NCBI RefSeq assembly: GCF_025717065.2
Contig: NZ_JAOVZO020000023.1
Coordinates: forward strand, 310,001 to 374,000
Reading direction: 5' to 3'
Length of the DNA stretch: 64,000 nucleotides
Origin: Tahibacter soli
Lineage (GTDB): Bacteria > Pseudomonadota > Gammaproteobacteria > Xanthomonadales > Rhodanobacteraceae
This document shows, one piece after another, positions 1-64,000 of the stretch. The notes beneath the pieces are model-generated. The model did no database searches, was not told the origin of the DNA, and saw nothing but the letters and a program-made list of their open reading frames with translations. A program made the translations under genes and the position numbers. Within the stretch, counting starts at the first letter, position 1, and each line of letters starts with the position of its first letter.

Positions 1-2
1 GC

Positions 3-494
3 CATCGCCGCATCGCGCACGTCGCCGGCCCCGCGCCGCACGGCGGACGCGTGTGGCGCCTTTCGGGCTATCGCGACGGCCTGCGGCGCGCCGGCATCGC
101 GTACGACGATAGCCTCGTCGTCGACGGCGGCTTCTCGTTCGAAGCGGGCATCGCGGGCGCCAAGCAATTGCTCGACCTCGACGATCCGCCGACGGCGATC
201 TTCGCGGCAAACGACGACAGCGCCTGCGGCGTCATGCACGAAGCGTTCGAACGCGGCCTGCGCATTCCGCAGGATCTCTCGGTCGTCGGCTTCGACGACA
301 CGCCGACGTCGCGGCAGGTCTGGCCGAGCCTCACCACGGTGCGCCAGCCGTGCCGCGAGATGGGGCGGATCGCGGCCGAACAGCTGCTGGCGTCGATCCG
401 CGACGCCGGCGCCGGCAGTCTCGTGCGCGTGCCGTACGAACTGATGGTGCGGCAGTCGACCGGACCCGCGCCGGCGCGGACGAAACGGCGCTGA
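3..494 (+). CDS. LacI-family transcriptional regulator, 5'-truncated by window start
   Basis: Only the C-terminal effector-binding part is present, about 163 residues read in frame from base 3. The helix-turn-helix lies outside the window. The visible stretch has the periplasmic-binding-protein fold typical of LacI/GalR regulators: a SGYRDGL motif, the PTAIFAANDDSACGVM segment and the VVGFDDTPTSRQVWPSLTTV segment that closes the sugar pocket. The family represses carbohydrate genes and releases DNA when it binds a sugar. An MFS sugar transporter starts 52 bp downstream on the same strand, so it is the likely target and operon partner. The effector cannot be named from the sequence. Confidence 0.9.
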   Translation, partial: HRRIAHVAGPAPHGGRVWRLSGYRDGLRRAGIAYDDSLVVDGGFSFEAGIAGAKQLLDLDDPPTAIFAANDDSACGVMHEAFERGLRIPQDLSVVGFDDTPTSRQVWPSLTTVRQPCREMGRIAAEQLLASIRDAGAGSLVRVPYELMVRQSTGPAPARTKRR

Positions 495-497
495 ACG

Positions 498-520
498 CGC
501 GCCGGCGTCGTGCCGGCGCG
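498..520 (+). other. Intercistronic hairpin between LacI regulator and transporter
   Basis: A 9-bp perfect stem (CGCGCCGGC / GCCGGCGCG) with a 5-nt loop lies just after the regulator stop codon. No T-run follows, so it is more likely an attenuating or mRNA-stabilising structure than an intrinsic terminator. Confidence 0.3.
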
Positions 521-546
521 TCACTGATCCCGCGGCGAGCGCTTCG

Positions 547-2010
547 ATGACGACCAGACCGCGTTTGAGCTTTGTCCAGATCTGGAATATGTGTTTCGGC
601 TTCATCGGCATCCAGTTCGGTTTCGCGCTGCAGAACTCGAACGCGAGCCGGATCTTCCAGACGCTCGGTGCCGGCATCGACGACATCCCGATGCTGTGGA
701 TCGCCGCGCCGCTGACCGGGCTGCTCGTGCAACCGATCGTCGGCCACTATTCCGACCGCACGTGGGGCGCGCTCGGCCGGCGCCGGCCGTTCTTTCTCGC
801 CGGCGCGATCTTCGCGGCGCTCGCGCTCGTCGCCATGCCGTACGCGCCGATGCTGTGGATCGCCGCGTGCCTCCTGTGGCTGCTCGATGCGTCGATCAAC
901 GTCTCGCTCGGCCCGCTGCGCGCGCTCGCCGGCGACCTCCTGCCGTCGTCGCAGCGCGCGAGCGGCTACGCCATGCAGACGTTCTTCATCGGCGCCGGCG
1001 CGGTGATCGCGAGCGCGCTGCCGTGGGCGCTCGCGCAATGCGGCGTCGACAACGTCGCGTCGGAGGGACGGCTGCCCGACACGGTGAAGTTCGCGTTCGG
1101 CATCGGCGCGGTCGTGCTGTTCGGCGCGATTGGCTGGACGGTGTACGCGTCGCGCGAATACCCGCCGGACGCGCTCGCCGCGTTCGACGACGCGATCCCG
1201 CAGGCGCATGCGCCGCTCGAACCGTCGCGCGCGCGTCGGGCCGGTTCGGCATGGCTCGTCGCGGGTATTGCGGGACTGCTTCTCGTGTACGCGACCGGCG
1301 TCGACCGGCAGCTGTACGTGCTCGCGTGCGGCCTGCTGCTGTACGGCGCCACGCTGCTCGCCGCCGCGCACGGGCGGCGCGACGGCGTGCTCGCGCAGAT
1401 CGTCGCGGACGCGCAGGGGATGCCGCCGGTCATGCGCCGCCTCGCGACCGTGCAGCTGTTTTCGTGGTTCGCGCTGTTCGCAATGTGGATCTACACGACC
1501 GCGGCGGTCACGCAGACGCACTTCGGCGCGACCGACACGCATTCGACGATCTACAACGAAGGCGCGAACTGGGTCGGCGTGCTGTTCGCCGCGTACAACG
1601 GATTCGCGGCGCTCGCGGCGATCGGCTTTCCGTGGATGACGCGCCGGATCGGCCTGCGCAGCGCGCATGCCATCAATCTCGCGCTGGGCGGCGCGGGCCT
1701 CTTGTCGTTCCTCGTCGTGCGCGACCCGCACTGGCTGCTGCTGTCGATGGTCGGTGTCGGGTTCGCGTGGGCGTCGATTCTGTCGCTGCCTTACGCGCTG
1801 CTGTCCGACAGCGTGCCGGCGCGCAAGATGGGCGTCTACATGGGCGTGTTCAATCTGTTCGTCGTCATTCCGCAGCTCGTCGCCGCGAGCGTGCTGGGCT
1901 TCCTGCTCAAGACGTTCTTCGGCAACGCGCCGATCGACGCGCTGGCGATCGGCGGCGTCAGCCTCGCGATCGCCGCGCTGTTCACGCTGCGCCTGAGATC
2001 GGACCGATAG
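547..2010 (+). CDS. MFS transporter, sugar type (sucrose/maltose-like)
   Basis: A 487-residue integral membrane protein with about twelve hydrophobic segments. It has the family loop between TM2 and TM3 (GHYSDRTWGALGRRRPFF) and begins WNMCFGFIGIQFGFALQN, a start typical of the glycoside/sucrose-proton symporter branch of the major facilitator superfamily. The two six-helix halves are separated by a loop at about residues 215-235. It sits directly downstream of a LacI-family regulator, supporting carbohydrate uptake, probably of a disaccharide. The substrate is inferred from family resemblance only. The gene ends just before a run of hairpins. Confidence 0.85.
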   Translation: MTTRPRLSFVQIWNMCFGFIGIQFGFALQNSNASRIFQTLGAGIDDIPMLWIAAPLTGLLVQPIVGHYSDRTWGALGRRRPFFLAGAIFAALALVAMPYAPMLWIAACLLWLLDASINVSLGPLRALAGDLLPSSQRASGYAMQTFFIGAGAVIASALPWALAQCGVDNVASEGRLPDTVKFAFGIGAVVLFGAIGWTVYASREYPPDALAAFDDAIPQAHAPLEPSRARRAGSAWLVAGIAGLLLVYATGVDRQLYVLACGLLLYGATLLAAAHGRRDGVLAQIVADAQGMPPVMRRLATVQLFSWFALFAMWIYTTAAVTQTHFGATDTHSTIYNEGANWVGVLFAAYNGFAALAAIGFPWMTRRIGLRSAHAINLALGGAGLLSFLVVRDPHWLLLSMVGVGFAWASILSLPYALLSDSVPARKMGVYMGVFNLFVVIPQLVAASVLGFLLKTFFGNAPIDALAIGGVSLAIAALFTLRLRSDR

Positions 2011-2099
2011 CAGGTTGTCGAGAAACAGCCTGTCGGAGAGGGTGCGCAAGCTCCGCTTGCGCCGCTCGATTGAGAAACGGGCAGGAGCCCGTTTCTCAA
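2011..2099 (+). repeat. Cluster of three consecutive hairpins between transporter and hydrolase
   Basis: Three inverted repeats follow one another. The first is an imperfect 8-bp stem at about 2015-2035. The second is a 7-bp stem GCGCAAG/CTTGCGC (2044-2050 / 2056-2062). The third is a perfect 13-bp stem TTGAGAAACGGGC/GCCCGTTTCTCAA (2070-2082 / 2087-2099) with loop AGGA. The last is strong enough to stop or protect transcripts although no T-tract follows. GAGAAAC recurs in the first and third units, which gives a REP-like look. Confidence 0.55.
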
Positions 2100-2164
2100 C
2101 GGCGGGGTAGAGCCTTTGCTCGCCGGATGCGGCGCCATACTCGGCAAACGCAGCGGAGAACGAC

Positions 2165-3346
2165 ATGGCGGGCTCACCGTGGATCAAGGTCGCCGATGTG
2201 CGCGGCGCGGCGCGTCTTGCCGTCGACGCGACGCTCGGCGTGACCGACCTCGTCGAGGCCGTGCATCACGGCATCGCGCGCACGACGCTCGGTTCGACGC
2301 CGACCGAGACGCGGCGCGCCGGCGGCGTCGCCGGCTTCGTGTATCGCGGCGTGCGCGGCGTCACGCGGCTCGTCGGCGGCGGCCTCGGGCTCGCGGGGGC
2401 CGCACTGGAATCGATGCTCGGCAGCAGTCCGGAATCTTCGCCCGCGCGCGACGCGGTGCTCGCCGCGCTCAACGGCGTGATCGGCGATCACCTCGACGCG
2501 ACCGGCAATCCGCTCGCGCTGCCGATGCAATGGCGCGTCGACGGCCGCGCGCTGGCGCCTGACGCGACGGCAATCGCGACGGCATTCGGCACCCCGAGAC
2601 GGCGGCTGTTCGTGTTCGTGCACGGCCTGTGCCTGGACGATCGCTCGTGGCTGCGCGGCGGGCACGATCGCGGCCAGGCGCTCGCCCGCGATCTCGACGG
2701 TTCGGCCGTCCATCTGCGCTACAACACCGGCCGCGCGATCGGGCGCAACGGCGCCGAGCTTGCGGCATCGCTCGAAGCGCTGGTCGACGCCTGGCCGGTC
2801 GCGCTCGACGACGTCTGCATCGTCGCGCACAGCATGGGCGGCCTCGTCGTGCGCAGCGCGCTGCACCACGCGCTGGCGCGCGGGCTGCGCTGGCCGGCGC
2901 TGATACGCGACGTCGTGTCTCTCGGCACGCCGCATCACGGCGCGCCGCTCGAACGCGGCGGCCACGCGATCGACCGGCTGCTCGAGGCGCACCCGCTCGT
3001 CGCGCCGTTCGCGCGCATCGGCCGGCTGCGCAGCCGCGGCATCGCCGACCTGCGCCACGGCCGCGTGCTCGAGGACGACGCGGACGCCGCGGCACACGTG
3101 CCGCTGCCGCCGGACGTCGCGTTCCACGCGATCGCCGCGAGCATCGGCGGCGCGGACGGCACGCTCGTCGACGCGGTGGTCGGCGACGGCCTCGTGCCGG
3201 TCGACAGCGCGTTGGGCGTTCACGGCGATCCGTCGCGCGACCTGCGCATTCCGGAGGAACGTCGGCACCTCGTGCGCGGCGTCGGCCACATCGATCTGCT
3301 CGGTGACGCCGGCGTCTACGCGCGGCTTGCGGCGATCCTGGGCTAG
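2165..3346 (+). CDS. Alpha/beta hydrolase, PGAP1/lipase-like
   Basis: A 393-residue protein whose second half is an alpha/beta hydrolase: strand LFVFVHGLCLDD at about residue 145, the nucleophile elbow AHSMGG with its Ser near residue 222, an Asp in the VVGDGLVPVDS segment and a late His in GVGHIDLL. The SLGTPHHG motif is typical of PGAP1-like and lipase-type esterases. The N-terminal 120 residues form a Gly/Ala-rich helical region without recognised catalytic motifs. No signal peptide is evident, so it is probably cytoplasmic or membrane-associated. The physiological ester is unknown. A GGAGA ribosome-binding site precedes the ATG. Confidence 0.8.
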   Translation: MAGSPWIKVADVRGAARLAVDATLGVTDLVEAVHHGIARTTLGSTPTETRRAGGVAGFVYRGVRGVTRLVGGGLGLAGAALESMLGSSPESSPARDAVLAALNGVIGDHLDATGNPLALPMQWRVDGRALAPDATAIATAFGTPRRRLFVFVHGLCLDDRSWLRGGHDRGQALARDLDGSAVHLRYNTGRAIGRNGAELAASLEALVDAWPVALDDVCIVAHSMGGLVVRSALHHALARGLRWPALIRDVVSLGTPHHGAPLERGGHAIDRLLEAHPLVAPFARIGRLRSRGIADLRHGRVLEDDADAAAHVPLPPDVAFHAIAASIGGADGTLVDAVVGDGLVPVDSALGVHGDPSRDLRIPEERRHLVRGVGHIDLLGDAGVYARLAAILG

Positions 3347-3368
3347 GCAAAGTCGGGAGTCTCCCGGC

Positions 3369-3386
3369 TCTGCCGCAGGCGGCAGA
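3369..3386 (+). other. Hairpin after hydrolase gene
   Basis: A 7-bp stem TCTGCCG/CGGCAGA with a 4-nt loop lies 23 bp after the stop codon. No T-run follows. It may be a weak or Rho-assisted stop at the edge of the transposase relic. Confidence 0.3.
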
Positions 3387-3408
3387 AGTTGACGAATCCA
3401 CAAGTCTG

Positions 3409-3663
3409 TCAGCCAGATTCCGCGCGCGAGCCGCCAAGCTCGCGAACGGAGAAACACTGACGGAGGTTCGTTGCAGAGTCGGAGAGCGGCTGACGGCTTC
3501 GACGCAAAGCGCCTGCGACTGGCAGCGGCTGCGCCACCCGCAGCCGGCCGATGTTCTTCGCCCATCCCTTGAACCTTGTCTTCGTATAGCCGAACTGCGC
3601 CCCCGGCCGGTCGATCGCGATCGATTCGACATCGCGCGCGTCGGCGACGTCGACGCGGTGCAT
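3409..3663 (-). pseudogene. IS5-family-like transposase C-terminal relic
   Basis: Read on the minus strand, this stretch encodes a fragment containing YTKTRFKGWAKNIGRLRVA (about 3,532-3,588). It resembles the Y-[RK]G-[LW]-AKN signature near the end of IS5-family DDE transposases. The DDE residues, the upstream part of the transposase and clear terminal inverted repeats are missing. It fills most of the roughly 370 bp between the hydrolase and the TPR protein. The assignment rests on the motif alone and is tentative. Confidence 0.45.
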
Positions 3664-3719
3664 CCGTGCGGCACGCCGACGGCGCTTCGCCTCGCTTGCG
3701 CATTTTCCGCTTCGTATCG

Positions 3720-5549
3720 ATGATGACGGGGGCAGCACCCGAGCGACGCCGCGCGCGCAGCCAAGGAAACAGGAGACATGGCGCAGCCCCCCGTTTCGAA
3801 TCGTTCAAATCGGCCTGGCAGGCGGCCGACTATGCGCTGGCGCTCGCACACATCGACGCCGTCCTCGCCGAACATCCGCAAGTCGCGTCGCTGCACTGGT
3901 ATCGCGCGAACTGCCTGCGAAAACTCGAGCGCCATCCCGAAGCGCTGGACGCCGTGAACCGCGTGCTGGCGCTCGAGCCCGATCACGCGCCGGCGCTGGT
4001 CCTGCAGGTGCAGCTCGACGGCGCGGACGATGCGTCAGCCGGCGAATACGACGAAGACCGTCAGCCGACGCCGGCGCAGTTCGATGCGCTGATGCGCGGC
4101 GCCGCCGAACGGCGGCAGCGCCATATCGCGCAGCTGCGGCGCGCGATGGCGATCGACCCGACGCTCGCCGACGCCTGTTTCGTGCTGGCGCAGGCACTGC
4201 AGTACGACGATTCGGTCGATCTGCTGTCGGGAGGGCGCGCCATCGACGAAACCGCGTTCCGGCACGACGAGGCGCGCACGTTGTTCGAACGCGCCATTGC
4301 GCTCGCGCCCGAGCGTGCCGAGTTTCGTCGCGCCGCCGCCGAGCTGTACCGCCTGCGCGCCTTGCAGGTGCCCGACGGCACGCCCGACGACGCCTGCGTG
4401 GTCGCGTTCAACGGCATGAAATACCTGCTCGCCGAACTCGAGGCCGCGCTACGCGAATACGAGATCTGCGCGCGGCTCGATCCCGACCCGCGCCACTTCC
4501 TGCGCATGGGATCGATCCTGCACGATCTGCACCGCTTCGACGAAGCGCTCGCGAGCTACGATCGCGCGCTGCAGCTGATGCCGGCCGACGCGCCGCAGCG
4601 CGAGCACGTGCTGCAGATGCGCGCGCGGTCGGAAAACGACGGCGCCGGCGAACGCGACGACATGGCGAACCTGCTCGAAAGCCTGATCGCACAGGGCGAC
4701 CGCAACCTCGCCGACGACAATATGGCCACGGCGCTGCTGGGCGCCGCGCGCGCCGTGCGCCAGGGGAAAAATCTCCAGACCGCCGTCGCGGCGCGAATGC
4801 CCGAATCGCCGGACGACTTCGTGGCCGCGAACATCGCCGAACAGCTACTCAATGTCGCGTACGAGAATCCGCCGGAGCTCGTCGCCGTCGACAGCGCCGA
4901 GTACCCCGCGTACCAGCGCAAGTACGTCGCGCGGCAGCGCAAGGCACTTGAGGCGGCCGGCATGCGCCATGCCGCCGACGCCGAAGCCGCCGGCATGACG
5001 CGCACGCTCGGGCAGCGCGTGCTGCTCGGTCTTCATGCCGACGCAAGCGGCGGCACCGGCGTCGGCGTCTACGCGCTGGCGCCGAAGTGGCCCGGTCTGA
5101 TCGGTTTTCTGCGGCTCTTCGTCACCGGCAAGTGGAAGACGCAGCGCATGACCGAATGCATCACGTACTTCGACGACGGCGGATACCTGATCACGCAGTA
5201 CGAGAACATCTCGCCGTTCACCTACGGCGACGCGATCGACATCGAACGGCTGCCGCGCGGCACGAGCGTCGCCGCGCTCGTCGCGCGTCATGCGCAGCGC
5301 GTCGACGCGTACGCCCGGGCGCATCCGCGCGCGCGCCCGGTGCCGACGACCGATCTCGCCGCCGCCGAGGCGAACTGGCGCCGCGGCCAGGCGATCAAGC
5401 GCGCGTACCGGCGTTCGATCGGCTACGTGTCGGACGCCGAACTGCGCACCCTGCTCGGCGCGCACTACGATCGTTTCGCCGACAAGGTGCGGGGCAAGCT
5501 GCTGGAACTGGCGGCCGATCGCGAAGAGAGAGCGCTCGACGACGCGTGA
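3720..5549 (+). CDS. TPR-repeat protein of unknown function (start uncertain, possible frameshift)
   Basis: About 609 residues if read from the ATG at 3720. The N-terminal half has tetratricopeptide-like helices (ADYALALAHIDAVLAEHP, HPEALDAVNRVLALEPDHA, RFDEALASYDRALQLMP), which usually hold protein-protein contacts. The C-terminal 250 residues form a globular region I do not recognise (TGKWKTQRMTECITYFDDGG). The best start by context is the ATG at 3778 with a CAGGAG ribosome-binding site, but it is out of frame. One extra C in the six-C run at 3787-3792 would join it to FESFKSAWQAADY and give a natural N terminus. The in-frame ATG at 3720 has no visible ribosome-binding site and adds about 20 residues of unlikely composition. 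Confidence 0.7.
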   Translation: MMTGAAPERRRARSQGNRRHGAAPRFESFKSAWQAADYALALAHIDAVLAEHPQVASLHWYRANCLRKLERHPEALDAVNRVLALEPDHAPALVLQVQLDGADDASAGEYDEDRQPTPAQFDALMRGAAERRQRHIAQLRRAMAIDPTLADACFVLAQALQYDDSVDLLSGGRAIDETAFRHDEARTLFERAIALAPERAEFRRAAAELYRLRALQVPDGTPDDACVVAFNGMKYLLAELEAALREYEICARLDPDPRHFLRMGSILHDLHRFDEALASYDRALQLMPADAPQREHVLQMRARSENDGAGERDDMANLLESLIAQGDRNLADDNMATALLGAARAVRQGKNLQTAVAARMPESPDDFVAANIAEQLLNVAYENPPELVAVDSAEYPAYQRKYVARQRKALEAAGMRHAADAEAAGMTRTLGQRVLLGLHADASGGTGVGVYALAPKWPGLIGFLRLFVTGKWKTQRMTECITYFDDGGYLITQYENISPFTYGDAIDIERLPRGTSVAALVARHAQRVDAYARAHPRARPVPTTDLAAAEANWRRGQAIKRAYRRSIGYVSDAELRTLLGAHYDRFADKVRGKLLELAADREERALDDA

Positions 5550-5622
5550 TTCGAGAAGACGACCGCGCGCGCCGTACGAGCCCGCCCCATACAATGGCGC
5601 CCCCTCGACCGCGGACGCCGGC

Positions 5623-6171
5623 ATGGCTCTCAAGGCAACGATCTACAAGGCGCAGTTGCAGATCAGCGACATGGATCGGCACTACTACGCGACGCACGAC
5701 CTGACGCTCGCGCAGCATCCGTCGGAAACCGACGAGCGTCTGATGGCGCGCCTCGTCGCGTTCGCCGTGCATGCGGACGAACGCCTGGAATTCGGCCGCG
5801 GCCTGTCGAGCGACGACGAACCCGACCTGTGGCGGCGCGAGCGCGACGGCACGATCGCGCAGTGGATCGAACTCGGACAGCCCGACGAATCGCGCCTGCG
5901 CCGCGCGAGCGGCCGTGCCGGCGAGGTCGTCGTGTTCAACTACGGCGGCCGCGCGTCCGACCTGTGGTGGGAGAAGAACGCCGCGGGGCTGGCACGCCTG
6001 GCGAACCTGTCGGTGCTGCACATCGGCGCCGACGAGACCGCCGCGCTCGCCGGCCTCCTGTCGCGCACCATGCGTCTGCAATGCCTGATCCAGGACGGCG
6101 AGATGCAGCTGCTCGGCGAGACCGCGACGGCGACGGTGCATCCGCGGCGGCGGGGGACAGCGGCCGGTTGA
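5623..6171 (+). CDS. yaeQ: YaeQ family protein
   Basis: A 182-residue protein close to the usual YaeQ length. It starts MALKATIYKAQLQISDMDRH and continues YYATHDLTLAQHPSETDERL, both hallmarks of the family, with a PD-(D/E)XK-like fold in known structures. YaeQ has been reported to affect haemolysin expression as a multicopy suppressor in E. coli, but its biochemical role is unsettled. It begins 73 bp after the TPR gene on the same strand and has no obvious link to the lipopeptide cluster. Confidence 0.93.
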   Translation: MALKATIYKAQLQISDMDRHYYATHDLTLAQHPSETDERLMARLVAFAVHADERLEFGRGLSSDDEPDLWRRERDGTIAQWIELGQPDESRLRRASGRAGEVVVFNYGGRASDLWWEKNAAGLARLANLSVLHIGADETAALAGLLSRTMRLQCLIQDGEMQLLGETATATVHPRRRGTAAG

Positions 6172-6220
6172 TGCGGCTGCCGGTCGAGGGCGCGCGCGCC
6201 ACAGGCCTCGGCCGTCCGGT

Positions 6221-7300
6221 TCAGCGCAGCACCACCCGCCAGCGCCGCGTCTTGCCGTCGCTGCGGCCGGATGCGTCGCGCAGCGCCTCGACGCTGTCGA
6301 CGGCCGGTTCGGCGCGCAGCCACTTTTCGGTGCGGGCGAGGAAGTACGCATCGCCGCCGGCGATCTCGACGTCGACGACGGCGAACGGACAACGGCCGTC
6401 GGCGTCGCTCTGGCGCACCGGATTCAACGTGAAGCGCGTGACCTGCGCCTTCGGCGGCAACAGGGCGTTCAGCCGTTGCGAAAACGCGTTCGCGTGCTCG
6501 GGTACGTCCGCGCACGCCATGCGCGGGCGCTCGACGGTCGCCGGATCGGGCGGCAGGTCGGCGGCCGTCAACGGCGCCGCGCTTTCCGGATCGGCCTGCG
6601 CGACGCGCTCGTAGGCGGTGTCTCGCGACGTGCGGATGTACTGCGTCGCCGGCGCCCAGATCGAATAACTCTTGAGCGCGTACGTGACGTATCGTGCGAG
6701 CAGCGCGCCGGCCGCGTCGCGCGCGAGCCAGATTTCGCGCTCGACGTCGCGCGGCGTGCCGTTGTTTCCTTCGGCCGTTTCGTGCTCGGAATACACGAGC
6801 ATCCAGTGGTCGCGGCATCCGCGAGGGACGATCATCGCGTACGTCGGGCCCGGCGGACCGACTTCGGCCACGGCGGCGAGGTAGGCGTCGAAGTTCTGCC
6901 GCAGGTTTTCGGGCAGATGTTCCTTGAGCACGAGTTCGCGCCAGCGCGCATACCGCTTGGGCGCGTCCTTGCTTTCGTCTTTGGCGAACGCGGCAAGGCG
7001 CTCGCGCGGCACGACCCACCAGCCTTCGATGTGCGACGGCCCCGGCGCGAACGTCAGCACGACCGGCAATCCGTGCGTCTGCGGCGGCTTGCGTCCGGCG
7101 ATCGTCGCGCCGAGCGACGTGCCGGCGAGATCGAACGTGCCGGTGAGGTCGGGGCACGTGCCGGCCGACGATCCCGCCGCCGGGATCGCCGTGAAACCGT
7201 CGGGCGGCGTGTCGCGACCGCAGGCGGCGGCCAGCGCCGCGACGCAGGCGATGCCCGCATGGCGCATCCGGGTCGCGAAAAAACGCAGGTCGAATTTCAC
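6221..7300 (-). CDS. Putative secreted or lipid-anchored protein, function unknown
   Basis: A 359-residue protein read from a GTG at 7300, or 348 residues from the ATG at 7267. The N terminus is basic, then hydrophobic (GIACVAALAAAC) and ends in a Cys followed by Gly. This suggests a lipoprotein signal, although the residue at -3 is Ala rather than Leu. The mature part is rich in charged and aromatic residues and has no motif I recognise. It is convergent with yaeQ (49 bp between stops) and divergent from the kinase gene. A perfect 14-bp tandem repeat covers the GTG start, making the exact start uncertain. Confidence 0.65.
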   Translation of the reverse strand: MKFDLRFFATRMRHAGIACVAALAAACGRDTPPDGFTAIPAAGSSAGTCPDLTGTFDLAGTSLGATIAGRKPPQTHGLPVVLTFAPGPSHIEGWWVVPRERLAAFAKDESKDAPKRYARWRELVLKEHLPENLRQNFDAYLAAVAEVGPPGPTYAMIVPRGCRDHWMLVYSEHETAEGNNGTPRDVEREIWLARDAAGALLARYVTYALKSYSIWAPATQYIRTSRDTAYERVAQADPESAAPLTAADLPPDPATVERPRMACADVPEHANAFSQRLNALLPPKAQVTRFTLNPVRQSDADGRCPFAVVDVEIAGGDAYFLARTEKWLRAEPAVDSVEALRDASGRSDGKTRRWRVVLR

Positions 7301-7313
7301 AGGTCGAATTTCA
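7286..7313. repeat. 14-bp perfect tandem repeat at gene start
   Basis: CAGGTCGAATTTCA occurs twice head to tail (7286-7299 and 7300-7313), exactly over the GTG start candidate of the minus-strand secreted protein. A 14-bp duplication is not a multiple of three, so it would separate upstream from downstream reading frame. Confidence 0.85.
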
Positions 7314-7472
7314 AACGGGCTCGCGCGGTTCGCCGCAGACGTCGTCGAAGGCGCAGTCTAGAACATCCGCGTGCGTGTGCGACATTGTCGCGAGTGGCGG
7401 CACAGTCGCACGCCGGAACGTTTCTCGCTACATTCGACGCTCGACACGCGCCCGAGGGGGTGGCCGGCTCCG

Positions 7473-8302
7473 ATGCAGATTATCCGTAGCGCGCAGTTGC
7501 GCGAGAAAGTGGGCGAATCGAAAAACTGCGAGGTCTATGCGTTTGGCAAAACGCAAGTCGTGAAGTTGTATCGCCGCGGCTTCGATCCCGACGAGATCGA
7601 GCTGCAGGCCGGCATCGCCGCCATCGTGCAGCGCTCCGGCCTGCCGATGCCGCAGATACAGCCCGGCCTCGTGAAGAACGCCGAGGACGGCCGTCTGGGC
7701 GTGGTGTACGAACGGGCGAGCGGCCCGACGCTCGCGCAAGCGCTGAAACGGCAGCCGCTGCGCCTGTTCAACTGCGCCCGCATTCTGGCCGGTCAGCATC
7801 GCCTGATTCTCGACAGTCCGTCGATCGAAGGCCTGCGCGCGCAGAAACCATGGCTGCGCGAAAAGATCGACGAGGAGCCCGCGTTCGACGACGCGCAGCG
7901 TGCCGCCCTCGGGCGGCTGCTCGACGCACTGCCGGACGGCGATCGCATCTGTCATGGCGACTTCGGTGTCGACAACGTCATTCTCGGCGCCGAACGCCCG
8001 ATGCTGATCGACTGGGCGAACGCCACGCGCGGCAGCGGGTTGTGCGATATCGCGCGCAGCTGGACGATGCTGCGCTTCAATCAGTTTCTGTCGAAGCCGC
8101 TGCGTCTGTACTGCGCGGTGCTGGCGGCGCTGTACGTGCGGTACGCCCTGCGCGGGCATCGCTACGATTCCGGCGAATTCGAACGCTGGCGCCTCGTCAA
8201 CGTCGCGGTGCGTCTGCACGATCTGCGCGCCGACGCCGAGCGCGCGCCGGTTCTGGCCTATCTGCGACCGCGTCTGGCGCGGCTCGTGGCCGGGGCGGCG
8301 CC

Positions 8303-8306
<4 letters not shown>
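7473..8306 (+). CDS. APH-fold phosphotransferase (kinase)
   Basis: A 277-residue protein of the aminoglycoside/choline kinase fold. The catalytic loop is intact (CHGDFGVDNVIL near residue 165, HGDxxxxN), followed by the metal-binding LIDWANATRG. The N lobe includes VVKLYRRG with the ATP-binding Lys. The substrate is unknown. Its stop overlaps the response-regulator start (ATGA), so it is the first gene of a kinase, response regulator, histidine kinase unit. A degenerate paralogue lies inside the tailoring block at 52,828. The ATG at 7473 is chosen because the longer reading frame adds 34 low-complexity residues. Confidence 0.8.
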
Positions 8307-9692
<1,386 letters not shown>

Positions 9693-9712
<20 letters not shown>

Positions 9713-11051
9713 CGCCCGGCGAGGCGCATCGCCCGTCTCGCAGCTCGACTTTTTCGAGCGGCGCATCTACCTCGGCACGCTCGCCGTCGTCGTGCCCGCG
9801 GGCACGGCGCTCGTCGTGCTGCTCGTCGCGTCGCCGTTCGCGCGCGAGCCGGCCGCGTGGATCGCGCTGGCGCTCCTCGCGGCGGCCACGCTCGCGCTCG
9901 TGCGCTGGCAGTTCCGGCGCGTCGTGTATCCGCTGTATTCGCTCGCCGCGCTGCTCGAAGCGCTGCGCGAGGGCGACTACAGTCTGCGCGCGCGCCGCGA
10001 CGGCGTGTTCGGCAGCATCATCTACGACGTCAACGCGCTGGCCGAAGAGCTGCAGCGCGAGCGGCATCGCATCGAAGAGACCTCGCGCATGCTCGCCAAG
10101 ACGCTCGAGGCGCTCGACTGCGCGGTGTTCGTCTTCGACGCGGACGATCGCCTGCGCCTGCGCAACTCGGCCGCGCAGCGATTGTTCGCCGAGGACCGCG
10201 AACGCCTGTTCGGCCGGCGCGCCGACGAGCTCGGGCTCGCCGCGCTGTTCGACGGGCCGAGCGGGCGCCTGGTCGCGCACACGTTTCCGACCGGCGCCGG
10301 GCGCTACGAAGTGAGTCACTCGGCGTTGCGCCATGACGGCCGCCAGGGCCGGCTGCTCGTCGTCAACGACGTCGCGCGCGTGCTGCGCGACGAGGAGCGC
10401 CTGGCTTGGCAGCGCCTTTTGCGCGTGCTGGGTCACGAAGTGAACAATTCGCTCGCGCCGATCCGTTCGCTCGCCGAGACGCTCGCGAGCCTCGTGGAGA
10501 TCGACCCGCCACCGGTCGACCTCGCCGACGACCTGCGCGCCGGACTCGAGGTGATCGGCAGTCGCGCCGGCGCGCTGGCGCGGTTCCTGTCCGGCTATTC
10601 GCGGCTCGCGCGCCTGCCGGCACCGCAGCGGCGCGCGGCCGACCTGCCGCAAATCGTGGAAAAAGTCGCCCGGCTCGAACAGCGCCTCTGCGTGCTCGTC
10701 GAGCAGGGCCCGCCGGTCGCGATCGACGCCGACGCCGACCAGATCGAGCAGGCGCTGATCAACCTCGTGCGCAACGCGGTCGAAGCGGCGCCGACGAGCG
10801 GCGCGGTGCGTCTGCGCTGGCGCCTCGACGGCGAGTACGCGCAGATCGATGTCGAGGACGACGGCCCCGGCCCGCCGAACAGCGAAAACATGTTCGTGCC
10901 GTTCTTCACGACGAAGCCGGGCGGGTCGGGCATCGGTCTTGCGCTGACCAAGCAGATCGCCGACGCGCACGACGGCTCGATCGAGCTCGTGGCGCGCCAC
11001 GCGCCGGGCGGCACGATCGCGCGGCTGCGCATTCCGCTGCCGCGGGCCTGA
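9693..11051 (+). CDS. Membrane sensor histidine kinase
   Basis: A 452-residue protein that overlaps the response-regulator gene by 20 bp, making the pair a cognate two-component system. Two transmembrane helices (about 24-48 and 55-72) enclose only a very short periplasmic loop, so it may sense the membrane or a membrane-borne signal. A HAMP/PAS-like segment follows (75-235). The phosphorylated His is H248 in VLGHEVNNSLAPI. The ATPase domain has the N box LINLVRNAVEAA, G1 DDGPGPP, F box FVPFFTTKPGG and G2 GSGIGLAL. The family usually senses envelope stress or an exported compound; the signal here is unknown. Confidence 0.92.
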
Positions 11052-11077
11052 TCGCGTCGTACGAAAGCGGACGCGGC

Positions 11078-11091
11078 GTCCGTTAACGGAC
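11078..11091. promoter_or_regulatory. 14-bp palindrome, candidate activator site (UAS)
   Basis: GTCCGTTAACGGAC is a perfect palindrome 53 bp upstream of the -24 element of the adaptor promoter, inside the wider GGCGTCCGTTAACGGAC. Its GGCGTCCG half recurs three times upstream of the minus-strand ABC operon. It is the natural candidate site for the adjacent NtrC-type regulator. Confidence 0.65.
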
Positions 11092-11143
11092 ATCGCGTGC
11101 CGCCCGGGCGCGCGGGAAGCTTGCTGCGGCAGCCCTTGATCCA

Positions 11144-11159
11144 TGGCACGGCGGTTGCA
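11144..11159 (+). promoter_or_regulatory. Sigma-54 (-24/-12) promoter for the adaptor gene
   Basis: TGGCACGGCGGTTGCA matches the consensus TGGCACG-N4-TTGCW with the GG and GC pairs exactly 10 nt apart. With normal geometry the transcript would begin at about 11,170, the A of the chosen ATG. Confidence 0.85.
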
Positions 11160-11169
11160 AAATGCGCTT

Positions 11170-12426
11170 ATGGACATTGCAAACCCTGAACTGAAGCAGC
11201 GCCTGAAGCGTCGGCGCATCATGGCCGCGGGCGGCGTGGGCGCGCTCGCCGTCGCCGTCGCCGTCGGCATCGCCGGCATGAGCCGCGGGATTCCCACGGC
11301 CGATCGCGATGACGTCTGGGTCGACACCGCCGCCGTCGCCGACGTCGTGCGCGAGGCGCGCGCGCCGGGCAAGCTCGTGCCGCGCGATTTTCGCTGGCTC
11401 GCCGCCGAAAGCACCGGGCAGGTGCAGCGCATCGAAGTGCTGCCGGGCACGCGCGTGACCGCCGACACGGTGCTCATGCGGCTGGCCAATCCCGAGGTCG
11501 AAGACAATCTGCGCGCGGCGCAGTCGCAGGTGGCGGCAGCCGAGGCGCAGGTGGGCGCCAAGCGCACCGACCTGCGCTCGCAGCTCCTCACCGCGCGCTC
11601 GGCGTTCGCGCAGGCGCAGGCCGACTACGCCGCGGCGAAGGTTCGCGCCGAAGCCGACAGCAAGGCGGTCGAAAAGAACATCATCCCGCGCGTGCAGTAC
11701 CAGCAGAGCATGATCGCGCTGGAGCAGTACCAGTATCGCGTCACGGTCGAGCGCGAGCGCGTGGCGCAGTTCGAATCGGGCATGAAGTCGCAGATGGACG
11801 GCGTCGAGGCGGCGCTCGCGCAGCAGCGCAGCACGTTGATCCTGCGCCAGCGCCAGTTCGACGGATTGCAGGTGCGTGCCGGCATCGACGGCGTGCTGCA
11901 GGAAGTGCCGGTCCAGGAAGGCCAGCAGGTGGCCGCCGGCGCGAACCTCGCGCGCGTGGCGCGCCCCGACGTGCTGATCGCGCGCCTCCTGGTGCCCGAG
12001 ACGCAGGCCAAGGACGTCGCGCTCGGCATGGAGGCGACGATCGACACCTACAACGGCGTGGCGCAGGGGAAGGTGTCGCGCATCGATCCGGCCGTGGCCG
12101 ACGGCGCGGTGCGCGTCGACGTCGAACTCGTCGGCGACCTGCCGCCGGGGGCGCGGCCCGATCTCGCGGTCGACGGCCGCATCCGCATCGCGACGATGCG
12201 CAACGTGCTGTCGATACGCCGTCCAGCCAAGGCGCTGGCCGACGCGTCGAACAGTCTGTTCGTGATCGCGGTCGACGCCGGCGACGTCGCGCGGCGCGTT
12301 CCAGTGCGCCTGGGCGCGCTGTCGGTCGAACGCGCGCAGGTGCTCGAAGGGCTCAAGGCCGGCGACAAGGCGATCGTTTCCGACGCGAGCCAGTGGGACA
12401 AATACGATCGGATACGCGTGCGCTGA
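11170..12426 (+). CDS. Periplasmic adaptor subunit (HlyD/RND-MFP family) of an efflux system
   Basis: A 418-residue membrane fusion protein. One N-terminal helix (about 19-40) anchors it in the inner membrane. A lipoyl/beta-barrel part surrounds a long coiled-coil hairpin (about 115-225, rich in Ala, Gln, Arg), and the returning barrel has GIDGVLQEVPVQEGQQVAAG. Such proteins link an inner-membrane transporter to an outer-membrane channel. The partner is the convergent MacB-type permease and ATPase; no outer-membrane channel gene is in the window. The start MDIANPELKQ is typical of the family and coincides with the predicted sigma-54 transcription start, so the mRNA may be leaderless. An upstream in-frame ATG at 11143 lies within the promoter. 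Confidence 0.85.
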   Translation: MDIANPELKQRLKRRRIMAAGGVGALAVAVAVGIAGMSRGIPTADRDDVWVDTAAVADVVREARAPGKLVPRDFRWLAAESTGQVQRIEVLPGTRVTADTVLMRLANPEVEDNLRAAQSQVAAAEAQVGAKRTDLRSQLLTARSAFAQAQADYAAAKVRAEADSKAVEKNIIPRVQYQQSMIALEQYQYRVTVERERVAQFESGMKSQMDGVEAALAQQRSTLILRQRQFDGLQVRAGIDGVLQEVPVQEGQQVAAGANLARVARPDVLIARLLVPETQAKDVALGMEATIDTYNGVAQGKVSRIDPAVADGAVRVDVELVGDLPPGARPDLAVDGRIRIATMRNVLSIRRPAKALADASNSLFVIAVDAGDVARRVPVRLGALSVERAQVLEGLKAGDKAIVSDASQWDKYDRIRVR

Positions 12427-12447
12427 CCGTCGGCCGGTGGCGAACGC

Positions 12448-12483
12448 GAAGGGCGCGGCGCGCAGGCGCCGCGCCCTTCTTTT
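12448..12483 (+). terminator. Rho-independent terminator of the adaptor gene
   Basis: A perfect 14-bp GC-rich stem (12448-12461 / 12466-12479) with loop GCAG is followed by TTTT. It sits in the 62 bp between the convergent adaptor and permease stop codons and favours the + strand. Confidence 0.9.
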
Positions 12484-12488
12484 GCGGA

Positions 12489-14894
12489 TCACTCGTAGCG
12501 CAGCGCCACGACCGGGTCGACGCGCAGCGCGCGGTACAGCGGCAAGAGGGCCGACAGGAAAGCGACCACCACGACCACCGCGATGACGACGAAGAACACG
12601 CCGCCCTCATGGCCGCGCGTCTGCAGTTTCGGATCGGCGAGCACGTTCGACCACGGCAGCGACAGGCCGATGCCGATGGTGAGGCCGATGACGACCTGCC
12701 ACAACAGCTGGCGCGCGACGCAGGCGGTGATCGCGCCCGCGCCCGCGCCGACGGCGCGCCGGATGCCGAACTCGCGCGTGCGCTGCGCGACCGAGAACGA
12801 GAGCATGCCGTACAGCCCCGCGGCGGCGAGCAGCAGCGCGACGAGCCCGACGAACGTGAACACCTGCGTCAGCACGACCGCGCTGATGCGGCTCATCTCG
12901 ATCGCGCGCGCCTGCGTGAACGTGGCGTAGACCGGCGTCTGCGCGTCGACGCCCGCGACGAGCGATTCCAGGCGCGGCACGAACGCCGTCGCGGATGCGC
13001 GCGTGCGCACGGCGATCGTCGCCGAGCGCAGCGGAAACTGCCGCGTCGACACGAGCATGCTCGGCAGCGACGCCTGCATCGCGCCGTCGAGCTGCATGCT
13101 CGCGATCACGCCGATGACGTTGAGCGTGCGCGGTTTCTCCGCTTGCGGATGCAGCACGAGCTGCTGGCCGAGCGGATCGCGGCCGGGCCACAGGAGATCG
13201 GCGAGCGTCTTTTCGACGACGACGACATCGGCGCCGTCGAACAGGTCGCGCGCGTCGAAGAAGCGGCCGGCCGTCAGAGGCAGGCCGTACGTCGATGCGA
13301 AGTGGTCGTCGACGGTGCCCATCTGCGCGATCGCGTAACCGTTCGGCGGTCGCGGCTGGCCGAGCGCCGCGACGAACTCGTGGCTGCCCAGGCGCGCGCC
13401 CGGAATCGTGTTGCCGATCGTCGCCGCCTCGACGTCGGCTTCGGCGCGCAGCCGCTGGCCGAGACCGTCGACGAGCCGCGCCTGGCTTTCCGCGTCGGGA
13501 TACTGGCTGGGAAACAGCGTGATGCTGGCGGTGAGGATGTGCGATGCGTCGGCCTGCGAGCCGACGTTCGTCGCGAGCATGCGGTTGAGGCCCCGGATGA
13601 ACGTGCCGGCGCCGATCAGGAGGATCACGGTCAGCACGATTTCGACGACGACGACGCCCTTGGCGAGCCGCGCGAACGCACCGCCGCGCGAGCCTTTCGC
13701 ACCGTCGCGCAGGTCGTCGTGCACGTCGGTGCGCGACGCGCGCCACGCGGGCGCCATGCCGACCAGCGCGGTGCTCGATACCGCCGCGACGAGCGCGAAC
13801 AGGAACAGGCGCCAGTCGAGGCCCAGATGCACGAAGTAGGGCGGCGCCTTGCCGTTCGCGGCGAACACGTCGCGGATCCAGCTCGCGCCGAGCTGCTGTA
13901 TCGCGAGCGCGACGACCGTCGCGCCGAGCGCCAGCAGCAGGCTTTCGAGCAGTTGCTCGCGCAACAGGCGGCCGCGGCTCGCGCCGAGCGCGCTGCGCAC
14001 GGCGAGCTCGCGCTGGCGATCGAGCGTCTGGCCGAGCTGCAGGTTCGCGACGTTGGAACAGGCGAGGAGGAGCACCAGCACGCCGGCGGCGAACATCAGC
14101 CAGACGTAGCTGCGCGTGCGCTCGTTGACGAAGATCAGCGACAGCGGCTTCATCGTCAGTTCGCGGCCGGCACGCTGCCCCGCAAGATCGTTGCCGAGCG
14201 ATTCGGCGAGGTTGTCGAGCGCCGCGCGCGCCTGCGACAGCGTCGCGCCCGGCGCCAGCCGCGCGACGACGTCGACGTCGAACGCATCGCCGGTGCGCAG
14301 CCGCGTCGGCAGCCACACCTGGCTGTCGGACGGAAACGCGAAGTCGCCGGGCAGCACGCCGACGACGCTCGCCGGCTCGCCGTTCACGCGTATCGCGCGT
14401 CCCACCACGTCTTGCGACGCGCCGAACACGTCGCGCCAGAGCCGCTCGCCGATGAGCACCGACAGCGCCGCGCCGGCGCGCATGTCCTCGGCGGAAAAAT
14501 TGCGGCCGAGCAGCGGCTGCACGCCCAGGAGCGGCAGCATGTTCTGCGAGATCTCGCAGCCCGGATAGTGGCGCGCGCCGCGGTCGCTGACGAGATCGAC
14601 GCCGGTTTCGTTGTAGATGCCGGTGAGTTCGAGCGTATCGAGCCGGCCGTCGATCGCCGCGTACTCGTCGCTGCTCATGTTGTCGACGCCGACGTTCTTG
14701 GGCTGCGCATAGCCGATCGCGACAAGTCGGTCGGCATGCGGAAACGGCATCGGCTCCAGGACCAGGCCGTTGACGAGTCCGAACAGGAACAGCACGGCGC
14801 CAAGCCCGACGCCGAGCACGGCGATCGAAAGCAGGCTGTAGCCGGGCTTGCGCGCAAGCCGGCGCCAGGTGTTTCGCAGTTCAAGCGGAAGCAT
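12489..14894 (-). CDS. MacB/FtsX-type ABC transporter permease (duplicated form)
   Basis: An 801-residue permease made of two MacB/FtsX-like halves, each with a periplasmic MacB-PCD-like region followed by a three-helix FtsX block; about eight transmembrane segments in total. Recognisable parts are RRLARKPGYSLLSIAVLGVG at the start, a first block with LLLACSNVANLQLGQTLDRQ and a C-terminal block with TREFGIRRAVGA. Such ADOP-style permeases export peptides or antibiotics together with a separate ATPase and an HlyD-like adaptor. All three components are here, so a tripartite pump for the lipopeptide or for resistance to it is likely. It follows the ATPase gene with a 63-bp gap. Confidence 0.88.
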   Translation of the reverse strand: MLPLELRNTWRRLARKPGYSLLSIAVLGVGLGAVLFLFGLVNGLVLEPMPFPHADRLVAIGYAQPKNVGVDNMSSDEYAAIDGRLDTLELTGIYNETGVDLVSDRGARHYPGCEISQNMLPLLGVQPLLGRNFSAEDMRAGAALSVLIGERLWRDVFGASQDVVGRAIRVNGEPASVVGVLPGDFAFPSDSQVWLPTRLRTGDAFDVDVVARLAPGATLSQARAALDNLAESLGNDLAGQRAGRELTMKPLSLIFVNERTRSYVWLMFAAGVLVLLLACSNVANLQLGQTLDRQRELAVRSALGASRGRLLREQLLESLLLALGATVVALAIQQLGASWIRDVFAANGKAPPYFVHLGLDWRLFLFALVAAVSSTALVGMAPAWRASRTDVHDDLRDGAKGSRGGAFARLAKGVVVVEIVLTVILLIGAGTFIRGLNRMLATNVGSQADASHILTASITLFPSQYPDAESQARLVDGLGQRLRAEADVEAATIGNTIPGARLGSHEFVAALGQPRPPNGYAIAQMGTVDDHFASTYGLPLTAGRFFDARDLFDGADVVVVEKTLADLLWPGRDPLGQQLVLHPQAEKPRTLNVIGVIASMQLDGAMQASLPSMLVSTRQFPLRSATIAVRTRASATAFVPRLESLVAGVDAQTPVYATFTQARAIEMSRISAVVLTQVFTFVGLVALLLAAAGLYGMLSFSVAQRTREFGIRRAVGAGAGAITACVARQLLWQVVIGLTIGIGLSLPWSNVLADPKLQTRGHEGGVFFVVIAVVVVVAFLSALLPLYRALRVDPVVALRYE

Positions 14895-14957
14895 TGCGGG
14901 AATCTCCGTCGGCGTGGCGGCTGCTGCGCGGGCGTTGTCGGCGTGCGCTCGGGCCGT

Positions 14958-15725
14958 TCATGCGCTCAGGCGCACGAGCTGGCCGGCTTCGCGCTCCTTT
15001 TCTTCCTCGCGCAATCGTTCGAGCGTTTCCTCGTCGACCACGCGGCCGTCGAACATGAAGACGCAGCGCTGCGCGAACTTCGCGTAGCGGGCGTCGTGCG
15101 TGACCATGCAGATCGTCGAACCGGCGCGATGCAGGTCGTTCAGGAGGCTGATCACCGCCTCGCCGTTGCGCGAATCGAGGTTGCCCGTCGGTTCGTCGGC
15201 GAGGAGGATCGACGGCTTGCCGACGAGCGCGCGCGCCACGGCGACGCGCTGCTGCTGGCCGCCCGACAACTGTGCGGGATAGTGCTTGAGCCGGTGCGCC
15301 ATGCCGACCTGCTCGAGCACCTCGAGCACGCGCTCGCGCCGCTGCGTGCGACTCATCACGTGATCGCCGCCGCGGTAGGTGAGCGGCAGCTCGACGTTGT
15401 CGAAGACGGTGAGATCGCCGATCAGGTTGAACGCCTGGAACACGAAGCCGATCTCGCGGTTGCGTATGCGCGTGCGCTCGGTCGCGCCGAGATCGTGCAC
15501 CTTGTGGCCGTTCAGGACGTACGTGCCGCCGGTGGGCGTGTCGAGGAGGCCCAGGATCGCGAGCAGCGTCGACTTGCCGCAGCCGGACGGCCCGGAGATC
15601 GACACGTACTCGCCCTTGTTGATATCGACGTGCACGCCCTCGAGCGCATGGGTTTCGATCTCCTCGGTGTAGAACACCTTGGAGATCGCATCGAGCCGAA
15701 TCAGCGGTTGCGCGATATTGCTCAT
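14958..15725 (-). CDS. ABC transporter ATP-binding protein (MacB/LolD-type)
   Basis: A 255-residue ATPase read from the ATG at 15725, preceded by CGGAG. Walker A is GPSGCGKST, the signature LSGGQQQR, Walker [13 protein letters not shown], followed by the H-loop [10 protein letters not shown]. This set is typical of the LolD/MacB branch that powers mechanotransmission-type permeases. The longer reading frame to 15914 is rejected because it starts upstream of the sigma-54 promoter and its first 63 residues are Arg-rich noise. It is the first gene of an ATPase-permease operon divergent from the biosynthetic block. Confidence 0.93.
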
Positions 15726-15895
15726 GAACGCGTGCTCCGTGGACGCTGCAGGGTGGACGAATCGACGCATCGCACGCGCCGCGACGGCGCGCGCGCGATG
15801 CCGTGGATCGACGTCGCGCGCGGTTGCGCGCCGAACGCGACGGCGGCGGTGCCGCCGGTCGGAAATTTTTGCGTTGTGGTCATCGCGCCGTTCAT

Positions 15896-15911
15896 AGCAA
15901 ACATTGTGCCT
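15896..15911 (-). promoter_or_regulatory. Sigma-54 (-24/-12) promoter of the ABC ATPase-permease operon
   Basis: On the minus strand the sequence reads AGGCACAATGTTTGCT. GG and GC are exactly 10 nt apart and GGCAC and TTGC are intact; only the first base of the -24 TGGCAC is changed. The predicted start is near 15,885, about 160 nt upstream of the ATPase ATG. Confidence 0.75.
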
Positions 15912-15938
15912 CAAGCCCAGGCCCGTAACGGCGGGTTG

Positions 15939-16058
15939 CGGACGTCCGGAACGCCGCCGTGGCGTCCGTTTCCGTACGAACGGCGTCCGCTTCCGAACGA
16001 CCCTTCGCGACGAAGCGAGCAGCGGCGCGAGATGCGGCGTCCGATTAACTGTCCGATT
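15939..16058. promoter_or_regulatory. Repeated GGCGTCCG-type elements, candidate activator sites (UAS)
   Basis: The region holds the palindrome CGGACGTCCG (15939-15948), GGCGTCCG at 15961-15968, 15982-15989 (21 bp apart, two helical turns) and 16036-16043, and a GTCCGATT direct repeat at 16039 and 16051. GGCGTCCGATTAAC here closely matches GGCGTCCGTTAAC at the adaptor promoter. The elements lie about 30-150 bp upstream of the minus-strand sigma-54 promoter, the usual place for NtrC-family enhancers. Confidence 0.6.
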
Positions 16059-16194
16059 TTGTCGCGACGCCCGTTCGATTAATTTTCTTTGTATCGAAAT
16101 AAATGCCGGACCGCCTTGCCGCCCCGGCGCGCATGGTGACGCAGCCTGCGCGACGAAGGTGTGTATCGGTTGCCAATAATCAAGAAATCACCCA

Positions 16195-16224
16195 TTGACA
16201 ATTGATGCGAAGTGGAAGCAAATA
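16195..16224 (+). promoter_or_regulatory. Candidate sigma-70 promoter of the biosynthetic operon
   Basis: TTGACA (16195-16200) is an exact -35 box. A -10-like CAAATA (16219-16224) follows at 18 bp, with TAAATA slightly downstream as an alternative. It lies in the only AT-rich stretch upstream of the FAAL-PKS gene and points toward it. The -10 match is moderate. Confidence 0.45.
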
Positions 16225-16450
16225 AATATGCGTTCTTCGCGACGCCCTTCGCGCAGCAGGCGAGCGGGGTCGGGCACGCAGGCAACAAACGCAAGTCGAA
16301 CGCAGTGGCTGCCGGGGGGCGGGCACCTGCCTGACATCAACGATCCGTCGTACTCCGCCGCGCGGCGCACCGAATTTTTCGGCGCCTCGGCCTGGAGAAG
16401 TGTTGCCCGCGCCGGGCGACGCCGCGACGGTGAACAGCAGGGGGCTGGCA

Positions 16451-19400
16451 ATGCACTCGAACTACCGCCGCGATTTCATCGATCTCGTTCGTCTCGTCGA
16501 CGCCAGCGCCGCCGCGGATCCCGCGCGCATCGCGTTCACCTGGCTCGACTTTCCGACGCGCAACGGTCCGCGCGTCGAAGAAACTCTCGATCGGCGACGT
16601 GCGCGAACGCGCCGCCGCGCTCGCGTCGCGACTGCGCGGCGCGCAGGGCGAACGCATGCTGCTGACGTTGCGGCCCGGCCTCGACTTCGTCGTCGCGTTT
16701 CTCGCGTGCCTGGAAGCCGGCGTCGTCGCGGTGCCGGTGCCCGTGCCGCGCCAGGGCCTGGGCGTCGAGCGCGTCGAGGCGATCCTGCGCGACAGCGGTG
16801 CGCGCTACGCGCTGTCCACGCGCGCCGCGATTGACACGATCTCGGCGCAGATCGGCGCGCCGGACCTGACGTGGATCGCGCTCGACGCCGACCCCGATGC
16901 CGAACCGCGGCCGCGCCTTCCGCCGCGCGCGTACGGCCGCGACGATCTGGCGCTCCTGCAGTACAGCTCGGGCTCCACCGGCGCGCCGAAGGGCGTGATG
17001 ATCAGCCACGGCAACCTCCTGCACCAGGCCGACCTCCTGTTCGACGAAACCGGCGCGCGTCCCGGCGACGTCTGGGCCGCGTGGCTGCCGACGTACCACG
17101 ACATGGGCCTCATCTCCGCCGTGGTCGCGCCGCTCGCCAAAGACCTGCATAGCGTCATGCTCGCGCCGGAGGCGTTCATCCTGCGTCCGTCGCGCTGGCT
17201 GCGCGCGCTCGGCGAATTCGGCGCGTCGTGCTGCGCGTCGCCGAACTTCGCGTACGAGCTGTGCGCGCGCAAGGTGGGCGACGACGAACTCGACGACGTC
17301 GACCTGTCGAGGCTGCGCTACGCGGTCAGCGGCGCCGAACCGGTGCGCGCCGCGACGATCGACCGCTTCGCGCAGCGCTTCGCGCGCTGGGGTTTCGCGC
17401 GCGACGCGTTCTATCCCGCCTATGGTCTCGCCGAGGCGACGCTGCTCGTCACGGGCCGCGGCGCCGACGTCGCCGTCGGCCACTACGACGGCGACACGCT
17501 CGCCGGCGGCTGCGTCGTCGTGCCGGTCGACGCGGCGCACGAACGTGCGACGGCGCTCGTCTCGTCCGGCGCGCCGCGCGGCGGCAACCGCGTGCGCATC
17601 GTCGATCCCGATACGCTAGCGGCGCTGCCGGAGCGGCAGATCGGCGAAATCTGGGTCGCCGGCGACGGCGTCGGCCTCGGCTACTGGGGCGCCGATGCCG
17701 AGCGCGCCGCCGCATTCGGCGCGCGCATCGACGGCGACGACGACGCGTACCTGCGTACCGGCGATCTCGGCTTTCTGCACGGCGGCGAGCTGTACGTGCG
17801 CGGCCGGTTGAAAGATCTCATCGTCATTCACGGCGCGAATCACTACGCGCCCGACATCGAACAGACCGTCGAGGCGAGCCACCCGTCGCTCGCGCCGTCG
17901 GGCGGCGCGGCGTTCGGCGTCGACATCGACGACGAAGAGCGCCTCGTCGTGGTCCACGAACTCGAGCGCGGACACGCAACGCCGGACGATGCCGAACTCG
18001 CGGCGCTCGCGGCGTCGATCCGCCACAACGTGACGCAGCGCCACCAGGTGTCGCCGTATGCCGTGGTGCTGCTCGCGGGCGGCCTGCCGAAAACGTCGAG
18101 CGGCAAGGTGCGCCGGGCCGAATGCCGAGCGCGCTGGCTCGCCGGCGCGTTCAAGCCGCTCGCGACGCTGCTGCAGACCGACGCGTCCGCGCCGGCGCCG
18201 GCCGACGACGATCCGGCCAGCCGCGCGATGCGCCGCCGCCTCGACTGCGAGCTGTGGCTGACGCGCCGCATCGCCGCGCGCCTGGGCATCGGCGAGGAGA
18301 GGCTCGGCCTCGACGATTCGCTGCGGCCGCTCACGCTCGACGGCGAGGCGACGACCGCGGTGCTGCAGGAGATCAAGGCCGAATACGGCCTGCTCGTGCC
18401 GTTCACCGTGTTCATGAACTATCCGACGATACGCGCGCTCGCCGAGCTCATCGACGAATCGATCGAACCCGAACGCGCCGACGCGCCGCTGCATGGCGGG
18501 CGCCTGAGCGCCGAAGAACTCGCGAACGTCAATGACGCGGCGCCGGCCGCCAACGACGAGCCGATCGCGATCATCGGCATGGCGTGCCGCTTCCCGGCTG
18601 CGGACGGGCCGCGCGAATTCTGGAAAAACCTGTGCGAAGGCGTCGACGCGGTCGACGACGTGCCGGCCGAACGCTGGGACGGCGACGCGCTGTACGATCC
18701 CAATCCGCTGGCGCTCGGCAAGATGAACACCAAGCGCGGCGGATTCCTGAAAAATGTAGAAATGTTCGATAATCGCTTTTTCGGCATCGTGGCGCGCGAA
18801 GCCGTGCGCATGGACCCCGCGCACCGGTTGCTGCTGGAGCTGAGCTGGGAAGTGTTCGAAGACGCCGGCATCCTGCCGCCGACGCTGTCCGGCGCGAATG
18901 TCGGCGTGTACATCGGCATTTCCGGCAGCGACTACGCGCAGCTGCAGTTCGGCGACGATACGTTGTCCGATCCGTATGCCGGCGTCGGCTGCGCGCTGAC
19001 GAATTCGGCCAGCCGCATCTCGCACTTCCACAACCTGCGCGGTCCGGCGCTGGCGATCGATACGGCGTGCTCGTCGTCGCTGAGCGCCGTGCACCTCGGC
19101 TGCTCGGCGCTCAAGTCGGGCGAATGCGAACTCGTGATCGCCGGCGGCGTGAACATCATCCTCGCGCCGAACGTCACGATGTCGCTGAGCAAGGCCGGCA
19201 TGATGGCGCCGGACGGCCGCTGCAAGACGTTCGACAAGAGCGCCGACGGCTACGTGCGCTCCGAAGGCGCCGGGCTCGTGCTGCTCAAGCCACTGGCGAA
19301 GGCGCTCGCCGACGGCGATCCGGTGTACGCCGTGATCCGCGGCTCTGCCTCGAACCAGGACGGCCGCAGCAGCGCGATTTCCGCCCCGAACGGCGAGGCG

Positions 19401-22400
19401 CAGCAGCGCGTGGTGCTCGCCGCGTGCACGCGCGCCGGCGTCCAGCCCGCGCAGCTCGACTACGTCGAAGCGCACGGCACCGGCACGGCGCTCGGCGATC
19501 CGATCGAGGTCAACGCGCTCGGCGAGGTGTTGAAAATCGGCGGCGACGATCAAAGCCGCTGCGCGATCGGCTCGGTCAAGACCAACATCGGCCACTGCGA
19601 ATCGGCGGCCGGCACCGCGAGCCTGATCAAGGCCGCGCTCGTGCTGTCGCACAAGCAGATTCCGCCGAGCCTCAACTTCGAGGAAGCCAACCCGCTGATT
19701 CCGTTCCACGACTACGGCGTCTACGTGCAGCGCGAACTGGCGCCGCTGCCGGCGCGCGACCGCGCGCGGCTCGCCGGGGTCAACAGCTTCGGCATCGGCG
19801 GCACGAACGTGCACATCGTGCTCGAGGAGTTCGACGCAAACGCCGCGCCCGCGCCGCAAGCCGCGCCGCGTCTGCACACGCTGGTGCTGAGCGGCAAGAA
19901 CGAAAAAGCGCTGAAGGCGAACGCGAAGGCGCTGGCCGACTATCTCACCGCGAACGTCGATACGGTGAATCTCACGGACGTCGCGCATACGCTCGCACGC
20001 CATCGCATGCACTTCGACTACCGCCTCGCCGCGGTCGGCGAGAGCGCGGCCGAAATCGCCGCGGCGATCGAATCGCACCTGCTCGTGACCTACCACGCCG
20101 ACGTCGCGTCGGGCTTCCACGTGCCGCAGCCCGAAGAACCGATCGAAGCCGCGTTCGTGTTCGCGGGCCAAGGCTCGCAGTGGTGGGCGATGGGCCGCCA
20201 GCTGTACGAGACCGAACCCGTCTACCGCGCCGAAGTCGAGCGCTGCGACGCGGCCATGCGCCGGCATACCGGCTGGTCGCTGATCGACGTGCTGCTCGCC
20301 GACGAAGCCGATTCGCTGCTCGGCGAAACCGAATACGCGCAGCCCGCGTTCTTCGCGCTGCAGTGCGGCGTCGCGGCGATGCTCGCGTCGTGGGGCGTCA
20401 AGCCGCGCGCCGCGGTCGGCCACAGCTTCGGCGAGGTCGCAGCGGCGTACGTCGCCGGCGCGCTCGAATTCGAGGACGCGTGCCGCCTGATCGCGATCCG
20501 CGCGCGCCTGATGCAGCGCGCGAAGGGCAACGGGCGCATGGTCAGCGTCGAGATGCCGCGCGCGGCGCTCGCCGCCGAAATCGCGCCCTACGGCGACGCG
20601 CTGTCGATCGCGGCTTCCAACAGCCCCGGCACGACCGTCGTGTCGGGCACGCACGAGGCGCTCGACAAGCTGCTGTTCGACATCAAGCAGCGCGGCGTGT
20701 CGACGGTCGAACTCGGCCTCGACTACGCGTTCCACAGCGTGCAGATGGAACAGTCGGCGCTCGATCTCCAGGCCGCGCTGTCCGACCTCGTCGCGCGCGA
20801 GCCGCGCATCGCGCTGGCCTCGACCGTCAAGGGCGACTGGACGGAAGCGGGCGAGACGCTCGGCGCCGCCTACTGGGCCGACAACATCCGCAACGAAGTG
20901 CGCTTCGCCAGCGCGATCGAAGCGATGGGGCGCCGCGGCATTCGTCTGTTCGTCGAAATCGGCGCGAACCCGGTGCTGTCCGGGGCGATGTCGCGTACGC
21001 TCAAGGGCATCAGCGTCAAGGGCACGGTGCTGCCGTCGCTCGTGCGCGACGTCGACGATGCGCGCGCGCTGCGCCGCTGCGCCGGCGCGCTGCACGCGGC
21101 CGGCAGCCGCGTCGATTTCGACGCGCTCGCGCCGCGCGGCCGCTTCGTGCGCAACCTGCCCAAGTACGCGTGGGATCGCCAGCGCTACTGGCTCGACGCG
21201 CCGCATCACGAATCGCGCAAGCGCGTCAGCACGCATCCGCTCGTGACCATCCGCATGCCGGTCGCGCAGCCGACGTGGGTGTCGCGTCTCGACATCACGA
21301 CCAATCCGTTCCTCGCGGCGCTGCGCGCCCGCGGACAGACGCGCCTCGGCAACGGCCTGTTCGTCGAACTCGCGTTCGAGGCGGTGGCCGGCGTCGCCGG
21401 CACCGGCGCGTTCGGGCGGCGCGAACTGTTCGGGCTGACGTTCGGCGCGCCGCTGCGCGACGTCGACGAAAACAACCTGCCGGCGCTGCAGACGAACGTC
21501 GCGACCGAGGGCGGCCGGCGCCGCGTGCGCGTGCTCGCCCAGGCCGACGAATCGCAGGGCCGTGCCGAATCGTGGCAGCCCGTGCTCGACGTCGTCGCGC
21601 TGACCGCCGGCGTCGCGCGCCGGCCCGAAAGCCCGCCGCTCGCCACGTTGCGCGCGCGCTTCGCGCAGACGTGGGGCGGGGCCGAAATCTACCGCAAGCT
21701 CGGCGAGGTCGGCATCGAGTACAACACGGCCGCGCAGGTCGCGACCGATGTGTCGATCGCCGACGGCGCGTGTCTTCTCGCCTTGCGCGTCGCCGACATG
21801 CTGCGCGCTGACGCCGGCCGCTACCACCTGCATCCGCTCGTGTTCGAAGCGATGGAGCAGGCGTGCCGCCTCGCCGCCGGCAGCGGCGCGGCGCACGCGG
21901 TGCTGCGCTGCGTGCGCCGCCTGCGCGTGTTCGGCCTCGCCGGCGACGCGGCCTACGCCTACGCGGTGCTGCGCGATGCCGACGCCGGCGATGTCGCGCG
22001 CGCCGACGTGTGGATCCTCGACGCCGAAGGCGAGGCGGTCGCGGTCGGCGAGGGCCTGTGCTTTGCCGACGCGCAAACCGAACAAAGCGACGAATACAGT
22101 ATTCCGACCGACATCGACCGCTGGCGCTACGACGTCGAATGGGTGCCGTCGGCGCTGCCCGAGACGGCCGCGTCGAGCGAGGCGGGCCGCTGGCTCGTGT
22201 TCGCCGACGGCCGCGGCGCCGGCGACGCGCTCGCGCGCTTCCTCGGCGAGCAGGGCCACGAATGCGTCGTCGCGCGCGCCGGCGATGCGTATCGCCGCAG
22301 CGGGCTCGCGGCCGAACTGTCGCCGCAGGCCGGCCACGAGGACATCGAACGCCTGCTGCGCGAAACGTTCGTCGAACCGGGCATCGCGTGCCGCGGCGTC

Positions 22401-25028
22401 GTGCACCTTTGGAGCCTCGACGCGACGCCGATGCACGCGACCACGGCGGCGACGATCGCCGACGGCTACGCGGCCGGCGTCGTCAGCGCGATCGCGACGG
22501 TGCGGGCGCTCTCGTCGGTCGACCTTGCGAAGGCGCCGCGCCTGTGGCTCGTCACGGCCGGCGCGCAGCCGGTCGAAGACGACGGCGCGCCGCTCGAAGT
22601 CGCGCAGTCGCTCGTGTGGGGCTGCGCCAAGAGCGTCGTGCTCGAACACGCCGAACTGCGCTGCTGCCGCATCGACCTCGGCGCGCTCGCGAGCGTCGAC
22701 GAAGTCGCCGCGCTGTGCCGCGAGGTGGCGGCCGACGCGCTCGACGACCAGATCGGCCTGCGCGGCGATCGCCGCTACATCGCGCGCCTGCGCTATCAGC
22801 TCGATCCCGCCCGCGACGGTTCCGCCGTCGCCGCCGCATCGCGCGCGCTGCGCTACGAATTCGCCGGCGAGCCGGCGTCGCTCGTCGCGATCGACCGCCG
22901 CCGCCGCGGCCCGGCCGCGGGCGAAGTCGAGATTCGCATCGATGTGGCCGCGCTGCCGGCGCTCGCCGTCCGTGAGCCGCGTACCGCGCAATGCGTCGGC
23001 CGCGTGCTGCGCGTGGGCGCCGACGTCGAAGGCATCGACGTCGGCCGGCGCGTGATCTGTCTCGACGCGGGCCCGCTCGACACGCATCGCGTGGTCGCCG
23101 CGGCGTCCGTCGCCGTGCTGCCCGACGCGCTCGCGCCGGAAGTCGCCGCGGCGTCGGCGCGCGCCTATCTCGAAGCCGTGTTCGCGCTGCGCGACATGGC
23201 CCACGTCGCCCATGGCGATCGCGTACTGCTGCGCCTCGGCGACGATCCCGCGCAGCTTGCGGCGGTGCGCGTCGCACGGTGGCTCGGCGCGCGCGTGTTC
23301 GTCGCGGCGCCGGCGTCGCTGCACGCGTCGCTCGCCGCGCTCAAGATCGCGCACGCGTTCGACGAAGCCGATCCGTCGGCATGGCTCGACGTGGCGAGCC
23401 TCACCGAAGGCCGCGGCGTCGATGCGCTCGTCAACTACGCGGGCGAGTTCGATACGTCGGCCTGCGCGAGCCTGCTGCGCGCGTTCGGCCGGTGCGTCGA
23501 TCTTGCCGCCGCGGCCGATCCGGCCGAGCGCGGGCTGCGCGCGCCGCTGCCCGGCAACGCCTCGTACCTCGCACCGGACGTCGCGTGCTTCCTGCGCGAG
23601 CGGCCGGAGGAGGCCCGCGCGCTGCTCGACGAAGTCGCGACACGCCTGGCCGACGGTACGTTCGCGCCGGTCGAGCGCGAGACGGTCGATCTCGACGGCT
23701 ACGCCGATGCCGCCTACGGCAGCGGCGCCGACGTCGTGCTGCGGTTCGCGGCCGATGCCCACGACGGCGCGGCGAGCGGTCCGTATCGCGACGATGCGAC
23801 GTATCTGATCACCGGCGGCCTCGGCGGCCTGGGCCTGTACATCGCGCGCCGCCTCGTGCGCGACGGCGCGAAGCATCTGGTGCTGGTCGGCCGGCGCGCG
23901 CCGGGCCTCGCCGCGCTCGATACGATCGCCGAGATCTCGCAAGGCGGCGCGAACTGCGTCGTCAAGTCGGTCGACATGGCCGACGCCGACGCCGTGCGGC
24001 AGATGCTGGCCGACATCCGCGCGACGATGCCGCCGCTCGCCGGCGTCATCCACGCCGCGGGCATCCTCGACAACGGACTGATCGTGCAGATGGACGCGCG
24101 CCAGACGACGTCGGTGATGCCGGCGAAGGTCGACGGCGCGTGGAACCTGCACACGCACACCGTCGACGACGCGCTCGATTTCTTCGTGATGTTCTCCTCG
24201 CTCGCGTCGTTCATCGGTTCGCCCGGACAGTCGAACTACGCCGCGGCGAACGCGTTTCTCGAAGCGCTCGCCGAGCATCGCCGCCGCAGCGGCCAGCCGG
24301 GTCTCGCGATCGCGTGGGGGCCGTGGGCCGAAGCGGGCATGGCGGCCGACGTGCACAACCTGCAGCGCCTCGCGCAGCACGGCATGGGCATGATCCTGCC
24401 CGAGCCGGGCCTCGACCTGCTCGAAGACCTCGTCGCCGGCCGCGTCGGCGGTGCGGTCGGCGCGCTGCCGATGAACTGGGCGGCGTGGGGCAAGACGCGC
24501 GGCTACGCGGGACAAACGCCGTATTTCGCCGGTCTCGTGCCGCAGCAGTCGCTGCACGCGGGCGGCGGCGGCAAGATCACCGCGGCGTCGCTCGCCGGAA
24601 AACCGGTGCAGGCAAGCCTCGACCTTCTGCACGGCGCGATCCTGCGCGCGGTGTGCCAGTCGCTGATGCTCGATGCCGACGGCGTCGATCTCGACGTGCC
24701 GCTGACCGCGATCGGCCTCGACTCGATCGTATCGCTCGAACTGAAGGACCGCATCGAGTCGACGATCGACGTCGTCGTGCGCACGAACGCGCTCGTCGCC
24801 GGCAAGAGCATCCGCAGCCTCGCGCAGCAGTTCTTCGACGACCTCACGGCGAACGCGGCGGCCGCCGCGGCACCGCCGGCGGCCGTGGCGCAAGCGCCGG
24901 GCGCGGAACTCCTCGAACGGCTCGACGACCTGTCGCAAGCCGAGATCGAGGCCATGCTCGCCGAACTCTCCGACGGCGCGCCGGCGAATGCCGCAACGGC
25001 CGACGAGCGCGAGCCGCGTCCGACCTGA
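16451..25028 (+). CDS. Hybrid FAAL-PKS: FAAL, ACP-like, KS, AT, DH-like, ER-like, KR, ACP (apparent frameshift near 16,582)
   Basis: This enzyme activates a fatty acid as acyl-AMP and elongates it by one C2 unit. The start is ATG 16451 with AGGGGG ahead; a 1-base shift at the AAA of 16581-16583 joins it to the main frame, which stays open to 25028 (2,809 residues from GTG 16599). Numbered from that GTG: FAAL 1-545 (YSSGSTGAPKG, YHDMGLI), ACP-like 555-640 with Gly582 where the phosphopantetheine Ser should be, KS 653-1080 (Cys824 in DTACSSS, EAHGTGT, KTNIGH), AT 1183-1480 (GHSFGEV; YAFH, probably malonyl), DH-like 1546-1830 lacking the catalytic His (Asn1569), ER-like 2083-2357 lacking the GGVG motif, KR 2398-2590 (TGGLGGLG, NYAAAN), ACP with Ser2709. 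A beta-hydroxyacyl product is inferred. The C terminus (LSQAEIEAMLAEL) looks like a docking helix. Confidence 0.9.
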
Positions 25029-25084
25029 TGCACGAACGGCGGCCCTTCGCGGCCGCCGCCTCCGACCGATTCGAGGATGCGCCC

Positions 25085-26770
25085 ATGCGCCTGATCTTGC
25101 TGTTGATGAGAAAGTCCGCGTTGCTGCTGCTGCTGTCCATTTTCGCCGGCGTCGCCGCGGGCGCGGCGGGTTCGGCCGTGCTTGCGCTCGTGAACGAGGC
25201 GCTGCGCACGATCGACAAGCCCGATCCGCGCATCGGCTGGATCTTCCTCGCGCTCGCCGGCACCGCGATGGTGTGCAAGCTCGCGGCCAAGCTGATGCTG
25301 GTGCGCGCGTCCACGCGCACCGTGCGCGACATGCGCCTGACGCTGTGCCGGCAGATACTCGAAGCGCCGCTGCGCAACGTCGAGAAGAAAGGGTCGGGCG
25401 GCCTCATGGGCGCGCTGACCGAAGACGTGCACCGCGTCGCCGAGGCGTTGATCGCGCTGCCCGAGCAGTGCGCCAACGCGACGATCGCGCTCGCGTGCTT
25501 CGGCTATCTGTTCTGGCTGTCGTGGCCGCTCGCGCTCGTCTACGTCGGCATCTTCGCGGTCGGCATCGTCGTCTACAAGCTCGTCGCGCGCCACGCCAAG
25601 CCGTCGATGAACGCCGCGCGCCAGACATGGGACCAGCTGATCGAGCACTACACGGGGCTCGTCAACGGCAACAAGGAGCTCAAGCTGCACCGCCGCCGCC
25701 GCGACGCGTTCACGCGCATCGAACTCGAGCCCACGGCGAACGCGATGATGAACCACTCGTGGCGCTGGAACTGGATCCTCGCGGTCGCCAACGCGCATAC
25801 GCAGATGATCTTCTTCGCGCTGCTCGGCATGGCGCTGTTCATCGCGCCGAACTTCGCCGCGATCGACAAGCACGTGCTGTCGGGATTCATCCTGATGTCG
25901 CTGTACATGGGCGGGCCGATCTCGAGCCTCGTCGGCGCGATACCGCAGTTCAACCTGGCCGAGGTGTCGCTCAAGAAGCTCAAGTCGCTCGGCCTGTCGC
26001 TGGCCGAAGCCGCGCGGCGCGACGTGAAACCGTACGACGCCGACGTCGAAACGCGTCGTCCCGCGTTTCGCGACCTCGAGCTGCGCGCGCTCGAATACGC
26101 GTACGACGACGCCGGTGGGTCGACGTTCCGGCTCGGTCCGGTCGATCTCAAACTGCGCGCCGGCGAACTGACGTACGTGATCGGCGGCAACGGCAGCGGC
26201 AAGAGCAGCTTCGCGCGCGTCGTCACCGGCCTCTATCCGCAGGACGCCGGCGCGCTGCTCTTCAACGGCGTGGAAATCGACGATGCGAACCGCGACGACT
26301 ACCGCCAGAACTTTTCGGTTATTTTTTCCGATTACCACTTGTTCCGAACGCTGTACGGCATGACGTCGGCCGAATTCGTCACGCACGCGGGCCGGATCCT
26401 CGGCCAGCTCGGGCTGTCCGAGAAGGTGGGCGTGGAGGACGGCAAGCTGTCGACGGTCGATCTGTCGGCGGGCCAGCGCAAGCGCCTGGCGCTGCTGACC
26501 GCATTTCTCGAAAACCGCGAGATCTATCTCTTCGACGAATGGGCCGCCGACCAGGACCCGTCGTTCAAGCGCGTGTTCTATCACGAGATCGTTCCGCAGC
26601 TCAAAGCGCGCGGCAAGACCGTGATCGTCATCAGCCACGACAACCACTACTTCGAACTGGCCGACCGCATCGTGCGCTTCGAAGACGGCAAGGTGGTTGA
26701 AGATCGTTACGTCAATTCACCGTCGTCCGTCCGGCTGCCGGCCGAAGCGGCGGAACCGGTCGCGGTGTAA
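25085..26770 (+). CDS. SyrD/PvdE-type cyclic peptide ABC exporter (fused membrane and ATPase domains)
   Basis: 561 residues: an N-terminal six-helix membrane domain (about 1-320) and a C-terminal ATPase with Walker A GGNGSGKSS, signature LSAGQRKR and Walker B IYLFDEWAADQDP. The FDEWAADQDP form and overall length match the cyclic-peptide/siderophore exporter family of SyrD and PvdE, which carry lipopeptides across the inner membrane. Its place inside the operon supports export of the product or a late intermediate. The ATG at 25085 has GAGG ahead. An in-frame ATG at 25028 overlaps the PKS stop (TGATG) and would add 19 residues, so translational coupling is possible. Confidence 0.92.
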   Translation: MRLILLLMRKSALLLLLSIFAGVAAGAAGSAVLALVNEALRTIDKPDPRIGWIFLALAGTAMVCKLAAKLMLVRASTRTVRDMRLTLCRQILEAPLRNVEKKGSGGLMGALTEDVHRVAEALIALPEQCANATIALACFGYLFWLSWPLALVYVGIFAVGIVVYKLVARHAKPSMNAARQTWDQLIEHYTGLVNGNKELKLHRRRRDAFTRIELEPTANAMMNHSWRWNWILAVANAHTQMIFFALLGMALFIAPNFAAIDKHVLSGFILMSLYMGGPISSLVGAIPQFNLAEVSLKKLKSLGLSLAEAARRDVKPYDADVETRRPAFRDLELRALEYAYDDAGGSTFRLGPVDLKLRAGELTYVIGGNGSGKSSFARVVTGLYPQDAGALLFNGVEIDDANRDDYRQNFSVIFSDYHLFRTLYGMTSAEFVTHAGRILGQLGLSEKVGVEDGKLSTVDLSAGQRKRLALLTAFLENREIYLFDEWAADQDPSFKRVFYHEIVPQLKARGKTVIVISHDNHYFELADRIVRFEDGKVVEDRYVNSPSSVRLPAEAAEPVAV

Positions 26771-26803
26771 CGCCCGCAGCGCGGGGCAACGGGGGAGGGG
26801 AAG

Positions 26804-27574
26804 ATGCAGTCGATCCATCGGCAAGGGCGCGCGCTGCGCGTGATCCGTCGCGCTCCCGGCGCGCGCGTGCGGCTGTTCTGCTTTCCGTACGCGGGTTCGG
26901 GGCCGTCGATCTTCAACGACTGGCCGGCGCTGATGTCCGACGCGGTCGAGCTCGTCGGCGTCGTCTATCCCGGCCGCGAGTGCCGGGCCGGCGAGCCGCT
27001 CTCGCGCGACCTGGGCGAACTCGCGCAGACGCTCGTCGACGAGATCGCCGAACGCGACGACCTGCCGTTCGCGTTCTTCGGACACAGCATGGGCGCGTAC
27101 GTCGGCTTCGAAGTGGCGCGCCGCCTGGCGCCGCGCGCGCAGCGACCGCAGCATCTGTTTCTGTCGGCGGCCGGCGCGCCGCACCTGCCCGAGCCGTGCC
27201 GCATCCACGATCTGCCGAGCCGCGAATTCTTCAAGGCGCTGGTGCGCCTCAACGGGTTTCCGGCCGAGGTGCTCAAGGAGACCGAACTCGTGCGCTACGC
27301 GCTGCCGATCCTGCGCGCCGACTTCACCGCGTGCGAAACCTATCGCTTTCGCGCCGACGCACCGAGCCGCTGCCCGATGACCGTGTTCGGCGGCAGCCAC
27401 GACATCCGCGTCGACCGCCATCGCCTGGAAGCGTGGCGGCAGCTCGCGTCGCTGTCGTTCTCGCTGCGCGTTTTCGACGGCGGGCATTTCTACCTGCGCG
27501 AGCGCAAGGCCGAGCTCATCGGCTGCATGCGGCCGGAACTTGCGCGCCTGGGCCAGGGACGCGAGGTCGCATGA
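26804..27574 (+). CDS. Type II thioesterase
   Basis: A 256-residue stand-alone alpha/beta hydrolase of the editing thioesterase family found in NRPS/PKS clusters. It begins the domain with RLFCFPYAGSGPSIFNDW, has the nucleophile Ser95 in FGHSMGAY and a late His in DGGHFYL. It would release wrongly primed or stalled acyl groups from carrier domains. A GGGGGAGGGG ribosome-binding site precedes the ATG. Its stop overlaps the start of the first NRPS gene (ATGA), so the two are translationally coupled. Confidence 0.95.
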   Translation: MQSIHRQGRALRVIRRAPGARVRLFCFPYAGSGPSIFNDWPALMSDAVELVGVVYPGRECRAGEPLSRDLGELAQTLVDEIAERDDLPFAFFGHSMGAYVGFEVARRLAPRAQRPQHLFLSAAGAPHLPEPCRIHDLPSREFFKALVRLNGFPAEVLKETELVRYALPILRADFTACETYRFRADAPSRCPMTVFGGSHDIRVDRHRLEAWRQLASLSFSLRVFDGGHFYLRERKAELIGCMRPELARLGQGREVA

Positions 27575-30500
27575 ACGCACGCAGGACGCTCGAAGGCCTG
27601 TCCGAAGACGCCCGGCGCGAGCTCATCGCCGGGCTGCTCAAGGCGCGCGAACGCAAGTCGGGATCGTGGCCGCTGTCGCCCGCGCAGATCGGCATGTGGC
27701 TGCAGCAGAACCTCGCGCCCGACAACACCGCCTACAACATGCCGCTCGCGTTCTGCCTGCACGGCCGGCTGCCCGACGCGCGCGCGCTGATCGCGCGTAT
27801 GCTCGCCGACGTCGTCGCGCGCCATCCGGCGCTGCGCACGGTGTTCGAGGCCGGCGACGCCGAACCGGCGCAGCGCGTGCTCGATGCCGTCGACGTCGAT
27901 CTGCCGATGCACGACATCGGCGAGGCCGGCGCAAACTGGCAGGCCGTCGCGCTCGCGCGCTGCGGCGAGCAGGCGTCGCGCGCGTTCGATCTCGCCGCGG
28001 GGCCGCTGTTTCGCTTCAGCCTGCTGCGCGTCTCGGACGAGCTGCACGTGCTGGTCGCGACGTTCCACCACATCGTCATGGACGGCTGGTCGATCGGCGT
28101 GTTCCTCAAGGATTTCGCGAAGTCGTTCGTCGTGCACGGCCGCGGTCGCACGGTCGACTTCGACCCGCTGCCCGTCACCTACCGCGACTACGTCGAGCGC
28201 ATGCGCACGCCCGCGGCGCGCGCCGCGGCGGCCGGTCACGTCGACTACTGGAAGCGCCGCCTCGAGGGCGCGCCGGCCGCGTTGAACCTGCCGGTGCAGT
28301 TCAGGCGCACGGCGAATGCCGCGTTTCGCGGCGCGCTGCACGGCTTTCGGATTCCGCTGGAGGTGTCGCGGCGCCTGACCGCGCTCGGCAACCTGCACGG
28401 CGCGACCGGCTTCATGACGATGCTCGCGACGTTCTACGCGCTGCTCGCGCGGATCTGCGACGCCTCGGACATCGTGCTCGGCGTCAGCACGTCCAATCGC
28501 GACGACAAGGACTACCGCAACATGCTGGGGCTGTTCTCCGACGTGCTGCCGATGCGCGCGCGATGCGATCGCGGCGGCAGCTTCGTCGACCTCCTGCGGC
28601 ACGTGCGCGAAAACTGCCTGGCCGACTACGAGCATTCCGCGACGTCGCTGACGACGATCATCGAACACGTACGTCCCGCGCGCGGCAGCGATCGGGGCCT
28701 GCCGTTCCAGGCCGGCTTCGATTTCCAGAACACGCCGTGGCCGGCGCTGGTACTCGACCTCGTGACGCTGCTGCCCGGCGACGCGGGCTCGGCCAAGCTC
28801 GACCTCAACTTCAACCTCAGCAAGGAACAGGACCGCCTCGTCGGTTCGTTCGAATACGACACCGATCTGTTTTCCGAAGGCGCGATCAGGAACATCGAGG
28901 CGCGCTACCAGATGCTGCTCAAGCGCATCGTCGAGCGGCCGGCGCAGGCGCTCGACACGCTCGATCTGCTCGACGCCGACGAGAAACATCGCATCGTCCA
29001 CGAGTGGAATGTGCCGGCCGTCGCGGTCGAGGGCGCCGGTGCGAGCGCGAGCGTGCTCGATCTGATCGACGCGCGCAGTCGCAGCCATCCCGGGCACTGC
29101 GCGCTCGACGACGCGGGCGAACGCGTCGACTACGCGACGCTCGCGCGGCGTACCGACGCGCTGGCGCGGCGGCTCGCCGCGCGCGGCATCGGCCGCGGCG
29201 ACCGCGTGGGCCTGTACTTTTCGCGCGGGGCGGCGTACGTCGTCGCGCTGATCGGCGTGATGAAGGCCGGCGCGACCTACGTGCCGCTCGATCCCGCGCT
29301 CAACGACGCGCGCCTCGACGACATGGTCGACGCGGCGTCGGTCGCCACGGTGCTGACGACACGCTCGCTCGCATCGCGCTGGCCGGTCGCGCGGCCCGTT
29401 TCGCTCGTCGCGATCGAAGACGCGCTCGCCGAAGCGACCGACGGCGCGATGCCGCCGGCACCGCGCGCCGGCGACGTCGCCTACATCGTCTACACATCGG
29501 GCACGTCGGGTCGGCCCAAGGGCGTGCTGATCAGCCACGGCGCGCTGCTCGCGTTCGTCCGCGGCGCATCGACCGTGTTCAACCTGCGCAGCAACGATCG
29601 CGTGCTGCAGTTCGCATCGATCGGTTTCGACACGAGCGCCGAGGAAATCTTTCCGGCGCTCGCGAGCGGCGCGTGCCTCGCGTTCGCCGACGCGAACGCC
29701 GCGGGATCCGCGCAGCGCTTTCTCGAAGAGGCCGAACGGCGCGACATCAGCGTGCTGAACCTGCCGACCGCGCTGTGGCACGAGGTGGTCGACGCGCTGC
29801 AGCCGCCCGTCGCGGCACGGCTGCCGACCGCGGCGCGCCTCGTGGTCATCGGCGGCGAGGCGGCGCTGCCGTCGGCGCTCGCGCGCTGGCACGAGGCCGC
29901 GGGCGACGCGGTACGCCTCGTCAACACGTACGGCCCGACCGAAACCACGGTCAGCGTGACCGCCGCCGAACTCGAGCGGCTGCCCGATCCGCAGCGGCGC
30001 CTGTCGCTGCCGATCGGCCGTCCGTATCCCGGCGTGCGCGCGTACGTGCTCGACGCGCACGGGCAGCCGGTCGCGCCGGGTCTGTACGGCGAACTCTTCA
30101 TCGGCGGCCCGAGCGTCGCGCTCGGCTACGACGGCGCGCCCGAACTCACCGCGCAGCGCTTCGTCGCCGATCCGTTCGACGGCCGGCCCGACGCGCGCAT
30201 GTATCGCACCGGCGACTTCGTACGCTGGCTCGACGACGGCTCGCTCGAATTCGCCGGCCGTCGCGACGGGCAGGTGAAGCTCGCGGGCCACCGCATCGAA
30301 CTGGCGGAAATCGAAGGCGCGCTGCTGCGCCATGCCGACGTCGCTCAGGCAGCCGTCGTCGTGCAGGGCGACGAAACGACGCGCCGGCTCGCCGCGTTCG
30401 TCGTCGCCCGCCCGGTCGCGTCGCTCGATGCCGCCGCGGTGCGAGAGTGGCTGCGCACGCGCCTGCCGGCACCGATGCAGCCGTCGGTCGTCGCGCTGCT

Positions 30501-33500
30501 GCCGCACTTGCCGGTGACGGTGAACGGCAAGATCGACCGCGCCGCGCTCGCCGCGCGCGACGACGGCGCCGCGTCGTCGTCGGCCGCCCCGCTCGATCCG
30601 GAGCAGGCGCTGCTCGCGGCCGTGTGGGCGCAGGTGCTCGGCGTGCCGAACGTCGGCGCGCACGACAATTTCTTCGATCTGGGCGGCCACTCGCTGCTCT
30701 TGATCCGCCTGCTGTCGCGCGTGCGGCGCGTGTTCGGCGTCGACGTCACGCTCGCGCAGGCGTTCGACGCGCCGACGGTCGCGCGTCTTGCGCGCACGAT
30801 CGCGTCGATCCGCGACGCCGACGGCGGCGTGCACGCCGAGCCGATCGCCGCGCAACCGCGGCCGGCCGGCGCCGACGCGCGCTTCCCGCTGTCGTTCGAG
30901 CAGGAGCGGCTGTGGTTTCTGTATCGGCTCGACCCGGCGTCGTCGGCGTACAACAGCCCGAGCGCGCTGCGCATCGCCGGTGCGTTCGATCTCGACGCGC
31001 TGCAGGCGAGCATCGACGCGCTCGTCGCGCGCCACGAGATTCTGCGCACGGCGTTCGTCGACGACGACGGCGAACCGCAGCAGATCGTGTGCGCGCAGCG
31101 GCCGGTGCGCGTCGTCGCGCACGATCTGCGCGAACTCGATCACGCGCGGCGCGAGGAACGACTGCACGTACTGATCGCGCACGACGCCGCGCAGCCGTTC
31201 GACCTGCGCCATGGCCCCGTGCTGCGCGTCGGCGCCGTGCGCTGTGCCGATGACGACACCGTGCTGCTGTTCAACTGGCACCACATCGTGACCGACGCGT
31301 GGTCGTTGACGGTGCTCGTGCGCGAGCTGTCGGCGGGCTACGCCGCGTTCGCCGCCGGCCGCGAACCGGCACCGGCGCCGCTGCCGATCCAGTTCGGCGA
31401 CTACGCGCACTGGCAGCGCCGGCAGGCAGCCGGGGCCGCGTACGAGAACTCGGTGGCCTACTGGCGCGAGCGGCTGCGCGACGCGCCCGAACCGATCGAG
31501 TTCGCGCCGCGGCGCCACGGCGCACGTACCGGTACGGCGCGCGCCGGCCGTGTCGAGCGCCGCTACGACGCGGCGCTGCGCGACGGCCTCGTGCGCGTGG
31601 CGCGCGGTCGCGACGCGACGCTGTTCATCGTCTGTCTCGCCGCGTTCCAGTGGCTCCTCGCGCGCTGCGGCGGCCGTACCGACATCGCGGTCGGCACGCC
31701 GATTTCGGGCCGCTCGCACGAAGCGCTCGAACCGTTGATCGGCTTCTTCGTCAACACCGTGGTCGTGCGCTGCGAGCTCGCCGGTGCCGTGCGCTTCGCC
31801 GACGCGCTCGAGATCGTGCGCACCGCGGCGCTCGGCGCCTACGCGCACCGCCACGTGCCGTTCGACCGCGTCGTGCGCGACCTGCGCGACGGCGGCGCCG
31901 GACCGTCGGCGTTCGACGTCAGCTTCGTGCTCGAAAACGCCGACGAGCTGCCGGCCGCGTTTCCGGGCGCGCGTGTCGACGCGCTGCCGCGCGGCGCGCA
32001 GGACGCGAAGTTCCGCCTGTCGCTGAGCCTGCGCGAAGACGCCGGCGGCATCGCCTGCGAATGGGAGTACCCCGCCGATGAATACGACGCGGACGCGATC
32101 GAGCGACTCGCCGACCGGTATGCCGTGCTGCTGCGCGGCGTCGCGCACGACGCCGACGCGGTGCCGTCGATGACGAGCGCCGAAGAGCAAAAGACCATTG
32201 TGGACGAGTGGAGCGACGGCGGCGCCGCGCCGATCGAGCCGATCTGCCTGCACGCGCGCGTCGAACGGCAGGCGCGCTTGACGCCCGACGCGCCGGCGCT
32301 CGTCTGCGAGAGCACGGTGCTGACCTACGCACAGCTCGATGCGCGCGCCGAACGGCTCGCGCGGCACCTGCATCGCGGCGGCGTGGGTCCGGACGTGCTG
32401 GTCGGCGTCTGCGCGGCGCGGTCGGCCGATCTCGCGGTCGCGCTGCTCGCGGTGTGGAAGGCGGGCGGCGCGTACGTCGCGCTCGATCCGGTGCAGCCGC
32501 CCGCACGGCTTGCGCAGTTGCTCGACGATGCCGGCGCGCCGTGGCTGATCGGCGATCGCGTATCGATCGAATCGTTCGCCGGCGACGCGCGGACGTTCGC
32601 GCTCGAAGACCTCGACGCGCTGCCGGACGGCGAGGCGTTCGCCGAGACCGTGACGCCGTCGAACCTCGCCTACGTGATCTTCACGTCGGGTTCGACCGGC
32701 CGGCCGAAAGGCGTGCTGATCGAACACCGCCACGCGGTGAATCTCGCGCAGGATCTGCGCGCGCGGCTGGCCGATCTCGGCGTGCCGCCCGACGGCCGCT
32801 GGGCGTGGAATGCCTCGTTCGCGTTCGACGCGTCGCTGCAGGCGCTGCTCGCGTGGGGCGACGGCGCGTGCCTGCACCTGCTGTCGGCGGACACGCGGCG
32901 CGATCCGGCGCTGCTGCTCGATTACCTCAAGACTCACCGCATCGACGTGCTCGATGCGACGCCGCTGCAGATCGAGAGTCTGCTGCAACGCGCCGGCGAC
33001 GACACCGATCTGCCGGTGCTCGTGATCGGCGGCGAGGCGATCGGCGTGGATCTGTGGCAGCGCATCGCGGCATTGCCGCGCGGTGCACTGAACGTCTACG
33101 GCCCGACCGAGACGACGGTGGACGCGACCTGCGCGCGCATCGAAGGCACACGCCCGACGATCGGCCGGCCGCTCGCGAACGTGCGCTGCTACGTGCTCGA
33201 CGCGCACGGCGCGGTGCAGCCCGAAGGCGTGCCGGGCGAGCTGTGCATCGCCGGTGCCGGCGTCGCGCGCGGGTATTTGAACCGGCCCGAACTCACGGCC
33301 GAGCGCTTCGTCGAGATCGACGTGGCCGGCCGCACCGAACGCGTCTACCGCACCGGCGACATCGCGCGCTGGATCGACGGGCAGCTCGACTATCTCGGCC
33401 GCCGCGACGGGCAGGTGAAGATTCGCGGCTACCGCATCGAAGTGGAAGAAGTCGCGCAGCAGCTGCGGCGCCTGCACGGCGTGGCGGCCGCCGTCGTCAC

Positions 33501-34002
33501 GATGCGCAACGACAGCCTCGTGGGCTACGTCGTCGCGCTGACGGTCGCGTCGGACGAATGGCTCGACGCGCTCGGCGCGCAGCTGCGCACCGTGCTGCCC
33601 GAGTACATGGTGCCCTCGCACCTCGTGGCGCTCGACGCGCTGCCGACCACCGCGAACGGCAAGCTCGATCATGCCGCGCTGCCGGCGCCCGATACGAGCG
33701 ACACGCGGCGGCCGTACGTCGCGCCGGCGAGCGACACCGAAAAGGCGCTCGCCGCGATCTGGGCCGAACTTTTCCACATCGACGCATCGAGCGTGAGCGC
33801 CGCGGCGAACTTCTTCGCGCTCGGCGGCCATTCGCTGCTGCTGATGCGCATGATCAGCGCGATCCGCCACGCGCTCGACGTCGACGTGCCGCTCAAGGCG
33901 CTGTTCGACGCGGCCGACCTGCGCGCCTGCGCCGATGTCGTCGACGCGATGCGCCGCGAATCGGCGCTCGCCGACGAATCGCTCGAGGAGATGCAGTGGT
34001 GA
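27571..34002 (+). CDS. NRPS 1: C-A-T-C-A-T (predicted X, then Gln)
   Basis: 2,143 residues, two modules. C1 (about 30-470; HHIVMDG) is placed to accept the beta-hydroxyacyl chain. A1 (490-990) has the pocket residues D-T-E-N-V-G-T-V-S(-K), which I cannot assign; the acidic residue at the third position hints at a basic substrate. T1 has GGHSLLL near 1,031. C2 (1,105-1,540) has HHIVTDA, Ala for the final Gly. A2 (1,555-2,040) reads D-A-Q-D-V-G-V-V-D(-K), close to the known Gln code. T2 has GGHS near 2,083. The extreme C terminus (ADESLEEMQW) is an acidic tail suited to the TubC docking domain of the next protein. The A2-T2 DNA is nearly identical to a module in NRPS 2. Confidence 0.95.
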   Translation: MNARRTLEGLSEDARRELIAGLLKARERKSGSWPLSPAQIGMWLQQNLAPDNTAYNMPLAFCLHGRLPDARALIARMLADVVARHPALRTVFEAGDAEPAQRVLDAVDVDLPMHDIGEAGANWQAVALARCGEQASRAFDLAAGPLFRFSLLRVSDELHVLVATFHHIVMDGWSIGVFLKDFAKSFVVHGRGRTVDFDPLPVTYRDYVERMRTPAARAAAAGHVDYWKRRLEGAPAALNLPVQFRRTANAAFRGALHGFRIPLEVSRRLTALGNLHGATGFMTMLATFYALLARICDASDIVLGVSTSNRDDKDYRNMLGLFSDVLPMRARCDRGGSFVDLLRHVRENCLADYEHSATSLTTIIEHVRPARGSDRGLPFQAGFDFQNTPWPALVLDLVTLLPGDAGSAKLDLNFNLSKEQDRLVGSFEYDTDLFSEGAIRNIEARYQMLLKRIVERPAQALDTLDLLDADEKHRIVHEWNVPAVAVEGAGASASVLDLIDARSRSHPGHCALDDAGERVDYATLARRTDALARRLAARGIGRGDRVGLYFSRGAAYVVALIGVMKAGATYVPLDPALNDARLDDMVDAASVATVLTTRSLASRWPVARPVSLVAIEDALAEATDGAMPPAPRAGDVAYIVYTSGTSGRPKGVLISHGALLAFVRGASTVFNLRSNDRVLQFASIGFDTSAEEIFPALASGACLAFADANAAGSAQRFLEEAERRDISVLNLPTALWHEVVDALQPPVAARLPTAARLVVIGGEAALPSALARWHEAAGDAVRLVNTYGPTETTVSVTAAELERLPDPQRRLSLPIGRPYPGVRAYVLDAHGQPVAPGLYGELFIGGPSVALGYDGAPELTAQRFVADPFDGRPDARMYRTGDFVRWLDDGSLEFAGRRDGQVKLAGHRIELAEIEGALLRHADVAQAAVVVQGDETTRRLAAFVVARPVASLDAAAVREWLRTRLPAPMQPSVVALLPHLPVTVNGKIDRAALAARDDGAASSSAAPLDPEQALLAAVWAQVLGVPNVGAHDNFFDLGGHSLLLIRLLSRVRRVFGVDVTLAQAFDAPTVARLARTIASIRDADGGVHAEPIAAQPRPAGADARFPLSFEQERLWFLYRLDPASSAYNSPSALRIAGAFDLDALQASIDALVARHEILRTAFVDDDGEPQQIVCAQRPVRVVAHDLRELDHARREERLHVLIAHDAAQPFDLRHGPVLRVGAVRCADDDTVLLFNWHHIVTDAWSLTVLVRELSAGYAAFAAGREPAPAPLPIQFGDYAHWQRRQAAGAAYENSVAYWRERLRDAPEPIEFAPRRHGARTGTARAGRVERRYDAALRDGLVRVARGRDATLFIVCLAAFQWLLARCGGRTDIAVGTPISGRSHEALEPLIGFFVNTVVVRCELAGAVRFADALEIVRTAALGAYAHRHVPFDRVVRDLRDGGAGPSAFDVSFVLENADELPAAFPGARVDALPRGAQDAKFRLSLSLREDAGGIACEWEYPADEYDADAIERLADRYAVLLRGVAHDADAVPSMTSAEEQKTIVDEWSDGGAAPIEPICLHARVERQARLTPDAPALVCESTVLTYAQLDARAERLARHLHRGGVGPDVLVGVCAARSADLAVALLAVWKAGGAYVALDPVQPPARLAQLLDDAGAPWLIGDRVSIESFAGDARTFALEDLDALPDGEAFAETVTPSNLAYVIFTSGSTGRPKGVLIEHRHAVNLAQDLRARLADLGVPPDGRWAWNASFAFDASLQALLAWGDGACLHLLSADTRRDPALLLDYLKTHRIDVLDATPLQIESLLQRAGDDTDLPVLVIGGEAIGVDLWQRIAALPRGALNVYGPTETTVDATCARIEGTRPTIGRPLANVRCYVLDAHGAVQPEGVPGELCIAGAGVARGYLNRPELTAERFVEIDVAGRTERVYRTGDIARWIDGQLDYLGRRDGQVKIRGYRIEVEEVAQQLRRLHGVAAAVVTMRNDSLVGYVVALTVASDEWLDALGAQLRTVLPEYMVPSHLVALDALPTTANGKLDHAALPAPDTSDTRRPYVAPASDTEKALAAIWAELFHIDASSVSAAANFFALGGHSLLLMRMISAIRHALDVDVPLKALFDAADLRACADVVDAMRRESALADESLEEMQW
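32201..33933 (+). repeat. Near-identical A-T module copy 1 (in NRPS 1)
   Basis: This A-T segment aligns with 38,722-40,454 at a constant offset of 6,521 bp with no indel over about 1.73 kb and only scattered base changes. Its similarity to the following copies indicates recent duplication or gene conversion. Confidence 0.9.
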
Positions 34003-37000
34003 GTACCGAGGCCATCGCCGCCACGCTGCGCGCCGCGGCCGACCGCGGCATCCGCTTCCACGTCGAGGACGGTGCGCTGCGCACGCGCGCGCCGAAGGGC
34101 GCGATCGACGCCGAACTCGCCGCGTTCATCGGCGCGAACAAGGCCGGCATCGTCGCGCTGCTCGCGCAGACCGCGGCAGCCGGCCACCGCCGCGGTCCGA
34201 CGCCGCGCGCGCGCGGCGCGGCCGGCGATCCGCTGTCGCTCGCGCAGGAGCGTTTCTGGTTCATCGACCGGCTGACCGGCGACGGCGCGCAGTACAACAT
34301 GCCGATCGCGCTGCGAATCCGGGGCGACTTCAAGGCCGATGTCGCCGAACAGGCGCTGCAGCGCATCGTCGAGCGGCACGGCCCGCTGCACAGCGTCATC
34401 GTCGACGACCCGGCGCTGGGCCTGCTGCAGCGCGCGCGCGACGACGTGCGCTTCGCGCTCGAGCGCGTCGACGTCGCCGATCTGGCGCCCGACGCGCAGG
34501 AGGCGCGCATCCGCGAATGCATGCTCGCGAACGCGCACCGCGCGTTCGACCTCGCGCGCGACCTGATGTTGCGCGGCACGTTCATCCGCGTCGGTGACCG
34601 CGACAGCGTGCTGCTGCTGTGCACGCCGCACATCGCGTCCGACGGCTGGTCGTTTCTCGTCATGGAGAAGGAATTCGTCGCGTGGTACGGCGCGATCGAA
34701 CACGGCCGGCCCGCGCCGTTCGGGCCGCTCGCGGTCACCTACGCCGACTACGCGCAATGGCAGCGCGAGCGCCTGCGCGAACCGTCGGTCGAGCGCCAGC
34801 TCGCCTGGTGGGAAGACCGGCTGCGCGACGCGCCGGCCGCGCACGGCCTGCCGCTCGACCGGCCGCGCGCCGCCGATCTGCCGCATCGCGCCGGCTGGCA
34901 CGACTTCCGCGTCGAACGCGCGCTGTACGCGGACCTCAAGCGCCTCGCGCTCGAGCGCGGCAGCACGCTGTTCATGGTGCTGCACGCGGCGTTCGCGCTG
35001 CTGCTGTCGCGGCATTCGGGCAGCGACGACATCGTCGTCGGCACGCCGGTGCTCAACCGGCTCGAACGCGAACTCGAACCGCTGATCGGCTGCTTCGTCA
35101 ACACGCTGGCGCTGCGCGTCGACTGCGACGCGGCGCAGACGTTCACCGAGCTGCTGCAACAGGTGAAGGCCGTCAATCTCGACGCGCAGGCGAACCAGGA
35201 AATCACGTTCGGCCAGGTGGTCGAGCGCGTGCGCCCGGCGCGCAGCCTGCTGCACACGCCGGTGTTCCAGATCATGTTCAGCATGGGCATGCCGAAGGAG
35301 GCGGCCCATCGCAAGGCCGACGGCCCGCAGCTCACGCCGCTCAAGTACGAAGGCGCGACGGCGAAGTTCGAGATCAGCTTCTACGCGCAGGAACACGAAG
35401 GCGACCTGCAGTTCGGCGTGGAATACGACGCCGATCTTTTCGACGCCGCGACGATCGTGCGCATGTTCGCGCAGTGGCAGCGCCTCTTGCGCGCGATCGC
35501 CGCGGACCCCGTACGGCCGCTGTCGCACTATGCGCTGCTCGACGCCGCCGAACAGAAATCCGTCGTGGACGCGTGGTGCGACGGCGGTACGGCGCCGGTC
35601 GAGGCGATCTGCCTCGGCGCGCGCTTCGAGCGCCAGGCGCGATTGACGCCCGACGCGCCGGCGTTCGTCTGCGACGGCACGGTGCTGACCTATGCGCAAC
35701 TCGACGCGCGCGCCGAGCGGCTCGCGCGGCACCTGCATCGCGGCGGCGTGGGGCCGGACGTGCCCGTCGGCCTTTGCGCCGAACGCTCGATCGGCCTCGG
35801 CGTCGCGATACTCGCGGTGTGGAAGGCCGGCGGCGCTTACGTCGCGCTCGATCCGGCGCAGCCGCCGGCGCGCCTCGCGCAGTTGCTCGACGATGCCGGC
35901 GCCCCGTGGCTGATCGGCGATCGCGCGGCGATCGAATCGTTCGCCGGCGACGCGCGGACGTTCGCGCTCGAAGACCTCGACGCGCTGCCGGACGGCGAGG
36001 CGTTCACCGCGACGGTGACGCCGTCGAACCTCGCGTACGTGATCTTCACGTCGGGTTCGACCGGCCGGCCGAAAGGCGTGCTGATCGAACATCGCCACGC
36101 GGTGAATCTCGCGCAGAACCTGCGCACGCTGCTGGCCGGCAGCGGCGTGCCCGGCGACTGCCGCTGGGCGTGGAACGCCTCGTTCGCATTCGACGCGTCG
36201 CTCAAGGCGTTGCTCGCCTGGGGCGACGGCGCGTGCCTGCACCTGCTGTCGGCCGACACGCGGCGCGATCCGACGCTGCTGCTCGACTACCTCAAGACTC
36301 ACCGCATCGACGTGCTCGATGCGACGCCGCTGCAGATCGAGAGTCTGCTGCAACGCGCCGGCGACGACACCGATCTGCCGGTGCTCGTGATCGGCGGCGA
36401 GGCGATCGGCGTCGATCTGTGGCAGCGCATCGCGGCGCTGCCGCGGGTTTCGCTCAACGTCTACGGTCCGACCGAGGCGACGGTCGATGCGACGTGCGCG
36501 CGCATCGAGGGCACGCGCCCGACGATCGGCCGGCCGCTCGTGAACGTGCGCTGCTACGTGCTCGACGCGCACGGCGCGGTGCAGCCCGAGGGCGTGCCGG
36601 GCGAGCTGTGCATCGCCGGCGCCGGCGTCGGACGCGGCTATCTCAACCGGCCCGAACTCACGGCCGAGCGGTTCGTCGAGATCGACGTGGCCGGCCGTAC
36701 CGAACGCGTCTACCGCACCGGCGACATCGCGCGCTGGATCGGCGGGCAGCTCGACTATCTCGGCCGTCGCGACGGGCAGGTGAAGATTCGCGGGTTCCGC
36801 ATCGAAACCGAAGAAGTGGCGCACCCGCTGCGCGGCATGAGCGGCGTCGCCGCCGCGGTCGTCGTCGCGCGCAACGAGCGCCTGGTCGGCTACGTCGTGC
36901 CGGACGCGCCGGCGACGGCGGCGCCGCCGTGGCTCGATCGGCTGAGCGCGCAATTGCGCACGCTGCTGCCCGAATACATGGTGCCGTCGCAGCTCGTCGC

Positions 37001-40000
37001 GCTCGATGCGCTGCCGGTCACCGCGAACGGCAAGCTCGACCACGCCGCGCTGCCGGCCCCGGACACGACCGACGCGCGCTGCCCGTACGTCGCGCCGGCG
37101 AGCGATACCGAAAAGGCGCTCGCCGCGATCTGGGCCGAACTTTTCCACATCGACGCATCGAGCGTGAGCGCCGCGGCGAACTTCTTCGCGCTCGGCGGCC
37201 ATTCGCTGCTGCTGATGCGCATGATCAGCGCGATACGCCACGCGCTCGGGGTCGACGTGCCGGTGAAGTCGCTGTTCGACGCGGCCGACCTGCGCGCGAG
37301 CGCCGCGGTCGTCGATCGGATCGGCGCCGCGTCGACGCCGCGCGCAAGGCTCGTCGCGCGGACGCGCGAGCGACCCGAGTGCGCGCTGTCGCTCGCGCAG
37401 GAACGCTTCTGGTTCGTCGACCGCCTGACCGGCGACGGCGCGCAGTACAACATTCCGACCGCGCTGCGGGTCGCCGGCGATTTCGATGCCGACATCGCCG
37501 AGCGCGCGCTGCAGCGCATCGTCGAGCGGCATGCGCCGCTGCATAGCGTCGTCGTCGACGATCCCGCACGCGGACTGGTGCAGCGTCCGCGCGGCGACAC
37601 GCGCTTCGCGCTCGCGCGCGAGGATCTTGCCGATCTGCCGGACGACGCGCGGCACGCGCGCGTGCAGGCGGCGCTGCGTGCGAACGCCGACGCGCCGTTC
37701 GATCTTGCGAGCGACCTGATGCTGCGCGGCACATGGCTGCGCCTGTCGGCGCGCGACGGCGTGCTGCTCCTGTGCACGCCGCACATCGCCGCCGACGGCT
37801 GGTCGCTGCGCGTGATGCAGCACGAGTTCGCCGCGGCGTATCAGGCGATGCGCCGCGGCGCGCCCGATCCGCTCGCGCCGCTGCGCGTCGTCTACGCCGA
37901 CTATGTCGACTGGCAGCGCGAGCGGCAGCGCGAACCCGACGCGCAGGGCCGGCTCGACAAGTGGGTCCGCCGGTTGAGCGGCCTGCCGGCCGTGCATGGC
38001 CTGCCGCTCGACCGTCCGCGCGCCCAGGGCGGCGCGCACCGCGCCGGCTGGCACGAGTTCGGCGCCGACCGCGCGCTGTACGCCGATCTGAGGCGCCTCG
38101 CGCTCGAGCACGGCTGCACGTTGTTCATGGTGCTGCACGCCGCGTTCGCGTGGCTGCTGTCGCGGCATTCGGGCAGCGACGACATCGTCGTCGGCACGCC
38201 GGTGATGAACCGTCTGGAGCGCGAGCTCGAACCGCTGATCGGCTGCTTCGTCAACACGCTGGCGCTGCGCGTCGACTGCGGCGCGGCGCAGACGTTCGCC
38301 GAGCTGCTGGGCCAGGTGAAGGCGGTCAATCTCGACGCGCAGGCGAACCAGGAAACCCCGTTCGAACAGATCGTCGAACGCCTGCGGCCCGAGCGCAACG
38401 TGCTGCACGCGCCGCTGTTCCAGATCATGTTCAGCATGGGTCTGACGTCGCGGCCGGCCGATGCGTGGCGTCCCGACGGCCTCGAGTTTTCGCCGATCGA
38501 TCATCCGAACGCGCGCGCGAAGTTCGAACTGAGCCTGTTCGCGCAGGAGTCCGGCGACGATCTGCGGTTCGGTGTCGAATACGACGCCGACCTCTTCGAT
38601 GCCGGGACGATCGCGCGGATGTTCGCGCAGTGGCAGCGGCTCTTGCATGCGATCGCCGCGGATGCCGCGCGGCCGCTGTCGCGCTACGCGCTGCTCGATG
38701 CGAATGAGCAGCAGCGCATCGTGGACGAGTGGAGCGACGGCGGCGCCGCGCCGATCGAGCCGATCTGCCTGCACGCGCGCGTCGAACGGCAGGCGCGCTT
38801 GACGCCCGACGCGCCGGCGCTCGTCTGCGAGGGCACGGTGCTGACCTACGCGCAGCTCGACGCACGGGCCGAACGGCTCGCGCGGCACCTGCATCGCGGC
38901 GGCGTGGGTCCGGACGTGCTGGTCGGCGTCTGCGCGGCGCGGTCGGCCGATCTCGCGGTCGCGCTGCTCGCGGTGTGGAAGGCCGGCGGCGCGTACGTCG
39001 CGCTCGATCCGGCGCAGCCGCCGGCGCGGCTCGCGCAGTTGCTCGACGATGCCGGCGCGCCGTGGCTGATCGGCGATCGCGTATCGATCGAATCGTTCGC
39101 GGGCGACGCGCGGACGTTCGCGCTCGAAGACCTCGACGCGCTGCCGGACGGCGAGGCGTTCGTCGCGACGGTGACGCCGTCGAACCTCGCGTACGTGATC
39201 TTCACGTCGGGTTCGACGGGCCGCCCGAAAGGCGTGCTGATCGAACACCGCCACGCGGTGAACCTCGCGCAGGACCTGCGCGCGCGGCTGGCCGATCTCG
39301 GCGTGCCGCCCGACGGCCGCTGGGCGTGGAATGCCTCGTTCGCGTTCGACGCGTCGCTGCAGGCGCTGCTCGCGTGGGGCGACGGCGCGTGCCTGCACCT
39401 GCTGTCGGCGGACACGCGGCGCGATCCGGCGCTGCTGCTCGATTACCTCAAGACTCACCGCATCGACGTGCTCGATGCGACGCCGCTGCAGATCGAGAGT
39501 CTGCTGCAACGCGCCGGCGACGACACCGATATGCCGGTGCTCGTGATCGGCGGCGAGGCGATCGGCGTGGATCTGTGGCAGCGCATCGCGGCATTGCCGC
39601 GCGGTGCACTGAACGTCTACGGCCCGACCGAGACGACGGTGGACGCGACCTGCGCGCGCATCGAAGGCACACGCCCGACGATCGGCCGGCCGCTCGCGAA
39701 CGTGCGCTGCTACGTGCTCGACGCGCACGGCGCGGTGCAGCCCGAAGGCGTGCCGGGCGAGCTGTACATCGCCGGTGCCGGCGTCGCGCGCGGGTATTTG
39801 AACCGGCCCGAACTCACGGCCGAGCGCTTCGTCGAGATCGATGTGGCCGGCCGTACCGAACGCGTCTACCGCACCGGCGACATCGCGCGCTGGATCGACG
39901 GGCAGCTCGACTATCTCGGCCGCCGCGACGGGCAGGTGAAGATTCGCGGCTACCGCATCGAAGTGGAAGAAGTCGCGCAGCAGCTGCGGCGCCTGCACGG

Positions 40001-43000
40001 CGTGGCGGCCGCCGTCGTCACGGTGCGCAACGACAGCCTCGTGGGCTACGTCGTCGCGCTGACGGTCGCGTCGGACGAATGGCTCGACGCGCTCGGCGCG
40101 CAGCTGCGCACCGTGCTGCCCGAGTACATGGTGCCCTCGCATCTCGTGGCGCTCGACGCGCTGCCGGTCACCGCGAACGGCAAGCTCGATCATGCCGCGC
40201 TGCCGGCGCCCGATACGAGCGACACGCGGCGGCCGTACGTCGCGCCGGCGAGCGACACCGAAAAGGCGCTCGCCGCGATCTGGGCCGAACTTTTCCACAT
40301 CGACGCATCGAGCGTGAGCGCCGCGGCGAACTTCTTCGCGCTCGGCGGCCATTCGCTGCTGCTGATGCGCATGATCAGCGCGATCCGCCACGCGCTCGAC
40401 GTCGACGTGCCGCTCAAGGCGCTGTTCGACGCGGCCGATCTGCGCGCCTGCGCCGGAATCGTCGATGCGGCGGAACAGGGCAGGCGCCTGAAACTCGCGC
40501 CGCGCGGCGATACGGCGGCGACGCCGCTGTCGCTCGCGCAGGAGCGCTTCTGGTTCATCGACCGGCTGACCGGCGACGGCGCGCAGTACAACATGCCCGT
40601 CGCGTTGCGGATCGGCGGCGACTTCGATGCGGATGTCGCCGAGCGCGCGCTGCAGCGCATCGTCGAGCGTCACGCGCCGCTGCACAGCGTCGTCGTTGCC
40701 GATGCCGGCGTCGTGACGCTGCGCCCGCTCGGCGACGTGCGCTTCGCGCTCGCGCGCGTCGATCTTGCCGATCTGCCGGCCGATGCGCAGCGCGAACGCG
40801 TGAGCGAGGCCATGCGCGCCCACGCGGGCGCGTCGTTCGACCTCGCGTCCGACCTGATGCTGCGCGGCGCGTGGCTGCGGCTGTCGGCGCGCGACGGCGT
40901 GCTGCTGCTGTGCCTGCCGCATTTCGCGGCCGACGGATGGTCGCTGCGCGTGATGGCCGACGAGTTCGGCGCGTCGTACGAGGCGCTGCGCGCCGGCCGG
41001 ACCGATCCGCTCGCGCCGCTTGCGATCACGTACGGCGACTACGCGCACTGGCAGCGCGAACGCGCGCGCGAGCCGGCGGCCGAACGCCAGCTCGCATACT
41101 GGGAAAATCAGCTGCGCGACGCGCCGGCCGTGCACGGCCTGCCGCTCGACCGGCCGCGCATCGAGCGCCTGCGCCGCCGCGCCGGCCGCTGCGACGTCGT
41201 CGTCGGCGCGGACGTGCACGCGGGCCTCGCGCACCTGGCGCGTGCGCACAATGCGACGATGTTCATGGTGCTGCACGCCGCGTTCGCGTGGCTGCTGTCG
41301 CGGCATTCGGGCAGCGACGACATCGTCGTCGGCACGCCGGTGATGAACCGTCTGGAGCGCGAGCTCGAACCGCTGATCGGCTGCTTCGTCAACACGCTGG
41401 CGCTGCGCGTCGATTGCGGCTCGGCGCAGACGTTCGCCGAGCTGCTGGGCCAAGTGAAGGCGGTCAATCTCGACGCGCAGGCGAACCAGGAAACGACGTT
41501 CGAACAAGTGGTCGAGCGCGTACGTCCGTCGCGCAGCCTGCTGCACACGCCGCTGTTCCAGATCATGTTCGCGATGGGTATGCCGGCTGACGCGACGCCG
41601 CGGCGCCTGACCGAACTGACGCTGACGCCGCTCGATCATGCGGGCGCGACTTCGAAGTTCGAACTGAGTCTGTTCGCACAGGAACACGCGGACGGACTGG
41701 CGTTCGCCGTCGTGTACGACGCCGACCTCTTCGATGCCGGGACGATCGCGCGGATGTTCGCGCAGTGGCAGCGGCTCTTGCATGCGATCGCCGCGGATGC
41801 CGCGCGGCCGCTGTCGCGCTACGCGCTGCTCGATGCTGGCGAGACGAAGCGCATTGTGGAATCGTGGAGCGACGGCGGCGCCGCGCCGGTCGAGGCGATC
41901 TGCCTGCACGCACGCGTCGAACGGCAGGCGCGCTTGACGCCCGACGCGCCGGCGCTCGTCTGCGAGGGCACGGTGCTGACCTACGCACAACTCGACGCAC
42001 GTGCCGAACGGCTCGCGCGGCACCTGCACCGCGGCGGCGTGGGTCCGGACGTGCTGGTCGGCGTCTGCGCGGCGCGGTCGGCCGATCTCGCGGTCGCGCT
42101 GCTCGCGGTATGGAAGGCGGGCGGCGCGTACGTCGCGCTTGATCCGGCGCAGCCGCCGGCACGGCTCGCGCAGTTGCTCGACGACGCCGGCGCGCCGTGG
42201 CTGATCGGCGATCGCGTATCGATCGAATCGTTCGCCGGCGACGCGCGGACGTTCGCGCTCGAGGACCTCGACGCGCTGCCGGACGGCGAGGCGTTCGTCG
42301 CGACGGTGACGCCGTCGAACCTCGCGTACGTGATCTTCACGTCGGGTTCGACCGGCCGCCCGAAAGGCGTGCTGATCGAACACCGCCACGCGGTGAACCT
42401 CGCGCAGGATCTGCGCGCGCGGCTGGCCGATCTCGGCGTGCCGCACGACGGCCGCTGGGCGTGGAACGCGTCGTTCGCGTTCGACGCGTCGCTGCAGGCG
42501 CTGCTCGCGTGGGGTGACGGCGCGTGCCTGCACCTGCTGTCGGCCGACACGCGTCGCGATCCGGCGCTGCTGCTCGATTACCTCAAGACTCACCGCATCG
42601 ACGTGCTCGATGCGACGCCGCTGCAGATCGAGAGTCTGCTGCAACGCGCCGGCGACGACACCGATCTGCCGGTGCTCGTGATCGGCGGCGAGGCGATCGG
42701 CGTGGATCTGTGGCAGCGCATCGCGGCGCTGCCGCGCGGTGCATTGAACGTCTACGGCCCGACCGAGACGACGGTGGATGCGACCTGCGCGCGCATCGAG
42801 GGCACGCGCCCGACGATCGGCCGGCCGCTCGCGAACGTGCGCTGCTACGTGCTCGACGCGCACGGCGCGGTGCAGCCCGAGGGCGTGCCGGGCGAGCTGT
42901 GCATCGCCGGTGCCGGCGTCGCGCGCGGGTACTTGAACCGGCCCGAACTCACGGCCGAGCGCTTCGTCGAGATCGACGTGGCCGGCCGCACCGAACGCGT

Positions 43001-43754
43001 CTACCGCACCGGCGACATCGCGCGCTGGATCGACGGGCAGCTCGACTATCTCGGCCGCCGCGACGGGCAGGTGAAGATTCGCGGCTACCGCATCGAAGTG
43101 GAAGAAGTCGCGCAGCAGCTGCGGCGCCTGCACGGCGTGGCGGCCGCCGTCGTCACGGTGCGCAACGACAGCCTCGTGGGCTACGTCGTCGCGCTGACGG
43201 TCGCGTCGGACGAATGGCTCGACGCGCTCGGCGCGCAGCTGCGCACCGTGCTGCCCGAGTACATGGTGCCCTCGCACCTCGTGGCGCTCGACGCGCTGCC
43301 GGTCACCGCGAACGGCAAGCTCGATCATGCCGCGCTGCCGGCGCCGCAACGCCGGTACGCGCCGCGCCGCGCCCCGGTGCGCGCGGCCGAGCGCTACGTC
43401 GCGCAGGTGTGGCAGGACCAGCTCGGCGTCGACGGCGTCGGTCTCGACGACGACTTCTTCGCGCTCGGCGGCCAGTCGCTACTCGCCGTGCGCGTCGCGT
43501 CGCGGCTCGAATCGGCGTTTCGCGTGCCGCTGCCGCTGCGCGCGTTCTTCGCGCATCCGAACGTCGCGGGGCTCGTCGCGCTCCTCGACCGCGCGGCCGG
43601 GCCCGCGACCTGCGACGCCGTCGCGCAGGCGTATCTCGACGTCGCGGCGCTCGACGCCGACACCGTGCAGGCGCTGCTCGCCGAAGAAGACACCGGCTCC
43701 CGCAACACCGACCACGTCCGCGCTGGCGCGTCCAGCGATTCTTTCGAACTCTAG
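33999..43754 (+). CDS. NRPS 2: TubC docking-C-A-T-C-A-T-C-A-T (predicted Glu-Gln-Gln)
   Basis: 3,251 residues. The first 55 residues (AIAATLRAAADRGIRFHVED onward) form a TubC-type N-terminal docking domain. The three C domains (motifs near 209, 1,260 and 2,306) read PHIASDG, PHIAADG and PHFAADG, so the first His of HHxxxDG is Pro while the catalytic second His remains. A1 has pocket residues D-A-K-D-V-G-V-V-D(-K), matching a known Glu code. A2 and A3 read D-A-Q-D-V-G-V-V-D(-K), matching Gln. T1 and T2 are almost identical; T3 is different (GGQSLLAVRVASRL). The GTG start at 33999 overlaps the upstream stop and has GAGGAG 8 nt ahead. Confidence 0.95.
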   Translation: MSTEAIAATLRAAADRGIRFHVEDGALRTRAPKGAIDAELAAFIGANKAGIVALLAQTAAAGHRRGPTPRARGAAGDPLSLAQERFWFIDRLTGDGAQYNMPIALRIRGDFKADVAEQALQRIVERHGPLHSVIVDDPALGLLQRARDDVRFALERVDVADLAPDAQEARIRECMLANAHRAFDLARDLMLRGTFIRVGDRDSVLLLCTPHIASDGWSFLVMEKEFVAWYGAIEHGRPAPFGPLAVTYADYAQWQRERLREPSVERQLAWWEDRLRDAPAAHGLPLDRPRAADLPHRAGWHDFRVERALYADLKRLALERGSTLFMVLHAAFALLLSRHSGSDDIVVGTPVLNRLERELEPLIGCFVNTLALRVDCDAAQTFTELLQQVKAVNLDAQANQEITFGQVVERVRPARSLLHTPVFQIMFSMGMPKEAAHRKADGPQLTPLKYEGATAKFEISFYAQEHEGDLQFGVEYDADLFDAATIVRMFAQWQRLLRAIAADPVRPLSHYALLDAAEQKSVVDAWCDGGTAPVEAICLGARFERQARLTPDAPAFVCDGTVLTYAQLDARAERLARHLHRGGVGPDVPVGLCAERSIGLGVAILAVWKAGGAYVALDPAQPPARLAQLLDDAGAPWLIGDRAAIESFAGDARTFALEDLDALPDGEAFTATVTPSNLAYVIFTSGSTGRPKGVLIEHRHAVNLAQNLRTLLAGSGVPGDCRWAWNASFAFDASLKALLAWGDGACLHLLSADTRRDPTLLLDYLKTHRIDVLDATPLQIESLLQRAGDDTDLPVLVIGGEAIGVDLWQRIAALPRVSLNVYGPTEATVDATCARIEGTRPTIGRPLVNVRCYVLDAHGAVQPEGVPGELCIAGAGVGRGYLNRPELTAERFVEIDVAGRTERVYRTGDIARWIGGQLDYLGRRDGQVKIRGFRIETEEVAHPLRGMSGVAAAVVVARNERLVGYVVPDAPATAAPPWLDRLSAQLRTLLPEYMVPSQLVALDALPVTANGKLDHAALPAPDTTDARCPYVAPASDTEKALAAIWAELFHIDASSVSAAANFFALGGHSLLLMRMISAIRHALGVDVPVKSLFDAADLRASAAVVDRIGAASTPRARLVARTRERPECALSLAQERFWFVDRLTGDGAQYNIPTALRVAGDFDADIAERALQRIVERHAPLHSVVVDDPARGLVQRPRGDTRFALAREDLADLPDDARHARVQAALRANADAPFDLASDLMLRGTWLRLSARDGVLLLCTPHIAADGWSLRVMQHEFAAAYQAMRRGAPDPLAPLRVVYADYVDWQRERQREPDAQGRLDKWVRRLSGLPAVHGLPLDRPRAQGGAHRAGWHEFGADRALYADLRRLALEHGCTLFMVLHAAFAWLLSRHSGSDDIVVGTPVMNRLERELEPLIGCFVNTLALRVDCGAAQTFAELLGQVKAVNLDAQANQETPFEQIVERLRPERNVLHAPLFQIMFSMGLTSRPADAWRPDGLEFSPIDHPNARAKFELSLFAQESGDDLRFGVEYDADLFDAGTIARMFAQWQRLLHAIAADAARPLSRYALLDANEQQRIVDEWSDGGAAPIEPICLHARVERQARLTPDAPALVCEGTVLTYAQLDARAERLARHLHRGGVGPDVLVGVCAARSADLAVALLAVWKAGGAYVALDPAQPPARLAQLLDDAGAPWLIGDRVSIESFAGDARTFALEDLDALPDGEAFVATVTPSNLAYVIFTSGSTGRPKGVLIEHRHAVNLAQDLRARLADLGVPPDGRWAWNASFAFDASLQALLAWGDGACLHLLSADTRRDPALLLDYLKTHRIDVLDATPLQIESLLQRAGDDTDMPVLVIGGEAIGVDLWQRIAALPRGALNVYGPTETTVDATCARIEGTRPTIGRPLANVRCYVLDAHGAVQPEGVPGELYIAGAGVARGYLNRPELTAERFVEIDVAGRTERVYRTGDIARWIDGQLDYLGRRDGQVKIRGYRIEVEEVAQQLRRLHGVAAAVVTVRNDSLVGYVVALTVASDEWLDALGAQLRTVLPEYMVPSHLVALDALPVTANGKLDHAALPAPDTSDTRRPYVAPASDTEKALAAIWAELFHIDASSVSAAANFFALGGHSLLLMRMISAIRHALDVDVPLKALFDAADLRACAGIVDAAEQGRRLKLAPRGDTAATPLSLAQERFWFIDRLTGDGAQYNMPVALRIGGDFDADVAERALQRIVERHAPLHSVVVADAGVVTLRPLGDVRFALARVDLADLPADAQRERVSEAMRAHAGASFDLASDLMLRGAWLRLSARDGVLLLCLPHFAADGWSLRVMADEFGASYEALRAGRTDPLAPLAITYGDYAHWQRERAREPAAERQLAYWENQLRDAPAVHGLPLDRPRIERLRRRAGRCDVVVGADVHAGLAHLARAHNATMFMVLHAAFAWLLSRHSGSDDIVVGTPVMNRLERELEPLIGCFVNTLALRVDCGSAQTFAELLGQVKAVNLDAQANQETTFEQVVERVRPSRSLLHTPLFQIMFAMGMPADATPRRLTELTLTPLDHAGATSKFELSLFAQEHADGLAFAVVYDADLFDAGTIARMFAQWQRLLHAIAADAARPLSRYALLDAGETKRIVESWSDGGAAPVEAICLHARVERQARLTPDAPALVCEGTVLTYAQLDARAERLARHLHRGGVGPDVLVGVCAARSADLAVALLAVWKAGGAYVALDPAQPPARLAQLLDDAGAPWLIGDRVSIESFAGDARTFALEDLDALPDGEAFVATVTPSNLAYVIFTSGSTGRPKGVLIEHRHAVNLAQDLRARLADLGVPHDGRWAWNASFAFDASLQALLAWGDGACLHLLSADTRRDPALLLDYLKTHRIDVLDATPLQIESLLQRAGDDTDLPVLVIGGEAIGVDLWQRIAALPRGALNVYGPTETTVDATCARIEGTRPTIGRPLANVRCYVLDAHGAVQPEGVPGELCIAGAGVARGYLNRPELTAERFVEIDVAGRTERVYRTGDIARWIDGQLDYLGRRDGQVKIRGYRIEVEEVAQQLRRLHGVAAAVVTVRNDSLVGYVVALTVASDEWLDALGAQLRTVLPEYMVPSHLVALDALPVTANGKLDHAALPAPQRRYAPRRAPVRAAERYVAQVWQDQLGVDGVGLDDDFFALGGQSLLAVRVASRLESAFRVPLPLRAFFAHPNVAGLVALLDRAAGPATCDAVAQAYLDVAALDADTVQALLAEEDTGSRNTDHVRAGASSDSFEL
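35565..37260 (+). repeat. Diverged A-T module copy (Glu-type, in NRPS 2)
   Basis: Same repeat family as the copies at 32,201, 38,722 and 41,864 but with more substitutions and a net 6-bp length difference. The pocket residue Gln is changed to Lys, shifting the predicted substrate from Gln to Glu. Confidence 0.85.
38722..40454 (+). repeat. Near-identical A-T module copy 2 (in NRPS 2)
   Basis: It aligns without indels to 32,201-33,933. Its A-domain part also aligns without indels to 41,864-43,345 at an offset of 3,135 bp. Confidence 0.9.
41864..43345 (+). repeat. Near-identical A-domain copy 3 (in NRPS 2)
   Basis: The match to copy 2 stops abruptly after the A10 motif (NGKLDHAALPAP). The following carrier domain is unrelated in detail, marking a recombination boundary between A and T domains. 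Confidence 0.9.
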
Positions 43755-43766
43755 GGAAATACGCAC

Positions 43767-46700
43767 ATGCGCAACCAAGGTCTGACCCCGGAACAGGAAC
43801 GGCTGATCGCGCTGACGCTGGCCAAGCAGGGCATCGCGCGCGACGCGCAGGATGCGATCGCGCCGCGGCCGGCGGGCGAGGCGGCGGCCGTGTCGCATGC
43901 GCAGCAGCGGCTGTGGTTTCTCGAGCGCCTGCATCCCGGGTCGCCCGCGTACAACGTACCGGTCGCGCTGCGTACGCGCGGCGCCGTCGATGCGGCGGTG
44001 CTCGCGCGCGCGCTGAACGCGATCGTCGCGCGACACGAGGCGCTGCGCACGACGTTCGTCGAGCGCGACGGCGAGCCGTGCGCGATCGTGCACGAGACGC
44101 TGAACCTCGACGTGCCGCGCATCGATATTTCAACGCTCGACGCGACGGCGCGCGCCGCCGAAATCGCGCGCCTCGCCGCCGCCGACGCGACCGGCCTGTT
44201 CGATCTCGCGCGCGGACCGCTGCTGCGCCTTTGCATCGTCGATGCCGGCGACGACGGCGCCATCGTCCTTTTCTGCATTCACCACATCGTGGCCGACGCG
44301 CGGTCGCTGCGCGTGTTCCTGCACGAGCTCAAAACGCTGTATCGCGCGTTCGCCGACGACCGCGAATCGCCGCTCGCGCCGCTGTCGATCCAATACGCCG
44401 ACTATGCGGCGTGGCAGCGCCGCCGCCTCGACGGCGAGCTTTACGCGCGGCAGGCCGACTACTGGAAGGACAAGCTCGCCGACGCCCCGGCCGCGACGGC
44501 ACTGCCGTACGACCGTTCGCGCCGGCCCGCCGCCGGCGCGAACGGCGCGCACGCGAGCATCGCGCTGCCGGCGCGCGTGCGCGAGGGCATCGGCCGCCTC
44601 GCCGCCGACACCGGGTCGACCGCGTTCATGGTCTGCCTCGCCGGCTTCAAGGTGCTGCTCGCGCGCTACGGCGACGCGAGCGACATCATCGTCGGCACGC
44701 CGGTCGAAAACCGCGGACGCGAACAGCTCGAACCGCTGATCGGCTTCTTCGTCAACACGCTCGCGCTGCGCACCGACCTCTCGGGCGACCCGAGCTTCCG
44801 CGACATCGTCGCCGCCGTGCGCGCGAGCGCGCTCGACGCGTTCGACCATCAGGATCTGCCGTTCGAAAAAGTCGTCGAGGAGGTCGGCGTCGCGCGCGAA
44901 TTCGGCGAAACGCCGCTGATCCGCTGCATGTTCTCGTTCGCGAGCGAATCGGGCGCGGCCGACGACGGCCCGCGCTTTCTCGAAACCGCGACCGAAACGC
45001 CGACCGTCGCGAAGTTCGACCTGACCGTCGTCGCGGTCGAGCACGACAACGGCCTGCGGCTCGACCTGCAGTACCGCAGCGATCTCTTCGACCGCGCCAC
45101 GATCGACCGGCTGGTCGGCCACTACGCGCGCTTGCTCGAAGGCGCGCTCGACAAGCCCGATACCGTGCTGTCGGCGCTGCCGCTTGCCTCGGACGCCGAA
45201 CGCGAGACGGTGCTGCGCTGGGGCGAGGGCGCGCCGGCGCCGCGCGCGCGCGACGTCTGCGCGCGCTTCGAGGCGCACGCGGCGCGCGATCCGCACGCGA
45301 TCGCGCTCGTCGACGGCGCACGCCGCGTCAGCTACGGCGAACTCGATCACGCGGCCAATCGCGTCGCGCACGCGCTGCGCCGCCAGGGCGTCGGGCGCGG
45401 CGCGCTCGTCGCGCTCGCGATGGAGCGGTCGGTCGACATGGCGATCGGCATGCTCGCGGCGCTAAAGGCCGGCGGCGCATATCTGCCGCTCGATACCGCG
45501 AGCCCGCCGCAGCGCCTCGCATTCGTGCTCGACGACGCGAAGGCCGCGTTCGTGCTCACGCGCGCGGCCGACGAGGTCGATCTCGACGGCACGATCGTGC
45601 CGCGCATCGCGCTCGACACGCTCGACGCCGACCTGCCGACGAGCGCGCCGGAGCGCGACGTCGCGCCGGAGGACACCGTTTACGTGATCTACACCTCGGG
45701 TTCGACCGGCCGGCCCAAGGGCGTGGAAGTGCCGCAGCGCGCGCTCGCCAACGTCGTCGACTGGCACGTGCGCACGCTCGCCGTCGCCGCGGGCGACGCG
45801 TGTTCGCAGCTCGCGGGTGCCGCGTTCGATGCCGCGCAGCTCGAATGGTGGGGCGCGCTCGCCGCGGGCGCCACTTTGCACATTGTGGACGATGCGACGC
45901 GCGCCTCGCCGCGCGCGCTGATCGCGTGGCTCGCCACGCACGGCATCGCCGTCGCGTTCATGCCGACGCCGCTCGCGCATGCCGCGCTCGACGAACGCTG
46001 GCCCGCCGCGACGCGGCTGCGCGCGCTGTTCGTCGGCGGCGACGCGCTGCACCGCACGCCGTCGGCCGCGCTGCCGTTCACGCTGTACAACGACTACGGT
46101 CCGACCGAAGCCGCGGTCGTTACGACGTGCGCGGCGTTCGCGCCGTCGGACGCCGCGGCCGACATCACGATCGGCCGGCCGATCGACGGCGCCGTCGTGC
46201 GCGTGCTCGACACCGCCGGCAACCCCGCGCCGATCGGCGTGATCGGCGAGTTGTGCATCGGCGGCGCCGGCGTCGCGCGCGGCTATCGCAATCATCCCGA
46301 ACTGACCGCTGCGCGCTTCGGCATCGATCCGTTCGATGCGGCGGGCGCCGCGCGGCTGTATCGCACCGGCGACCGCGCGCGCTGGCGCGGCGACGGCACG
46401 CTCGACTTCGCCGGCCGCAGCGACGATCAGGTGAAGATTCGCGGCTATCGCATCGAGCTCGGCGAAGTGCAGGCCGCGCTGCTCGCGCAGCCGGGCGTGC
46501 GCCAGGCCGCGGTCGTCGCGCGCGGCGAGGGCATCGAGCGGCGCCTCGACGCATACGTCGCGGCGGCGCCCGGCGCGAGCCTCGATCACGAGCAGGTGCT
46601 CGCCGGCGCGCGCCGCGTGCTGCCGTCGTACATGGTGCCGGCGGCGCTGCGCGTGCTCGACCAGCTGCCGTATACGCGCAACGGCAAGCTCGATCTTGCC

Positions 46701-49700
46701 GCGCTGCGCGCGACACAGCCGTCGTTCGACGCCGAGCCGTACGTGGAACCGGCGACGCCGACGCAGCGGCTCGTCGCGCAGACGTGGGCCGACGTGCTCG
46801 GCGACGCGCTCGGCGGCCGCGCGGTCGGCGCGAACGACAATTTCTTCCGGCTCGGCGGCCATTCGCTGCTCGCCACGCGCGTGGTGTCGCGGCTGTCGGC
46901 CGCGCTCGGCGCCGAGCTGCCGCTGCAGGCGCTGTTCGAAGCCGGCAGCGTCGCCGCGCTCGCCGACGGCATCGACGCGCGGCGCTGGAACGATCAGATG
47001 TCGGTCGCGCCGCCGGTGCTGCCGCAGCTGCGCAGCGGCGACGACACCGACACGTTCGTGCAGTCGCACGCGCAGCAGCGCCTGTGGTTTCTGCAGCAGC
47101 TCGACCCGGCGTCGGCCGCGTACAACGTGCACTCGCTGCACGCGCTGCGCGGCGCGCTCGATCCGGCCGCGCTGCAGCGCAGCCTCGACGCGATGGTCGA
47201 GCGCCACGAGATTCTGCGTACGCGTTTCGCGATGGAGCCGAACGGACGCCTCGTGCAGATCGTCGACCGCCGCCGCACGATCGGCATCGCGCTGACGAAT
47301 CTCGAATCGCTGCCGGCCGACGTCGCGCGCGAGAAGGCGCGCGCGCTCGTCGACGCCGATATGGACCTGCCGTTCGACCTGCAGCAGGGGCCGCTCGTGC
47401 GCGTCCATCTGCTGCGCTTCGGCCCGCACCAGCATGCGCTCGTCGTCGGCATGCACCACATCGTCACCGACGCGTGGTCGATGGAGGTGTTCCTGCGCGA
47501 GTTCTCGCAGCTCTACACCGGCTTCGCGCGCGGCGTGCCGGCCGCGCTCGATCCGCTGCCGGTGCAGTACGCCGACTTCGCCGCGTGGCAGGAAGACTGG
47601 ATGAACTTCGGCGTGCTCGAGGAGCTGCTGTTCTACTGGCAGGAACGCCTGCGCGACGCGCCGCCGGAACTCGCGCTCGTGACCGACCGGCCGAAGAACC
47701 TCAAGCAGACCCCGTCCGGCGGCGTCGTGACGTTCGGTCTCGACGCATCGACGCTCGCCGCGGTCAAGGCGTTCGCGCACCGCGCCGGCGCCACGCCGTT
47801 CATGGTGCTGCTCGCGGGCTTCAAGGCGCTCCTGTCGCGCTACAGCGACCAGCACGACATCGTGCTCGGCGTGCCGGTGGCCAACCGCACGCGGCAGGAG
47901 CTCGAGCCGCTCGTCGGCTTCTTCGTCAACACGCTGGTGATGCGTACCGACCTTTCGGGCGACCCGTCGTTCGACGAGGCCGTGGGGCGCGTGCGCGACA
48001 CCGCGATCGGCGCGTTCGCGCACCAGAACCTGCCGCTCGAGCGCCTGATCGAACGGCTCGGCCACGAGCGCCGCTGGCAGCGCTCGCCGCTGTTCCGGTC
48101 GATGTTCGTGCTGCAGAACGCGCCGCATTCGCCGCTGCGCCTGGACGGCATCGACATCGAACCGATGGCGCTGACGCCGAAGGCGTCGAAGTTCGACCTG
48201 AGCCTGTTCCTGCAGGAACAGCAGGACCGCCTGCTCGGCCTCTTCGAATACAGCACCGATCTCTTCGATCGCGCGACGATCGAGCGCATGGTCGAGCACT
48301 ACCGCCTGCTGCTCGACGCGGCGCTGCTGTCGCCGCGGACGCGCCTGTCGGCGCTGCCGCTCGTGACGGTCGACGAGCGCGAGCAACTGATCGCCTGGGG
48401 TCGCGGCGCGATGCCGGCGGCGGAGGCCGACGACGTGGTCGGCCGCTTCCGCGCGCATGCCGCGCGCGCGCCGCAGGCGCTCGCGATCGCCGACGGCGCG
48501 CGCAGCCTGACGTACGCCGAACTCGACGCGCGTACCGACGGTCTCGCGCACGCACTCGCTCGGCAGGGACTGCAGCCGGGCCAGGTGGCGGCGCTCGCGC
48601 TGCCGCGCTCGATCGAAACGGCCGTGGCGGCGCTCGCGGTGCTCAAGGCGGGCGGCGCGTTCCTGCCGCTCGACATCGCCAATCCGCCAGAGCGCCTCGC
48701 CTACATTCTCGGCGACGCGCAGGTGTCGATGGTGCTCGTGCGCGAGGGCGACACGGTCGATCTCGGCGATGCCGCGTCGCGCGTCGCGCGCGTCGCCGTC
48801 GACGCGGCGCACGAAGCTGCGCCGGGCGCCGTGCCGGCGCACCGCATCGCCGCGAACGATCTCGCGTATGTCATCTACACGTCGGGTTCGACCGGAAGGC
48901 CCAAGGGCGTGGAGGTCGAGCACGGCGCGCTCGCCAACCTCGTGGCGTGGCAGACGGCGACCTTCGACATCGACGCGGCCGACCGCTGCTCGCAGCTCGC
49001 GGGCGCCGCGTTCGACGCGACGCAGCTCGAATGGTGGGCGGCGCTCGCGAACGGCGGCAGCCTGCACATCGCGGACGATGCGACGCGCGCGTCGCCGACC
49101 GCGCTGGTCGCATGGCTCGCGGCCTCGCGCATCACGCTCGCGTTCATGCCGACGCCGCTCGCCGAAGCGACGTTCGACGAGGCGTGGCCGGCCGACACGG
49201 CGCTGCGCGCGCTCCTGACCGGCGGCGACGTGCTGTACCGCGCGCCGCCCGCGGGCCTGCCGTTCGCGCTGTACAACGCCTACGGCCCGACCGAGGCGAC
49301 CGTCGTCACGACGTGCGCGCCGATCGCGCCGGCCGGCGACAACGACGCCCGACCGACCATCGGACGTCCGATCGACGGCATGCTCGTGCGCGTGCTCGAC
49401 GACGCCGGACAGCCGGTGCCGGTCGGCATCGTCGGCGAGCTGTACGTCGGCGGCGCGGGCATCGCGCGCGGCTATCGCAACCAGCCGGCGCTGACCGCCG
49501 AACGCTTCGTCGCCGATCCGGTCGACACGCACGCGCGCACGCGGCTGTACCGCACCGGCGATCGCGTGCGCTATCGCCAGGACGGCAGCCTCGACTTCGT
49601 CGGCCGCGCCGACGACCAGGTCAAGATTCGCGGCTTCCGCATCGAACTGGGCGAGGTGGAATCGGCGCTGCGCCGTCTCGACGGCGTCAGGCAGGCCGCG

Positions 49701-51152
49701 GTCGTCGCACGCGAGGACGTGCCGGGCGACAAGCGCCTCGTCGGCTACGTCGTCGTCGACGCCGATGCCGGCGCGATCGACGGCGATACGCTCGCCGCGT
49801 CGCTGCGCACGCAGCTGCCGGACTACATGGTGCCGGCCGCGATCGTGACGCTCGACGAGCTGCCGCTCGCGCCGAGCGGCAAGATCGACCGGCGCGCGCT
49901 GCCGAAGCCGGCGATCGAGCGCTATGTCGACACCGACGATCTCGTGCCGCCGCGCGACGACGTCGAGCGCGAACTCGTCGCGATGTGGGAGGCGCTGCTC
50001 GACTACAAGCCGGCCGGCATCAACCACAACTTCTTCCGCTACGGCGGCCACTCGCTCAACGCGCTGTCGCTGCGTTCGCGCATCGAGGCGATGTGGGGCG
50101 TGCGCATCGACCTCGTCGCGCTGTTCGAAGACGGCACGGTCGCGCACCTCGCGCGGCACGTGCGCGCGCTGCGCGACGCGGCCGGCACGGCCGACGCGCC
50201 GGCCGCCGCGGCGGCGCCGCCGGCGAGCGGGCCGAGCTGGTTCGCGCGCCTCATGCAGCGGCTCGGTATTTTCCGCAACGTGGCGCGCGCGCCGCGCTTC
50301 AAGCCCGAGGAAATCGCGCGCACCGTCAGCGTCATCGAACCGGGCGGCACGGGGCCGGCGCTGTTCCTCGCGCATTCGCCCGGCGGCGGCGTGCTGTGCT
50401 ACGCCGAGCTCGCCCGGCAGCTCAAGGGGCAGATGCCGCTGTACGGCCTGCGCGCGGCCGACGCGGCGCGCGCGCCCGGCACGGTCGAGGCGCTCGCGGG
50501 GCTGTACGTGCAGGCGATGCGCAGCGTGCAGCCGCAGGGGCCGTACGCGCTGTGCGGCTGGTCGCTCGGCGGCGTCGTGGCGTTCGAGATGGCGCGGCAG
50601 CTGCGAGAGGCCGGCGAGGACGTCGCGGGCGTCACGCTGCTCGACAGCTATCCGTTCGATCCGCGGCTCGATTCGGCCGACCTCGACGACAACCAGGTGC
50701 TCGACGCGTTCGTGCGCGATCTCGTGCTGTCGAGCGGCGGCAAGCTCGCGCCCGACTGGTTCCTCGATGCCGACACCGGCACCGACGCCGATCCGCGCAT
50801 GCAGGCGCTCGCGGCGCTCCAGTCGCTGGGCGTGCTGCCGGCCGACTTCTCGCGCGAGGAGTTCGCCGCGCGCATCGCCGCGTACAGGGCCGCGTACAAG
50901 GCGTGGACGCGCTACGCGCCGAAGCCGTACGCGGGCCGCGTCGATCTGGCGATGGCGATGGATTCGCTCGATCTGCTCAAGCGCAATCCGACGCAGGCGT
51001 GGGGCGCCTACGCGGCCGGCGGCATGGCGATCGACGTGGTGCCGGGCGATCACTATTCGATTCTGCGCACGCCGGCGGCGCGCCAGATCGGCGACGGGCT
51101 CGCAGCGTCGCATCGCGCGCGCGCAACGCCGCGCGCCGCGGCGGCCGAGTGA
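43767..51152 (+). CDS. NRPS 3: C-A-T-C-A-T-TE (two hydrophobic residues predicted)
   Basis: 2,461 residues. C1 has HHIVADA (171), A1 the pocket residues D-A-L-F-F-G-D-V-V(-K), T1 GGHSLLA (1,029). C2 has HHIVTDA (1,229), A2 D-A-L-F-L-G-A-V-V(-K), T2 GGHSLNA (2,093). Both codes resemble Leu-type aliphatic pockets, but neither matches one I know exactly. The terminal thioesterase (about 2,160-2,440) has Ser2266 in GWSLGG, an Asp in LLDSYP and a His in PGDHYS. It should release the chain as a linear acid or as a macrolactone through a hydroxyl such as the beta-OH of the lipid. The gene follows NRPS 2 by 12 bp with AGGGAA as ribosome-binding site. Confidence 0.95.
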   Translation: MRNQGLTPEQERLIALTLAKQGIARDAQDAIAPRPAGEAAAVSHAQQRLWFLERLHPGSPAYNVPVALRTRGAVDAAVLARALNAIVARHEALRTTFVERDGEPCAIVHETLNLDVPRIDISTLDATARAAEIARLAAADATGLFDLARGPLLRLCIVDAGDDGAIVLFCIHHIVADARSLRVFLHELKTLYRAFADDRESPLAPLSIQYADYAAWQRRRLDGELYARQADYWKDKLADAPAATALPYDRSRRPAAGANGAHASIALPARVREGIGRLAADTGSTAFMVCLAGFKVLLARYGDASDIIVGTPVENRGREQLEPLIGFFVNTLALRTDLSGDPSFRDIVAAVRASALDAFDHQDLPFEKVVEEVGVAREFGETPLIRCMFSFASESGAADDGPRFLETATETPTVAKFDLTVVAVEHDNGLRLDLQYRSDLFDRATIDRLVGHYARLLEGALDKPDTVLSALPLASDAERETVLRWGEGAPAPRARDVCARFEAHAARDPHAIALVDGARRVSYGELDHAANRVAHALRRQGVGRGALVALAMERSVDMAIGMLAALKAGGAYLPLDTASPPQRLAFVLDDAKAAFVLTRAADEVDLDGTIVPRIALDTLDADLPTSAPERDVAPEDTVYVIYTSGSTGRPKGVEVPQRALANVVDWHVRTLAVAAGDACSQLAGAAFDAAQLEWWGALAAGATLHIVDDATRASPRALIAWLATHGIAVAFMPTPLAHAALDERWPAATRLRALFVGGDALHRTPSAALPFTLYNDYGPTEAAVVTTCAAFAPSDAAADITIGRPIDGAVVRVLDTAGNPAPIGVIGELCIGGAGVARGYRNHPELTAARFGIDPFDAAGAARLYRTGDRARWRGDGTLDFAGRSDDQVKIRGYRIELGEVQAALLAQPGVRQAAVVARGEGIERRLDAYVAAAPGASLDHEQVLAGARRVLPSYMVPAALRVLDQLPYTRNGKLDLAALRATQPSFDAEPYVEPATPTQRLVAQTWADVLGDALGGRAVGANDNFFRLGGHSLLATRVVSRLSAALGAELPLQALFEAGSVAALADGIDARRWNDQMSVAPPVLPQLRSGDDTDTFVQSHAQQRLWFLQQLDPASAAYNVHSLHALRGALDPAALQRSLDAMVERHEILRTRFAMEPNGRLVQIVDRRRTIGIALTNLESLPADVAREKARALVDADMDLPFDLQQGPLVRVHLLRFGPHQHALVVGMHHIVTDAWSMEVFLREFSQLYTGFARGVPAALDPLPVQYADFAAWQEDWMNFGVLEELLFYWQERLRDAPPELALVTDRPKNLKQTPSGGVVTFGLDASTLAAVKAFAHRAGATPFMVLLAGFKALLSRYSDQHDIVLGVPVANRTRQELEPLVGFFVNTLVMRTDLSGDPSFDEAVGRVRDTAIGAFAHQNLPLERLIERLGHERRWQRSPLFRSMFVLQNAPHSPLRLDGIDIEPMALTPKASKFDLSLFLQEQQDRLLGLFEYSTDLFDRATIERMVEHYRLLLDAALLSPRTRLSALPLVTVDEREQLIAWGRGAMPAAEADDVVGRFRAHAARAPQALAIADGARSLTYAELDARTDGLAHALARQGLQPGQVAALALPRSIETAVAALAVLKAGGAFLPLDIANPPERLAYILGDAQVSMVLVREGDTVDLGDAASRVARVAVDAAHEAAPGAVPAHRIAANDLAYVIYTSGSTGRPKGVEVEHGALANLVAWQTATFDIDAADRCSQLAGAAFDATQLEWWAALANGGSLHIADDATRASPTALVAWLAASRITLAFMPTPLAEATFDEAWPADTALRALLTGGDVLYRAPPAGLPFALYNAYGPTEATVVTTCAPIAPAGDNDARPTIGRPIDGMLVRVLDDAGQPVPVGIVGELYVGGAGIARGYRNQPALTAERFVADPVDTHARTRLYRTGDRVRYRQDGSLDFVGRADDQVKIRGFRIELGEVESALRRLDGVRQAAVVAREDVPGDKRLVGYVVVDADAGAIDGDTLAASLRTQLPDYMVPAAIVTLDELPLAPSGKIDRRALPKPAIERYVDTDDLVPPRDDVERELVAMWEALLDYKPAGINHNFFRYGGHSLNALSLRSRIEAMWGVRIDLVALFEDGTVAHLARHVRALRDAAGTADAPAAAAAPPASGPSWFARLMQRLGIFRNVARAPRFKPEEIARTVSVIEPGGTGPALFLAHSPGGGVLCYAELARQLKGQMPLYGLRAADAARAPGTVEALAGLYVQAMRSVQPQGPYALCGWSLGGVVAFEMARQLREAGEDVAGVTLLDSYPFDPRLDSADLDDNQVLDAFVRDLVLSSGGKLAPDWFLDADTGTDADPRMQALAALQSLGVLPADFSREEFAARIAAYRAAYKAWTRYAPKPYAGRVDLAMAMDSLDLLKRNPTQAWGAYAAGGMAIDVVPGDHYSILRTPAARQIGDGLAASHRARATPRAAAAE

Positions 51153-51201
51153 CGAAACGATGAATCATTGTGAACAAGCTGCCACATAGGGGAGACGAGC
51201 G

Positions 51202-51945
51202 ATGAGCGCGGTCAGCAAGCCCTGGTTCGCCGAAGACGGCACGCCGTTCAACGGCACCGAACCGTTCTATTTCAACACCGACGACTTCGCGTGGGTGAAG
51301 GAGGTCGAGTCGCAGTGGGAAACGATTCGCGACGAGCTGTACGCGCTCGTCGAGGACGACACCGCGCTGACGCCGTACGCCAACCGCATGATGACGTCGC
51401 GGCCGAACCAGTGGAAAACGTTCGGCCTGATGTTCTGGAGCGTCAAGCACGAGGCGAACTGCCGCCGCGCGCCCAAGACGTGGGCGATCCTGAAGAACGT
51501 GCCGAACATCTGCGCGATCTCGTTCAATCTGCTGGAGCCAAACACCACGATCAAGCCGCACAACGGCGACACCAACGCGATCATCCGCTGCCACATGGGC
51601 CTTGAAGTGCCGGCAGCGGCGCCACGCTGCGCGTTTCGCGTCGGCAGCGAGATCCGCAGCTGGGAAGACGGCAAGTTTCTGATGTTCTGCGACGCGCACG
51701 AGCACACCGCCTGGAACAACACCGAGCGGCGGCGCTACATCCTCGTCGTCGACGTGATGCGTCCGGAATACGTCGCGCTCAAGCGCCGCGTATCGAGCCG
51801 CGTGCTTGCGTCCATTTCGCTACAAATCTACTACCAGCGTTTCGCCTGGCTCAAGCGCTACGCGAGCGGCCGTTTCGGCAAGGCCGCCGTGACCGGGCTC
51901 CTGCGAGCCCTGAGCTATCTGCCGCTGTCGAGGAGCGCCGCATGA
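51202..51945 (+). CDS. Asp/Asn beta-hydroxylase-fold dioxygenase 1 (AspH/LpxO family)
   Basis: 247 residues of the Fe(II)/2-oxoglutarate family PF05118. The likely iron ligands are the His of RCHMGL (about 131) and the His of HEHTAWN (about 167); the Arg of RRYILVVD would hold 2-oxoglutarate. Members hydroxylate Asp/Asn side chains or, as in LpxO, a fatty acyl chain. This is the first of three paralogues in the cluster. Since Gln/Glu modules dominate and no Asp/Asn module is predicted, it may hydroxylate Gln/Glu residues or the acyl tail. It starts 49 bp after NRPS 3 with a GGGGAG ribosome-binding site. Confidence 0.88.
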   Translation: MSAVSKPWFAEDGTPFNGTEPFYFNTDDFAWVKEVESQWETIRDELYALVEDDTALTPYANRMMTSRPNQWKTFGLMFWSVKHEANCRRAPKTWAILKNVPNICAISFNLLEPNTTIKPHNGDTNAIIRCHMGLEVPAAAPRCAFRVGSEIRSWEDGKFLMFCDAHEHTAWNNTERRRYILVVDVMRPEYVALKRRVSSRVLASISLQIYYQRFAWLKRYASGRFGKAAVTGLLRALSYLPLSRSAA

Positions 51946-52787
51946 ACCGCATCGTCGAAACCGCGTCCGCCTCGTCGGTGGCGCCCGCCGCATCCGCATC
52001 GTCGCCGTCGTGGGGCGAGCGCTTCAAGTCGCTGTTCCGGCGCCGGCCGCGCCCGTGGCTGTCCGACAGCTCGGTGCCGTATCCGGCCGGCATGCCGTTC
52101 CTGTACGACCCGAGCCAGTATTCGTTCGTGCCGCACGTGGAGGCGAACTGGCGGACGATCCGCGCCGAGCTCCTGGCCGCGCTGAACATCGCCGACAGCG
52201 GCCTCGAGCCCTACAAGGACATCGCCAAGACCGACAAGAAGGCCGCGTGGCGCACCGCGGGCCTCATGTACTGGACGATGAAGTCGAAAGAGAACATCGC
52301 GCGCTTTCCGAAAACCTGGGAAATCTTCAAGGACATCCCGAACCTCACGTCGTGCTCGATCCATCTTCTCGAACCGCACTCGACGATCAAGCCGCACATC
52401 GGCGACACCGACGCGATGCTGCGCTGTCACATGGGCCTCGTCGTGCCCGCGCCGCTGCCGCGCTGCGGCTTTCGCGTGGGCAACGAGATGACGTCGTGGG
52501 AGGAGGGCAAGGTATTCATCTTCAACGACGCGCGCGAGCACACCGCGTGGAACAACACCGACCAGAACCGCTACGTGATCTCGTTCGACGTGATCCTGCC
52601 GCAGTACGCCGGAATCCGGCATTGGATCGCGGCCCAGGTGCTCGGCAAGATCTACGTCGAGGTGATGTACCAGCACAAGGCGTGGCTGCGACCGTATGCC
52701 AAGGTTAAGTGGATCAATACCTTGTTGCACAAAGTGTCTAAGCTGATCTGGTACGGCAAGGTGCGCCTGCGCGCGCGGCTGCCGTGA
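51942..52787 (+). CDS. Asp/Asn beta-hydroxylase-fold dioxygenase 2 (AspH/LpxO family)
   Basis: 281 residues, overlapping the previous stop by 4 bp (ATGA). It keeps the family core: IKPHIGDTDAMLRCHMGL, then TSWEEGK and REHTAWNNTDQNRYVISFD, so the metal and 2-oxoglutarate ligands appear intact. It is longer than its two siblings by a Ser/Ala-rich N-terminal extension (about 1-40) and a basic C terminus, and it is the most diverged copy (KTDKKAAWRTAG where the others have MTSRPNQWKT). A different target position on the same molecule is plausible. Confidence 0.88.
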   Translation: MNRIVETASASSVAPAASASSPSWGERFKSLFRRRPRPWLSDSSVPYPAGMPFLYDPSQYSFVPHVEANWRTIRAELLAALNIADSGLEPYKDIAKTDKKAAWRTAGLMYWTMKSKENIARFPKTWEIFKDIPNLTSCSIHLLEPHSTIKPHIGDTDAMLRCHMGLVVPAPLPRCGFRVGNEMTSWEEGKVFIFNDAREHTAWNNTDQNRYVISFDVILPQYAGIRHWIAAQVLGKIYVEVMYQHKAWLRPYAKVKWINTLLHKVSKLIWYGKVRLRARLP

Positions 52788-52827
52788 GCCCGTCCGTCGC
52801 AATGCCATCGGGTCGCAAGGGGGCGCA

Positions 52828-53673
52828 ATGTACGACGAACGACTGACGCCGGACGGCGAGACGATCGCCAGCAAGAAGGACTACGAGCTGTTCCCGATCG
52901 AAGGCAACGGCCTCGTGAAGCTCTTTCGAGCACACGTGCCGATCGAGCGGATCGAACGCGAGGCGCAGACGTCGCGGCTCGTGCATGCCGGGGGGCTGCC
53001 GAGCCTGCGCGTCGACCGCGCGCCGGTGCGCCGGCGCGACGGCCGCGTCGGCATCGTGTTCGAACGCGTGCCGGGCGAGCGGCTCTCGGCGCTGTACAGC
53101 CGGCATCCGGGCCGCCTGTTCGGGCTGACCGACCGCATCGCGCAGCTGCACCGCCACATCCACGAAACGCCGGCCGTAGAAGGCTTGCCATCGCAGAAAA
53201 TGCGGCTCGGCGAGGACGTGCTGTCGGCCGGACGATTGTCGCTCGATGCGCGCCGCACGCTCTATCGCACGCTCGAAGCGCTGCCGGACGGCGAGCGCGT
53301 GTGCCACGGCAATCTGCATCCGAGCCACGTCCTCGTCGACGGCGACACGACGATCGCGACGGAGTGGGGCGACGCCGTCAACGGCAATCCGCTCGCCGAC
53401 GTCGCGCGCACTGCGATCATCCTGCGCTATCCGGTCGCGCAGTCGGCCGACTACGGCTCGCGCGCCGCGCGCATCTACTGCCTGCTGCGCAGCGCCGTGT
53501 ACGTGCGGCGCTACTTCGCGGGCGACCGTTCGCGTCTGCCGGAGCTGCGCCGCTGGCTCGTCGTATGCGCTGCGGCGAGGCTCAGGGAAGAACTGCCGCC
53601 CGAATCCTCGCGCCGCATCGCAAGGCTCATCGCCGTCGCACTGCCGCGCCTGCGCGGCGCGCTGCCGGCCTGA
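52828..53673 (+). CDS. Degenerate APH-fold protein (probable pseudokinase)
   Basis: 281 residues with the overall pattern of the kinase at 7,473, including DGERVCHG, PLADVARTAIILRY and a conserved C-terminal helical part. The catalytic loop reads HGNLHPSHVL instead of HGDxxxxN, so the catalytic Asp is Asn and the metal-binding Asn is His. The later DW motif is EW (ATEWGDA). Phosphotransfer is therefore unlikely by normal chemistry; a binding, scaffolding or altered catalytic role is possible. It lies between the second and third hydroxylase genes, transcribed with them, with a GGGGG ribosome-binding site. Confidence 0.8.
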   Translation: MYDERLTPDGETIASKKDYELFPIEGNGLVKLFRAHVPIERIEREAQTSRLVHAGGLPSLRVDRAPVRRRDGRVGIVFERVPGERLSALYSRHPGRLFGLTDRIAQLHRHIHETPAVEGLPSQKMRLGEDVLSAGRLSLDARRTLYRTLEALPDGERVCHGNLHPSHVLVDGDTTIATEWGDAVNGNPLADVARTAIILRYPVAQSADYGSRAARIYCLLRSAVYVRRYFAGDRSRLPELRRWLVVCAAARLREELPPESSRRIARLIAVALPRLRGALPA

Positions 53674-53702
53674 CCGTCGTATCCACAACCCAGGTGCCCG
53701 AC

Positions 53703-54464
53703 ATGTCCAGCGTTCGATCCGAAATGTGGTTCGCCGACGACCCCGTGCCGTTTCGCGGCAGCGAGCCGTTCTTCTACGACACCGCGCAGTTCGCGTGGGT
53801 GCGCGAGGTGGAGGCGCAATGGACCGTGATTCGCGACGAGGTGCTCGCGGTGCTCGCGGCGCAGGAGGCGCAGCTCACGCCGTACATGAACGAGAAGATG
53901 ACGTCGCGGCCGAACCAGTGGAAGACGCTCGGCCTCATGTTCTGGACGCAGCGTTCCGTTGAAAATTGCGCGCTGTTTCCGAAATCGTGGGAGATCATCC
54001 GGAAGATTCCGCACCTGACCGCGGCGTCGTTCAACCTGCTCGAGGGCGATACGACGATCAAACCGCACATGGGCAACACGAATGCGATCATCCGGTGCCA
54101 CATGGGGCTCGTCGTGCCCGCGCCGGCACCGCGCTGCGCGTTTCGCGTCGGCACCGAAACGCGCAGCTGGGACGAGGGCAGGTTCCTGATGTTCTGCGAC
54201 GCGCACCAGCACACCGCGTGGAACAACACCGATGCCAAGCGCTACATCCTCGTCGTCGACGTGATGCGCCCCGAGTTCGCGCACGCGACGGTCGCGACGT
54301 CCAGCCGCGTGCTCGCCGCGATCTACCACGAAACGGCGTATCAGCGTAAACCGTGGCTCAAGCGCTGGTTCGGCGGCGCGCGCGGGCAGGCGTTCACGCT
54401 CGCGCTGTATCGCCTGGCGTATCGCTACGCGCTCGGGCGCGACCGCCTGTTCGGCCGCGCGTGA
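53703..54464 (+). CDS. Asp/Asn beta-hydroxylase-fold dioxygenase 3 (AspH/LpxO family)
   Basis: 253 residues, closely similar to copy 1 through MTSRPNQWKTLGLMFW, IKPHMGNTNAIIRCHMGL and HQHTAWNNTDAKRYILVVDV, with all expected metal and cosubstrate residues. It probably arose by duplication of copy 1 and was later separated from it by copy 2 and the pseudokinase. It precedes the P450 gene by 16 bp. Substrate as for the other copies: a residue of the assembled peptide, a carrier-bound amino acid or the acyl chain. Confidence 0.88.
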   Translation: MSSVRSEMWFADDPVPFRGSEPFFYDTAQFAWVREVEAQWTVIRDEVLAVLAAQEAQLTPYMNEKMTSRPNQWKTLGLMFWTQRSVENCALFPKSWEIIRKIPHLTAASFNLLEGDTTIKPHMGNTNAIIRCHMGLVVPAPAPRCAFRVGTETRSWDEGRFLMFCDAHQHTAWNNTDAKRYILVVDVMRPEFAHATVATSSRVLAAIYHETAYQRKPWLKRWFGGARGQAFTLALYRLAYRYALGRDRLFGRA

Positions 54465-54480
54465 CCCACGGAGCCAGTCG

Positions 54481-55749
54481 ATGAACGCGCTCGCCCACAC
54501 CGCGATACCCGCCGACGGCCGCTACGCCGACGTCGCGTCGATGCCGATCGAGGCGATCGATCTCACTTGTCCGCGCTTGTTCCACGACGACAATCACGAA
54601 GCGGTGTTCGACCGTCTTCGCGCCGAAGATCCGGTGCATCTGCAGCACGGCAGCGATAGCGGCGCGTTCTGGAGCGTTACGCGCTACGACGACGCGATGG
54701 CGGTCGACACGAACCACAAGGTGTTCTCGTCCCGCGACATCTCGCTCGTCGAAGACATGCCCGAGGGGTTCGACATCTCGATGTTCCTCGCGATGGACCC
54801 GCCGCGGCACACCGCGTATCGCGAGGCGCTCAAACCGCTGTTTTCGGCGATCCACGTCGCGACGCTCGAGGACGGCATCCGTGCCCGCACCCGGGCGATC
54901 CTCGACGAACTGCCGGTGGGCGAGACGTTCGACTGGGTCGAGCGCGTGTCGATCGAGCTGACGTCGTTCGTGCTGTCGACGCTGTTCGACTTTCCGTTCG
55001 AGGAGCGGCACCGCCTGATCGAATGGTCGGACCGCGCGGTGCTCAAGAACGCGCGCGAGGACGGCGCGAGCCTGCGCTGGGAAGACCGCCAGGCCGACCT
55101 CATGGAGTGCCTGCGCGAGTTCACGCGCATCAAGGACGAACGCGCCGGCGGCGACCGCTCCGATCTCGTCTCGGTGCTCGCGCACGGGCACGGGCAGAAG
55201 TTTCTGCGGCCGAGCGAATTTCTCGGCAATATTCTTCTCATGATCGTCGCGGGCAACGACACGACGCGCAATTCGATCACCGGCGGCGTGGTGGCGCTCA
55301 ACCGCTTCCCCGACGAATACCGCCGCCTGCGCGACGATCGCAGCCTGCTCGCGGGCGCCGTCGCCGAAACGTTCCGCTGGCAGTCGCCGGTGGCGTACAT
55401 GCGGCGCACCGCGGCGTTCGACACGCAGCTCGGCGGCAAGCGCATCCGCGCGGGCGAGAAAGTGCTGATCTGGTACGCGTCGGGCAATCGTGACGCGTCG
55501 GTGTTCGACGATCCGCACGCGTTTCGCATCGACCGCAAGAACGTGGCGAAGCACCTGTCGTTCGGCTTCGGCGTGCATCGCTGCATCGGCCTGCGCCTGG
55601 CCGATCTGCAGCTGCGCGTGCTGTGGGAGGAACTGCTCGACCGCTTCGATGCGGTCGAAACGGTCGGCGAGCCCACGTATACGCCGTCGACGTTCATCAA
55701 GGGCTATTCGCACCTGCCGGTGCGTCTGCACCGCAGGACGAAACGATAG
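54481..55749 (+). CDS. Cytochrome P450, CYP153-like
   Basis: 422 residues, soluble bacterial class I P450. The I-helix has AGNDTTRNSITGGV, the K-helix ETFRWQSP, and the haem-binding loop FGFGVHRCIG with Cys368. The segments IDLTCPRLFHDD, RAEDPVHL, FWSVTRYDDAMAVDTNHKVF and RISIEL-type WVERVSIELTSFVLSTLFDF resemble CYP153 enzymes, known for terminal hydroxylation of alkanes and fatty acids. In this setting a hydroxylation of the lipid tail is the best guess. No ferredoxin or reductase gene is nearby, so general cellular partners must serve. GGAG precedes the ATG. Confidence 0.9.
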   Translation: MNALAHTAIPADGRYADVASMPIEAIDLTCPRLFHDDNHEAVFDRLRAEDPVHLQHGSDSGAFWSVTRYDDAMAVDTNHKVFSSRDISLVEDMPEGFDISMFLAMDPPRHTAYREALKPLFSAIHVATLEDGIRARTRAILDELPVGETFDWVERVSIELTSFVLSTLFDFPFEERHRLIEWSDRAVLKNAREDGASLRWEDRQADLMECLREFTRIKDERAGGDRSDLVSVLAHGHGQKFLRPSEFLGNILLMIVAGNDTTRNSITGGVVALNRFPDEYRRLRDDRSLLAGAVAETFRWQSPVAYMRRTAAFDTQLGGKRIRAGEKVLIWYASGNRDASVFDDPHAFRIDRKNVAKHLSFGFGVHRCIGLRLADLQLRVLWEELLDRFDAVETVGEPTYTPSTFIKGYSHLPVRLHRRTKR

Positions 55750-55756
55750 GGTCGTT

Positions 55757-57235
55757 ATGACGCAAAATGCACAAAGCGCATCCGAGCGCCAGTTCGCCGC
55801 CGCGGCCGATCCCGACGGCGTGTTCATCCGGCAGATGGACGCGCTGCTCGCGCGCGCGTCGACAGCGCCGCGCGCGCGTCGCGACTGGCGCGCGCAGCCG
55901 CTGCGACCGCTGCTGCTCGGCTACACCGGCAAAGGCAACGTCGGCGCCGACATCCGGGTGCGCGAAATGGTGCGCCAGATGCAGACGGTGTTCGGCCACG
56001 CCGGCTTCGATCCGCGCATCGTCGTGATGGGCAAGGTGCCGCTCGATCCGGTGCTCGATGCGCTCGCCAAGACGCCGTTCGACGGCTACTTTCCCGATTT
56101 CATCGCCCCGCGACTGGCCGGCCTCGACGGCGTGATCGCCTGCGAAGGGTCGATGTTCACGTCGAAATTCAGCGATATTCTCAGCGCGACCTTCGCCGGC
56201 GCGATCGGCCTTTCGGCGCGGCAGGGCCGCCTCGCGGTCGCCTACGGCGCCGAATCGGGGCGCATGAGCGAGCGCCTGCAGGCCTTCGTCGCGCGCGCGT
56301 GCGACCGCGGCCTGATCGTCGCGCGCAGCCGCACCACGCACGATCAGCTGCGTGCGCTCGGCGTGCCGTCGCGGCTCGGCGCCGACACGGCGTGGACGTT
56401 CGATCCCGGCGACGACGCGCTCGCCGGCGCGCGCGACACGCTGCGCGCGCAAGGCTGGGACGGTCGCAAGCCGCTCGCCGTCGTCTGCCCGATGAATCCG
56501 TTCTGCTGGCCGATCCGCGTCGACTTCGCCAAGGCGCGCGAACTGGCCGAAGCGGGCCTGCACGCCGATCTGCACTACGACGGCGTGCTGTTCCACACGA
56601 CGTCCGAGGCCGCCGACGCCGCGTTTGCCGGCTATCTCGACACGCTGGCCGCGACGATCGCGCATCTGCGCGCGACCGGCCGGTTTCCGGTGCTCGTCGC
56701 GATGGAAAAACTCGACGGGCGCACCTGCGCGCGCCTCAACGCGATCGTGCGCGAACCGCTGCCGGCGTTCGTCAGCGGCGAGTGGCCGGCCGCGTCGATC
56801 GTCGCGCTGCTGCACAACGCGTCGCTCGTGGTCACGTCGCGTTTCCACGCCGCGGTGCTGTCGCTGAACGCCGGCGTGACGACCATCGGCATCGCGCTCG
56901 ACGAGCGTATCCGCAATCTCTTCACCGAGAACGGACTGCGCGACTGGTTCTTCGCGTGCGACGACGCGCGGCTGACCGACGCGCTGATCGGCGCGGTGGA
57001 CGCGTCGGCCGGCGCCGACCTGCGCGCGGCGTGCGACGGTCTCGTCGCACGGCAGATCCAGGCCATGGGTTCGATGGGGCTGCGGCTGCACGACGAAGTG
57101 GTGCGGGTGTTCCCGGACTTTCCGCCGTCGCCGCTGCCGCGGCAGTGGCGGGCGTTTCTGCCGCCGCTCTCGGCGCGGCTGCAACGCGTGCTCGACGAGG
57201 CCGACGCGCGCGCGGCGGGCGAGCGCGCGGCCTGA
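55757..57235 (+). CDS. Polysaccharide pyruvyl transferase-family protein
   Basis: 492 residues. The core carries family features: PLLLGYTGKGNVGADIRVRE at the start, SMFTSKFSDILS, an SRTTHDQLRALG segment and, near residue 355, SLVVTSRFHAAVLSLNAGV, the conserved SxRFHxxxxA block. Family members add pyruvate ketals to sugars or act as glycosyltransferase-fold proteins. It is the last gene of the block, 7 bp after the P450. In a lipopeptide setting it could modify a hydroxylated product, though a role on a surface glycan cannot be excluded. Its stop is only 5 bp from the convergent secreted-protein stop. Confidence 0.8.
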   Translation: MTQNAQSASERQFAAAADPDGVFIRQMDALLARASTAPRARRDWRAQPLRPLLLGYTGKGNVGADIRVREMVRQMQTVFGHAGFDPRIVVMGKVPLDPVLDALAKTPFDGYFPDFIAPRLAGLDGVIACEGSMFTSKFSDILSATFAGAIGLSARQGRLAVAYGAESGRMSERLQAFVARACDRGLIVARSRTTHDQLRALGVPSRLGADTAWTFDPGDDALAGARDTLRAQGWDGRKPLAVVCPMNPFCWPIRVDFAKARELAEAGLHADLHYDGVLFHTTSEAADAAFAGYLDTLAATIAHLRATGRFPVLVAMEKLDGRTCARLNAIVREPLPAFVSGEWPAASIVALLHNASLVVTSRFHAAVLSLNAGVTTIGIALDERIRNLFTENGLRDWFFACDDARLTDALIGAVDASAGADLRAACDGLVARQIQAMGSMGLRLHDEVVRVFPDFPPSPLPRQWRAFLPPLSARLQRVLDEADARAAGERAA

Positions 57236-57240
57236 GACGG

Positions 57241-58086
57241 CTACTGCGCGGCGCCGCCCGACCCCGGCGCATAGCCCGCCGACCAGACGTTGCCGCCGCC
57301 GAGGTCGCAGGCGGCGTCGGCCTGGCCGACCTGAAACGGCCCGGTATAGATCGGACAGCGGCACGTCGCGAATCCGGTCGACTTGCCTTTCGCGTCGCGC
57401 TCGAACGTGCACGACGCCGTCATGCAGCCGGCATACGGCGCGGGCGTGCTCGTGCAACTCGTCTGCGCGAGTCCGTAGCTCTTGACGCGCGCGAAGCTGA
57501 AGGTCGACACCAGCTCGGCATCGGGCGCCATCGGCGCCTTGCCGCCCGCATCGGCCTCGAGATAGCCGCAGACCGGCGCGGTCGGCAGGGCCGTCGGCGT
57601 TCCGCCCGTCACCGACGAAACCTTGTCGGGCAGCTCGCTCGAGAGCAGGTTGGCGCACTTCGCGCCGTCCAGCCCGCAGACGCGAACGGTCTCGATATAG
57701 GCCTCGGTGTTGCGGATCGCATGGATGTCGACGTACGACGTACCCGACTCGGCGTAGCAGCCGCAGTTCGCGATGCCCTCATCGTCGTTCGACACGCGGC
57801 AGGGCAATGCCGGCAGCGCAGGGGAGCCGCGCTTTTTCTTCGGCGCGGTATTCGGGCCGGAGTAGAAGCACAGGGCGTACGACGTCGACGAGCAGGCGAG
57901 GAAATTGGTGGGCGACAGCACGATATTGGCGGACGCAGTACCGTATTGCGTCGTCCAGAACGCGTTGGGAACGTAGGGCGCGGGGCAGTTCTGCGTGCAG
58001 GTGGACGGGTTTTGCGCCGAGGCGGCGCCGAGCAGGAAGAAAATCGGCACGAGCGACATCAGCAGGCGGCGTACTGCGGCTTTCAT
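57241..58086 (-). CDS. Cys-rich exported protein, function unknown
   Basis: 281 residues from the ATG at 58086, which has AAGGAG ahead. A signal peptide is evident (basic MKAAVRRLL, hydrophobic MSLVPIFFLLGAA, cleavage about SAQ/N). The mature protein has about sixteen Cys residues, many in CGCY, CTSTPAP, CRCP and similar small loops, suggesting disulfides after export. No enzymatic motif is recognised. It is convergent with the last gene of the biosynthetic block and probably marks its right border. Confidence 0.75.
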   Translation of the reverse strand: MKAAVRRLLMSLVPIFFLLGAASAQNPSTCTQNCPAPYVPNAFWTTQYGTASANIVLSPTNFLACSSTSYALCFYSGPNTAPKKKRGSPALPALPCRVSNDDEGIANCGCYAESGTSYVDIHAIRNTEAYIETVRVCGLDGAKCANLLSSELPDKVSSVTGGTPTALPTAPVCGYLEADAGGKAPMAPDAELVSTFSFARVKSYGLAQTSCTSTPAPYAGCMTASCTFERDAKGKSTGFATCRCPIYTGPFQVGQADAACDLGGGNVWSAGYAPGSGGAAQ

Positions 58087-58586
58087 GGCGTACTCCTTGC
58101 GGCGCGGCGATGCGCGCAAGTTTTACGCGTTCTATTGGAATATACAAATGTCGGGCGGCGCGGAGCGTCGGCGGCCGGCATCCGCTGGCCGGGGATTGCT
58201 CCCGCCCGTCGCGCCGTCGCGTGGCTGATCGGCTTTCGCGGGGACACCGCGCCGACGTGGGTCGTCCCGTGCACGAACGGGTGGAAAGTGCACGCCCCTT
58301 ACAGCCGCCTCGACAGCCTGACACCCGTCATCTACGTGGCGACGGGCGGAAGACAATGGTGAAGACCGATGGTCGCTGTCGGCACTGCGCCGGAAGGTTC
58401 GCCGTGCGCCGCAAGAACTTCAAAAAGCCACAATGCCGACATTGGGACGTATTGTGCACACCTCTTGTGCAGGTCCCGTGTACGGCGCGACGGTCGGCGC
58501 GGGGTTTTCGGGCGCAGGCGTCGCGCAGCGCGGGCGTCGTTCGTGCCCGTGCGGCGCGAGAAGGATGTTCGCCGACCCGTGCGGGC
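58087..58586. other. 500-bp intergenic stretch
   Basis: This region lies upstream of the larger Cys-rich protein and downstream of the smaller one. It has a short AT-rich patch (about 58,130-58,152) that may hold the promoter of the larger gene. No coding sequence with convincing composition, RNA gene or repeat was seen. Confidence 0.5.
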
Positions 58587-58877
58587 TCAGTCGCTCGCGG
58601 ACTTGTACGGGCACTTCCTGGCTTCGTTCTCGGCATGCGCCAGACAGCCGTCGGACCACAGCTGCTTCTGCTTCTGGTCGCGGTCGCATTCGTTCGCGCT
58701 GGAAAGCGGCGGGGGATTCGTGCAGGACGATTTGCCTTCGTTGCTCTTGAAGGCGTCGTAGCCGTCGTACCAGCAGTCGCAGCGGCTGCTGTCTTCCTTC
58801 GCCTGAACGGGGTTCGACGGCGCAAAAGCCAACGCGAGCAACCCCACGGCGATACGAGCAAGTGCGATCGTTTTCAC
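58587..58877 (-). CDS. Small Cys-containing exported protein
   Basis: 96 residues beginning at a GTG (58877) with AGGTG ahead. The N terminus is a typical signal peptide (MKTIALARIAVGLLALAFA, cleavage probably after VQA). The mature 70 residues carry five Cys (CDCW, SCTN, ECDR, GCLA, KCPY) and are polar. It resembles its larger neighbour only in being Cys-rich and exported on the same strand. No function is assigned. Confidence 0.7.
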   Translation of the reverse strand: MKTIALARIAVGLLALAFAPSNPVQAKEDSSRCDCWYDGYDAFKSNEGKSSCTNPPPLSSANECDRDQKQKQLWSDGCLAHAENEARKCPYKSASD

Positions 58878-58980
58878 GGGACACCTGACGTTGTGGATTG
58901 GACCACTTGGATACTACACCCGCTATTTTCGAATGTCGCCGGTAACGTTTGGCAGGTTTTCGTCGCGTGAAGAAGGCCTC

Positions 58981-59769
58981 TCAGTCGTATTCCCGCGGCA
59001 CGAACGGCGTGTCCGGCGCCGACGCGCGCTTGCGCGCCACGGCGGCGTTGCGGCCTCGCAGCAGGCGCAGTTGCCAGCGTTTTTCCAGCCGCAACGCACG
59101 CTGGGGCCGGTGCCGCATCGCGTCGAGCACGCGCTTGGCCGCGAGCACCGCGTCCGGCGAGCGCGCCGCGATTTCTTCGGCCAGCGCGAGCGCCGCGGCG
59201 AGCGGATCGTCGACGACGTGCGTGACGAGTCCGAGCGGCTGCGCTTCGTCGCCGCGCACGATGCGCGCGGTGAACGTCAGCTCCTTGACCACGTCGGGGC
59301 GCACGAGCCCGGCAAGGCTGCGCGTCAGCCCCATGTCGGGCACGAGGCCCCAGCGCGCTTCCATGACGGAGAGCCGGCTGTCGGGCGCGGCGAAGCGGAT
59401 GTCGGCCGCGAGCGCGAGCTGCAGGCCCGCGCCGTAGCAATGGCCGTGCACCGCGGCGAGCACGGGCACCGGCAGTTCGTGCCAGACGAGAAACGCCTGC
59501 TGGAACAGGCTGCGTCCCGGCTTGATCAGCTGCCACGCCGCCCACAGCCGATGGCGCGGCTCGGCGAGGTCCGCAAGGTCGATGCCGGACGAAAACGCCT
59601 CGCCCGCGCCGCACAGCACGACGGCGCGCAGCGCGCGGTCGCGCCGCAGCGCGCGCGCCGCCGCGTCGAGGTCGCGCAGCATCCGGAAGCTCACGGCGTT
59701 GCGCTTGTCCGGCCGGTTCAGGCGCACGACGGCGACGTCGCCGTGGCGTTCGATCTGCAGGGTCGTCAT
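58981..59769 (-). CDS. Enoyl-CoA hydratase/isomerase family protein
   Basis: 262 residues of the crotonase fold. It begins MTTLQIERHGDVAVVRLNRPDKRNAV; the oxyanion-hole segments are GAGEAFSSGIDL (about 58-69) and HGHCYGAGLQLALAADIRFA (about 108-127). Members hydrate or isomerise enoyl-CoA esters in fatty-acid breakdown. The Asp/Leu near VPDMGLTRSLAGL suits the MmgB/PaaG-like branch rather than a full hydratase pair, so the exact reaction is open. It is separated from the lipopeptide block and probably unrelated. Confidence 0.88.
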   Translation of the reverse strand: MTTLQIERHGDVAVVRLNRPDKRNAVSFRMLRDLDAAARALRRDRALRAVVLCGAGEAFSSGIDLADLAEPRHRLWAAWQLIKPGRSLFQQAFLVWHELPVPVLAAVHGHCYGAGLQLALAADIRFAAPDSRLSVMEARWGLVPDMGLTRSLAGLVRPDVVKELTFTARIVRGDEAQPLGLVTHVVDDPLAAALALAEEIAARSPDAVLAAKRVLDAMRHRPQRALRLEKRWQLRLLRGRNAAVARKRASAPDTPFVPREYD

Positions 59770-59890
59770 GCGTGCAAACGTATCACGGCGATCGCGCAAT
59801 GCGCGTTTGAACGACGTTCGACAACGGGCTTTACACTCTCGGCGGCGACCGTGCGTCGGTGCTTTCCGCTTCCCTCATTCAAGGCGTTCC

Positions 59891-60808
59891 ATGAAACTTG
59901 CGATTCGCGTCGTCTGCGCGGTGTCGTTCCTGCTCCCCGCGATGGCGGCATCGGCGCAGCCCGCGCCGGAAATCCGCGTCGACGACGTCGACCGCTTCTA
60001 TGCGATCTACGACGCGGCCGGCGGCAAGCCGACGCAGGAACAACTGCAGCGCGACTATCTGGACAAGGGCAGCACCGGCCTCGCCGAGTTCGCCCGATTG
60101 CGCCGGATCACCGGCGAGCGGATCGCCGCCGCGATCGCCGAAAAACCCGCGCTGTACACCGAGGCCCGACGCTGCGTCGCGGTGCTGCCCGCGGTCAGGG
60201 TGCGGCTCGGCCAGGCGTTGAACAAGCTCGCCGGGCTCTATCCGAAAGCGGCCTTTCCGCCGGTCACGCTCGCGATCGGGCGGGGCAAGCCGGTCGGCAC
60301 GGCCAACGCGTCCGGCGTCATGATCGGCCTCGAAGCGCTGTGCGCCGTGGACTTTCTCAATCCCGACCCGGAAGCGCGTTTCGTGCACGTCATCGCACAC
60401 GAATACGGCCATGTGCTGCAACCGGGCGCACAAGTGGAAAATGACGACGAAACGGTGCTCAAGGCGTCGCTGCTCGAAGGCGGCGCCGAGTTCATCGCCG
60501 AGCTGACGTCGGGCGCGGTCGGCTACGGGCATCTGCAGGCCGCGACGAAGGGGCGCGAGGCGGAAGTGGAGAAAGCGTTCGTCGCCGATCGGGACAAGAA
60601 GGCCATGGGCTCGATCTGGCTGTACAACGGACGCGGTACGCGCGAATGGCCCGGCGACCTCGGCTACTGGGTCGGCTATCGCATCGCGAAGGCCTATTAC
60701 CGCCACGCGCCGGACAAGCAGGCGGCCGTTCTCGACATCCTCGAGGTGAGCGACGCGAAGGCGTTTCTCGACAAGAGCGGCTGGCGTCCGGGGATCGCGC
60801 TCGACTGA
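59891..60808 (+). CDS. Exported zinc peptidase-like protein (HExxH)
   Basis: 305 residues with a clear signal peptide (MKLAIRVVCAVSFLLPAMAA, cleavage after SAQ). The motif VIAHEYGHVL near residue 174 is a canonical HExxH zinc site, and the Glu in LLEGGAEFIAEL about 30 residues later could be the third ligand, as in DUF2268-type and gluzincin-like proteases. It is expected to act in the periplasm or outside the cell. It stands alone and divergent from the enoyl-CoA hydratase. Confidence 0.8.
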   Translation: MKLAIRVVCAVSFLLPAMAASAQPAPEIRVDDVDRFYAIYDAAGGKPTQEQLQRDYLDKGSTGLAEFARLRRITGERIAAAIAEKPALYTEARRCVAVLPAVRVRLGQALNKLAGLYPKAAFPPVTLAIGRGKPVGTANASGVMIGLEALCAVDFLNPDPEARFVHVIAHEYGHVLQPGAQVENDDETVLKASLLEGGAEFIAELTSGAVGYGHLQAATKGREAEVEKAFVADRDKKAMGSIWLYNGRGTREWPGDLGYWVGYRIAKAYYRHAPDKQAAVLDILEVSDAKAFLDKSGWRPGIALD

Positions 60809-61765
60809 CGCGCGAACCGCGGACCTGGTGGCCCGCAACAGACAAATCGAAAGCAGCTCGCTGGTTCCGGCCGCGCAGCACCTGCTGCTCACTCGGCCAA
60901 TAGCGGATGCCATCGGCCTCGCTCCGCGGGGGCATCCCGCACGACCCGTTCTTCGCGATCCCCCTGAAAGGGCGCGGCGTCCATGGACGCGAGTCCTTCC
61001 GCCGCGGCGCGAAGACGCGCGGCGGCGGGCTGGTCGAGTATTCGTGTTCCTCGATGACGGGCGCGCGGACTCTTCGCCGAACGTGTTGACGTTGAATTCC
61101 CGCGGCAGGTTGCGGTCGGTGCAGTAGAACTGCAGGCCGAGTCCGGACTCGATCGTCAGGCCCGCGCTCCGACGGAAATGCACGTCGTTAAGCCGCTTGT
61201 TCGGGTAGAGCTGCCTTTCGTCGATGAAACCGAAGCCGTTCACGGGGCAGTAGACGACGTACAGCTCGGCCCAGTCTTCGTCCGGCAGCTTTCCGCCGGT
61301 CGACGTGAAGGTCGTGAAGCAGACGTAGCCATCCACGCCGCTGTTCATGCACAGGCTGCCGGCGCCGCGCCCATTCGGTCTTGCGGTGAAAAATTAAGTG
61401 AATACGCAACGAGGGTCGTCGAGCGGGTGGGGCGTCGTGCGGTAGATCGTCACCTGGCGAAAGGTGGGGCGGGGCGCTCGCGACGCCGCGACGCGATCGC
61501 CGCGGCCGCGTCGCGCGACATCTTCCAATAACAACGATTGTGGACGACAGGTCCGAAGCGGCGGCTTGCTCCGTGCGTCGCGTCATGCCCGCGGCGCGCG
61601 AACTCCCACGTTCTGGAACGGGATTCGAGCGGGAAACGACGGTCCGTGAACGCGTGATAGTTCCGGGCTGCCGCCTGCGCTTGATTGTTGGCCGCCGGTC
61701 GGCGCATGCGCCGCATGCGCGTGACCGGCCGCGAACGGCACTACACCAAACAGGGGGATACATTC
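60809..61765. other. Gene-poor, decayed region
   Basis: About 960 bp without an intact gene. It includes a minus-strand coding remnant (about 61,080-61,388) whose base composition is less GC-rich than its surroundings, and short direct repeats of GCATGCGC near 61,705. I see no transposase, tRNA or terminator here. Confidence 0.5.
61080..61388 (-). pseudogene. Remnant of an unrecognised protein-coding gene
   Basis: Read on the minus strand from about 61,388, with an ATG at 61348, the frame gives protein-like sequence (MNSGVDGYVCFTTFTSTGGK, then WAELYVVYCP and GFGFIDERQLYPNKRLNDVH) for about 90 residues. It then turns into Arg-rich noise with no stop until far inside the opposite gene. This suggests loss of frame near 61,080. 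No family was recognised. Confidence 0.35.
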
Positions 61766-62086
61766 ATGCGCAAGACCATGCTCGCCGCCGCCGCGGCGCT
61801 CGTCATGTTTTCGTCGGCCGCGAGCGCGCGCGACGTCTCGTTCTCGGTCGTCAACAAGACCGGCAGCACGATGAAGAAGTTGTACGGCGGGCCGTCGTCG
61901 ACCAACAACTGGGGCGACAACATCCTGCAGGGCTCCATTCCGTCGGGCTCGACGCTCGAAGTGACGATCAGCGGCACGTCGACCTGCAAGTACGACTTCC
62001 GCTACGAAGTCGACGGCAGCGAGCCGCTCGAAGAATACGGCATCGACATCTGCGCGATCGACGGCGAGGAATTCGTGATCGAGTAA
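61766..62086 (+). CDS. Small exported protein, function unknown
   Basis: 106 residues with a signal peptide (MRKTMLAAAAALVMFSSAAS, cleavage after ASA). The mature part begins RDVSFSVVNKTGSTMKKLY and continues with alternating polar and hydrophobic residues, consistent with a small beta-sandwich. It contains two Cys (STCKYD and DICAID) that could pair. Similar small proteins opening with a VVNKTG segment are often annotated only as hypothetical. GGGGG precedes the ATG, and a strong terminator follows 26 bp after the stop. Confidence 0.75.
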   Translation: MRKTMLAAAAALVMFSSAASARDVSFSVVNKTGSTMKKLYGGPSSTNNWGDNILQGSIPSGSTLEVTISGTSTCKYDFRYEVDGSEPLEEYGIDICAIDGEEFVIE

Positions 62087-62111
62087 CGCCCGGTCGCGCA
62101 TGCGTTTGCGG

Positions 62112-62140
62112 ACGCCCCGGTCATGCCGGGGCGTTTTCGT
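62112..62140 (+). terminator. Rho-independent terminator
   Basis: A 9-bp stem ACGCCCCGG/CCGGGGCGT with loop TCATG is followed by TTTCGTTT. It lies between the small exported protein and the convergent LysR gene and favours the + strand. Confidence 0.88.
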
Positions 62141-62173
62141 TTCCGGGAATGCTTGCCGACGACGTCGTCGGGT

Positions 62174-63064
62174 TTATTTTTTCATCGAATTTTCAAGGAA
62201 TGCCCGCAAGGCGAGCACGTCGCGATGCGCTTCCAGACCAGGCGCGCAGACGAAGTGATAGGTCTCGCCGGGAAGCACCGGCGCGAACGGCGCCACGAGC
62301 AGGCCCGCGGCCAGCGCGTCGGCCACCAGCACCAGACTGACGATCGCCACGCCCTGGCCGGCGATCGCGGCCTGTACCGCCAGCATGCTGTCCGGAAATC
62401 GCGCGCCGGAGCGCGTATCGAGGTCGGCCAGCTCCGCTTTCGCACACCAGCGCGGCCAGTCCGGCGGCGGTTCGGGTATGCGCCGGCCGTCGATGTGGAT
62501 CAACGCGGCGCGGCGCAGATCGTCGAGCGCCGTCACGCCCAGCCGCGGACTGCAGACCGGCGCGAATACGTCGTCCCGCAGCGGATGCGCGGCGACCCCG
62601 GCGAACGGACCCTTGCCGTAGCGCACGGCCACGTCCACGTCGCCCGCGCGCAACGCGACGATCTCGTTCGAGGCATGCAGGCGCAGGTCGACGTCCGGCA
62701 GCAGCCGGCGCAGCTCGCCCAGCCGCTGCACCATCCAGTGGCTCAGGAAAGCCGTGGTCGAGGTCAGCGTCAGCGTGGCCGGCGCCTGCCGCCGGCGCAG
62801 CGTCTCCAGCGCACCGGCGATTTCCGCGAAGCCCGACGCGACGGCGTCGTAGAGCACGCGGCCTTCGTCCGTCAGGCGGACCGAGCGCGGCGAACGCTCG
62901 AGCACGCGAACGCCCACGTGCGTTTCGAGCTGGCGAATGTGGTGGCTGATCGCCGTGGGCGTGACGAACAGTTCCTCGGCCGCGGCCTTGAAACTCGATC
63001 GCCGCGCCGTCGCCTCGAAGGCGCGCAGCGATGCCAGCGGGGGAAGACGTTGCGTGCCGATGAT
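62174..63064 (-). CDS. LysR-family transcriptional regulator without an ordinary start codon
   Basis: Up to 296 residues when read from an ATC at 63064. The N-terminal winged helix-turn-helix is complete: RLPPLASLRAFEATARRSSF, KAAAEELFVTPTAISHHIRQ, LETHVGVRVLERSPRSVRLT. The effector domain follows (about 90-296), with TLTLTSTTAFLSHWMV opening it. In this frame a TGA lies at 63076-63074 and no ATG, GTG or TTG occurs before the GTG at 62917, which would delete the DNA-binding helix. GAGGA sits 6 nt before the ATC; a CTG slightly downstream is the other option. It is divergent from the PhzF-like gene, its likely target. Confidence 0.75.
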   Translation of the reverse strand: MIGTQRLPPLASLRAFEATARRSSFKAAAEELFVTPTAISHHIRQLETHVGVRVLERSPRSVRLTDEGRVLYDAVASGFAEIAGALETLRRRQAPATLTLTSTTAFLSHWMVQRLGELRRLLPDVDLRLHASNEIVALRAGDVDVAVRYGKGPFAGVAAHPLRDDVFAPVCSPRLGVTALDDLRRAALIHIDGRRIPEPPPDWPRWCAKAELADLDTRSGARFPDSMLAVQAAIAGQGVAIVSLVLVADALAAGLLVAPFAPVLPGETYHFVCAPGLEAHRDVLALRAFLENSMKK

Positions 63065-63170
63065 GAATTGTCCTCATCTTCAAGGTGAAAAATGCGCGTT
63101 TGAGCATGACGAGTCGGCGGTCTACGCTGATCGCACTTCATGATAGTCGCATGCGCCACGGAGAAGAGGA

Positions 63171-64000
63171 ATGCGGAAATTCACTGCGGGACTGATCGAC
63201 GTCTTTGCCGACGAGCCGTTCGGCGGCAATCCCCTGGCGGTGGTCGAAGATGCCGACGGGCTGTCGGACGCGCAGATGCGACGCATCGCCGGCGAGTTCA
63301 ATCAGGCCGAAACCACCTTTCTGATGCGCAGCGACCGGGCCGACCGCGCGCTGCGCTCGTTCACCGCCAACGGCTCGGAAGTGTTCGGCGCGGGCCACAA
63401 TGCCCTGGGCGCCTGGCTGTGGCTCGGCGAGCACGGTTTGCTGGGGCCGCTCGATACGCCACGGACGTTCCGGCAGCAGATCGGCACGGACGTTCTGCCG
63501 ATCACGCTCGTCAACGCGGACGGAAGGGTTCATGGCCGCATGAAACAGGCACCGTTGCGCCTGTCGCCGCCGCTCGACGCGACCGACGCGCTGGCCGACG
63601 CGCTCGGGCTGGCGCGCGCCGACGTCATGCCCTTTCCGGCGCCGCGAGCGGCCGATACCGGGGCGGCGCATCTCATGGTGCGTCTGCGCGATGCCGCTGC
63701 CGTCGACAGCGCCGCGCCTTCGGCGACGGCGCTCCTGTCGGTTCTGCGCGCCGCCGGCGCGGAAGGCTGCTACGTCTACGCCTTCGATCCGGACTCGCCG
63801 GACACGGCCTACGCGCGATTCTTCAACCCGACGGTCGGATTGTGGGAAGACGCCGCCACCGGCACGGCCGCGGGTCCGCTGTGCGCCTTGCTGGGCGCGG
63901 AAGGGCTGCTGAACGCCGAGCGGACGCTCGTCGTCGAGCAGGGCGTGAAGATGGGACGGCGCAGCTGCCTGCACGTGCGGCTGACGCCGGAACCCGAGCT
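63171..64000 (+). CDS. PhzF-family isomerase/epimerase-like protein, cut by window end
   Basis: About 276 residues are visible, nearly the whole protein, and no stop occurs before the window ends. Family features are the start LIDVFADEPFGGNPLAVV, the catalytic-type Glu in EFNQAETTFLM (about 47), FGAGHNALGAWLWL (the GHxTxG-like block with Asn-Ala in place of Pro-Thr) and DAATGTAAGPLCALL near the C terminus. PhzF proteins shift double bonds or isomerise small acids such as the phenazine precursor; most family members have unknown substrates. A GAGAAGAGGA ribosome-binding site precedes the ATG. Confidence 0.88.
   Translation, partial: MRKFTAGLIDVFADEPFGGNPLAVVEDADGLSDAQMRRIAGEFNQAETTFLMRSDRADRALRSFTANGSEVFGAGHNALGAWLWLGEHGLLGPLDTPRTFRQQIGTDVLPITLVNADGRVHGRMKQAPLRLSPPLDATDALADALGLARADVMPFPAPRAADTGAAHLMVRLRDAAAVDSAAPSATALLSVLRAAGAEGCYVYAFDPDSPDTAYARFFNPTVGLWEDAATGTAAGPLCALLGAEGLLNAERTLVVEQGVKMGRRSCLHVRLTPEPE

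Follow-up and report, generated by a model that had tools for sequence, protein, structure and literature searches.

The 64,000-nucleotide stretch of Tahibacter soli DNA analysed here (the window) carries at positions 16451-57235 a twelve-gene cluster, which we read as an assembly line for a lipoheptapeptide whose oxygenases and pyruvyl transferase family protein (PyrT) would act mainly on the fatty tail; we put the probability of this reading at about 50%. It is of the FAAL-PKS-NRPS type: a FAAL stands at the front of an elongating PKS, and C-A-T modules with a closing TE come after it. All twelve genes lie on the plus strand, and neighbours overlap or stand apart by no more than 49 bases, in line with the original prediction of co-directional genes with short gaps. 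Pfam and NCBIfam models back the gene assignments across the cluster. The architecture, motifs and homology described below come directly from the sequence, and the order of steps, the substrates, the tail target and the product are deduced.

The first gene (16451-25028) encodes a PKS with the order FAAL-ACP-KS-AT-DH-ER-KR-ACP, assigned by Pfam, motifs, reading frames and comparison with two related PKSs. It is followed by a cyclic-peptide export ABC transporter (25028-26770; Pfam, and TIGR01194 at 472 bits, cut-off 286.2) and a type II, editing thioesterase (26804-27574; PF00975, 157 bits). Three NRPS genes come next: N1 (27571-34002), with the order C1-A1-T1-C2-A2-T2; N2 (33999-43754), with a TubC_N docking domain and three C-A-T modules; and N3 (43767-51152), with the order C6-A6-T6-C7-A7-T7-TE. 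The tail of the cluster encodes AspH-fold 2OG hydroxylases 1 (51202-51945) and 2 (51942-52787), an APH-like protein (52828-53673), AspH-fold hydroxylase 3 (53703-54464), a CYP153-type P450 (54481-55749) and a divergent PyrT (55757-57235). The original prediction of seven NRPS modules (two, three and two) after a one-module fatty-acid-loading PKS, with an exporter and an editing thioesterase of their own, three AspH/LpxO-fold hydroxylases (three PF05118 matches) and a pyruvyl-transferase-family gene (PF04230), was therefore confirmed. On the minus strand and outside the limits first drawn, an ADOP permease (12489-14894) and a DarD/LolD-like ATPase (14958-15914) form a possible extra export pair (12489-15914); the permease scored over its NCBIfam cut-off, the ATPase models scored below theirs, and an ADOP relative (39% identity) directly follows an AspH pair on contig C40 of genome G1007. 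Seven of the 17 condensation-domain matches in the whole genome fall in the cluster, and the other ten belong to a second cluster.

Homologous clusters were found in genomes G986 and G1007, both from the same taxonomic order, so the cluster is not unique. The class, order and phylum searches covered samples of 369, 398 and 398 genomes. The G986 cluster (G986a) matched the window at 52.5% identity over 2816 columns in the FAAL-PKS, 54.6% in the ABC transporter, 57% in the type II thioesterase and 46% over 1551 columns in N1, and it has three AspH genes after N3-TE and an APH-AspH-P450 cassette. It differs in consisting of two contig ends, joined by inference, in missing the module 3-5 region and in giving no match to PyrT; the G1007 cluster is in fragments. 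A close relative was found neither in the eight genomes of the genus, the own genome included (P450 query), nor in 233 genomes of the family (AspH and FAAL queries), nor among 72,556 plasmids (AspH, PyrT, N3, APH and PKS queries and part of the N1/N2 DNA). Five family genomes, from 18 with a FAAL match (own included), had FAAL loci (L145-L149) of other PKS/NRPS lines; the nearest, in G005, reached 38.7% over 1537 columns in the FAAL-PKS front and 43% in the type II thioesterase, with no AspH match at the locus. Among 80 retained of 178 named P450 relatives, none had an AspH match at 1e-20, and four had partial matches of 25-29% to PKS/NRPS queries. The contexts of four plasmid relatives of AspH (of 95 records) held no NRPS, and one adjoins phospholipid genes.

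Searches of genomes, plasmids and literature gave no characterised cluster that matches most of the genes, and the genus, family and plasmid results support the earlier view that the product is not a recognised one. Cyanobacterial FAAL-PKSs, such as that of Leptolyngbya sp. NIES-3755 (AP017310.1, 39%), match the AMP-binding and KS parts over much of the query, at only 28-39% identity among the matches listed. In the available text on the desmamides (PMC11837247), a FAAL in a multidomain PKS, a beta-hydroxyacyl intermediate and an NRPS are likewise described; the architecture there differs, and no AspH or CYP153 is named in that text. The chitinimines and megapolipeptins (PMC13291983), likened here by description, are likewise hybrid lipopeptides, and a pyruvyl transferase has been suggested to modify their tail hydroxyls, but their tail comes from a PUFA-synthase-like system and 'FAAL' does not occur in the main text. 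The lipopeptides plusbacin, tripropeptin and lysohexaenetides of Lysobacter, a genus possibly close to the host (PMC11451712), likewise have NRPS and PKS/NRPS clusters, and an unnamed Lysobacter hybrid in the same available text has a single cis-AT PKS module; the candidate plusbacin cluster is set apart by dual C/E domains and TauD hydroxylases. Two other types were rejected from the text available: the AFC-BC11 type has no C domains and 'hydroxylase' is not found in that text (PMC12186527), and the bokeelamide type has a TauD-type hydroxylase (PMC11574851).

An ATG is present at 16451, where the cluster had been predicted to start, but its frame holds only about the first 40 FAAL residues and the remainder lies in the frame at 16599-25028. 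This break near 16590, which may be a sequencing error, is bridged by a single frame in the matching region of G986. The first ACP lacks Ser in the Ppant column: the residue is Gly in the window (LTLDGE, against LGLDS in G005), Pro in G986a and Ala in G986b, a second G986 locus with its own FAAL-PKS. The loss is less sure in G986a, since a Ser stands one residue ahead of the column. Without this Ser, the acyl chain would have to reach the KS directly or via a different carrier; the available text on the desmamides offers a precedent, with no ACP identified ahead of the first PKS module (PMC11837247). All three PKSs, that of the window and the two of G986, retain the motifs of KS, AT, KR and the last ACP and lack those of DH and ER. 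The predicted beta-OH acyl chain thus stands, with the DH and ER domains present without their motifs rather than absent. G986a and G986b share the loss in DH, in ER and, less surely, in the ACP, so these changes are old.

The adenylation codes were extracted by script as DTENVGTVS for A1, DAQDVGVVD for A2, A4 and A5, DAKDVGVVD for A3, and the Leu-like DALFFGDVV and DALFLGAVV for A6 and A7. They agree with the original X-Gln-Glu-Gln-Gln-aliphatic-aliphatic assignment, but Gln and Glu are not safely separable and X looks basic. Since DAQDLGVVDK has been assigned to both Glu and Gln in print (PMC12283262, available text), the 'Gln' calls are better written as Glx; of the code strings sought in the available literature, a single one turned up, in one paper: DAQDLGVVD, which is close to the code in this cluster. 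The code of A1 suggests that residue 1 is probably basic; it is identical in the window and G986a, and the G986b A1 code (DAENIGTVT) is similar by eye. The four Glx-type A domains are closely related, A3 differing in code solely at position 239 (Q to K), and the A2, A4 and A5 DNAs share 95-100% identity per 150-base step across about 1.35 kb.

The condensation domains C1, C2, C6 and C7 retain HHxxxD. In C3-C5, the canonical HHxxxDG is replaced by PH(I/F)xxDG, with the second His, which we take to be the catalytic one, kept. In a strict count of 82 distinct C domains, the window contributed four HH and three PH forms; the 75 from elsewhere comprised 66 HH forms, nine without the pattern and none with PHxxxDG. 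The motif has been printed for Zmn19 of the zeamine cluster (PMC3547906, available text). The C motifs of the cluster lack the DHxT/DNYS forms found in the second cluster of the same genome. By general motif rules, the C motifs suggest that the peptide residues are probably all L.

The three AspH-fold proteins and that of locus G309 share invariant H120, R129, H131, H168 and R178, and they belong to the PF05118 fold. The conserved His and Arg residues are presumably the Fe and 2OG ligands (ASPH numbering). A model of hydroxylase 1 (mean pLDDT 66) matched human ASPH in Foldseek (E 7.9e-14). The trio scored 132-142 bits against the OlsC cut-off of 450 and 59-91 bits against the LpxO cut-off of 500, and by these NCBIfam cut-offs is neither OlsC nor LpxO sensu stricto. 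In the tree, the window trio and G309 separated from 31 others with support of 100/98, and with the G986 and G1007 copies added the split was 12 against 4 (100/100), although the program flagged long branches meeting in both trees. Hydroxylase 2 pairs with AspH number three at the C3 end of G986 (100/99), and hydroxylase 3 is nearest to the copy in the G986 APH-AspH-P450 cassette (67%). The trees place the proteins in a clade of their own. Search profile A2 includes the window trio and G309, which makes the scores that it gives to these sequences circular.

G309 has FAAL-KS-AT-KR-ACP-TE with AspH and APH, and NRPS queries gave no match within its 33 kb; in G986b, a FAAL-PKS is accompanied by one AspH and by four modules, none of them with a Glx-type code (codes by eye). 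The clade therefore goes with the PKS that makes the acyl chain rather than with the Gln/Glu core, and the combination of that core with three hydroxylases, originally singled out as unusual, was not supported as the mark of the cluster. Tail hydroxylation is the reading that we favour from these contexts, tail and Glx being separated by the two loci G309 and G986b only.

The P450, predicted to be CYP153-like, has CYP153A7 (3rwl, 433 bits) as its best PDB match; among the best 60 of 286 matches, many of them without a CYP number, the highest scores for matches named CYP125 and CYP124 were 263 and 175 bits. Enzymes of the CYP153 family hydroxylate the chain ends of alkanes and fatty acids. The window P450, also supported by Pfam, is 59% identical to that of the G986 cassette. 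PyrT scored 46 bits with PF04230 (E 8.7e-12; gathering score 25.3) and 45.9 with the CsaB model, below its cut-off of 213.1; its single-sequence structure model was unusable (pLDDT 36.6). A search of 338 further genomes of the class gave no PyrT relative at E<=1e-15, and none occurred in 72,556 plasmids. The stretches of G986, G1007 and G309 that were compared held no PyrT match either, a point against the preferred reading. The APH-like protein (PF01636), passed over in the original prediction, is a probable pseudokinase. We assume the kinase motif to consist of a catalytic Asp (HGD), a metal-binding Asn and a later Asp; here the sequences are HGNLHPSH and TEW, and part of this loss is common to the G986 cassette. 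In the available text on the chitinimines, the putative pyruvyl transferase ChtnH is proposed to form the pyruvate acetal carried by a diol of the lipid tail (PMC13291983).

It is possible, though we hold it doubtful, that the AspH enzymes beta-hydroxylate amino acids bound to the NRPS, either Glx or the basic residue 1, and leave the tail to the CYP153. The nearest solved structures are Asp/Asn beta-hydroxylases, which act on amino-acid side chains. In the window the AspH genes come immediately after the NRPS/TE, and at four of the six relative loci (C3 end and C3:104k of G986; C40 and C199 of G1007) they come after an NRPS. That three paralogues fit no predicted number of tail positions counts against the tail reading. 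Since the window, G986a and G986b all start with an E239-type A1, residue 1 could be the common target. Against this stand G309, with the enzyme beside a FAAL-PKS and no NRPS match in its 33 kb, and the absence of a Glx-type module from G986b. The NCBIfam scores also lean to lipid hydroxylase models, though below cut-off, and in the available texts NRPS Asp beta-hydroxylation is given to TauD-type enzymes (PMC11574851, PMC11451712). A siderophore, in which beta-hydroxylated acidic residues bind iron, was rejected as highly improbable: beta-hydroxy-Asp can occur in lipopeptide siderophores (PMC7100376, PMC11574851, available text), but there is no Asp-type code among A1-A7, and a Pfam scan of 23 ORFs, a subset of the window genes, matched neither a TonB receptor nor an Orn hydroxylase nor a TauD-type enzyme.

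The break in the FAAL frame and the motif losses in ACP, DH, ER, APH and C domains could also be read as function loss in a decaying, silent cluster. We consider this improbable, because the DH, ER, less surely ACP, and part of the APH losses are shared with G986 and so old, the second His of C3-C5 is kept, the remaining eleven genes are open, and the frame break itself may be an error of sequencing. A true number of Glx modules other than four, through misassembly of the near-identical A2, A4 and A5 copies in a genome of 23 contigs, is quite improbable; the C3-C5 proteins that flank these copies are only 71-76% identical to one another, helping their placement.

In the preferred lipoheptapeptide pathway, the FAAL would activate a host fatty acid, and the acyl chain would pass to the KS directly or by a different carrier. 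A single round of malonyl extension, ketoreduced but not dehydrated, would give a 3-hydroxyacyl chain, which C1 would couple to the probably basic residue. Four Glx and then two Leu-like residues would be added, with the L configuration probable throughout. Release would be by the TE and export by the cyclic-peptide ABC transporter. The fatty tail would be the main site of oxidation and capping, carried out by the AspH clade (relatives of the lipid hydroxylases OlsC and LpxO), CYP153 and PyrT. A more specific proposal, speculative and on balance unlikely, is a FAAL-PKS lineage with a retired loading ACP, acyl-AMP passing directly to the KS, and an AspH clade that hydroxylates the tethered or finished tail at several positions; here CYP153 and PyrT would then make a pyruvate-acetal head group on a polyol tail.

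If the AspH clade hydroxylates assembly-line fatty tails, part of PF05118 would gain a role in natural products, and genome miners should not assign such AspH genes by default to amino-acid beta-hydroxylases. The common change in the loading ACP makes it testable whether a FAAL can feed a KS without an ACP, and the four related Glx-type A domains, one with Q to K at 239, are a natural experiment on the choice between Gln and Glu.

Twelve genes lie across positions 16451-57235 of the window (G000:C23:310001-374000 in this 6.65 Mb genome), every one on the + strand, and neighbours overlap or stand at most 49 bases apart. Pfam and NCBIfam gave, in order, a PKS (FAAL-ACP-KS-AT-DH-ER-KR-ACP), a cyclic-peptide exporter above the curated NCBIfam cut-off, a type II thioesterase (TE), the NRPSs N1 (two modules), N2 (docking domain and three modules) and N3 (two modules and TE), followed by AspH1, AspH2, an APH-like protein, AspH3, a P450 and a PF04230 protein. 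This domain set and gene layout confirmed the twelve-gene FAAL-PKS-NRPS cluster of the original prediction. Genes for a sigma-54 response regulator, a histidine kinase and an HlyD-type protein are consecutive at 7850-12426 (+), adjoining an ADOP permease/ATPase pair, and a role of these genes in regulation and export is possible. Directly after the operon's last gene, an ORF without a Pfam match lies on the opposite strand (57241-58119, -). A second FAAL-NRPS cluster was found outside the window at about 406000-439000 (-) of the same contig (stretches L151/L152), and its three large ORFs hold ten Condensation matches in all; its C motifs are of the dual type. Three 16S genes lie on contigs C17 and C16, and the lower-scoring C16 copy (1552 vs 1602 bits) is divergent or foreign.

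A FAAL match at E<=1e-80 occurred in 18 of 233 family genomes. Relatives were present in 3/398 genomes of the order sample (own, G986 and G1007), 2/369 of the class sample (own and G309) and 1/398 of the phylum sample (own only). One contig end of G986 carries PKS-ABC-TEII-N1 and another N3-TE and three AspH genes with P450 and APH, both in the window's order; we infer that they are parts of one cluster. The A1 code is identical in G986 and the window, and APH, AspH and P450 share their order among the window, G986:C32 and G1007:C199. In trees for which the program issued a long-branch warning, AspH2 grouped with the third G986 copy (support 100/99), AspH3 grouped with the copy in the G986 APH-AspH-P450 cassette (91/92), and the fork of AspH1, nearest to the second G986 copy (63%), lacked clear branching. 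Since each is nearest to a different G986 copy, the paralogues probably predate the window/G986 split and would not be redundant. The top-scoring AspH outside the cluster in the family (233 genomes) reached 37%, and no P450 relative exceeded 35% identity at E 1e-40 in the eight genomes of the genus, own included.

The window PKS keeps the KS (DTACSS/AHGT/GH), AT (GHSFG/YAFH), KR (GGLGGLG) and last ACP (GLDSI) motifs, and those of the FAAL-adjacent ACP, DH and ER are absent. DH and ER motifs are absent as well from two G986 PKSs (53.8% and 44.9% identity), whose Ppant Ser column in the FAAL-adjacent ACP holds Pro and Ala, respectively; ACP loss is less sure in the first because one Ser sits one residue earlier. 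These losses look like an old trait rather than local decay. A Pfam search of the FAAL-KS interval in the G309 PKS gave no ACP match. PMC11837247 offers a printed precedent, the desmamide PKS, with no ACP identified between the FAAL and the first PKS module. The expected product unit would be a 3-hydroxyacyl chain. The first FAAL residues and the remaining FAAL are in different frames in the window, and the G986 counterpart is a single frame; either the gene is truly broken here or sequencing introduced the split.

Adenylation codes were computed by script up to position 9. They were DTENVGTVS for A1, DAQDVGVVD for A2, A4 and A5 alike, DAKDVGVVD for A3, DALFFGDVV for A6 and DALFLGAVV for A7. 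We took DAWFLGNVVK to be a Leu code. In a published survey (PMC12283262), Arg codes carry Glu239, the quoted Lys and Orn codes have E at 239 too, DAQDLGVVDK accepts both Glu and Gln, and DAWFLGNVVK is common in the Leu/Ile/Val group. Read against these codes, the predicted order would be 3-OH-acyl, a basic residue, four Glx (Gln or Glu) and two Leu-like residues. Pfam counted as many Condensation matches as A domains in the cluster (seven each), leaving no separate E domain, and the C motifs are unlike the dual-type ones found in this genome's second cluster; by motif rules, all residues are therefore likely L.

Compared in 150-base steps along about 1.35 kb, the DNA of A2, A4 and A5 shows 95-100% identity at each step. 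Modules 2 and 4 stay alike through T; the module 5 T domain differs. As C2 shares only 36-38% protein identity with C3-C5, this near-identity points to recent exchange or conversion. A3 is a mosaic, differing from A2/A4/A5 in code positions solely at 239. C3, C4 and C5 read PHIASDG, PHIAADG and PHFAADG. Among 82 distinct C domains from the compared loci, Pro at the first His position occurred in 0 of the 75 from outside the window (66 HH, 9 without the pattern). The variant is already known, since PMC3547906 prints PHxxxDG for the zeamine protein Zmn19. As the second His is retained, C3-C5 would likely be active.

The putative metal- and 2OG-binding residues are conserved in the AspH1-3 alignment. 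AspH1 resembles human ASPH in fold in a predicted model of moderate quality, and all three are closer to the NCBIfam OlsC model than to LpxO, far below both cut-offs. The P450 was CYP153-like among the best 60 of 286 matches of a PDB search; among its named relatives, of which 80 of 178 were kept, none had an AspH match, nor was any PKS/NRPS neighbour convincing. Catalytic residues are absent from the window APH-like protein, partly lost in the G986 cassette copy (HGN and no later Asp) and present in the G309 and G1007 copies; the other G986 copy fell outside the motif pattern. The PF04230 protein is an orphan, as no relative was found at E 1e-15 in 338 other class genomes, among the plasmids searched or in the compared G986, G1007 and G309 stretches.

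If the AspH proteins served the Glx core, they should accompany Glx modules. A separate G986 cluster (G986:C3, about 79450-105600; L202, L203, L197) comprises a FAAL-PKS, a four-module NRPS and one AspH. By eye, the codes of its modules are DAENIGTVT, DAWFLGAVV, DLFNNALTY and DAWFLGAVV, none of them of Glx type. Two of its A domains look identical in the printed stretches. G309 has FAAL-PKS, AspH and APH, and 0/3 NRPS queries match within its 33 kb. At these two discriminating loci AspH appears to go with the FAAL-PKS, which favours the fatty tail as target. An NRPS precedes AspH as well in 4/6 relative loci, and action on residue 1 is possible in the NRPS clusters. The CYP153-like and pyruvyl transferase genes would fit the favoured tail target; chitinimine is a precedent (PMC13291983), with a pyruvyl transferase proposed for lipid-tail hydroxyls. 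Upstream of the G309 FAAL-PKS (L130, contig C9), a row of genes on the same strand consists of a class 3 lipase and eight ORFs of 206-1258 aa for which Pfam gave no match at 1e-5.

No published match to the cluster was found in the open-access papers searched. The lipopeptide cluster is real, probably functional and of a known kind; its set of tail genes would be new, and the unusual PKS losses are shared with G986.
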